DNA of 23,497 nt from a virus: positions 1 through 23,497 of the IMG/VR virus record IMGVR_UViG_3300029266_000838, one strand, 5' to 3'. Below the pieces are notes generated by a model. The model was given only the letters and a program-made list of their open reading frames with translations. It had not been told where the DNA came from and made no database searches. This document shows positions 1 to 23,497 of the stretch, piece by piece (positions within the stretch are counted from its first letter, which is position 1; every line of letters starts with the position of its first letter). The position numbers and the translations under genes are program-made.

Positions 1-219
1 ATACTCCTCTGCTTGTTTAATCTGTTTTTTTAATTCCTCTAAGCCAACATATGACTTATCAAAGTTAGGGCTTCTCATAGTAGTGCCACTAATAAAATCA
101 CTAAGGCTATTTGAAGCAATTCCTAGAGATTCAGCAAGACTCATTACAGAAAAGCCATAGCTATCTAAAAGATACTTTATATCCTTACGCATTTTAATCT
201 GCTCTATCTCTCTAATCAT
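1..219 (-). CDS. Partial small HTH-like protein, C-terminus beyond window
   Basis: An open frame of 73 codons starts at an ATG (219-217) and runs off the left edge. The start follows a purine-rich GAGGAAGAGGAA stretch that can serve as ribosome binding site. Residues about 18-50 (LLDSYGFSVMSLAESLGIAS and following) have the rhythm of a helix-turn-helix: a helix with SLAESLGI, a turn, then a second helix containing SLSDFISG. The tail is lysine- and glutamate-rich. This suggests a small phage DNA-binding protein, but the end is missing and no family is recognised with certainty. It follows the HNH-type nuclease gene on the same strand. Confidence 0.55.
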   Translation of the reverse strand, partial: MIREIEQIKMRKDIKYLLDSYGFSVMSLAESLGIASNSLSDFISGTTMRSPNFDKSYVGLEELKKQIKQAEEY

Positions 220-288
220 TTCCTCTTCCTCATTAACTTATCTTCCTTCCTTTGCAAAGACCATTCTAATAATCTATAAAAATATTTA

Positions 289-579
289 CTAAACAACTTT
301 TTCATTACTACTCCATTTTTTATAACTTTTTTCTGCCCAAGAAAGGGAATCTATTCCATTCAAAGCCCACCACATACTTTCCCTACCAGTTCTATGACAA
401 TCCATATGGTGTTCAGCACATAATGGAACTACCCATTGGTCACCATTTTTCATTCCCCATCCTCTTCTTTGTGCATGTCGTAAGTGATGGGCATGAACTC
501 CTTCTTTACTACATACAAGACAAGGATATTTTCTAACAAATTTTAAATACTTTTGACTTCGTATTTTTTCTTCTTTCAA
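289..579 (-). CDS. HNH-type nuclease, Ref/DUF968-like
   Basis: A 96-residue protein with the Cys/His pattern of small phage HNH nucleases: CLVC at 20-23, HAHHLRHAQ at 29-37, then VPLCAEHHMDCH at 51-62, followed by WWALNGID. The order YPCLVC, AHHLRH, GD-W-VPLC--HH---H, W--NGID matches the Ref/DUF968 type; phage P1 Ref is a RecA-dependent nuclease of this fold. The zinc ligands would be the Cys and His pairs, with the HH of the C-terminal half near the active site. Its place beside annealing protein, SSB-like and PD-(D/E)XK nuclease genes fits a recombination role. The start is TTG at 579, chosen because AAGGAG lies seven bases upstream; no ATG is available there. Family assignment is from residue pattern only. 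Confidence 0.75.
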   Translation of the reverse strand: MKEEKIRSQKYLKFVRKYPCLVCSKEGVHAHHLRHAQRRGWGMKNGDQWVVPLCAEHHMDCHRTGRESMWWALNGIDSLSWAEKSYKKWSSNEKVV

Positions 580-705
580 AATTAACTCCTTGTAAAATTA
601 GGTGAGTCTTTTTAAAGTGAGACTCAACACTCAGCAATTATTGGTTATTGTTTTTTTAAGTCTGTACAAACCCCCACGCAATGTGGAAAAATCAGACTGA
701 GCAAT
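580..705 (-). other. Structured leader upstream of the HNH gene
   Basis: This gene-free stretch folds well when read on the minus strand. AGTCTG/CAGACT (694-689 with 664-659) closes an inner hairpin CCAC-ATTGC-GTGG. That inner hairpin can be lengthened by three U-G pairs which exist only in the minus-strand RNA. Nearer the gene, TGAGTCT/AGACTCA (625-619 with 608-602) forms a 7-bp hairpin just before AAGGAG. An 11-base sequence, AATTGCTNAGT, occurs twice on the minus strand. No known riboswitch or ribozyme core was recognised. It may be an mRNA leader, a processing site or a weak attenuator. Confidence 0.4.
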
Positions 706-721
706 TATTAACTAGCTAATA
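706..721. repeat. 16-bp palindrome, copy 1 (one mismatch)
   Basis: TATTAACTAGCTAATA, one base off the family consensus TATTAAC-NN-GTTAATA. It begins one base after the stop codon of the SSB-like gene on the minus strand. Confidence 0.7.
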
Positions 722-722
722 G

Positions 723-1088
723 TTAAAATGGCAAATCATCGTAAGAGTTCTCATTCTTAACGCTTGATTCAACATTTACAGTATCAACTACCTCTTGAGT
801 TGCTTTCTCTTTGTCGCTTTTGTAAGTGTCCATTTCTAAAGCACAGTATAGATACTCTGTATTTTGCCCAGTCTTTGGATTTACATTCTTAGATACTCTA
901 TGCCACATAGCTATGCTTAAATCAGCACCTTTCTCTCTTCTTGTATCTGACTTGATAGCTTCAACCATTTCTTTTAGCAACTCAGAACTAATAGTTATAG
1001 TACTTTTATAATCAGGATGTGTTTGCTTTTGCTTGTAGCCATTCTTAAACACATTCCCAGTTACCTTAGCTTTGTTTTTATAATCCAT
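723..1088 (-). CDS. Putative single-stranded DNA-binding protein
   Basis: A 121-residue protein that ends in SYDDLPF. An acidic tip ending D-D-L-P-F is the hallmark C-terminus of bacterial and phage SSB proteins, where it docks partner proteins. The middle (residues 30-85) could form a small beta barrel, but no confident OB-fold motif can be read by eye. Residues 90-115 are polar and probably flexible, as in SSB linkers. Its ATG overlaps the stop codon of the upstream annealing-protein gene (TAATG), so the two are translationally coupled. Annealing protein plus SSB is a common phage recombination pairing. Identification rests on the C-terminal tip and context, so moderate confidence. Confidence 0.65.
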   Translation of the reverse strand: MDYKNKAKVTGNVFKNGYKQKQTHPDYKSTITISSELLKEMVEAIKSDTRREKGADLSIAMWHRVSKNVNPKTGQNTEYLYCALEMDTYKSDKEKATQEVVDTVNVESSVKNENSYDDLPF

Positions 1089-1780
1089 TATGATATTTCT
1101 CCTTTTTTAGTTTTAAATAATTCTACAATCTTCACAAAAATATCCTTGTGTCTACTTTCGATTATGTCGATTGATGGTTTGTTTTGAATAAAGATACTAT
1201 TCATTTGTTCTATATCTTTACACATTTTAAGAGGTACTTGTATACCATCTAAAAATAGGTTCGCCCAATTCTCGTCATGTTCATCTTTGACTTTAGGCTC
1301 TGACTCTTCTTTTTGTTCAGAAATATCTTCTTTAGTTTTAGTTTGTTTATCAGGAATAGGCAAGTCAGTTCCGGCATAAATATTTATGCCTAATCCGTAC
1401 ATTCCTAAAGTTTTAACAAGACTTCTCATCTTAGCTTTATTAACTTCACTTGCATTTGGATTAATAACTGCATTGTTTTTGAAGTCCATTACAGGCAACC
1501 ACATCTCTCTTGCTAGGCTACCTATGGTCACTCTACATCTAACCTCTGCTGTTCCATCCGGTAAAACTACATAAGGAACTCCAGTCTCTTGATTTTCATA
1601 AAAAGTATATTGAGCATCAGGAAAATAATCCATCATAGTTGACCATGCATAACTCCAAGACAAATAACTCAAATTCATTTTCTTTTCTACCTTGTCACTT
1701 ACATCAATCTTACTTAATGTTTTCCATACCAGTCCATAACTTATTTGTTCCATAGCTTGTTCTTTATTCTTATTCTCCAT
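1088..1780 (-). CDS. Single-strand annealing protein, Sak3/DUF1071-like
   Basis: A 230-residue protein. Residues about 38-145 contain LSYLSWSYAWSTMMDYFPDA, then a beta-rich stretch with YVVLPDGTAEVRC and WLPVMDFKNN, and NKAKMRSLVKTLGMYGLGI. This order (L-YL-W--A----YPDA, a central strand region, then a helix with KMR-LVK-LAMYGLGL) is typical of the DUF1071/Sak3 family of phage single-strand annealing proteins. These anneal complementary ssDNA in phage recombination. The C-terminal 85 residues are charged (EDISEQKEESEPKVKDEHDE) and less conserved in such proteins. The gene starts inside the end of the 80-aa gene (overlap 11 bases) and ends on the start of the SSB-like gene. A RecB-like nuclease lies just upstream, giving an exonuclease-annealase set. 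Confidence 0.8.
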   Translation of the reverse strand: MENKNKEQAMEQISYGLVWKTLSKIDVSDKVEKKMNLSYLSWSYAWSTMMDYFPDAQYTFYENQETGVPYVVLPDGTAEVRCRVTIGSLAREMWLPVMDFKNNAVINPNASEVNKAKMRSLVKTLGMYGLGINIYAGTDLPIPDKQTKTKEDISEQKEESEPKVKDEHDENWANLFLDGIQVPLKMCKDIEQMNSIFIQNKPSIDIIESRHKDIFVKIVELFKTKKGEIS

Positions 1781-2012
1781 CTTGCATACTCCTTGTTGCT
1801 TGTATTAATAATTTTGTATCTGTAGATACGAATTCGTCAAAGGTCATTTTTTGTTGCGTTATGATACGCCTAGAATAATCTTGTATAAGAATATGCCTGT
1901 CATCTTCAAACGCTACCTTGATATGTGGTATGCCTTCGCTAGATAAGACTTGCATAAATCCTATTATCTTTCTCAAAACCTCTTCATTTTTCATTGTTAA
2001 TTTATTTCCCAC
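1770..2012 (-). CDS. Small phage protein of unknown function (80 aa)
   Basis: The reading frame is open further upstream, but the start is placed at GTG 2012 because AAAAAAGGAG sits five bases before it. An ATG at 1994 (MKNEEVLRKIIGFM) is the alternative. Upstream codons overlap the end of the PD-(D/E)XK nuclease gene and a 16-bp palindrome, which argues against the longest form. The protein (EEVLRKIIGFMQVLSSEGIP, then IKVAFEDDRHILIQDYSRRI) reads as helix followed by strands. No family is recognised. Its 3' end overlaps the annealing-protein start by 11 bases, so it belongs to the recombination operon. Confidence 0.6.
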   Translation of the reverse strand: MGNKLTMKNEEVLRKIIGFMQVLSSEGIPHIKVAFEDDRHILIQDYSRRIITQQKMTFDEFVSTDTKLLIQATRSMQDGE

Positions 2013-2030
2013 TCTTTCTCCTTTTTTGTT

Positions 2031-2046
2031 TATTAACTTGTTAATA
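2031..2046. repeat. 16-bp palindrome, copy 2 (perfect)
   Basis: TATTAACTTGTTAATA, a perfect 7+2+7 palindrome. It lies between the stop of the PD-(D/E)XK nuclease gene (2062) and the ribosome binding site of the 80-aa gene. Confidence 0.8.
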
Positions 2047-2061
2047 TTTAAACCACTCGAA

Positions 2062-2970
2062 TTATTCAACATGGTTCGTTTTGCTCCACTCTTGATATTG
2101 GTTACACCATTCATTCACCTTGCAATAGTTTCCAGTACATCTAATAGGCTCTCCTTTTCTTTCGTCTATCACATACTCTTTACTATCTTTGGTAGTCTTG
2201 CTTTCTTTCAAAAACTTTTCAGCTTCTTTTTTGTTATCAAATACTCTTAATGCCCTGACATTAGATTCTTTTCTAACAGCGTACTTGTCCTCTCTCTGCC
2301 ATCTTTCTTCATCAGTACATTCAGACATAGACTTATTACTTATAAAGCCATACACAGTCTCCTGATGTAATCTAACCCTATCCTCCATGTATTTCTCTTG
2401 CTCTTTAAAAGACCATAGCTTTATAGGTACTACTAATATTTGTTGTTGAGGATATTTGAAATCTCTTTTTGCATTGTTTCTATTCCAATCTCGCAAAAAA
2501 GTTACAATCTTTAAGTCTTTAATTTTCTTTTTCTTTTCCTTAGCAACTAAAAAGGCATAGCAATTTAATTGTCTTTCCCAATCCAACTTAGGATTCTTGA
2601 CACTCCAAACACTAGTGAATTTATAATCCAACACGCTAATACTTCCATCACTTTCTAATTTTTGAATATCAATAGCACCGGAAATTGTCCAGTTGCCAAC
2701 TTCAGTAAACAATCTCTCTTCAACTAAGTGATCATCATCTGCACCCTTCTCAGTTATATGATGGATAGCACTACCAAGATTTGCCCAAAAAGTATCGACA
2801 ACATCCTCTGAAATATTATTTTCATTTGCCATCCTTAATACTGATACTTGAGGACTATCTATTAATTGCGTAATAGACCTATCTGATTTACCTCTTGAAT
2901 AATCTCTACTCTTAGCAAGGTTTACTAAAGTCTGAGGTAGATTATGTTTGTTGGTTATTCTACTCGCCAT
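2062..2970 (-). CDS. PD-(D/E)XK exonuclease, RecB/Cas4-like
   Basis: A 302-residue nuclease. Motifs in order: GSAIHHITE at 66-74 (the G---H motif of RecB-type nucleases), EE at 84-85, GAID at 98-101 supplying the catalytic aspartate, LDYK at 114-117 (the D/E-X-K half), and Q134-LNCYA, the conserved Q----Y helix. Cysteines at 218, 278, 283 and 289 (SEC, RCTGNYC, WC) form a C-terminal cluster that could bind an iron-sulfur centre or zinc, as in Cas4/AddB relatives; that is inference. The role is probably 5' or 3' resection that feeds the annealing protein downstream. The ATG at 2970 overlaps the end of the 86-aa gene by 16 bases. Confidence 0.85.
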   Translation of the reverse strand: MASRITNKHNLPQTLVNLAKSRDYSRGKSDRSITQLIDSPQVSVLRMANENNISEDVVDTFWANLGSAIHHITEKGADDDHLVEERLFTEVGNWTISGAIDIQKLESDGSISVLDYKFTSVWSVKNPKLDWERQLNCYAFLVAKEKKKKIKDLKIVTFLRDWNRNNAKRDFKYPQQQILVVPIKLWSFKEQEKYMEDRVRLHQETVYGFISNKSMSECTDEERWQREDKYAVRKESNVRALRVFDNKKEAEKFLKESKTTKDSKEYVIDERKGEPIRCTGNYCKVNEWCNQYQEWSKTNHVE

Positions 2971-3215
2971 ATTCTAATCCCCCCATCGACTTCTCTTGTA
3001 ATTATAGAAAAATTATCTTTCCTTTTATGTTTGATAACAGACTTTGCATAGCCAATCTGATTCCTAAACTTCATAGCGTTTAAACCTTCCGGTATAGGCA
3101 CTACAAAAGATTCATTGACTTCAAGGGTTTGTAAGCACTTAGTAATGCTATTAGGTTTTCTTCTAACTTTTCTATTGACAGGTGGTATTGGTATATTCTT
3201 TTCAATCTTAAACAT
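2955..3215 (-). CDS. Small conserved phage-type protein (86 aa)
   Basis: First gene of the leftward operon. AAAAAGGAG lies five bases before the ATG. The protein has IEKNIPIPP near the N-terminus, a central VNESFVVPIPEGLNAMKF strand-turn segment, then FSIITREV and a C-terminal GGIRIWRVE. The combination L-V-ESF-VP ... F--R-V-GG-R-WRV is one I associate with a widespread family of small uncharacterised phage proteins near recombination genes, but I cannot name a function. Possibly a DNA-binding accessory protein. It overlaps the nuclease gene by 16 bases, implying coupled expression. Confidence 0.7.
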   Translation of the reverse strand: MFKIEKNIPIPPVNRKVRRKPNSITKCLQTLEVNESFVVPIPEGLNAMKFRNQIGYAKSVIKHKRKDNFSIITREVDGGIRIWRVE

Positions 3216-3245
3216 TTTTACTCCTTTTTAATCTTTACCCTTGTC

Positions 3246-3273
3246 ATTATATGTATTTTGATATTAAATACAA
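3246..3273 (-). promoter_or_regulatory. Sigma70-like promoter for the leftward recombination operon
   Basis: On the minus strand TTGTAT (3273-3268) and TATAAT (3251-3246) are separated by 16 bases. This is a good -35/-10 pair 30-60 bases before the ATG at 3215. The divergent gap of about 90 bases is otherwise AT-only. No equally good promoter was seen for the rightward gene. Confidence 0.55.
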
Positions 3274-3305
3274 ATACTAAATTAAAAATTAATTATATAA
3301 ATATT

Positions 3306-3575
3306 ATGAATAAAGAATTATATCTTTCAGTTATATATCAAGCGATAAGAGATGCTGTATCGAATGATGATAAGAAAGTTTATAAGGCTTATGATTGGTT
3401 TGGCTCAAAAGACTTTGATAAGTTATGTGAACTATCTGAATTAAATTCTAAGTCATTGAGACAATCTTTAGTTAATTTAAGAAGTAGTGATAACCCAAAG
3501 ACTACTGCCGATAATATGATTTCATCTATTAGGGCTTTAGTTTGGCAAAAGGAAAGTGTTGGAAAAGAGACCTAG
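3306..3575 (+). CDS. Small phage protein of unknown function (89 aa)
   Basis: The frame is open from 3258, but the sequence before 3306 encodes a low-complexity N/K/I stretch that looks untranslated, so the ATG at 3306 is preferred. No clear ribosome binding site precedes it. The protein has MNKELYLSVIYQAIRDAVSN, then KVYKAYDWFGSKDFDKLCEL and SLRQSLVNLRSS. An Y--AI-DA ... A--W--S-DF--LCEL-----K--R pattern occurs in many small phage proteins encoded near replication genes, with no known function. It is the first gene of the rightward early block, about 100 bases before the primase-helicase. Confidence 0.6.
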   Translation: MNKELYLSVIYQAIRDAVSNDDKKVYKAYDWFGSKDFDKLCELSELNSKSLRQSLVNLRSSDNPKTTADNMISSIRALVWQKESVGKET

Positions 3576-3587
3576 TATATAACTAGA

Positions 3588-3644
3588 TAGTTTAATACTA
3601 GATATGTTTTAAATAATAGATATAAGTATAGTTTAATACTAGAT
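3588..3644. repeat. Two exact copies of TAGTTTAATACTAGAT
   Basis: The 16-base sequence occurs at 3588-3603 and 3629-3644, 41 bases apart, in the gap before the primase-helicase gene. The core TAGTTTAATACTAG is the reverse complement of CTAGTATTAAACTA, which is found twice before the large terminase gene. Likely protein-binding sites. Confidence 0.7.
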
Positions 3645-3674
3645 TATATGAATACTAAAGATAAGGAGTAAAAA

Positions 3675-5426
3675 ATGCAAGAGGTAGTTTCAATAATTAA
3701 TTCTCAATACATAGAGGATTTTGCAAACAAGAGGATAGAATGTCCATCTTGTTCTCATGGTAGAAAGAAGAAAAATCAACGAACTTTATCTCTTACAAGA
3801 GATGGCGATAAGGTTTTATATCAATGTTGGCATTGTCAATTAAGTGGAGTAGTAGACATGAACAAAAAGAATAATGTGGTGGTAGAAAAGAAAGTAGAAA
3901 AAATAATCCCAATGAAAATACAGCCGTTAACCACGGCTAGAAAAGATAAACATGAAAACAAAATGCTTTCAGACAGGGGTATATCAGATGCTACTGCCGA
4001 AAAATATGGTGTCTTGTTTGACAGGAGAGGGTTCAATGGGGTTGGGGTTCAAGATGCTATAGGATTTCCATATTACAATGACAAGAATGTTTATGCGATT
4101 AAATGGAGAACAATTGAGGGAAAAGGTTTTACTCAAGAGGGGTCAGCTAGAACGCTGTTTGGGTTAGATAGATTAACTATTGACGATTTAATAGTTATTT
4201 GTGAGGGAGAATTTGATGCTCTTGCACTTTTTGAAAGTGGGGTTGAATGTGCTATGTCAGTTCCCAATGGTGCTGTTATGAAAGTTTCCAACAATAAGAT
4301 TTCTCCACAAGAGGATAAAAAGTTTGCTTATATTTGGAACGCCAATGAGCAATTAGATAAGGTAGATAAAGTAGTTCTATGCTGTGATAAAGATTCTTCA
4401 GGTGAAGCTCTTACAGAGGAACTTGCTAGGCGTATAGGTAAAAATAAAGTTTGGTTAGCAACACTACCTGATGATTGTAAAGATGCGAATGAAACACTTC
4501 TGAAGCATGGCAAACAAATACTCAAAGAGTGCATAGAGAATAGTGAGCCATATCCTTTATCCGGTTTATACAAAAGCGACCATTATGAAAATAGTGTTAT
4601 TGATTTATATGACAAAGGCTTTATGACAGGAGCTTCAACAGGCTATTCAAATGTAGATGAGCTTTTTAAAATTGCTGGTGGTCAGTTATCAGTTGTTACA
4701 GGCATACCATCTTCAGGAAAGTCTGAGTTCATTGACATGATTATGATGAACTTAGCTAAAAAAGAGGATTGGAAATTTGCTGTATGTAGTTTTGAGAATC
4801 CACCGGATATACATATTGCTAAACTATCTGAAAAATTTATTGATAAACCATTCTTTAGTGGTGCGACTGCAAGAATGAATGAGGATGAGAGAGATAATTC
4901 TCTTAAATTTATTGAGGAACATTTCATGTTTATTGATTATACGAATGGTGAGTCAAGCACAATAGATTCTGTGCTAGAAAAAGCAATTGGGGCTGTTAGA
5001 CAGATAGGAGCAAGAGGTCTTGTCATAGACCCTTACAACTATCTTGACATGGATAAAAATTCTTTATCTGAGACAGATGCTATATCAAGTATGCTAACCA
5101 AGATAAGTCAATTTGCAAAAGCTCATGATATCCATGTTTGGTTCATTGCACATCCCACTAAATTATATCCGGATATGAAAGGAAAAATTCCAGTACCAAC
5201 AGGATATTCAATATCAGGTAGTGCAAGTTGGTTCGCTAAGGCAGACCTAGGAATTACAGTTCATAGAAGTGAGGGTACTGATGTAGAAATACATTGTTGG
5301 AAATGTAGATTCAAATGGATAGGTACGCAAGGTGAAACAATGCTAGAATATTATCCACCTACCGGTGTTTACTCTGAAAAAAGCAATGAGGTGAATTATG
5401 TTGAGGAATTTGATTGGGAATTTTAA
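3675..5426 (+). CDS. Primase-helicase, T7 gp4/Twinkle-like
   Basis: A 583-residue replication protein with three domains visible. (1) Zinc finger: CPSC at 23-26 and CWHC at 51-54. (2) TOPRIM primase core: EGEFDAL at 177-183 with the catalytic glutamate and CDKDSSG at 237-243 as the D-x-D element. (3) RecA-type hexameric helicase: TGYSNVDEL entry, Walker A GIPSSGKS at 343-350, an SFENP motif, Walker B GLVIDPYN at 448-455, and IAHP at 491-494 matching the sensor motif of DnaB-family helicases. The order and length match T7 gp4, which synthesises RNA primers and unwinds DNA at the phage fork. AAGGAG lies eight bases before the ATG. No DNA polymerase is in this window. The 3' end overlaps the next gene by 29 bases. 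Confidence 0.93.
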   Translation: MQEVVSIINSQYIEDFANKRIECPSCSHGRKKKNQRTLSLTRDGDKVLYQCWHCQLSGVVDMNKKNNVVVEKKVEKIIPMKIQPLTTARKDKHENKMLSDRGISDATAEKYGVLFDRRGFNGVGVQDAIGFPYYNDKNVYAIKWRTIEGKGFTQEGSARTLFGLDRLTIDDLIVICEGEFDALALFESGVECAMSVPNGAVMKVSNNKISPQEDKKFAYIWNANEQLDKVDKVVLCCDKDSSGEALTEELARRIGKNKVWLATLPDDCKDANETLLKHGKQILKECIENSEPYPLSGLYKSDHYENSVIDLYDKGFMTGASTGYSNVDELFKIAGGQLSVVTGIPSSGKSEFIDMIMMNLAKKEDWKFAVCSFENPPDIHIAKLSEKFIDKPFFSGATARMNEDERDNSLKFIEEHFMFIDYTNGESSTIDSVLEKAIGAVRQIGARGLVIDPYNYLDMDKNSLSETDAISSMLTKISQFAKAHDIHVWFIAHPTKLYPDMKGKIPVPTGYSISGSASWFAKADLGITVHRSEGTDVEIHCWKCRFKWIGTQGETMLEYYPPTGVYSEKSNEVNYVEEFDWEF

Positions 5427-5946
5427 TCCTACAGATTTAGGAACTAAAGAATTACACTCGCATTTTGAATGTGAGTTAGAGGATTTGGGGACAGGAATAT
5501 ATAGAACTAGAATTAAGACTCAGATTTATATAGATAAGTTATTTATTAACTCGTTAATAGATGAGTCTCAACATCATGCCGGTGAATTTATTTATAAATT
5601 AGCATCAAAATCCGGTATGTTCCCATCATCAGTTAACATGAACGCTACGTTCCAAGATGGTGGTATGTCAAATACTGCTTCCCATAAATCCTTAAAATCT
5701 GTTGTACTTACAAGGATCACAAAAATTTTAAGAAACTCCCGTACACCAGCATCCCAAAACACAGCTATTGGTCTACCTGATTTTCTTATAAATGTTGTTT
5801 GTTTTGATAAACCTATATCAAGCGAACAAGAATTGCACCTCTTAAAACTGGGACTAAATGCAATATCTGAACGCTTGTATAGAAAAAATTTAGATAACTC
5901 TAAAGAATGTTGTATTAATGCTGTTGAATCTGTTGTTCAAGCATAA
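5398..5946 (+). CDS. Phage protein of unknown function (182 aa)
   Basis: The gene starts inside the end of the primase-helicase gene; GAGGTGAATT just before ATG 5398 supplies a ribosome binding site, so the two are coupled. The protein has mixed strand/helix character, with FECELEDLGTGIYRTRIKTQ, an INSLIDESQHHAGEFIYKLA helix, KSVVLTRITKILRN, and a C-terminal helix LHLLKLGLNAISERLYRKN. No family is recognised. Position suggests a replication accessory role, which is inference. Its last 32 bases overlap, in convergent orientation, the small ribbon-helix-helix gene on the minus strand. Confidence 0.65.
   Translation: MLRNLIGNFNPTDLGTKELHSHFECELEDLGTGIYRTRIKTQIYIDKLFINSLIDESQHHAGEFIYKLASKSGMFPSSVNMNATFQDGGMSNTASHKSLKSVVLTRITKILRNSRTPASQNTAIGLPDFLINVVCFDKPISSEQELHLLKLGLNAISERLYRKNLDNSKECCINAVESVVQA
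5544..5559. repeat. 16-bp palindrome inside a gene, copy 3 (perfect)
   Basis: TATTAACTCGTTAATA matches the family consensus exactly, but lies within the 182-aa coding sequence (codons for FINSLI). It is the only intragenic copy and may be a real site or chance. Confidence 0.55.
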
Positions 5947-6091
5947 ATACTATTTGAGAAGATAGACTCCTCCTATTCTCATCAGCTATCTCTTGTATAG
6001 ACATCCTTAAACTATCAGGCATACGCGTTGTAACATAGCCGGTTTTTGGTTTAGGTTGTTTTGTAAATTTTATTGTTGTTTTCATTTTCAT
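5915..6091 (-). CDS. Arc-like ribbon-helix-helix DNA-binding protein (58 aa)
   Basis: A short gene with AAGGAG six bases before ATG 6091. A second ATG at 6085 is possible. After a basic N-terminus (KFTKQPKPKTG) come YVTTRMPDSLRMSIQEIADE and NRRSLSSQIVFMLEQQIQQH. This is the beta strand, first helix, NRS-type turn and second helix of Arc/MetJ-family proteins, with R23-MP following the strand. Such proteins bind operators as dimers of dimers; Arc of phage P22 is the best known. Length (58) is close to Arc (53). The gene follows the 73-aa gene directly; the upstream stop codon abuts the GGAG. Its 3' end overlaps the converging 182-aa gene by 32 bases. Confidence 0.85.
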   Translation of the reverse strand: MKMKTTIKFTKQPKPKTGYVTTRMPDSLRMSIQEIADENRRSLSSQIVFMLEQQIQQH

Positions 6092-6100
6092 TATTACTCC

Positions 6101-6322
6101 TTAATGTATGCTTGAAATTTCGTTAAATAATTTTGTTTGTTCTTCAAAGGTTCTGTGAAAAGCTGTAAAGCTACCATTAGATTCTTCGTGTAGTATTTCA
6201 AAGTAAACCTCCTCTTCATCTTCATCTACAACTAAAGAAAATAAATCCCCACACTCTCCACAAACAGTCTGAGTATCTTCGTCAAAAGATATTATTCTGT
6301 GTAGACAACTTACATTTTTCAT
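6101..6322 (-). CDS. Small zinc-ribbon-like acidic protein (73 aa)
   Basis: Near the N-terminus C6-L-H8 and C21-GE-C24 (CLHR ... VCGECGDLF) are spaced like a small zinc ribbon. The rest is very acidic (VVDEDEEEVYFEILHEE) and ends in FHRTFEEQTKLFNEIS. The gene begins one base after the stop of the 125-aa gene and ends just before the ribosome binding site of the Arc-like gene, so it is in the middle of a tight operon. Function unknown; small phage zinc-ribbon proteins often bind nucleic acid or host polymerase, but nothing here proves that. Confidence 0.65.
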   Translation of the reverse strand: MKNVSCLHRIISFDEDTQTVCGECGDLFSLVVDEDEEEVYFEILHEESNGSFTAFHRTFEEQTKLFNEISSIH

Positions 6323-6323
6323 A

Positions 6324-6701
6324 TCAACACCACGCCCTAATTAATTTTCTAGCTAGGGTATGTCTCTCATAAAATCCTAAGTCTTTTAAAAAGTTATTAT
6401 TTAAGAAAGCATAGTTATGCAATAATTCTCTTGATATTTCTTCAGCATTATCGCTTTGCCCACTTAGATAAATTAATGTAGTCATAATATGAAGCATATG
6501 CCTTTCTTTTTCATTTAAACTCATTCCCTTTTTTTCTTTTACTTTGATTGAGACAAGGGGTTTACTTACAGGACTGATAACTGTTTCATAAACCAACTCA
6601 TCTTTTTCTATTATATCTAATAGTGTACTTTCGACTTCTTCCCTTTCCGGAATATTATCAAAATCTAAAGTCACTATCACTCTCGTTGAATATTTTGCCA
6701 T
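6324..6701 (-). CDS. Phage protein of unknown function (125 aa)
   Basis: The N-terminal half (YSTRVIVTLDFDNIPEREEV ... VSPVSKPLVSIKVKEK) reads as beta strands. The C-terminal half is helical (SLNEKERHMLHIMTTLIYLS, ISRELLHNYAFLNNNFLKDL, HTLARKLIRAWC). No known family. Its ATG sits on the stop codon of the 225-aa gene (TAATG), and it is followed after one base by the zinc-ribbon gene, so all three are probably co-translated. Confidence 0.6.
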   Translation of the reverse strand: MAKYSTRVIVTLDFDNIPEREEVESTLLDIIEKDELVYETVISPVSKPLVSIKVKEKKGMSLNEKERHMLHIMTTLIYLSGQSDNAEEISRELLHNYAFLNNNFLKDLGFYERHTLARKLIRAWC

Positions 6702-7378
6702 TATTTAAACTCCTTAATTAAATTACTAATATATTTTCTATTCTCTTCTATACTTCTAACACCCTGAGATTGGTCATAAGAATAATCTCTACCAACATAA
6801 ATTTGAAAAGATTCTATCTCTGACAAATCCTGAATTTGTGATTTGTTTGAGCAATAAGCATTTCCAAAATTTTCTTCCAGCGTTTCTACACGCCAACTTG
6901 TAGGATTAGCACCATTGTTAGAGAATTTATTATGCATCCAAGGGTACAACTTACTATGATTTTTTCCATTACCACCATTGTTACGAATGATTACAGGTGT
7001 ATAAATATTTCTACCTTTGCACTTTTCATCTTTCAAGACTATGAACCAGCTAACATCAGTAGCCCAACAATCTTCAAGATTTCCTAAGAAAACTGCTCCT
7101 GATTTAATATCTTTGATTCTGCTTTTGAGAGGTTTTCCAAATACTTCTACTAAATCTTTGTAATTAGCAATGATACGAGATGGAAAGTTTCTTAAATTAG
7201 CGTCAAAAAATATCTTTAAAAATGCTACTTCTTTATCAAAATATATTTCTTGCCCATGAGCATGACTGTCAAAGAATATATGACTATGAACATTGTATCT
7301 TTGTGGCATACTTTTTAATCCAATTGACTCATTAGTATCAAATGGTTTTTTATATATGAATTTTCTTTTATTTCCCAT
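6701..7378 (-). CDS. Phage protein of unknown function (225 aa)
   Basis: AAAAGGAG precedes ATG 7378. The protein is rich in aromatic and charged residues. Notable stretches are VHSHIFFDSHAHGQEIYFDK (four histidines), FLGNLEDCWATDVSWFIVLK, VIIRNNGGNGKNHSKLYPWM, and a C-terminal IEENRKYISNLIKEFK helix. The His-rich segment could bind metal, but no enzyme motif is recognisable. The short gap before it contains a 7-bp hairpin (7393-7410). It ends overlapping the 125-aa gene start. Confidence 0.6.
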   Translation of the reverse strand: MGNKRKFIYKKPFDTNESIGLKSMPQRYNVHSHIFFDSHAHGQEIYFDKEVAFLKIFFDANLRNFPSRIIANYKDLVEVFGKPLKSRIKDIKSGAVFLGNLEDCWATDVSWFIVLKDEKCKGRNIYTPVIIRNNGGNGKNHSKLYPWMHNKFSNNGANPTSWRVETLEENFGNAYCSNKSQIQDLSEIESFQIYVGRDYSYDQSQGVRSIEENRKYISNLIKEFK

Positions 7379-7392
7379 ATTTTCTCCTTTTT

Positions 7393-7410
7393 GTGAAATT
7401 GAGGCTCATG
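7393..7410 (-). other. Intergenic hairpin before the 225-aa gene
   Basis: On the minus strand GGGGCTT-ACAT-GAGCCTC pairs over seven positions, two of them G-U, which favours the minus-strand RNA. No U-run follows, so it is more likely a stability or processing element than a terminator. Confidence 0.4.
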
Positions 7411-7466
7411 TAAGCCCCCTTGTTAAGTTTTGTTTATGCAACCAATAGATAGGTATACCCTTAAAA

Positions 7467-7772
7467 TTAAACATTAGACCAATCATGTTTTACAAACTCT
7501 TCAGTTATCCAAGCATCCTCTGAACCAAATGAAGTTGTTTCATGCACCAAATGGCAAACTCTAACTTTTCTATTTCTTTCCGGATGTAAGATATTCAAAT
7601 TAACTTGATTCATATCAACTAAAAGATTAAAAACTTTTAGTAACTGTGTATCAGCATCAGATATATCTGTCGTGTCTCCGGTACTTCTATCTACTTTCGT
7701 ATAAATTTCATTACATATTTTTACTATTTCTATTGTTGTTTTATTGAGCAACTCCTCGTTTCTTATTGTCAT
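7467..7772 (-). CDS. Phage protein of unknown function (101 aa)
   Basis: ATATGGAG precedes the ATG by five bases. The first 60 residues look alpha-helical (NEELLNKTTIEIVKICNEIY, then DADTQLLKVFNLLVDMNQVN). They are followed by RKVRVCHLVHETTSFGSEDA and WITEEFVKHDW. No family recognised. A perfect copy of the 16-bp palindrome lies between its ribosome binding site and the preceding stop codon. Confidence 0.6.
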   Translation of the reverse strand: MTIRNEELLNKTTIEIVKICNEIYTKVDRSTGDTTDISDADTQLLKVFNLLVDMNQVNLNILHPERNRKVRVCHLVHETTSFGSEDAWITEEFVKHDWSNV

Positions 7773-7789
7773 AATGACTCCATATTATT

Positions 7790-7805
7790 TATTAACAGGT
7801 TAATA
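7790..7805. repeat. 16-bp palindrome, copy 4 (perfect)
   Basis: TATTAACAGGTTAATA, starting one base after the stop codon of the 67-aa gene and ending before the ribosome binding site of the 101-aa gene (minus strand). Confidence 0.85.
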
Positions 7806-7806
7806 T

Positions 7807-8010
7807 TTATTCTCCAAGTACCACAAATCCATTAGCTTTAACTTTAGCTAAAGTCGTTTCATTGATTCCTCGTAAATACCAAACACCATACCTATCTTGA
7901 TAGGATTTTTCCCTTACAGGGTCTTCTACACCACCAATGTTCATTCCATAAAAATCTTGTAGATAACAAGATAGTTTATAAACAGCATATTCATAGTTTT
8001 TTTTCTTCAT
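7807..8010 (-). CDS. Small phage protein of unknown function (67 aa)
   Basis: The sequence runs KKKNYEYAVYKLSCYLQDFY, then MNIGGVEDP, and YQDRYGVWYLRGINETTLAK with a final VKANGFVVLGE. The ending reads like a short strand-helix-strand unit. No family is recognised. Its ATG overlaps the stop codon of the 47-aa gene (ATGA), a classic coupling overlap. Confidence 0.6.
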   Translation of the reverse strand: MKKKNYEYAVYKLSCYLQDFYGMNIGGVEDPVREKSYQDRYGVWYLRGINETTLAKVKANGFVVLGE

Positions 8011-8150
8011 AACTTATCCTTTTTTATAGTTGGAAAGTGTCCTTGTTTAACTAGTCTAGTTTTCTTATCAATTGCTTGACTTAAAGTTCTAAATTTAGCC
8101 ACCGGAACAACACTCTTTATCAATTCTTGATATACAAATATCTTATACAT
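8007..8150 (-). CDS. Small phage protein of unknown function (47 aa)
   Basis: A short gene supported by AAGGAG six bases before ATG 8150, by an 8-base overlap with the end of the 59-aa gene upstream, and by an ATGA overlap with the gene downstream. It has a strand-helix opening (MYKIFVYQELIKSVVPVAKF) and a basic tail (DKKTRLVKQGHFPTIKKDKL). Function unknown. It fills what otherwise looks like a gene-free gap. Confidence 0.7.
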   Translation of the reverse strand: MYKIFVYQELIKSVVPVAKFRTLSQAIDKKTRLVKQGHFPTIKKDKL

Positions 8151-8322
8151 CTTTTACTCCTTTTTTAACTACATAAAGATAAGAACTATTGCTTCTTTTA
8201 GTCATGTAACCAATATGATCTATATCATCAATTACACATTCTCCAATTTTATTTGAGTTATCTAATTTTTTATTCTCTAAATAACAAGGCAACCCACCAA
8301 ATTCAATTACTGGTTTACTCAT
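8143..8322 (-). CDS. Small phage protein of unknown function (59 aa)
   Basis: The ATG at 8322 lies inside the end of the 87-aa gene and AAGGAG precedes it by six bases. The protein runs MSKPVIEFGGLPCYLENKKL, then GECVIDDIDHIGYMTKRSNS and a SYLYVVKKGVKDV ending. The sequence reads as beta strands separated by turns. No family is recognised. The stop codon overlaps the start of the 47-aa gene, so it is one link in a chain of overlapping small genes. Confidence 0.65.
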   Translation of the reverse strand: MSKPVIEFGGLPCYLENKKLDNSNKIGECVIDDIDHIGYMTKRSNSSYLYVVKKGVKDV

Positions 8323-8578
8323 TAGCTTTTACTCCTTCTTTAAATTCAATCATTTCTCCTAACCATGCACCAAGAGGTCTGATAATATTAAAATCATCTG
8401 TTGGTTCACAATCTTCAATGTTTACTTCCCATCTTTTCCAAACATTACTAAGTTCATTTAGTAATACATCTATAATCACATATCTGTATTTACAATGTAT
8501 TACTTTTGCCGGATAGATTTTGTTGTTATCAGTCCAGTCTTTGTAATAAATTTTTTGTCCTCTTTCTAATTTAGCCAT
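8315..8578 (-). CDS. Small beta-rich phage protein (87 aa)
   Basis: The ATG at 8578 is preferred over the longer frame because it overlaps the stop codon of the preceding gene (TAATG) and has AAAGGTG upstream. MAKLERGQKIYYKDWTDNNK, IYPAKVIHCKYRYVIIDVLL and VWKRWEVNIEDCEPTDDF look like a compact barrel of short strands, similar in rhythm to small Tudor/SH3-type modules. That is inference, not a recognised domain. The tail is LGAWLGEMIEFKEGVKANE. Confidence 0.6.
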   Translation of the reverse strand: MAKLERGQKIYYKDWTDNNKIYPAKVIHCKYRYVIIDVLLNELSNVWKRWEVNIEDCEPTDDFNIIRPLGAWLGEMIEFKEGVKANE

Positions 8579-8757
8579 TAGCTTTTCACCTTTATATATT
8601 GTCTTGTTAAAGAATGTTTGAACCAATCAGTATTTGTTTTCTTATCTGAAAACATATACATAATAGGCTCGTCTTTACTCAACTGTGATTGTGTCCAAAA
8701 GTTCTTAAAAATATTTTTAATATCTTTTAAATCTTTTGTATAAATATTATTTTCCAT
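8578..8757 (-). CDS. Small phage protein of unknown function (59 aa)
   Basis: The start is placed at ATG 8757, with GGAG five bases upstream. The longer frame would run back into the hammerhead ribozyme leader and is rejected. Residues MENNIYTKDLKDIKNIFKNF and WTQSQLSKDEPIMYMFSDKK form a helix and a probable strand, followed by a basic end. Function unknown. After ribozyme cleavage this would be the first gene on a new 5' end, with a leader of 43 bases. Confidence 0.6.
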   Translation of the reverse strand: MENNIYTKDLKDIKNIFKNFWTQSQLSKDEPIMYMFSDKKTNTDWFKHSLTRQYIKVKS

Positions 8758-8789
8758 ACTTACTCCATTTTTATTATTTACTATCAATT

Positions 8790-8860
8790 GATAGCACCAA
8801 TAACACCCCAATCATTGGGATGTTTTCATAGCATCTCAGCTAATCATCAGTTGGTTTATC
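8790..8860 (-). ncRNA. Type I hammerhead ribozyme C
   Basis: Read on the minus strand. Stem I is ACCAA (8855-8851) with UUGGU (8800-8796), extended past an internal loop by GAUA (8860-8857) with UAUC (8793-8790). The core CUGAUGA is at 8850-8844. Stem II is UUAGC/GCUAU around loop UGAGAU, with a U-U at its base. GAA is at 8827-8825. Stem III is ten pairs, AACAUCCCAA/UUGGGGUGUU with a UGA loop and one U-G. The cleavage triplet is UUA, so the cut falls between 8801 and 8800. All invariant hammerhead residues are present. The stop codon of the 75-aa gene (8858-8856) lies within stem I, and the ribosome binding site of the 59-aa gene follows. Confidence 0.94.
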
Positions 8861-9083
8861 TCAATCCAATTTTTCTTTCCAAGTGCATAGTAATCACTTG
8901 TCTCATATTTTTAATAACATAATCGAATTGTTTAGGGTTAGCTTTTGCTATCGCAAATAGAGAATCCATATCATGAGGAATTACATTCTCAATCATGGAT
9001 TTTTTACTTACATACGATTTAAGTTCTCGCATCAAATCGTCTTCTAAGTCTTCTAATGTGTCTAAGTATTTTGATTTTTTCAT
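8856..9083 (-). CDS. Small helical phage protein (75 aa), ribozyme-flanked
   Basis: A charged, apparently all-helical protein: LDTLEDLEDDLMRELKSYVS, then SLFAIAKANPKQFDYVIKNM and RQVITMHLERKIGLR. GGAGG precedes the ATG and lies in the loop of a short GACC/GGTC hairpin that might limit initiation. The gene is flanked by two hammerhead ribozymes (B upstream, C at its stop codon), so it would be cut out as its own monocistronic RNA. No family is recognised. Confidence 0.65.
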   Translation of the reverse strand: MKKSKYLDTLEDLEDDLMRELKSYVSKKSMIENVIPHDMDSLFAIAKANPKQFDYVIKNMRQVITMHLERKIGLR

Positions 9084-9109
9084 AATTTCGACCCTCCAAG
9101 GTCATATTA

Positions 9110-9180
9110 AATTACCAATAACAGACAGCACTCGCTATCTGTTTTCATGTCATCTCAGACAATCATCAGTTGGTTTAATT
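9110..9180 (-). ncRNA. Type I hammerhead ribozyme B
   Basis: Minus strand. Stem I is ACCAA (9174-9170) with UUGGU (9118-9114), extended by AAUU/AAUU. The core CUGAUGA is at 9169-9163. Stem II is UUGUC/GACAU with loop UGAGAU. GAA is at 9046+100 offset, i.e. 9146-9144. Stem III is ten pairs, AACAGAUAGC/GCUGUCUGUU, with tetraloop GAGU and one U-G pair. The triplet is UUA and the cut falls between 9119 and 9118. Stem II differs from copies A and C at paired positions (UGUC/GACA against UAGC/GCUA), a compensatory change. It follows the VWA gene and precedes the 75-aa gene. Confidence 0.94.
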
Positions 9181-9195
9181 ATTAACAGGTTAATA
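9180..9195. repeat. 16-bp palindrome, copy 5 (perfect)
   Basis: TATTAACAGGTTAATA, identical to copy 4. It lies between the VWA-gene stop codon and hammerhead B. Confidence 0.85.
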
Positions 9196-9200
9196 GTCAA

Positions 9201-9216
9201 TGTTGCCTAAGCAACA
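9201..9216 (-). other. Hairpin with the VWA stop codon in its loop
   Basis: TGTTGC-CTAA-GCAACA: six perfect pairs, with the TAG stop codon (minus strand) in the four-base loop. It may protect the 3' end of the VWA message. Confidence 0.5.
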
Positions 9217-10313
9217 TCAACTATATCTCCAAAGGTGAAGTAACTTGAAGTCTCGGTGGTAGCCCAAACTACAGGATATTCAGGCTCAGTACATGGCGTA
9301 CAATAACCATCAGTAAGATAGATTAAGAATGAGATATCATTGTCTAACTCTTTATCTATATATTTGATTACAGGTTCATAATCAGTGCAACCACCTCTCA
9401 TGTAATGTAATTCAATCTCTTCACCTCTACCAAAGGTATCAACTCTTCTAACAGCATCATCACAATAGATAACTGTAAGCTCTTCGAAGTCAGCCACTTC
9501 TTTAATGTCATTTGCACAACTTATGTACATGGCTTGATCTTCTTTATTTGTAGAACCACTGATATCAATAGCAAGAACGCCTTTAGCACTCGGCTTTTTT
9601 TCACAACTAGGCAAGTAAAGGTCTTGATGTATAAACCTTCTATTTACATTATTGAAGTTGTAATCGCTAGATGGGACTTTGTCCAATACTAAGTTCATTA
9701 GGATTTCCTCCCAAGATACTGAATTGTCTTTTACGACATCCATCATGCCTTTAGTAGCATCTCCCATACCTTTACTTGAGAAACCCTTAGCACTTTGCTC
9801 TGCTTGAAGCACTTGTATTGTTACCTCTATGTCTGCATCTTTTACTTGAGATTCTGTGAGTTTCTCTCCATCATCTCCAACAGCATCAATAACCTCTCCA
9901 ACCAATTGGGCGTTATCGTGTTGCTTATCTTTGAATACTTGATCATAGACAGTTTCAGTTTTTTGATTGACATATTTTCTATCAAACAATCCACCATCAG
10001 GCAAAACAAACTTATGCTCAAATAGTACTGCATTGATAACGTAATCACCGGCAACATTCCAATATTGAGGACATCTATTTTTTCTTCTCAGGTGGTGTTT
10101 GAAAACGATATGTAAAACTTCGTGAGCAATAACACCAACTCTTTCTTGATGGGTAATACTCAATACAAAGTCCTTGTTATAGAACAAGTGAGTACCATCA
10201 ACAGCCATAGTATCAATATCATCTCTTTCAACCATCACCATTCCTAAAGCAATCTTTCCAAAAAAGGGATGTTTGATAATAAGTTCAGTCCTAGCTTTCG
10301 TCATTTCTTGCAT
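9207..10313 (-). CDS. Putative metallopeptidase/VWA-domain protein (DUF2201-like)
   Basis: A 368-residue protein. The N-terminal part has HPFFGKIALGM and, at residues 64-68, HEVLH followed by FKHH, a zinc-metallopeptidase HExxH motif, then YWNVAGDYVINA. The C-terminal part from about 245 has AIDISGS (DxSGS, a metal-adhesion VWA motif at 250-254), IYCDDAV, RGGCTDYEPVI and IYLTDGYC. This two-part layout matches the metallopeptidase plus VWA-like (DUF2201) proteins usually encoded beside MoxR ATPases. The ATG at 10313 follows the upstream stop after two bases; a GTG at 10328 is an alternative. Likely partner of the MoxR ATPase 1 kb upstream. Substrate unknown. Confidence 0.85.
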   Translation of the reverse strand: MQEMTKARTELIIKHPFFGKIALGMVMVERDDIDTMAVDGTHLFYNKDFVLSITHQERVGVIAHEVLHIVFKHHLRRKNRCPQYWNVAGDYVINAVLFEHKFVLPDGGLFDRKYVNQKTETVYDQVFKDKQHDNAQLVGEVIDAVGDDGEKLTESQVKDADIEVTIQVLQAEQSAKGFSSKGMGDATKGMMDVVKDNSVSWEEILMNLVLDKVPSSDYNFNNVNRRFIHQDLYLPSCEKKPSAKGVLAIDISGSTNKEDQAMYISCANDIKEVADFEELTVIYCDDAVRRVDTFGRGEEIELHYMRGGCTDYEPVIKYIDKELDNDISFLIYLTDGYCTPCTEPEYPVVWATTETSSYFTFGDIVDVA

Positions 10314-10315
10314 TA

Positions 10316-11191
10316 TCAATCTAACCACCCTTCAAGACCTTCGATAATCTCATCAGATTTATCAGCTAATTCTTTAGCCTTATCTTTATCATCTCTCAAT
10401 GATTGAGCATCGATGTTTTTGCCAGTGAAAATATCCATCAGACCTTGATGAGCCTTATGAATTTTTGAATCACCACCAATATTTAATGCCGGTATAACTT
10501 CGCAAAGTTCCATAACTTTATCAAGCGTTGAATCTCTAAATGTTTCACCTGCTTTTATTTTTTCTGAAAAGTGTCCAAGTACGCCATTGATTTTATCAGT
10601 AACATCTTTGGTTATCTTTTCAACTCTATCCTCTTCTTGCTTCTTAGCATTTTGTTTAAGTTCGTCAATCTCATCTTTAGATAAATTAATTCTAATATCA
10701 TCAGTTGATGGAACGACATTCTTAATAACTTCGCAAGAAAAATACTCTCCAATTTCAGTCTCATGAGGGAAATCATTTGAATCAAAGTTAGCACCAAATT
10801 CATGCTCGGCACTTTTGATAATCTCCGGATATTCAGAAACAAACTGTTTTACCAATTTCTCTCTATCATCTCTATATTCTGAAAACCTTTTCTCAAACCT
10901 ATCTTTTGCATCGATAGGTAATAAGTAGTTTCCATTGTTATCCCATGCATGACAAAAACCTCTATATCCAGCACCTGAATAAATGCAGTCAGTTCTTATC
11001 TGTCCATCAATTTTTTTAATCTCTTTTAATGTTTTGGACTTAGTAAGTTTCTTAGAAACTGAATACAAACTTGCATCAGTATTAGAATCATTACCTATTT
11101 TTTCTGATAAGGATTTATCAGTTTTAGTCCCACCCCATTTCTTGAGTTCAACCTTGATGAGCATGGCTTTTTCGTTTAAGGCTACTGCCAT
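10316..11191 (-). CDS. DUF3150-like protein of the MoxR/VWA module
   Basis: A 291-residue protein with an N-terminal segment MLIKVELKKWGGTKTDKSLS, a middle region with GFCHAWDNNGNYLLPIDAKD and FVSEYPEIIKSAEHEFGANF followed by DSNDFP, and a highly charged helical C-terminal half (LKQNAKKQEEDRVEKITKDV). The pattern of a W at about 19, an R/H-W-D-G-LLP element and N-DFP resembles the DUF3150-type proteins found between MoxR ATPases and VWA proteins in phages and plasmids. The assignment is by pattern and neighbourhood. Probably an adaptor or substrate-binding part of the complex (inference). ATAGGAG precedes the ATG; hammerhead A lies in its leader. Confidence 0.65.
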   Translation of the reverse strand: MAVALNEKAMLIKVELKKWGGTKTDKSLSEKIGNDSNTDASLYSVSKKLTKSKTLKEIKKIDGQIRTDCIYSGAGYRGFCHAWDNNGNYLLPIDAKDRFEKRFSEYRDDREKLVKQFVSEYPEIIKSAEHEFGANFDSNDFPHETEIGEYFSCEVIKNVVPSTDDIRINLSKDEIDELKQNAKKQEEDRVEKITKDVTDKINGVLGHFSEKIKAGETFRDSTLDKVMELCEVIPALNIGGDSKIHKAHQGLMDIFTGKNIDAQSLRDDKDKAKELADKSDEIIEGLEGWLD

Positions 11192-11209
11192 AAAAATACT
11201 CCTATATTT

Positions 11210-11231
11210 AAGTATTAATTAGTTAATACTT
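11210..11231. repeat. 16-bp palindrome, copy 6, within a 22-bp inverted repeat
   Basis: AAGTATTAA-TTAG-TTAATACTT has perfect 9-base arms, extending the family motif TATTAATTAGTTAATA (one mismatch to consensus). It lies in the leader of the DUF3150-like gene, directly after hammerhead A. Confidence 0.75.
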
Positions 11232-11338
11232 GTTACCAATATGAATCTAACCATTAAGGAAAAACAAAGTTATAAACAACTTTATTTTTTACAGATTCAT
11301 TTCATAGCATTTCAGCTAATCATCAGTTGGTTTAAAGC
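11228..11338 (-). ncRNA. Type I hammerhead ribozyme A with long stem III
   Basis: Minus strand. Stem I is ACCAA (11331-11327) with UUGGU (11239-11235), extended by GCUU/AAGU across an internal loop. The core CUGAUGA is at 11326-11320. Stem II is UUAGC/GCUAU with loop UGAAAU. GAA is at 11303-11301. Stem III is AUGAAUCU/AGAUUCAU (eight pairs), whose end carries a second hairpin of 12 pairs (11289-11278 with 11271-11260). The triplet is AUA and the cut falls between 11240 and 11239. The MoxR stop codon (11334-11332) lies in the stem I internal loop, so cleavage separates MoxR from the DUF3150-VWA pair. Confidence 0.93.
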
Positions 11339-12321
11339 GTAATGTCTTGATGTTTGATATCAAAATCAATAAACGCTTTAGTCTTTTTCAAATCAGGATT
11401 TGATTCAATTGCATCAGTCATACACAAAATCGCAAACTCATCAGGTAATGTGTCTAAGTATTTCATGAACTTATTGATGTTTTTCTTATCCATTTTCCTA
11501 GCGATTATGCTAGTAATTGCATACAAGATAGCTGGGTCAGACTCAGTATCAAGGCTCTCAGGGTCATTTAAGATTTTATCCAATGATGGTAAACCTCTTA
11601 CAGTTCTCATAAACCCTATCAACTCAGCACTAACTCCTTGTCCAATAGTTCCGGAAAGTAGTTCATGCTCAATATCAGCACTAGGCGATTGAGCCATAAT
11701 TCTTGAAGCATACTCCCAAGTTCTAGGCGTGGCGTTAATTCCCATTTTTGCATTTTTATCAAAAACAAATAGATTCTCAGGTCTATATCTCATATAGGCT
11801 ATGACTTCCGGAATAATTTTTCCACTTGATTTTGCCCAGTCTATCCAATCGTCTACGCAAGGCTCAAATTCAAGATTAATAAATCTACCTGCCAATGCTG
11901 TATTCATTCTATTTGCTCCGGCTTTATCTGACATCCTATTTCCAGCACCAATTATCACAGTTGATTCAGGAAGTGTATATTCGCCAAGTTGTCTATCTTT
12001 AACTAACTGAAACAAAGCGTTTTGTACGCTAGGGCTACCATGAGGTAACTCATCCAAGAACAATATTGTTTTTGGGTCTTTTTCAGTTGGTAAAAATACT
12101 GGTGGATTCCACACAGTAACTCCTTCTTTTACGCTAGGTACTCCTCTTAAATCTACAGGGTCTAGCAATGATACTCTCACATCTCTAATCTCAAAACCAA
12201 GAGACTTTCCAACTTTGTGGATAATCTCCGATTTGCCGACCCCAACTCCACCATAAACAAATGATGGCTGGTTAATAGAAATGAGAGTGGAAAGTGATTT
12301 TTCTAATTGTTTCGCTTTCAT
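11332..12321 (-). CDS. MoxR-family AAA+ ATPase
   Basis: A 329-residue protein with all AAA+ elements: Walker A GGVGVGKS (24-31), Walker B ILFLDEL (86-92), sensor 1 GAGNR (125-129) and an arginine-finger GRF (145-147). The sequence between them (RVSLLDPVDLRGVPSV ... WNPPVFLPT) is typical of MoxR/CobS-type ATPases, with a helical lid afterwards (ATPRTWEYASRIM). MoxR ATPases act as chaperone-like remodelers together with VWA proteins, and one lies downstream. GGAG precedes the ATG by five bases. The transcript is bounded by a probable type III hammerhead upstream and hammerhead A at the stop codon, so this message may be isolated from its partners. Confidence 0.9.
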   Translation of the reverse strand: MKAKQLEKSLSTLISINQPSFVYGGVGVGKSEIIHKVGKSLGFEIRDVRVSLLDPVDLRGVPSVKEGVTVWNPPVFLPTEKDPKTILFLDELPHGSPSVQNALFQLVKDRQLGEYTLPESTVIIGAGNRMSDKAGANRMNTALAGRFINLEFEPCVDDWIDWAKSSGKIIPEVIAYMRYRPENLFVFDKNAKMGINATPRTWEYASRIMAQSPSADIEHELLSGTIGQGVSAELIGFMRTVRGLPSLDKILNDPESLDTESDPAILYAITSIIARKMDKKNINKFMKYLDTLPDEFAILCMTDAIESNPDLKKTKAFIDFDIKHQDITL

Positions 12322-12355
12322 ATTTACTCCATTTTTGCGATTAATAAAACTGAAA

Positions 12356-12410
12356 TGACTATTTCGCAGTAACTCATTCAGGCATGGGTACTAATCCCAT
12401 GCGATAGTCA
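12356..12410 (-). ncRNA. Probable type III hammerhead ribozyme E, altered core
   Basis: Minus strand. UGACUAU (12410-12404) pairs perfectly with AUAGUCA (12362-12356) as stem III. C12403 is the residue before the cut, in triplet AUC. Stem I is GCAUGGG/CCCAUGC with loop AUUAGUA. Then come CUGA-AU-GA (12381-12374), a very short stem II (G-C and U-G around UACU), and GAA (12365-12363). Order and junctions match a stem-III-open hammerhead. However, the core has one extra base compared with CUGANGA, and stem II is only two pairs. It could be an unusual active form or a decaying copy. It lies in the leader of the MoxR gene. Confidence 0.62.
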
Positions 12411-12418
12411 AAATTAAA

Positions 12419-12449
12419 TGGCTAGTTTTAAGGTATGTGGTACTAGCCA
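12419..12449 (-). other. 8-bp hairpin upstream of ribozyme E
   Basis: TGGCTAGT (12419-12426) and ACTAGCCA (12442-12449) form eight perfect pairs around a 15-base loop. It lies between the 42-aa gene and ribozyme E and may protect the 3' end of the upstream message. No U-run follows on the minus strand. Confidence 0.6.
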
Positions 12450-12465
12450 ACCACGAAAAATTTAC

Positions 12466-12594
12466 CTATACACCCTTAGCATTTTCAAATGCTATCTGAA
12501 ATGCTGTTTTCTTTTTTACTTTTGGCTTGTAAATTTTCATAGATATTAATTTATCTTGTTGATTCACAACCACTTTTCTTTTTGATTTTTTCAT
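12466..12594 (-). CDS. Small basic protein (42 aa)
   Basis: A short gene with GGAG five bases before ATG 12594. It follows the 69-aa gene after 31 bases that include a copy of the 16-bp palindrome. The protein is strongly basic: MKKSKRKVVVNQQDKLISMK, then IYKPKVKKKTAFQIAFENAK. Such composition suggests nucleic-acid or RNA polymerase binding, but no family is recognised. Its existence is supported by spacing and ribosome binding site rather than similarity. Confidence 0.6.
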   Translation of the reverse strand: MKKSKRKVVVNQQDKLISMKIYKPKVKKKTAFQIAFENAKGV

Positions 12595-12608
12595 ATGCTC
12601 TCCATAAG

Positions 12609-12624
12609 TATTAATCAGTTAATA
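12609..12624. repeat. 16-bp palindrome, copy 7 (one mismatch)
   Basis: TATTAATCAGTTAATA, one base after the stop codon of the 69-aa gene and before the ribosome binding site of the 42-aa gene (minus strand). Confidence 0.8.
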
Positions 12625-12625
12625 T

Positions 12626-12835
12626 TTAGTATGTTTTTGTTGCTCCCATAACTAGGTGTGCAACATCAATTAGTTTTTCAATAGTTGACTCTCTCATATG
12701 CTTTTGATTTTTCTCATTAACTCTATGATAAGCACCCACGATGTAGGATGCTGTAAACAAATCAACTACCACGCCTTCAACTTTCATTGCTGTTTGGGTC
12801 TCTGATATTTCAAATAATTTTCCTAAAGCACTCAT
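12626..12835 (-). CDS. Small phage protein of unknown function (69 aa)
   Basis: The start at ATG 12835 is chosen because it overlaps the stop of the membrane-protein gene (TAATG); a longer frame would run back through that gene. MSALGKLFEISETQTAMKVE, VVVDLFTASYIVGAYHRVNE, then STIEKLIDVAHLVMGATKTY look like a small alpha/beta or all-helical protein. No family is recognised. Confidence 0.6.
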   Translation of the reverse strand: MSALGKLFEISETQTAMKVEGVVVDLFTASYIVGAYHRVNEKNQKHMRESTIEKLIDVAHLVMGATKTY

Positions 12836-12993
12836 TACATCCACCCCATTTTTAAAGCAATATATGAAACAATGCACAATGCCAAAGCAAAGGGCTTTAA
12901 TACATACCAGCTAAACCATTCCATCCCATTCATATTACTGAAGTGCTTTTTGATCGAAACCCATTCTTTTATTAATCTATTCGCCATTGTCAT
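12835..12993 (-). CDS. Small membrane protein, one transmembrane helix (52 aa)
   Basis: A short gene whose ATG (12993, alternative 12987) lies inside the end of the 49-aa gene and whose stop overlaps the next start. The N-terminal half is basic and soluble (MTMANRLIKEWVSIKKHFSN). Residues about 29-50 (WYVLKPFALALCIVSYIALK) are a clear transmembrane helix. A single helix with a basic cytoplasmic-like N-terminus could be a holin-like, superinfection-exclusion or anchor protein; nothing in the sequence decides. It sits among small middle genes, not beside lysis genes. Confidence 0.7.
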   Translation of the reverse strand: MTMANRLIKEWVSIKKHFSNMNGMEWFSWYVLKPFALALCIVSYIALKMGWM

Positions 12994-13126
12994 AACCCCC
13001 TAAATGTTGCATAGGGTCTATGTTAGAAATATCACTTTCTATTGAGTTGATATACTCTCCATCGCCTATACATCTATTACCTAAAACATTGTCTAATTCT
13101 GCAACTAATCTATTTAGTTCATTCAT
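12977..13126 (-). CDS. Small phage protein of unknown function (49 aa)
   Basis: GGAG is six bases before ATG 13126. The protein is acidic: MNELNRLVAELDNVLGNRCI, GDGEYINSIESDISNIDPMQ, then HLGGYDNGE. It overlaps the membrane-protein gene by 17 bases. It is the first gene after hammerhead D, so cleavage would give its message a leader of 33 bases. Function unknown. Confidence 0.6.
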   Translation of the reverse strand: MNELNRLVAELDNVLGNRCIGDGEYINSIESDISNIDPMQHLGGYDNGE

Positions 13127-13154
13127 AATTTCTCCATTTTTAATTATATTTATT

Positions 13155-13219
13155 ACCTATATATGGAACTCCGGAGAGTCCCAAATTTCGCCACCTTTCA
13201 GTGTTGCTCGTCAGTAGGT
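13155..13219 (-). ncRNA. Type I hammerhead ribozyme D
   Basis: Minus strand. Stem I is ACCUA (13219-13215) with UAGGU (13159-13155). The core CUGACGA is at 13214-13208. Stem II is GC, an AA bulge, then CACU/GGUG closed by a GAAA tetraloop, ending GC. GAA is at 13189-13187. Stem III is 11 positions (13186-13176 with 13171-13161), ten paired, with loop UCCG. The triplet is AUA and the cut falls between 13160 and 13159. It differs from A-C in every stem yet keeps all invariant residues. It directly follows the stop codon of the 100-aa gene and precedes the 49-aa gene. Confidence 0.92.
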
Positions 13220-13522
13220 TTATCCTTTGTAAACTGATATTTTCCATGATGCGTAAGGTTCAGCTTCATGCCCTAGTTTTTCAAGTTCTTTCAAACCAAA
13301 AATCTTTTCTGCATTTTCCCATACCATATCTCCACCATAATCATCCCATGTTTCGTTGATGATGTCGTAACAGTAGCCACCATCAAAAAGAATCTCAACA
13401 TTTCCCTCTTCACATTCTCTGATTATTAAATCCTCCCAAATCTGCTTTGCAGTCAATATGCTCTCGTCAGCATATTTATTCACAGCCTTTGTTAAATGTT
13501 CAATTACTTTGTTTATTTTCAT
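13220..13522 (-). CDS. Phage protein of unknown function (100 aa)
   Basis: First gene of the leftward middle operon. ATGGAG precedes the ATG. It opens with a helix (MKINKVIEHLTKAVNKYADE) and continues SILTAKQIWEDLIIRECEEG, then acidic and aromatic stretches (YCYDIINETWDDYGGDMVWE) and a C-terminal KLGHEAEPYASWKISVYKG. No family recognised. Its leader (UAGGUAAUAA at 13559-13550) resembles the leader left after cleavage by hammerhead D. Confidence 0.6.
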   Translation of the reverse strand: MKINKVIEHLTKAVNKYADESILTAKQIWEDLIIRECEEGNVEILFDGGYCYDIINETWDDYGGDMVWENAEKIFGLKELEKLGHEAEPYASWKISVYKG

Positions 13523-13569
13523 AATATATTTTCTCCATTAAATTAAAATTATTACCTATATTTTATCGC

Positions 13570-13992
13570 TTTGGGATTAGCTACTCTTCACACTTACAAG
13601 TTTAGTCCCTAGAGACAAGCAAGTTACACGCCGGTTTATCACCAGCATAGCCTTAGCACACATCGATATCCTTGAGTTTTGTGTCCTGTAGGGCTTAAAC
13701 TCTCCGGAAACCATCCAAACCTTTAGTCTTGCTAAGACATTCGCATATGGACAGAGACGTTCTCAATTAAGCGACACTCTCTCAACCCAAGATAAACGCA
13801 CTAAGACATGATGTCCGGATTTTTCGTGGTGAGGATTTCTTGGTTACCTCTTTCTCGTTTAAGTCCCATGTATCGATTCAGGCTCTAGGCTTGAACCCTC
13901 GAACCATGTCATTGCGACTGGCTCTCATGGGGACTATGAGCATCCCACTAGGGTGTATTTGAAAAGGGGGCAAAATCGCCGTCAATCCCAAA
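13570..13992. ncRNA. Candidate 423-nt structured non-coding RNA
   Basis: There is no open frame of note on either strand across about 630 bases. By hand count 190 of 420 bases (13561-13980) are G or C, about 45%, well above neighbouring DNA. TTTGGGATT (13570-13578) is exactly complementary to AATCCCAAA (13984-13992), closing the ends. Inside are GAGTTT/AAACTC (13674-13679, 13697-13702), GTCTT/AAGAC (13726-13738), and a three-way junction: AGTCCC-ATG (13862-13870) with CAT-GGGACT (13926-13935) encloses hairpins at 13877-13895 and 13904-13921. The 13877-13895 hairpin has eight pairs, two of them G-U only on the plus strand. Strand is therefore more likely plus, but one hairpin (13630-13646) favours minus. 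Class unknown. Confidence 0.6.
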
Positions 13993-14049
13993 TGACAAAT
14001 GCATCTTAGTTTATTACCCCACAAATGACAAGGATTAAATGATATATAT

Positions 14050-14075
14050 GTTCATCTAATGTTCGCTGTGTGAAC
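14050..14075 (+). promoter_or_regulatory. SOS (LexA) box array before the small terminase gene
   Basis: GTTC (14050-14053), seven bases, GTTC (14061-14064) is the alphaproteobacterial LexA site GTTC-N7-GTTC. The spacer ATCTAAT contains a -10-like TCTAAT. A third half-site GAAC (14072-14075) follows after another seven bases, giving three half-sites at an 11-base period. A 6-bp hairpin (14083-14097) follows. It lies about 95 bases before the TerS start. Confidence 0.75.
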
Positions 14076-14082
14076 TAGTGTT

Positions 14083-14097
14083 GCTTACGAAGTAAGC
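14083..14097 (+). other. Short hairpin after the SOS box array
   Basis: GCTTAC-GAA-GTAAGC, a perfect 6-bp stem with a three-base loop, in the leader of the late operon. Confidence 0.5.
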
Positions 14098-14144
14098 GTA
14101 TGATTGGGTTTAGGCATATATAAACATATGTAAAATAAATTAAA

Positions 14145-14160
14145 TATTAATAGGTTAATA
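14145..14160. repeat. 16-bp palindrome, copy 8 (one mismatch)
   Basis: TATTAATAGGTTAATA, ending seven bases before the TerS ATG. It occupies the usual ribosome binding site position; no other Shine-Dalgarno sequence is visible there apart from AGG within it. Confidence 0.75.
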
Positions 14161-14167
14161 GACATAT

Positions 14168-14647
14168 ATGAGTAGTAAAGATAAAGATAAGGGTAACAAT
14201 AAGGTAACAAGTATTGATGGGTTAACACCTAAGCAAGAGAAGTTTATACAAGGGGTACTATCAGGCATGACTGCTAGTGAGTCATATCGCAATTCATATA
14301 GTACCAAGAACATGAAAGACAGTAGCATATGGAGAGAAGCATCAGTACTCATGAGCCACCCAAAGGTTTCCCAAAGGGTTAAGGCTGGATTCAAGAGGAA
14401 AGAGCAGTATGGGGTTAGTACAGCCCTCTCTCTTAGACAGTTCGTCACAGATCAATTGATTAAAGAAGCCAAGGATATTAATAACAATGAGTCAGCTAGG
14501 ATTAGGGCATTGGAAATGATTGGCAAGATATCAGAGGTAGCATTGTTTACTGATAGAGTTGAGACCACTAACAATAACAGGACAAGCGACGAGATCAAGT
14601 TAGAGTTGGAGCAAAAGATTCATGAACTGTTTGCTGGTAACAACTAG
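14168..14647 (+). CDS. terS: Terminase small subunit
   Basis: A 159-residue protein. After a polar N-terminus comes LTPKQEKFIQGVLSGMTASE, SYRNSYST, and SSIWREASVLMSHPKVSQRV. This helix-turn-helix region, with L--KQ--F----L-G ... A---AG-S---A-VLL--P-V, is characteristic of small terminase subunits that bind the packaging site. A coiled helical region follows (ISEVALFTDRVETTNNNRTS, then an acidic helix). It is the first gene of the rightward packaging block and lies downstream of the SOS array and palindrome copy 8. The large subunit is not adjacent: a LexA-like gene lies between them. Confidence 0.85.
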   Translation: MSSKDKDKGNNKVTSIDGLTPKQEKFIQGVLSGMTASESYRNSYSTKNMKDSSIWREASVLMSHPKVSQRVKAGFKRKEQYGVSTALSLRQFVTDQLIKEAKDINNNESARIRALEMIGKISEVALFTDRVETTNNNRTSDEIKLELEQKIHELFAGNN

Positions 14648-14692
14648 TTGCTCATGCGTAGGCGTAGGAACTCTAAAAAAAAGGTAGCCAGA

Positions 14693-14712
14693 CCCCACCC
14701 ACTCCCACCCCC
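14693..14712 (-). other. G-quadruplex motif on the minus strand
   Basis: The plus strand has four C tracts of 4, 3, 3 and 5 bases separated by A, ACT and A. The minus strand thus has four G tracts with loops of 1, 3 and 1, an ideal quadruplex pattern that is out of place in AT-rich DNA. It follows the TerS gene by about 45 bases. Confidence 0.7.
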
Positions 14713-14788
14713 AGTATATAAAAATTTCGACTAGCTCCCTATACACACTGTTTTGCACAAATAATTTCATATTTTTCATATTCACATA

Positions 14789-14797
14789 GGGGGGGGG
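14789..14797 (+). other. Run of nine G followed by a T tract
   Basis: A homopolymer of nine G (14789-14797), then TA and eight T. It may be regulatory, or a site of length variation or sequencing error. Confidence 0.6.
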
Positions 14798-14843
14798 TAT
14801 TTTTTTTCTTCAACCTACTTACTGGTATCTTTTTTATATAAAT

Positions 14844-14858
14844 GTTCGTATAATGTTC
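14844..14858 (+). promoter_or_regulatory. SOS (LexA) box overlapping a -10 element
   Basis: GTTC-GTATAAT-GTTC is an exact GTTC-N7-GTTC site whose spacer holds a consensus TATAAT -10 (14849-14854). A repressor bound here would block the promoter. It lies 31 bases before the LexA-like gene start, suggesting autoregulation. Confidence 0.8.
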
Positions 14859-14871
14859 TAGGGTCCCCTAG
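14858..14871. promoter_or_regulatory. Palindrome CTAGGG-TC-CCCTAG beside the SOS box
   Basis: A 14-base inverted repeat directly abutting the SOS box. GGGTC/GACCC (14861-14865, 14871-14875) can also pair. Possible second operator or 5' end hairpin of the LexA-like message. Confidence 0.5.
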
Positions 14872-14889
14872 ACCCCTATAGGAATATTT

Positions 14890-15144
14890 ATGACAAAAAA
14901 GCAATTACTAGTACTGGAAGCAATAGAAAGCCATTGGAAGCAATACAGTTGTGGACCATCATTACAATCAATAGCAGAAGCTGTAGGAGTATCTTCTAAA
15001 AGTACTATACACGCTATGATTAAAAGATTAGAAGAGGGTGGCTGGGTTACTATGCAACCTAATAGATGGCGTACAGTTATGAGTACTAGAAATAGTCCAT
15101 TTAAAAACTTTAATAAAAGCCTTGACGAACAAGTGAAGATATGA
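14890..15144 (+). CDS. LexA-type winged-helix DNA-binding domain, no protease domain
   Basis: An 84-residue protein that is essentially the N-terminal domain of LexA: MTKKQLLVLEAIESHWKQYS, GPSLQSIAEAVGVSSKSTIH at about 22-41, then MIKRLEEGGWVTMQPNRWRT. LexA proteins share L--Q--VL--I, the PS--EIA-A-G--S-STVH recognition helix and a RLE-KG-I wing. The S24 peptidase domain that lets LexA cleave itself is absent: the gene ends about 20 residues after the wing. AGGA precedes the ATG. An alphaproteobacterial SOS box lies in its promoter. It could compete with host LexA, act as a non-cleavable repressor of the same sites, or read the nearby CTAG repeats. Confidence 0.85.
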   Translation: MTKKQLLVLEAIESHWKQYSCGPSLQSIAEAVGVSSKSTIHAMIKRLEEGGWVTMQPNRWRTVMSTRNSPFKNFNKSLDEQVKI

Positions 15145-15180
15145 AACTATGTACAAAATAGGGAGATTTATCGGTTTATC

Positions 15181-15265
15181 TAGTTTAAAACTAACTAGTA
15201 GAACACTAGCTAGTATTAAACTAAGTTTTATATATAGTTTTATACTAGATACTAGTATTAAACTA
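15181..15265. repeat. Cluster of CTAG-flanked repeats before TerL
   Basis: CTAGTATTAAACTA occurs at 15210-15223 and 15252-15265. A variant in the opposite orientation, TAGTTTTATACTAG, lies at 15235-15248, and a related TAGTTTAAAACTA at 15181-15193. The 14-mer is the inverse of the pair before the primase-helicase gene. The 209-base gap between the LexA-like gene and TerL holds nothing else convincing; a 70-codon frame across it is judged spurious. Confidence 0.7.
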
Positions 15266-15353
15266 GAAGAGTTTTGTGGTGCTTCTAATTATATTTTTAC
15301 ATACTCCAACAAAGTTACTACTCCATACTTTGTTTTTTTAGGAGTGCCACACT

Positions 15354-16841
15354 TTGATTGATCTAGACAAATTAACAAGTTTGCCCGAAGAACAACAAAA
15401 AGCTTTATTGGATTTACTTGACGATTATAAAAATACAAAGAATCAAGAACAATCAGCAGAACATTTTTTATTTTTTGCAAAAGAAATGTGGAGTGCTTTC
15501 ATTGAAGGTTACCATCATAAGATTATGGCTGATGCCTTTGACGATGTTAAGAATGGTAAATTAAAAAGATTAATAATAAACATGCCACCTAGACATACTA
15601 AGTCTGAGTTTGCATCTTATTTATTACCTGCATGGTTTTTAGGTTGCTTTCCTGAAAAAAAAATAATCCAAGTTGCTCATACTGCAGAGTTGGCAGTTGG
15701 TTTTGGTAGGAAAGTTAGAAACCTTGTTGGTTCTGCAGATTACAAAAGAGTATTTCCTAATGTTGGATTACAATCGGATTCAAAAGCTGCTGGTCGTTGG
15801 AATACGAACAAGGGTGGTGATTACTTTGCGATTGGTATAGGTGGAGCAGTTACTGGTAAAGGTGCTGATTTGCTTATTATAGATGACCCTCATTCAGAAC
15901 AAGAAGGACAAAGTGGAGACCCTTCTGTATTTGATAAGGTTTATGAATATTATACTTCTGGTCCTCGTCAGCGTCTCCAACCCGGAGGTGCAATCATCAT
16001 TGTTATGACAAGATGGCACAAACGAGACTTGACCGGACAAATTTTAAAAGCTTCTACTCAAAGAGAAGGTTCTGATGATTGGAAAGTTATAGAGTTCCCA
16101 GCTATATTGCCATCAGGTAAAAGTCTATGGCAAGAGTTTTGGGACATTAAAGAATTAGAAAAATTACGAGCTGAGTTACCTGTAGCCAAATGGTCTGCAC
16201 AATACCAGCAAGACCCTACATCGGAAGGTGCTGCCATAATCAAGAGAGAGTGGTGGAAAGTTTGGGAAGATGAGAAGCCTCCTGAGTGTGAATTTGTAAT
16301 ACAGTCATGGGACACAGCATTTTTAAAAACACAGCGTTCTGACTACTCTGCGTGTACCACATGGGGTGTTTTCTATAAACCAGACGATGATGGAGTTACA
16401 CAACCACAAGTTATATTATTGGATGCTTACAAAGAAAGACTAGAGTTTCCTGATTTAAAAAAGAAAGCTTTTGAAATGTATAACGATTGGCAACCTGAAG
16501 CATTTGTTGTTGAAGCTAAAGCAGCAGGTCTGCCTTTGATATTTGAATTAAGGCAAATGGGCATACCAGTATCAGAATATACACCAAGCAGAGGTAATGA
16601 TAAGATAGCTAGGGTTAATGCTGTTGCAGATTTATTTGCATCTGGAATTGTTTGGGCACCTGATAGAAGATTTTCAGAAGAAGTGATTGAAGAATTTGCT
16701 TCATTCCCTTCAGGTGAACATGACGATTTAGTAGATTCTTCTACACAAGCATTATTAAGATTTAGACAAGGTGGATTTATACCTTTACACTCAGACGAAG
16801 AAGATGAAGACTTACCACCACGAGACGCTAACTACTACTAG
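15354..16841 (+). CDS. terL: Terminase large subunit
   Basis: A 495-residue packaging motor. ATPase: MPPRHTKS at 77-84 (Walker A variant), LLIIDDPH at 173-180 (Walker B with adjacent acid), VMTRWH at 217-222 (coupling motif). RNase H-like nuclease: QSWDTAF from 317 with the first aspartate, VEAKAAG at 386-392, and HDDLVDS at 456-462 with the last acids. This is the normal domain order for cutting and pumping DNA into the procapsid. The start is TTG at 15354, nine bases after GGAG; no ATG fits. The portal gene follows after eight bases with GGAG. Confidence 0.94.
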   Translation: MIDLDKLTSLPEEQQKALLDLLDDYKNTKNQEQSAEHFLFFAKEMWSAFIEGYHHKIMADAFDDVKNGKLKRLIINMPPRHTKSEFASYLLPAWFLGCFPEKKIIQVAHTAELAVGFGRKVRNLVGSADYKRVFPNVGLQSDSKAAGRWNTNKGGDYFAIGIGGAVTGKGADLLIIDDPHSEQEGQSGDPSVFDKVYEYYTSGPRQRLQPGGAIIIVMTRWHKRDLTGQILKASTQREGSDDWKVIEFPAILPSGKSLWQEFWDIKELEKLRAELPVAKWSAQYQQDPTSEGAAIIKREWWKVWEDEKPPECEFVIQSWDTAFLKTQRSDYSACTTWGVFYKPDDDGVTQPQVILLDAYKERLEFPDLKKKAFEMYNDWQPEAFVVEAKAAGLPLIFELRQMGIPVSEYTPSRGNDKIARVNAVADLFASGIVWAPDRRFSEEVIEEFASFPSGEHDDLVDSSTQALLRFRQGGFIPLHSDEEDEDLPPRDANYY

Positions 16842-16849
16842 GAGATTAA

Positions 16850-19285
16850 ATGGCAGAGAAACCATTACAGACACCGGAAAAATTTGTTGAAGATTCACCA
16901 TTAGAAATATTAATTACTAATCCTGATGAAGTATCTGTTATGTCTGAAGAAGGCGGAATGATTATAGATTTTGACGAAGGCTCTGAAAACGAAACAGAAA
17001 ACTTTGACGATAATATCGCAGATTTTATGGATAAAAACGAACTTGAGTCATTGTCAAATGAACTAGTAGGTTATTATAATTCAGACAGAGAATCTCGTAG
17101 TGACTGGGAACAAACTTATACAAAAGGATTAGACCAGTTAGGTTTAAAACAAGAAGAACGAACAGTTCCTTGGAATGGTGCTTGTGGTGTATTCCATCCC
17201 TTACTAACTGAATCAGTTGTAAGATTTCAAGCAGAAGCTATTACAGAACTATTTCCAGCTAAAGGACCAGTAGATACCAAAATAATTGGTGAACTAACTA
17301 CAGAAAAACAAGAACAATCAGAAAGAGTTAAAGATTATCTTAATTATCTATTAACTGAAAAAATGAGTGAATACAGAACTGAAACCGAAAAGATGTTATT
17401 TAATTTGCCATTGGCAGGTTCTGCTTTTCGTAAAGTATATTATGACCCAACATTAAATAGACCAGCTAGTATGTTTGTACCGGCAGAAGATTTTGTTGTA
17501 AGTTATGGTGCATCTGACCTTACTACTTGCGACAGAGCAACTCATGTAATGAAGAAAAGCACTAATGATATTAGAAAGCTACAGGTAGTTGGTTTTTATA
17601 GAGATATTGAATTACAAACACCATCAGCTAATCATTCAAATATACAAAGTAAATATGACGAATTAACAGGTGATAGCTCATCATATGACTATGACCAAAG
17701 ACATACTGTTTTAGAAATGCATGTTGACCTTGACTTAGAAGGTTTTGAAGACATGAAAGACGAAGAAGCAACAGGTATAGCATTACCTTATGTTGTCACA
17801 CTAGATTATCAATCAGGTACTATTCTTTCTATTCGTAGAAATTTTTTAGAAGAAGACCTACAGAAAAAACGAAGAGATCACTTCGTTCATTATCAATACC
17901 TACCCGGAATGGGATTTTATGGTTTTGGTCTAATACATCTTATAGGCGGAATAGCTAAATCAGCTACAAGTTTATTAAGACAGTTGGTTGATGCAGGAAC
18001 TCTCAGTAACTTACCGGGTGGTTTAAAATCCAGAGGATTAAGAATCAAAGGCGATGATACCCCTATCATGCCGGGTGAGTTTAGAGATGTAGATGTGCCC
18101 GGTGGTGCCATCAAAGATAACATAGCCTTCCTTCCTTACAAGGAACCTTCGTCTACTTTGTATTCTCTTTTACAAAACTTAGTAGATGAGGGAAGAAGGT
18201 TTGCTTCATTAGCAGATATGAAAGTGTCTGATATGAATAGTCAGGCTCCTGTTGGCACCACATTGGCACTTTTAGAAAGGTCTTTAAAAGTTATGGGTTC
18301 AGTACAAGCTAGAATACATAACTCTTTAAAACAAGAATTAAAAATATTATCAAGAATAATATTCGATCATGGACCAACAGAATATCCTTATGATATTAAA
18401 GGTAAAGAACTTGTATCAGAAGACTTTGATAGTAAAGTAGATATAGTTCCTGTGTCTGACCCTAATGCTGCTACAAAAGCTCAAAGAATAATGCAGTATC
18501 AAGCAGCACTTCAGTTATCACAACAAGCACCTCAAATGTATAACATGCAAGAGCTACACAGACAGATGCTTGATGTACTAGGTATTAGAGATGCTGATAA
18601 AATAGTTCCATTAGAAACTGAAATAGAACCAACAGACCCTGTTTCAGAAAATATGAATATGATGAATGGCAAACCTACTAAAGCATTTATGTATCAAGAC
18701 CATGAAGCTCATATCAAAGTACATATGGCTGCTATGCAAGACCCTAAAATTAGAGAACTAGTTGGTCAAAGTCCAAATGCTTCATCTATTATGGCTGCAT
18801 TTTCAGAGCATGTAACAGAACATATAGCATTTCAATATAGAAAAGAAATTGAAAAACAAATGGGTGTACCTCTTCCACCTCCTAATGAACCATTACCGGA
18901 AGATGTTGAATTACAATTATCACAACTTGTGTCTGAAGCTGCTGAAAGAGTACTAGCAGATAGTCAAGCTGAGAAACGACAAAAAGAAGTTCAAGAAAAA
19001 CTTGAAGACCCTGTTGTACAGCAACGAGAAAAAGAATTACAAATTAGAGAACAACAAGTTCAAAGCAAAATGCAAAGCGATTCTATGAAAATTTCAGCAG
19101 ACCTTGAGAAGTCAAAAGCTAATCAAGAAATAGAAAAAGAAAGAATTTCATCACAAGAAAGAATAGCTGGTGCACAGATTGGATTTAAGGCTGCAAGTGA
19201 AAATGCAAAATTAAGTAGCAAAGAACAGTTAGAAGGTGTTAAGATTGGTAAAGAGATAGTAGAAACATTGTTTGAAAATAAATAA
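16850..19285 (+). CDS. Portal protein
   Basis: An 811-residue protein directly after TerL, as portals usually are. Recognisable segments are LVGYYNSDRESRSDWEQTYT, VPWNGACGVFHPLLTESVVR, QAEAITELFPAKGPV, LLFNLPLAGSAF-type helix-turn regions, and FVHYQYLPGMGFYGFGLIHL with GTLSNLPGGLKSRGLRIKGD. These match the large portal family of marine tailed phages. The last 110 residues are Q/E/K-rich (QREKELQIREQQVQSKMQSD) and probably form a coiled-coil or helical barrel extension, as in long portals such as that of P22. Twelve copies would form the vertex ring through which TerL pumps DNA. Confidence 0.88.
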   Translation: MAEKPLQTPEKFVEDSPLEILITNPDEVSVMSEEGGMIIDFDEGSENETENFDDNIADFMDKNELESLSNELVGYYNSDRESRSDWEQTYTKGLDQLGLKQEERTVPWNGACGVFHPLLTESVVRFQAEAITELFPAKGPVDTKIIGELTTEKQEQSERVKDYLNYLLTEKMSEYRTETEKMLFNLPLAGSAFRKVYYDPTLNRPASMFVPAEDFVVSYGASDLTTCDRATHVMKKSTNDIRKLQVVGFYRDIELQTPSANHSNIQSKYDELTGDSSSYDYDQRHTVLEMHVDLDLEGFEDMKDEEATGIALPYVVTLDYQSGTILSIRRNFLEEDLQKKRRDHFVHYQYLPGMGFYGFGLIHLIGGIAKSATSLLRQLVDAGTLSNLPGGLKSRGLRIKGDDTPIMPGEFRDVDVPGGAIKDNIAFLPYKEPSSTLYSLLQNLVDEGRRFASLADMKVSDMNSQAPVGTTLALLERSLKVMGSVQARIHNSLKQELKILSRIIFDHGPTEYPYDIKGKELVSEDFDSKVDIVPVSDPNAATKAQRIMQYQAALQLSQQAPQMYNMQELHRQMLDVLGIRDADKIVPLETEIEPTDPVSENMNMMNGKPTKAFMYQDHEAHIKVHMAAMQDPKIRELVGQSPNASSIMAAFSEHVTEHIAFQYRKEIEKQMGVPLPPPNEPLPEDVELQLSQLVSEAAERVLADSQAEKRQKEVQEKLEDPVVQQREKELQIREQQVQSKMQSDSMKISADLEKSKANQEIEKERISSQERIAGAQIGFKAASENAKLSSKEQLEGVKIGKEIVETLFENK

Positions 19286-19287
19286 TT

Positions 19288-19485
19288 ATGAGTGCTTCAC
19301 AAGAAAATATAGTTAATAATTTACAAACAAAGATAAGGGATCGCATGAATGAACATGCTGACCATATGAGTACAGGCAACTGTAAAGATTTTGAAGAATA
19401 CAGGTATTTCACGGGAATAATAGCTGGACTAGCTTTAGTAGAAAGAGATATTCTTGACCTACTTGAAATAGTAAATCGACAATAA
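19288..19485 (+). CDS. Small protein between portal and co-chaperonin genes (65 aa)
   Basis: The ATG follows the portal stop by two bases with no obvious ribosome binding site, so coupled translation is likely. The protein is helical: NIVNNLQTKIRDRMNEHADH, then DFEEYRYFTGIIAGLALVER and DILDLLEIVNRQ. Similar 60-70-residue proteins with a central YR---G-I-GL---E--I-DL helix often follow portal genes in marine phages; their function is unknown, perhaps in head assembly. Confidence 0.65.
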   Translation: MSASQENIVNNLQTKIRDRMNEHADHMSTGNCKDFEEYRYFTGIIAGLALVERDILDLLEIVNRQ

Positions 19486-19529
19486 AGTCGCAAGGACCTA
19501 GACCTATATCTAGTGCAAAGGAGAATTGA

Positions 19530-19928
19530 ATGGCGTCTACAAAAAAAGTAGAATCTGTTAAAGCTGTAACGAGTGATGAACAAGCTCGTAAAGCAAAACA
19601 ACTACCTATACCAAAAGGTTACAAGCTATTAATAGCTTTACCCGAAGCCGAAGAAAAAACTAAAGGCGGAATTATAAAAGCACAACAAACAATGCAAATC
19701 GAAGAAGTCGGTTCAATTTGTGGATTTGTTCTTAAAATGGGCGAAGACTGTTACAACGATAAAACAAGATTTCCAAGTGGACCTTTCTGTAAAGAAGGCG
19801 ATTGGATTATTATGCGTTCTTATTCAGGTACTAGATTTTTAGTACATGGAAAAGAATTTCGTTTAATCAATGACGATAGCGTTGAAGCTGTAGTCGAAGA
19901 CCCAAGAGGTATAGTTAAGGTATTATGA
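19530..19928 (+). CDS. GroES-like co-chaperonin
   Basis: A 132-residue protein with GroES (Cpn10) features: IPKGYKLLIALPEAEEKTKG matches the first strands (P--DR-L----E---KT-GGI), GGIIKAQQTMQIEEVGSICG contains the mobile-loop region, FVLKMGEDCYND with KEGDWIIMRSYSGTRFLVHG matches the V---GD-V----Y-G pattern, and it ends in a short strand. Phage co-chaperonins such as T4 gp31 and RB49 CocO cap host GroEL so that the major capsid protein can fold. Its place among head genes fits. AAAGGAG precedes the ATG. The mobile loop's GroEL-binding tripeptide cannot be fixed by eye. Confidence 0.8.
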   Translation: MASTKKVESVKAVTSDEQARKAKQLPIPKGYKLLIALPEAEEKTKGGIIKAQQTMQIEEVGSICGFVLKMGEDCYNDKTRFPSGPFCKEGDWIIMRSYSGTRFLVHGKEFRLINDDSVEAVVEDPRGIVKVL

Positions 19929-21007
19929 TAGAAGAAAATAACACCGTAGAACAAGAAGTTATAGAAGAAGTTTTTCAACCTGCAACTTCTGCTGAAGATA
20001 AATTTTTTGGAGTAACAACCACTATTGGTAAAACTCCTGATGAAAGAAAACAAAAATCTGAAGAAACTAAATCAGAAATTGAAGTTGAGATTCTTGACGA
20101 TAGACCAATTGATGATAGAAAACCACAAAGAACACAATCAAAAAATGATGATGATTTAGAATCTGAAATTGATGGTGTTGATGACCAAGTTAAAAAAAGA
20201 ATTAATAGACTCAAGTATGAGTATCACGAAGAAAGAAGAGCAAAAGAAGCATCTCATAAAATTAGAGATGAATCAGTAGGATATGCTCAACAAGTTTTAG
20301 CTGAAAACAAAAGATTATCAGCTTTAATAAACAAAGGTGAAGAAGCTTTACTAGGTCAAATATCTGCTAAATCAACTGCTGAGTTAGAAAAAGCAAAACA
20401 AGAATTTAAAGACGCTTATGAAAGCGGTGATAGTGATAAGATGTTAGATGCTAATGAGAAGATATTAAATTCTCAAGTTGATTTAAAATCTACTAATGAA
20501 AAATTAAATTACTATCAACAAACAAACCAAGTTGTACAACAACCTGTACAACAACCTGTTCAACAACAGGTACAACAAAATGTATCTGAACAATATGCAC
20601 CACCTGATGCTAAAGCTGTATCATGGTTGCAAGAGAATAAATGGTTTGGAAGTAAAGATCATAGAGATATGACTGGTTATGCGTATGGACTACATGAGAC
20701 TCTTATACAAGATGAAAATATAGTTCCTACAAGTGACGAGTATTATCAGGAAGTTGACAAGCGTATGCATGGCAAATTTCCTGAGTTTTTTGGAACAAAA
20801 GAACAAGCTGAAAGTAATGGCGAAGTCGTTACTACAACTGCGATTTCCAAAAAACCATCATCGGTGGTAGCACCTGCTGTTAGAAGTAACGGCTCAGTAC
20901 CCCGCAAAGTGCAGTTAACAGCAACTCAAGTCAACCTCGCAAGAAGACTTGGGATAACACCAGAGCAATATGCCAAACAAGTCGCTAAGGAGATGAATAA
21001 TGGCTGA
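19925..21007 (+). CDS. Scaffolding-like protein
   Basis: A 360-residue, highly charged protein encoded before the capsid genes. The first 90 residues are acidic and disordered. A long coiled-coil follows (INRLKYEYHEERRAKEASHK, LAENKRLSALINKGEEALLG, AELEKAKQEFKDAYESGDSD). Then comes a Q/V repeat (VVQQPVQQPVQQQVQQNV) and a C-terminal folded part with WLQENKWFGSKDHRDM and a basic end (LTATQVNLARRLGITPEQYA). Composition, coiled-coil and position are those of internal scaffolds that direct procapsid assembly. It overlaps the co-chaperonin gene by four bases (ATGA). Confidence 0.75.
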   Translation: MIEENNTVEQEVIEEVFQPATSAEDKFFGVTTTIGKTPDERKQKSEETKSEIEVEILDDRPIDDRKPQRTQSKNDDDLESEIDGVDDQVKKRINRLKYEYHEERRAKEASHKIRDESVGYAQQVLAENKRLSALINKGEEALLGQISAKSTAELEKAKQEFKDAYESGDSDKMLDANEKILNSQVDLKSTNEKLNYYQQTNQVVQQPVQQPVQQQVQQNVSEQYAPPDAKAVSWLQENKWFGSKDHRDMTGYAYGLHETLIQDENIVPTSDEYYQEVDKRMHGKFPEFFGTKEQAESNGEVVTTTAISKKPSSVVAPAVRSNGSVPRKVQLTATQVNLARRLGITPEQYAKQVAKEMNNG

Positions 21008-21494
21008 AGATAAAAATATAGAAGTAACTGAAGAAGTTACAAGAGCAGCAAGAGAAGCAGAATCCAGAACTAAAACTGCAAGACGAACTGATACATGGGA
21101 ACCACAATCCAAATTACCTAATCCAGCACCACAAGACGGATGGGTATTTAGATGGGTGGCAACAAGTATCTTAGGTCAACCAAATAATGTTAATGTTTCT
21201 TCTAAGTTTAGAGAAGGCTGGGAACCTGTGAAAGCAGAAGACCATCCTGAATTAAATTTAGTAAGTGACCACGGCTCAGAATGGGCTGGGAAAGGTAACA
21301 TGGAAGTTGGTGGACTTTTGTTATGCAAAGCTCCAAAAGAACTTATGGAGCAAAGAGATGCGTACTATAAAAATATGGCACAAACTCAAATGGAAGCTGT
21401 GGACAATAATTATTTAAAAGAAAATGACCCTCGTATGCCTATGTTAAAACCAGAACGCAAAACAAGGTCAACTTTTGGCGGTGGCTCTAAGTAA
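21000..21494 (+). CDS. Conserved phage head-region protein (164 aa)
   Basis: The ATG lies inside the end of the scaffold gene (8-base overlap). The N-terminus is charged (VTEEVTRAAREAESRTKTAR). The middle runs WEPQSKLPNPAPQDGWVFRW, and NVSSKFREGWEPVKAEDHPE, with VGGLLLCKAPKELMEQRDAY near the C-terminus. An R-W-R-----N-----REGWEPV-A-DHPE block is common to a family of proteins encoded next to capsid genes in marine phages. No biochemical role is known to me; perhaps a minor head or scaffold component. Confidence 0.65.
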   Translation: MAEDKNIEVTEEVTRAAREAESRTKTARRTDTWEPQSKLPNPAPQDGWVFRWVATSILGQPNNVNVSSKFREGWEPVKAEDHPELNLVSDHGSEWAGKGNMEVGGLLLCKAPKELMEQRDAYYKNMAQTQMEAVDNNYLKENDPRMPMLKPERKTRSTFGGGSK

Positions 21495-21543
21495 ATATTT
21501 TACTGAGCTGCTATATATAAACTTTATTTAAAAGGAAATTAAT

Positions 21544-22122
21544 ATGTCAGCAACGGCAACACCAATGGGTGCTGAACCAGTCGGAACTTTAAGTGCAAGT
21601 GGCTCCTACACAGGAAAAATGAGACATTACAAAGTTGCGTCTAACGACAGTACTGCAATATTCTATGGAGATTTTGTTAAAATGACCAGTGCAGGTGTAG
21701 TAACACTTGATAATGGCACAGCAACATTAACCCCAATAGGAGTATTCATGGGATGTTCTTATACAGACCCGAATACAAAACAATTAACATTTTCACAATT
21801 TTATCCAGCATCAACTGTTGCTAGTGATATTAGTGCTTATGTTTTAAACGACCCTTTTGTTGAATTGAGAATGCAAGGTGACGCAACCTTGGCTCAAACA
21901 GCATTAGGAAACAATGCAGCAGTTGTACAAACTGCTGGAAGTACAAGTATTGGCAGAAGTAAAAACTCTGTAGATTCTTCTACAATCGCAACCACAAATA
22001 CATTACCTGTAAAAATTATCGAGTTCATTGACGGACCAGATAGTGCAGTAGGTGATGGATTTACAGATGTAATTGTTATGTTCAATGTTGGACATCAATT
22101 GCTTAATACAACAGGCATCTAA
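21544..22122 (+). CDS. Probable head decoration/structural protein (192 aa)
   Basis: AAAGGAAA precedes the ATG. The protein is rich in T, A, S, G and V and mostly beta: GKMRHYKVASNDSTAIFYGD, FVKMTSAGVVTLDNGTATLT, PIGVFMGCSYTDPNTKQLTF, VSDISAYVLNDPFVELR-like strands, and VKIIEFIDGPDSAVGDGFTD. It reads like a small virion surface or head protein placed directly upstream of the major capsid gene, the common location of decoration proteins. No enzymatic motif. Assignment is by composition and position. Confidence 0.65.
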   Translation: MSATATPMGAEPVGTLSASGSYTGKMRHYKVASNDSTAIFYGDFVKMTSAGVVTLDNGTATLTPIGVFMGCSYTDPNTKQLTFSQFYPASTVASDISAYVLNDPFVELRMQGDATLAQTALGNNAAVVQTAGSTSIGRSKNSVDSSTIATTNTLPVKIIEFIDGPDSAVGDGFTDVIVMFNVGHQLLNTTGI

Positions 22123-22142
22123 TCCCCTAGGAGGAAATTATA

Positions 22143-23081
22143 ATGGCTATCGCAAGACCACAAATGATGAAAGAACTTCTACCCGGACTTAATGCTCTGT
22201 TTGGGTTGGAATACGAAAAGTACGATGATGAGCATACTATGATTTACGAAACTGAATCTTCGGATAGGTCTTTTGAAGAAGAAGTACAGTTAAGTGGATT
22301 TGGTCAAGCTAGTGTAAAAAATGAGGGTTCAGCAATCAACTATGATTCTGCACAAGAAAGTTTTACAGCTAGGTATAACCATGAAACTATTGCATTAGGC
22401 TTTGCAATCACAGAAGAAGCAATCGAAGATAACCTCTACGATTCTTTATCTGCTAGATATACAAAGGCTTTAGCAAGAGCAATGGCTTATACAAAACAAG
22501 TGAAATCTGCAGCTCCATTAAACAATGGATTTAGCAACAGCTTCCAATCAGGTGATGGTGTAAATTTATTTACAGCAGCTAGTGATGGAGTTACTGGTGG
22601 TGGAGGTCATCCATTAGTTAATGGAGGTACTAACAGCAATAGACCAGTAACTGGTGCTGATCTTAATGAGACATCTTTAGAAGATGCAATCATTAATATT
22701 GCGGCTTTCAAAGACCAAAGAGGATTGCTTATTGCAGCTAAACCTAAAAGATTAATTGTTCCACCTGCTCTGCAGTTTACGGCAACTCGTCTTTTAGAGT
22801 CTCAAATGAGACCGGGAACAGCAGACAATGATATAAATGCTATCACCAATAATGGTGCTATACCTGAAGGATATATGGTTAACCATTATCTTACAGATAC
22901 AAATGCATTTTACATCATTACTGATGTACCGAACGGCATGAAGCATTTCCAAAGAACTGCTTTGGAAACGTCTATGGATGGAGATTTTGATACTGGTAAT
23001 GTTAGATATAAAAGTAGAGAAAGATATAGCTTCGGCGTATCTGACCCACTAGGTATCTATGGTTCACCGGGTTCAAGTTAA
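22143..23081 (+). CDS. Major capsid protein
   Basis: A 312-residue protein with a very strong ribosome binding site (AGGAGG) and a terminator directly after it, as expected for the most abundant virion protein. Features in order: LLPGLNALFGLEYEKYDDEH at the N-terminus, FEEEVQLSGFGQASVKNEGS, a long helix with ITEEAIEDNLYDSLSARYTK, the loop GGGGHPLVNGG, PKRLIVPPALQFTATRLLES in the A-domain core, and FQRTALETSMDGDFDTGNVR with YKSRERYSFGVSDP at the end. These are consistent with an HK97-fold capsid protein of marine phages. No N-terminal propeptide is evident; the separate scaffold gene fits that. Confidence 0.88.
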   Translation: MAIARPQMMKELLPGLNALFGLEYEKYDDEHTMIYETESSDRSFEEEVQLSGFGQASVKNEGSAINYDSAQESFTARYNHETIALGFAITEEAIEDNLYDSLSARYTKALARAMAYTKQVKSAAPLNNGFSNSFQSGDGVNLFTAASDGVTGGGGHPLVNGGTNSNRPVTGADLNETSLEDAIINIAAFKDQRGLLIAAKPKRLIVPPALQFTATRLLESQMRPGTADNDINAITNNGAIPEGYMVNHYLTDTNAFYIITDVPNGMKHFQRTALETSMDGDFDTGNVRYKSRERYSFGVSDPLGIYGSPGSS

Positions 23082-23094
23082 GTCTTGATTCTTT

Positions 23095-23119
23095 AAGGGA
23101 GGCTTCGGTCTCCCTTTTT
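23095..23119 (+). terminator. Rho-independent terminator after the capsid gene
   Basis: AAGGGAGGC-TTCG-GTCTCCCTT followed by a T run. The stem has nine pairs, including a G-U that exists only on the plus strand, and the stable UUCG tetraloop. It ends the packaging/capsid transcript or limits readthrough into the next gene. Confidence 0.93.
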
Positions 23120-23204
23120 ATTCTAGGTATTTTTATTAATCAGTCTATCAACTGCCCTAGCAGACTTTGCCAAGATGATAGATTATTTCTTTTAGGAGAA
23201 AAAT

Positions 23205-23497
23205 ATGGCTAACACAACATTTAATGGACCAGTAAGGTCCGAAAAGGGTTTTGAACAAATTGCAGTAGATGCAACAACTGGAGCAGAAACAACTAATTTT
23301 GATATAGATGCAAGTGGTAATATTACCGATGTAGGCTCGATTGCATCCGATGGTGCTATTTCTACTACAAGCACTATATTAGGTAAGAAAGTAATTAATA
23401 CAACTTTTAATGCTAGTGCTGCTAAATCAGAAGCTATAACAGCAGCTCAATCAGGAACTTTGTTTTTAATTGACGGCACAAATAATAATGTAATTAC
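23205..23497 (+). CDS. Partial structural protein gene, C-terminus beyond window
   Basis: AGGAGA precedes ATG 23205, and 97 full codons are visible. The protein is rich in T, A, S, G and N: MANTTFNGPVRSEKGFEQIA, then TTNFDIDASGNITDVGSIAS and VINTTFNASAAKSEAITAAQ. This start, with NGPVRSE-GF, is familiar from head or fibre-associated proteins after the capsid gene in marine phages. The repeated beta-type pattern suggests a virion surface protein. It is separated from the capsid gene by a terminator, so it may have its own promoter. Confidence 0.7.
   Translation, partial: MANTTFNGPVRSEKGFEQIAVDATTGAETTNFDIDASGNITDVGSIASDGAISTTSTILGKKVINTTFNASAAKSEAITAAQSGTLFLIDGTNNNVI

Follow-up and report, generated by a model that had tools for sequence, protein, structure and literature searches.

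A palindrome that recurs throughout the genome of a tailed phage probably forms a genome-wide set of DNA operators, acting also as transcriptional roadblocks, for a dimeric regulator encoded by the phage itself; this reading derives from comparison of sequences. The palindrome set is real, conserved in place among close relatives, selected at the level of DNA, specific to one lineage and replaced by another palindrome in a sister lineage; we infer that it is recognised by a phage protein which, once bound, blocks transcription.

The stretch of DNA analysed, the window, is a 23,497-nt fragment of the phage genome (IMGVR_UViG_3300029266_000838). No terminase relative in the phage collection exceeds about 55% identity, Pelagibacter phage HTVC027P coming nearest, and the close relatives of the phage are uncultured IMG/VR contigs of up to 58.8 kb; the family is uncultured and apparently marine, and a search for a host via terminase in GTDB genomes gave no match. 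Early and replication genes of the window are mostly on the minus strand, with the helicase-primase pair on the plus strand; late genes are on the plus strand, starting with the terminase small subunit at 14168, and belong to an operon of roughly 41 kb. Many records of the clade are fragments, and genes were called by a simple longest-ORF rule, which may make the stated distance to the start inexact for a few genes.

The initial annotation listed eight copies of the 16-mer TATTAACNNGTTAATA, each with at most one mismatch, at 706, 2031, 5544, 7790, 9180, 11213, 12609 and 14145. All eight coordinates are exact and, as it also stated, four are perfect palindromes (2031, 5544, 7790 and 9180), the other four having one mismatch. 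Three copies lie one base past a stop codon: TATTAACTAGCTAATA at 706-721, behind the gene 723-1088 (minus strand); the perfect copy at 7790-7805, behind 7807-8010 (minus) and 17 nt before the ATG of 7467-7772 (minus); and that at 12609-12624, behind 12626-12877 (minus) and before the start of 12466-12594 (minus). The perfect copy at 2031-2046 follows the nuclease gene 2062-2970 (minus) and precedes a probable GTG start near 2013 (minus); it falls inside a mechanically called ORF, 1770-2114, the gene of which more likely starts instead at this GTG, just after AGGAGA. At 9180-9195 a perfect copy follows the VWA/DUF2201 gene 9207-10328 (minus) and is itself followed by a hammerhead-like RNA, and the copy at 11213-11228 lies just downstream of another such RNA, 21 nt before the ATG of 10316-11191 (minus). 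On the plus strand, the copy at 14145-14160 does end seven bases before the terminase-small-subunit ATG (14168), a place kept in the clade. The description of the copies as lying mostly in intercistronic gaps fails for the perfect copy at 5544-5559, which is inside the plus-strand gene 5398-5946, 117 nt past the helicase stop, in DNA whose codons are frozen in eight genomes. A ninth, degenerate copy (TATTGACGATTTAATA, two mismatches) is present at 4178-4193 within the helicase-primase gene, where relatives carry a better one, TATTAACGACTTAATA.

The RNAs that share gaps with the 9180 and 11213 copies are among the predicted hammerhead-ribozyme-like elements found between genes on the minus strand, at 8792-8859, 9110-9177, 11231-11336 and 13152-13220, and at 16 places in relatives. 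They have a CUGANGA and GAAA core and fold into a three-way junction, with a stem I that covaries (ACCAA/UUGGU, ACCUA/UAGGU, AUCAA/UUGAU). Rfam misses them: the scan of the window returned no match at E up to 1, and one sub-threshold Hammerhead_3 match was seen. A variant, CUGAAYGAG...AAGAAAC, lies just past the palindrome in four relatives (G003, G004, G008 and G009). Another non-coding stretch, 13568-14060 (minus sense, about 400-490 nt), separates the early operon from the terminase small subunit and is conserved at 61% mean column identity in 8 clade genomes; its consensus fold has 66 pairs, and in 35 of them both sides vary while pairing is retained. This stretch has no Rfam match and its single-sequence fold is unremarkable (z = -0.75); it is a candidate large structured phage RNA. 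Repeats of the TTTAATACTAGAT type (family D6) occur at 3575-3660, before the helicase gene, and at 15180-15260, before the terminase large subunit gene.

Chance occurrence in AT-rich DNA does not explain the palindrome. At up to three mismatches the 16-mer has 13 matches where 4.2 are expected, and the stricter core TATTAANNNNTTAATA, matched 7 times in the window, never turned up in 100 dinucleotide-preserving shuffles, bearing out the claim that the copies exceed chance, for which a shuffled control had been proposed. We also searched de novo for all 6-bp dyads with spacers of 0-10, comparing each clade record with its shuffled sequence. TATTAA-N4-TTAATA was the top dyad in 10 of 11 clade records, the exception being the partial record G010, where it ties at 2 copies; the top dyad had 4 to 11 copies per record as against usually 1-3 for the best dyad after shuffling, single shuffles of G007 and G012 having reached 5 and 10. 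Nor, among the matches listed by an exact scan of viral contigs (at least 118 stretches), is the motif common to many viruses: the non-clade contigs listed had a single copy in the stretch covered, save for L191 with two copies 41 bp apart, and the motif is absent from the distant Arc relatives L131 and L133.

Conservation in relatives, named at the outset as a check on the proposal, was found at fixed places clade-wide. The motif is carried by all relatives that reach 86% terminase identity and whose records extend over these regions, with 7-10 copies (at most one mismatch) per record of 55-59 kb; the reversed control gave 0 matches. A copy ends 7-9 bp before the start of the terminase small subunit; the giant late gene (up to 2.8 kaa) has another 1-7 bp from its stop, where late and early operons converge; another occupies a gap of about 18 bp between late genes of 410 and 457 aa. 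Further places are within the 182-aa gene, 117 bp past the helicase stop, within helicase-primase, and before a 291-aa gene.

Two more distant relatives, G013 and G018 (72% and 69% terminase identity), lack the motif save for weak two-mismatch matches and, in G013, one single-mismatch match. The sister lineage to which G018 belongs (with L082, L083 and L085) is without the clade motif but has a dispersed palindrome of its own, AAAAGTACYATRGTACTTTT, also written as site AAAAGTACCATGGTACTTTT, of which 50 kb of G018 contain 11 copies when up to two mismatches are allowed. These lie 26 bp past the stop of the giant late gene and within helicase-primase; others occupy gaps that flank the MoxR and VWA genes or precede the terminase small subunit, and two late genes have a copy 12-13 bp ahead of them. 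The layout is alike and the sequence unlike, as would be expected if the pair of protein and site had changed while its job had not. Among ten small proteins of G018 tested as its regulator, none belonged to a DNA-binding family. G013 has no clear dispersed palindrome; a candidate third one, AGCATTANNTAATGCT, fell apart when inspected. In a related lineage (L049, L051) several copies of TACGTCCGTACCTA are found near poly-T runs and a ribosome-binding site, and are possibly another dispersed element.

The full unit is longer than the 16-mer, reaching 4 bp beyond it on each side: the consensus of 91 oriented sites is a symmetric 24-bp dyad, YAWnTATTAACNNGTTAATAnWTR. It starts (T/C)A(A/T)n and so can supply TAA. 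The earlier observation that copies often lie one base after a stop, which holds exactly at 706, 7790 and 12609, is explained by this, since the outer TAA of the dyad is often itself the stop codon. The centre of the unit can also be put to use: in copies 1-3 nt from a start codon the central bases form a Shine-Dalgarno sequence in 11 of 11 cases, with variants that include CAGG, AAGG, AAGGAG and CGGG. In copies farther from starts the centre is not a Shine-Dalgarno and, where there is room, a separate one usually follows. The binder would then leave the centre of the dyad free, for translation to borrow when required. Besides this start region, no further conserved sequence was found at a fixed distance from the copies.

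Two results bear on the level at which the palindrome acts. In the two coding copies, both in replication genes, seven codons specify an amino acid that is invariant across eight genomes, and all seven are themselves identical; in the rest of those genes this is true of 13 of 53 codons for these amino acids (Fisher p = 2e-4, a guide only because the eight genomes are related). Transcripts of the 5'-UTR copies would have a mismatch at the innermost pair in 26 of 36 cases and at the flank pair in 32 of 36, and the 24-mer folds with a mean energy of only -0.8 kcal/mol. RNA pairing is not kept, and the palindrome therefore acts as DNA. Symmetric reading of DNA by a protein fits these data; an RNA hairpin and a standard promoter do not.

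According to the reading we favour, a dimer or a pair of dimers of a phage-encoded regulator would occupy the 24-bp two-fold symmetric site. Near starts, occupied copies would prevent initiation or stop polymerase early in elongation; within genes and at the operon end they would halt elongating polymerase, stoperator fashion. The regulator would thereby be both repressor and elongation roadblock, placed at gene starts, between genes of one operon, where the late operon ends and in replication genes, and its action would probably shut down the early and replication operons and insulate them from the late operon. As 9 records, several of which are partial, yielded no tyrosine integrase, a shut-off from early to late is more likely than lysogeny. 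The phages may lead a temperate life by another route; with no lysogeny gene seen, it is not evident why they should need a repressor acting on the whole genome. This counts against the operator reading, as do the failure to find a DNA-binding candidate among the ten sister-lineage proteins and the lack of a clear dispersed palindrome in G013.

The sites might instead be bound by an activator and mark the starts of middle or late transcription. Many copies do precede a start codon by 7-23 nt, and upstream of them there is often a hairpin or hammerhead-like RNA at which the preceding message could end, but promoter hexamers at fixed spacing are not conserved, which disposes of a sigma-70 promoter as such, and no promoter is needed inside genes or where operons converge at the late end; we regard activation as unlikely. 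We give less credence still to a role not in gene expression but in DNA maintenance (partition, genome folding, replication control or recombination). Such a role would accommodate sites placed within genes and at the ends of operons in addition to those at starts, and some PHROG families matching the Arc-like protein discussed below have partition names; against it stand the strong bias to gene boundaries and the adaptation of the centre as a Shine-Dalgarno where it abuts a start, and no ParA-like gene was noticed, in passing rather than by systematic search. An element acting in RNA, which the initial annotation had offered for consideration, whether an mRNA hairpin that presents or hides the Shine-Dalgarno or a processing signal, could claim the central Shine-Dalgarno sequences and the hammerhead-like RNAs in some of the same gaps, but is very improbable in view of the lost pairing, the weak folding, and the copies inside genes and past gene ends.

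For the operator reading, two phage proteins present themselves as binders. One is an Arc-like, putative ribbon-helix-helix protein of 58 aa (5915-6091, minus strand), which scores 23.8 bits with Pfam Arc (PF03869; cut-off 20.4) and resembles AmrZ and Mnt by profile. Its monomer model shows two helices, with the strand not formed, and has Arc as its best Foldseek match, a weak one (E = 1.2). Residues Y19, T21 and R23, which we take to be those facing DNA if the protein binds as Arc does, are invariant, and the residues between them vary. Dimers of the Arc type recognise symmetric tandem sites about as long as the 24-bp palindrome. The other is an 84-aa winged-helix protein like the LexA DNA-binding domain (14890-15144, plus strand), encoded between the terminase genes; it scores 41.2 bits with Pfam LexA_DNA_bind (PF01726; cut-off 23.7), its predicted fold matches LexA 3k2z (Foldseek E = 4e-4), and its putative recognition helix (SSKST-HAM) is invariant. 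A Pfam scan found no second domain, the C-terminal self-cleaving peptidase domain being absent, so that, like LexA in sequence and predicted fold, the protein differs in being little more than a DNA-binding domain; the likeness of the first candidate to the Arc/Mnt repressors is its sequence match. The LexA-like gene lies behind the terminase-small-subunit operator, which would allow self-regulation.

The initial annotation had suggested an operator, for instance of the Arc-like protein. The operator part is upheld by the fixed places, the frozen codons, the lost RNA pairing and the sister palindrome. As the regulator, the Arc-like protein stays in contention, being clade-wide, absent where the motif is absent and invariant at its predicted contact positions, but the LexA-like protein tracks the motif equally: each occurs in all motif-bearing records spanning its region and in no motif-free relative. 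Co-occurrence failed to choose between them because both mark the same clade. On the sequence data we place the Arc-like protein first, as a tentative choice, and the LexA-like protein next, as a real possibility; that the binder is another protein, host proteins included, seems rather unlikely. We know of no Arc or LexA operator with the sequence of this palindrome.

Little is known of the timing of genes in uncultured marine phages, and a conserved operator grid with two named candidate binders makes the question directly testable. Two lineages with different operators at comparable places offer a natural experiment in which to follow the joint change of a regulator and its whole set of sites. 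A wider proposition, which we consider doubtful though worth stating, is that in apparently non-integrating phages the whole genome is controlled by a symmetric operator grid that doubles as stop codons, Shine-Dalgarno and coding sequence, with sister lineages using the same grid and unrelated operators: stoperator-like control without lysogeny, its specificity swapped as phages diverge.

The stoperators of Cluster A mycobacteriophages (L5 family) are dispersed in up to about 30 copies per genome and bound by the phage repressor, which also stops elongation, and their consensus varies by lineage, tracking the repressor (PMC6550527, PMC9283540). The present phage likewise has many near-identical copies genome-wide, mostly in short gaps. 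Stoperators, however, are asymmetric 13-bp sites in one orientation, in temperate phages (PMC6550527, PMC9283540), whereas here the site is a 24-bp palindrome, no tyrosine integrase was found in the 9 records (several partial), and two copies are within conserved coding sequence. The SAS and ESAS elements of Cluster K mycobacteriophages are dispersed near start codons, with the Shine-Dalgarno inside the repeat and an upstream stop codon that may overlap it; the ESAS inverted repeats vary between subclusters, and were judged by their authors to be sites of DNA-protein interaction because RNA pairing is not kept (PMC3203893). Here the centre holds a Shine-Dalgarno in all 11 copies within 3 nt of a start and not in the others. 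SAS is the asymmetric GGGATAGGAGCCC, found only at starts, and ESAS consists of 17-bp repeats with a variable spacer (PMC3203893); our palindrome differs from the former in sequence and in having copies inside genes and at gene ends, and from the latter in being a single dyad of fixed spacing. Differing in symmetry, length, copies in coding sequence and apparent lack of a tyrosine integrase, it is a member of neither group, and these are its nearest known kinds, both of them dispersed sites with a lineage-specific consensus.

Follow-up and report, generated by a model that had tools for sequence, protein, structure and literature searches.

A predicted type III hammerhead ribozyme with an eight-base core in the leader of a phage MoxR-like gene

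Results

The DNA analyzed here (hereafter referred to as the window) is a 23,497-base virus record derived from a tailed phage, whose large terminase shares 52 to 56% identity with those of marine and lake phages, including the Pelagibacter phages HTVC027P and HTVC023P. On its minus strand, a gene for a MoxR-like AAA ATPase (11332..12321; Pfam AAA_5, 3.6e-07) is preceded by the Shine-Dalgarno sequence GGAG (12327..12330). The leader of this gene also holds a complete hammerhead of type III whose core has eight bases (12356..12410), 34 nt ahead of the gene start. Just upstream of the predicted cleavage site lies a hairpin, GGCUAGU...ACUAGCC (12420..12448; z about -2.2 to -2.6 for the fold of the upstream segment), and a 42-amino-acid ORF (12466..12594) terminates 55 nt upstream of the ribozyme. 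Comparable upstream hairpins (z<-1.5) are found in 32 of 71 members of the type III family described below. Beyond MoxR follow a DUF3150-like ORF, which scores under the Pfam cut-off, and a DUF2201 (metallopeptidase/VWA-like) gene.

Four further hammerheads, all of type I and all on the minus strand, are positioned directly after the MoxR stop codon (11235..11331; with relatives that possess a different stem III), downstream of the DUF2201 gene (9114..9174), directly after the stop codon of a 75-amino-acid ORF (8796..8855), and after the stop codon of a 100-amino-acid ORF (13155..13219). The first three pass a type I descriptor; the fourth carries a single U-U mismatch in stem III, which is fully paired in its homologues in the viral contigs L049 and L050. 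The three elements recognized by the descriptor are ACCAA/UUGGU type I hammerheads in which a U-U replaces the 10.1-11.1 pair; this variant is rare in nature and was already reported in 2011 (Perreault et al., 2011). The MoxR gene is thus flanked by a type III hammerhead at its 5′ side and a type I hammerhead at its 3′ side, and two hammerhead classes do share one operon, as an initial model-made reading of the DNA (the sequence-only reading) had suggested. Among the elements of the window and its relatives, those of type I usually adjoin the stop codon ahead of them, while those of type III are mostly located before the next start; across the family, a Shine-Dalgarno sequence plus an ATG is found within 120 nt downstream of 57 of 66 type III members, as compared with 295 of 1420 random positions.

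Stem III contains part or all of the Shine-Dalgarno sequence in 16 of 59 relatives (e.g., UCCUGU pairs with ACAGGAG); such elements are present, among others, in L261, L016, L117, L262, L228, L266, L297, L301, L252, L030, and L034. Self-cleavage could possibly free the Shine-Dalgarno sequence in these 16 relatives and act as a one-way on-switch for translation. We rejected sequestration by stem III as a mechanism for the window element, because its Shine-Dalgarno sequence lies outside this stem.

A near-perfect palindrome, TATTAACNNNTTAATA, recurs at eight sites of the window (706-721, 2031-2046, 5544-5559, 7790-7805, 9180-9195, 11213-11228, 12609-12624, and 14145-14160), and allowing at most one mismatch there are 17 strand matches in total, as opposed to 0.22 expected by chance. 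Several of these sites are located just upstream of Shine-Dalgarno sequences, and L003 and L004 have similar sequences behind MoxR. The palindrome resembles an operator or a promoter element of a phage.

Read along the minus strand from 12410 to 12356, the type III element begins with the 5′ strand of stem III (UGACUAU; 12404..12410), whose last base is U16.1, and with C17 in the hammerhead numbering (12403); cleavage is predicted between 12403 and 12402. The two strands of stem I, GCAUGGG (12396..12402) and CCCAUGC (12382..12388), enclose the loop AUUAGUA (12389..12395; family consensus AUUGGUA). They are followed by the core CUGA-A-UGA (CUGAAUGA; 12374..12381) with the inserted base A6a at 12377, the strand GU-UACU-GC (12366..12373) that provides both a rudimentary stem II and one side of a pseudoknot, the GAA (G12 A13 A14; 12363..12365), and the 3′ strand of stem III (AUAGUCA; 12356..12362), which starts with A15.1. 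Stem III (12410-12404 with 12362-12356) and stem I (12402-12396 with 12388-12382) each comprise 7 bp, while stem II (GUUACUGC) consists of one G-C pair plus a U-G wobble; AGU (12392-12390) in loop I forms the pseudoknot with ACU (12370-12368). The block order stem III - H17 - stem I - core - stem II - GAA - stem III, the NUH cleavage triplet (AUC in the window) with its A15.1-U16.1 pair, and the GAAA core strand are those of a type III hammerhead. Because the core CUGAAUGA exceeds the seven-base CUGANGA by one base, the window element is filed as a core variant of this class. The perfect outer stems with AUC, core and GAA in the right order, the overlong core, the nearly absent stem II, and the type III topology had all been described by the sequence-only reading and are found as it stated them. 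By its position, the extra base is A6a, situated between the CUGA turn and N7. The alternatives of a shifted stem I or an extension at A9 were discarded, since stem I has 7 bp with either core length and G8-A9 must precede G10.1.

When the 55 nt are folded to minimum energy, these stems form (-15 kcal/mol; z -2.1); the fold of the whole leader, computed with a program that cannot model pseudoknots, lacks stem III and contains a competing structure, which speaks against the element. We used a type III descriptor (CUGA-N1-2-GA, NUH, GAAA) that allows one or two bases at N7. It scores 14 bp at the window element, a value reached by none of 1000 dinucleotide-shuffled windows, the best of which scored 10 bp. 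An independent covariance model (CM R1), built from 21 phage members with seven-base cores of which none belongs to the MoxR group, finds the element at 12356-12409 with 53.1 bits (E 7e-16 over 441 kb, a rough value as calibration was shortened). CM R1 also recovers other eight-base members, and the displayed alignments (L034, L040) contain exactly one insert after CUGA; it finds the known hammerhead of Pseudomonas phage PaP3 (L309, 45416-45469, minus strand) weakly, with 18.3 bits. A scan of the window with Rfam 15 at gathering and relaxed thresholds gave no match to the hammerhead families but only chance hits. This silence is uninformative, because Rfam at the gathering score misses the PaP3 hammerhead and canonical-core relatives as well.

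Homologues of the element were obtained from viral contigs fetched through their MoxR protein (57 to 100% identity) and were hence chosen independently of the core. This comparison of MoxR leaders, which the sequence-only reading had set beforehand as a refuting test, left the element standing: CUGAAUGA is kept in all 10 distinct ribozyme sequences at MoxR loci. Overall, 96.8% of the cells are paired, and 11 of 19 pairs have changed on both sides, as compared with 0 to 1 in slid controls. The cells of stem I are 100% paired and include two-sided changes, four of the seven pairs of stem III have changed on both sides, and the U16.1-A15.1 pair is present in every homologue. The loop I-loop II pseudoknot covaries too: its pair 19-43 varies from G-C to A-U, and AGU/ACU of the window corresponds to a compensatory GGU/ACC elsewhere. 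In the distant homologues (L003, L004, L046, L049, and L050), alignment of the 60 nt upstream of the elements does not surpass that of shuffled sequences, or does so only barely.

To capture the wider family, 2.9 million viral contigs were scanned with patterns that never fixed the stems, and the stems were checked subsequently; conservation of the columns fixed by a pattern is circular and was not counted as evidence. Members have in common a stem III spanning about 4-9 bp, a cleavage-site base that is C or U, a 7-bp stem I, the loop AUUGGUA, the core, G-NN-ACC..C, and GAA. H17 is C or U in 71 of 71 members, even though the search descriptor barred only G. The pattern used for counting fixes the loop and ACC, so that the AGU/ACU subgroup of the window lies outside the following counts: 44 distinct members have a seven-base core (N7 being U in 18, C in 16, and A in 10), and 25 have an eight-base core, with the linker AU (CUGAAUGA) in 21, UU in three, and AC in one. 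Nine-base cores have no members; the pattern matched three times in the viral contigs, each time without stems. U occupies N7 in 24 of 25 eight-base vs. 18 of 44 seven-base cores (Fisher 2.6e-6; 4.7e-4 once similar members had been crudely collapsed, a step that leaves part of their relatedness in place).

Both core lengths occur at orthologous loci. Such pairs are L262 (CUGACGA) and L117 (CUGAAUGA), with 94% identity over 1142 bp; L274 (CUGAAGA) and L078 (CUGAAUGA), 93% over 406 bp; L301 (CUGACGA) and L016 (CUGAAUGA), 88% over 857 bp; L236 (CUGACGA) and L222 (CUGAACGA), 84% over 679 bp; and L226 (CUGAUGA) and L214 (CUGAUUGA), 85% over 798 bp. Since orthologous loci differ in core length and N7 is skewed toward U, the sequence comparisons indicate repeated gain or loss of one additional core base and a constrained linker; two additional bases were never seen. 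Other subfamilies of type III hammerheads contain eight-base cores as well (loop AAUUAA in L003 and L019; loop GUGU in L008). L008 carries six type III hammerheads with several loop types within 9 kb, seven- and eight-base cores together. A second type III hammerhead in L003 (6003-6062) and L049 (5206-5263) combines CUGAAUGA with two further bases, AA, that separate stem II from GAA; its core is thus expanded twice, and this is conserved between the two phages. On contig L289, two type II hammerheads recognized by Rfam (8962-9030 and 8710-8774) accompany a member of the type III family.

No prophage example was found, as the eight-base pattern is unmatched in 84,980 bacterial and archaeal genomes. 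The closest cultivated phages by terminase (HTVC027P, HTVC023P, 023Pt_psg01, and DSL-LC04) contain no credible hammerhead, their one descriptor match being chance-like, and the trait is therefore not essential across the wider group.

Discussion

Taken together, these comparisons argue for a real type III hammerhead that is very probably active, possibly slow. The explanation that we favor, and consider likely, is a self-cleaving element with an A6a insertion that is held in shape by a pseudoknot and splits the operon transcript ahead of MoxR. The three-pair contact between loop I and loop II would take the part of a genuine stem II in keeping the active conformation, and this substitution accounts for the minimal stem II. 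In view of the covarying pseudoknot, the short stem II is no deficit; weak stems II offset by a pseudoknot are known from many hammerheads in a survey of bacteria and phages (Perreault et al., 2011; PMC3088659). In a published structural reading of hammerhead catalysis, G12 serves as the general base and the 2′-OH of G8 as the general acid (PMC6155905).

The most likely function is a co-transcriptional cut at 12403/12402, which would give MoxR its own 5′ end. The upstream product would terminate in the hairpin (12448-12420) and a 2′,3′-cyclic phosphate, while the MoxR mRNA would start with a 5′-hydroxyl and the folded ribozyme body, its 3′ end being made by the type I hammerhead after the stop codon. 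The body of the ribozyme stays with the downstream RNA in type III hammerheads and with the upstream RNA in type I hammerheads; with type III before and type I after MoxR, both bodies would remain on the MoxR mRNA. In bacterial RNA turnover, 5′-hydroxyl ends and end-hairpins generally slow decay. We infer that the arrangement may serve to divide the polycistronic transcript into units of independent stability.

That the element merely resembles a hammerhead by chance within an AT-rich leader, as the missing Rfam match at every threshold used might suggest, is hardly conceivable given the shuffled windows, the independent model, and the changes across the family; judged by this covariation, chance resemblance is already refuted. 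The perfect outer stems, a core off the consensus, and a fixed position near the start codon would also suit a catalytically dead fold that is retained as a structural leader element, be it a 5′ stabilizer of the mRNA, a protein site, or a translation element. Such a fold, however, need not keep CUGA, GA, GAAA, the UH triplet, and the A15.1-U16.1 pair beside canonical-core orthologues at the same loci, and an open-ended stem III, if uncut, would add little stability; we regard this explanation as improbable. The related proposal of a relic with intact outer stems is contradicted by the kept core and the compensatory changes among the MoxR-locus homologues.

Within the favored explanation of a self-cleaving element, the extra base might deliberately slow the reaction, so that partial cleavage sets the ratio of polycistronic to monocistronic RNA. 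An A6a insertion confers low activity on another natural hammerhead, for which the survey gives a structural reason that counts against activity of the window element as well (Perreault et al., 2011; PMC3088659), and switching between seven and eight bases at orthologous loci is what a tunable rate would lead one to expect. The restriction of the eight-base linker to AU, rarely UU or AC, suggests a kept geometry rather than mere damage, and we consider a deliberately slow ribozyme rather unlikely. We can conceive, tentatively, of CUGA-AU-GA as a second, fully competent hammerhead core of phages, in which the U-turn is connected to the tandem G-A pairs by a linker of two bases. Such a core would have been acquired or lost on repeated occasions, with its linker held to AU.

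Among catalytic RNA motifs, the hammerhead core is the textbook case of invariance, and published work leads one to expect that an insertion after A6 spoils it. If a second competent core were to exist, the supposedly fixed seven-base core would have a natural eight-base solution. Natural orthologous pairs that differ in core length make this question directly testable, and a type III hammerhead before and a type I hammerhead after MoxR suggest a role for hammerhead clusters in phages that can likewise be tested. Both Rfam and searches that rely on CUGANGA overlook the eight-base elements.

The sequence-only reading had considered a minimal natural variant. A core variant it is, but not a solitary one: the family comprises about 70 distinct phage elements, roughly one third of them with eight-base cores. 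Each oddity has a precedent in Perreault et al. (2011; PMC3088659), where stems II of 2 bp are common and both a natural U10.1-U11.1 mismatch and the A6a insertion are described. New is that the eight-base core is common and conserved; within our incomplete coverage of the literature, we found no earlier description of this, and a literature search for CUGAAUGA returned no hammerhead paper among the matches listed. The bacterial and phage type III hammerheads of that survey share with the window element the block order, NUH, GAAA, a weak stem II of about 2 bp, and a pseudoknot between stems I and II, and several hammerheads are likewise grouped around small phage genes and flank genes in prophage DNA. 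The type III cores of the survey are the seven-base CUGANGA, in contrast to the recurrent and conserved eight-base cores found here, and some canonical-core members of our family may already figure there. The hammerhead with the same one-nucleotide insertion after A6 (its Figure 5, S6) is presented as rare and of low activity, whereas 25 distinct elements carry an eight-base core in the AUUGGUA family alone and have kept it despite divergence of their stems.

The PaP3 hammerhead, listed among active core variants in the same survey (PMC3088659), is a phage type III element that CM R1 detects; unlike the window element, it has a seven-base core, a U-U at 10.1/11.1, a 4-nt loop I, and a longer stem II. 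RAGATH-1-hammerhead (RF03152), a hammerhead variant by its Rfam name, was rejected as the identity of the element, because the best matches in six related phages of the family reach 10.8-13 bits, with none above 13 bits, against a cut-off of 56.3, and control genomes match equally well. The type II hammerheads (Hammerhead_II; RF02276) have stem II open and stem III closed, the reverse of the window family. Ten of them in the fetched loci (L235, L239, L245, L250, L254, L255, L267, L268, L272, and L294) possess the same AUUGGUA (or GUUGGUA) loop together with G-NN-ACC. Because type II and type III elements have the same loop I and G-NN-ACC strand, these two parts represent, as judged from the sequences, one tertiary module used in two permutations of the hammerhead.

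Follow-up and report, generated by a model that had tools for sequence, protein, structure and literature searches.

A conserved pseudoknotted RNA structure without an Rfam match, located upstream of terS in phage genomes

A marine phage carries, in the space separating two oppositely oriented gene blocks, a region of approximately 425 nt that shows, across 14 homologues, a conserved and covarying structure on the minus strand, contains a pseudoknot and matches no Rfam family. We consider it fairly probable that it specifies a stand-alone phage non-coding RNA of a class outside Rfam, which would be transcribed as the first part of the minus-strand operon, released by processing and act in trans. 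To our knowledge very few large structured phage RNAs have been described, and the best known, GOLLD and ROOL, are without an assigned function. The RNA described here would represent one more class, for which the strand is defined, a promoter is predicted and covariation supports a pseudoknotted core; it is short enough for in vitro structure work.

Genome setting and homologues

The window, by which we mean the whole stretch of DNA that was analysed, is a 23.5-kb phage record (23,497 nucleotides). On the plus strand, the right half holds the genes for TerS, TerL, a portal-sized protein and a capsid protein. A minus-strand operon in the left part includes genes for a MoxR-type AAA protein and a DUF2201/VWA protein. 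Among named phages, Pelagibacter phage HTVC027P and phage 023Pt_psg01 have the nearest TerL proteins (~55%). The large RNA and the genes on either side of it are:

13572-13996, minus strand: large structured non-coding RNA (14 aligned homologues, covariation, alifold z -10.4)
13220-13522, minus strand: first gene downstream of the large RNA (100 aa, without a Pfam match)
14168-14647, plus strand: terS (Pfam Terminase_2), first gene of the divergent packaging/structural block

The predicted start of the RNA is at ~13996, ~7 nt past the -10 box of the promoter described below, and its last invariant bases are AUCCCA at 13577-13572. An earlier note on this DNA had described positions 13570-13992 as gene-free and raised in G+C, and both descriptions hold: there is no open reading frame of at least 50 aa within these limits, and G+C is 0.45-0.47 compared with ~0.30-0.35 alongside. 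The longest stop-free stretches vary between homologues and no reading frame is common to the clades; on these grounds a coding region was rejected.

Scans of IMG/VR, based on TerS and on motifs, identified 13 further distinct homologous regions in phage contigs, with identity down to ~48%. Together with the window they form three clades: clade A (the window, L004, L006), clade B (L007, L008, L010, L021, L044, L045) and clade C (L018, L020, L024, L031, L034). The large RNA lies directly upstream of terS (plus strand) in every locus read, the left-flank genes are on the minus strand wherever a left flank is present, and the MoxR gene follows a few kb beyond where the flank extends that far. The RNA and its slot beside terS are constant across the clades, but the first gene downstream of the RNA differs from one clade to another.

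Covariation supports a conserved structure

The 14 homologues were aligned with MAFFT from sequence only (alignment A1), a choice made to avoid fitting the alignment to a structure, and L026 was excluded as a near-duplicate of L024. The resulting model has 68 pairs in 12 helices. Standard pairs occupy 93.8% of its cells, compared with 76.0 +/- 0.9 after shuffling, so that the conserved pairing looked for among homologues is present. Two-sided changes are found in 174 cells (59.5 +/- 6.1 when shuffled, 12-35 when slid) and the covariation score is 0.545 (0.211 +/- 0.013 shuffled, 0.07-0.15 slid); these cells count sequences and not independent events, the three clades make the effective sample small, and the model was picked on the same alignment, points that are answered in part by the slid versions and by the separate alifold control against column shuffles (z -10.4). 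The large structured RNA proposed in the earlier note is thus supported by comparative evidence.

Folding energy is less informative. The window gives z-scores of -2.66 on the minus and -1.41 on the plus strand, and against dinucleotide shuffles nearly all other homologues have |z| <2, mostly unremarkable values on both strands, for which reason folding energy was dropped as proof of structure. The case for structure is carried by covariation, and folding energy alone is weak evidence.

The helices of the model, and the sequence elements discussed with them, are as follows:

13957-13993, minus strand: P1 hairpin (13986-13993 with 13957-13964), two-sided changes in 7/8 pairs
13978-13980 with 13969-13971, minus strand: P1b, the inner 3 bp of the P1 hairpin
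13826-13948, minus strand: P3, 4 bp (13945-13948 with 13826-13829), paired in 100% of cells, 3/4 pairs covary
13863-13934, minus strand: three-way junction, closed by P4 (13926-13934 with 13863-13870)
13916-13924 with 13901-13910, minus strand: P4a of the three-way junction
13892-13897 with 13875-13880, minus strand: P4b of the three-way junction
13831-13850, minus strand: P5, 4 bp (13847-13850 with 13831-13834), 100% of cells paired, 3/4 pairs covary
13787-13843, minus strand: P6 pseudoknot, 6 bp (P5 loop 13838-13843 with 13787-13792), 5/6 pairs covary
13804-13816, minus strand: P7 hairpin (13813-13816 with 13804-13807), 3/4 pairs covary, loop UCA invariant
13816-13825, minus strand: GAAAAAUCCG, identical in 14/14 homologues and almost wholly unpaired in the model
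13681-13777, minus strand: P8, 5 bp, closing a variable domain (13773-13777 with 13681-13685), 100% paired, 2 pairs covary
13592-13624, minus strand: P11 (13622-13624 with 13592-13595), 2 pairs covary; bears the CUCUAGG strand
13608-13889, minus strand: P12 candidate, 7 bp, CCUAGAG in the P4b loop (13883-13889) with CUCUAGG (13608-13614)

The strongest elements are the P6 pseudoknot, P3, P5, P7, P1 and the junction P4/P4a/P4b. P6 has no mismatch in the 14 sequences although its letters change repeatedly (CCAAGA/UCUUGG, CCUGAA/UUCAGG, ACUGGG/CCCAGU, ACUAGG/CCUAGU and ACAGAA/UUCUGU), and P1 reads AAAG/CUUU in L008. The three-way junction that had been placed at 13862-13935 proved to be real, on the minus strand, with two-sided changes in 18 of the 23 pairs of P4, P4a and P4b. 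An outermost helix, P2 (~13954-13957/13595-13598), was left out of the model because the clades are inconsistent.

Only three runs of at least eight bases are invariant: GCCUAGAG, UCUCUAGGG and GAAAAAUCCG. The first two include the perfect 7-bp complement of P12. Both P12 strands are invariant in the 14 homologues (assessed without L026), which makes covariation impossible, and from their complementarity alone we propose that they might form a long-range kissing interaction. In L026, otherwise near-identical to L024, the P4b loop has UUAGUUAAUAGAG in place of CCUAGAG, by sequencing error or as a natural change.

The two ends of the region had also been described as joined by a 9-bp complement. 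This complement is present in the window (TTTGGGATT / AATCCCAAA), but its conservation as a pairing is unsupported: there are no compensatory changes in the 14 homologues, the helix is broken in L008 and L044 with AUCCCA invariant throughout, and its 5' strand is taken by the local, covarying P1 hairpin. The 9-bp helix was therefore rejected as a conserved structure; it may possibly form as an alternative conformation.

The RNA is on the minus strand, behind a predicted promoter

In the earlier note two hairpins with G-U pairs favoured the plus strand and one the minus strand, and this has to be corrected. Over the whole model there are 96 G-U cells against 14 A-C cells; read from the opposite strand, the same positions would give 96 mismatches and 14 wobbles. 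These counts, together with a promoter at the same position in all clades, place the RNA on the minus strand, and a plus-strand RNA was rejected on the same two grounds. Folding energies are lower on the minus strand in 14/14 homologues, but as the z-scores are mostly unremarkable on either strand they were left out as proof of strand. The promoter elements in the window are:

14003-14031, minus strand: predicted sigma-70-type promoter TTGTCA-17-TAAGAT, at the equivalent position in three clades
14013-14024, minus strand: box TTGTGGGGTAAT in the spacer of the promoter (-35 to -10), conserved in clades A and C

Promoters of the other clades read, for example, TTGACA-17-TAATAT and TTGATA-16-TATATT, and in each clade the predicted minus-strand promoter ends ~10 bases ahead of P1. 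The total of promoter-like matches in the scans is not above chance, so that the shared position is what counts, and the match in clade A is the weakest. In clade B the TTGTGGGGTAAT box is present in the opposite orientation (TACCCCACA); in either form it might be an operator.

These results also bear on whether conservation here could lie in the DNA only, through overlapping promoters, operators or an origin, with the pairing arising by chance. The region does border a divergent promoter region with the palindromic, operator-like sequence GCTTACGAAGTAAGC upstream of terS, and folding-energy z-scores are mostly unremarkable, as such an account would have it. However, 174 compensatory cells against 12-35 in the slid versions, and G-U far in excess of A-C, are not expected from constraint on DNA, and we regard this explanation as very improbable.

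Comparison with known RNA families

The earlier note had suggested a GOLLD or ROOL RNA, or a new one. The second part of this suggestion stands and the first does not. In the window every Rfam family, GOLLD and ROOL included, stays below threshold, and under permissive settings the large RNA is still without a match (E <=10 for the window region, E <=3 for clades A, B and C); the few permissive matches all lie outside it and were judged to be chance. No model match was obtained for group I introns, RNase P RNA, tmRNA or other Rfam families, and ARAGORN was also negative for tmRNA. We call the class new since there is no Rfam match in any clade. What the RNA has in common with the large phage RNAs is a conserved complex structure with a pseudoknot and the lack of coding capacity.

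GOLLD RNAs often, but not universally, lie close to tRNA islands. ARAGORN found no tRNA in the window or in eight related loci. The absence of a tRNA island is also a difference from ROOL, as is the genomic place. Like GOLLD, of which the solved example is marine, the present RNA is a large multi-helix phage RNA with loop pairings and no assigned function, and like ROOL it is a large phage or prophage RNA, with a pseudoknot (several in ROOL) and a conserved loop pairing (PMC12286853). At ~425 nt it is shorter than both (659 nt for ROOL env-120, >800 nt for many GOLLD RNAs).

The loop pairings of GOLLD, ROOL and OLE turned out to be intermolecular (PMC12286853), and by analogy the RNA could be a homo-oligomeric scaffold or cage in which CCUAGAG and CUCUAGG pair between molecules. 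This would be a special case of the stand-alone reading. The phage origin, the pseudoknot with a kissing-type pairing and the invariant complementary 7-mers are in keeping with it; the smaller size, the lack of neighbouring tRNAs in the window and eight loci and the lack of an Rfam match argue against, and the sequence data fit intramolecular pairing equally well. We consider an oligomer of this kind rather improbable.

Probable release from the operon transcript, and the slot upstream of terS

No intrinsic terminator was found between the large RNA and the gene in three loci scanned, so the operon mRNA would also carry the RNA as its leader. A hammerhead-like motif with an inserted A separates the large RNA from the first gene in clade B (L007, L010, L021); in L007 this junction is at 3275-3352 on the minus strand. 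No hammerhead was found at this place in clade A, the window's own, or in clade C, and a descriptor scan for the core CUGANGA...GAAA with three stems found none inside the large RNA, only beside it. Two further motifs are present in the window:

13155-13219, minus strand: type-I-like hammerhead with a perfect stem I, ACCUA CUGACGA GCAACACUGAAAGGUGGC GAAA ... UAGGU
12357-12409, minus strand: type-III-like hammerhead with a core A insertion (CUGA-A-UGA), upstream of the MoxR gene

Rfam Hammerhead_3 scores the first at 18 bits, Rfam seeing type-I motifs weakly, and equivalents occur in L004 and L010; the second has equivalents, likewise upstream of MoxR, in loci of all three clades. Hammerheads in phage intergenic regions have been reported before, including one with the A6a core insertion, which had low activity (PMC3088659). 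The motifs of this lineage resemble them in their intergenic location and in the A6a insertion, but differ in that they adjoin a large RNA in which there is no hammerhead core. Downstream of the large RNA, UAGGUAAUAA (window 13554-13558, minus strand) resembles the 3' half of a type-I hammerhead without the 5' half; such a lone 3' half makes a shuffling of hammerhead cassettes possible.

In distant relatives other gene-free stretches fill the same slot upstream of terS. L054, L061, L068, L077 and L106 have a hammerhead-like motif at its far end, before the minus-strand genes. Most hammerhead-like motifs score below Rfam thresholds; L056 602-665 (minus strand) is above the gathering score, as Hammerhead_II with 42 bits. 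L062 2967-3297, L064 2659-2989 and L065 2515-2805 (approximate limits) carry a different conserved structured sequence in the slot, with an alifold z of -6.7 and the minus strand favoured. A recurring layout of promoter, large RNA, hammerhead and operon leads us to suggest, tentatively, that the slot is a dedicated large-RNA locus of the whole phage lineage, whose occupant has been replaced, or has diverged past recognition, between genera. If so, it would hold a fast-evolving class of self-released phage RNAs, serving for example in counter-defence or host takeover. Should the layout with neighbouring hammerheads be general, it could be used as a signature in searches for further RNAs of this kind and would allow the phage release route to be tested.

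These observations can be assembled into a possible sequence of events. A host-type (sigma-70) promoter would start the minus-strand operon right at the first helix of the large RNA, and the nascent RNA would fold into a pseudoknotted body, P3-P7 around the invariant GAAAAAUCCG strand, which the CCUAGAG/CUCUAGG pairing may pin to the 3' domain. A hammerhead-like ribozyme would then cut the RNA away from the downstream mRNA in clade B, and some other route would separate the two in clades A and C. Once released, it would work in trans in a structural role, by itself or together with protein.

Because clades A and C show nothing that would separate RNA and gene, the main rival is a cis-acting leader, that is, a long 5' UTR of the minus-strand operon that acts on RNA polymerase or gates translation of the first gene. 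The put RNA of phage HK022, a polymerase-modifying leader of ~70 nt that acts in cis, is likewise structured and opens the transcript of a phage operon; it is far shorter, and in one clade of the present RNA a hammerhead-like motif stands before the mRNA. In favour of a leader, the large RNA begins where transcription is predicted to start; a ribosome-binding site and gene follow ~40-55 nt on in clades A and C, and no terminator intervenes. Against a leader, the downstream gene is swapped between clades with the RNA retained, although a leader acting on polymerase would tolerate such a swap more easily than it would a hammerhead, and hammerhead-like motifs separate RNA and gene in clade B and follow other occupants of the slot. 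We judge a leader unlikely. The stand-alone reading is preferred on two grounds: exchange of the downstream gene leaves the RNA and its slot in place, and a self-cleaving motif parts the RNA from the gene in one clade and does so in other slot occupants too. The extra core A of the clade-B motif, an insertion of the low-activity type (PMC3088659), counts against it, as does the failure to find a hammerhead at this place in clades A and C.

Distribution and further sequence motifs

A covariance model of the core of the large RNA (R1) finds a single copy per record in six records of its phage family, and no copy in HTVC027P, HTVC023P, 023Pt_psg01, DSL-LC04 or MinM2. Among 80 loci and 24 records (TerL ~65-77% identical) the best match, at 14.9 bits and E 0.13, is not credible. 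With blastn, 50,697 named phage records yielded nothing notable, apart from a 44-nt chance match. One exact core pattern, which divergent copies could escape, had no match in 84,980 bacterial and archaeal genomes. As far as can be detected, the large RNA appears confined to one narrow phage group.

Two palindromic elements were also noted in the window. Ahead of terS, the palindrome GCTTACGAAGTAAGC (window 14080-14103) is followed by a TATGAT/TATAAT-like box and may be an operator-like site in the divergent promoter region; L010 has GCTGCTGTAAGCAGC in its place, a change in both arms. A near-palindromic motif, AAATATTAANNGNTTAATA, occurs at window positions 2027, 7786, 9177, 11209, 12605 and 14142, mostly in gaps preceding genes (8 matches counted, 0.06 expected), and is possibly an operator or a leader element.
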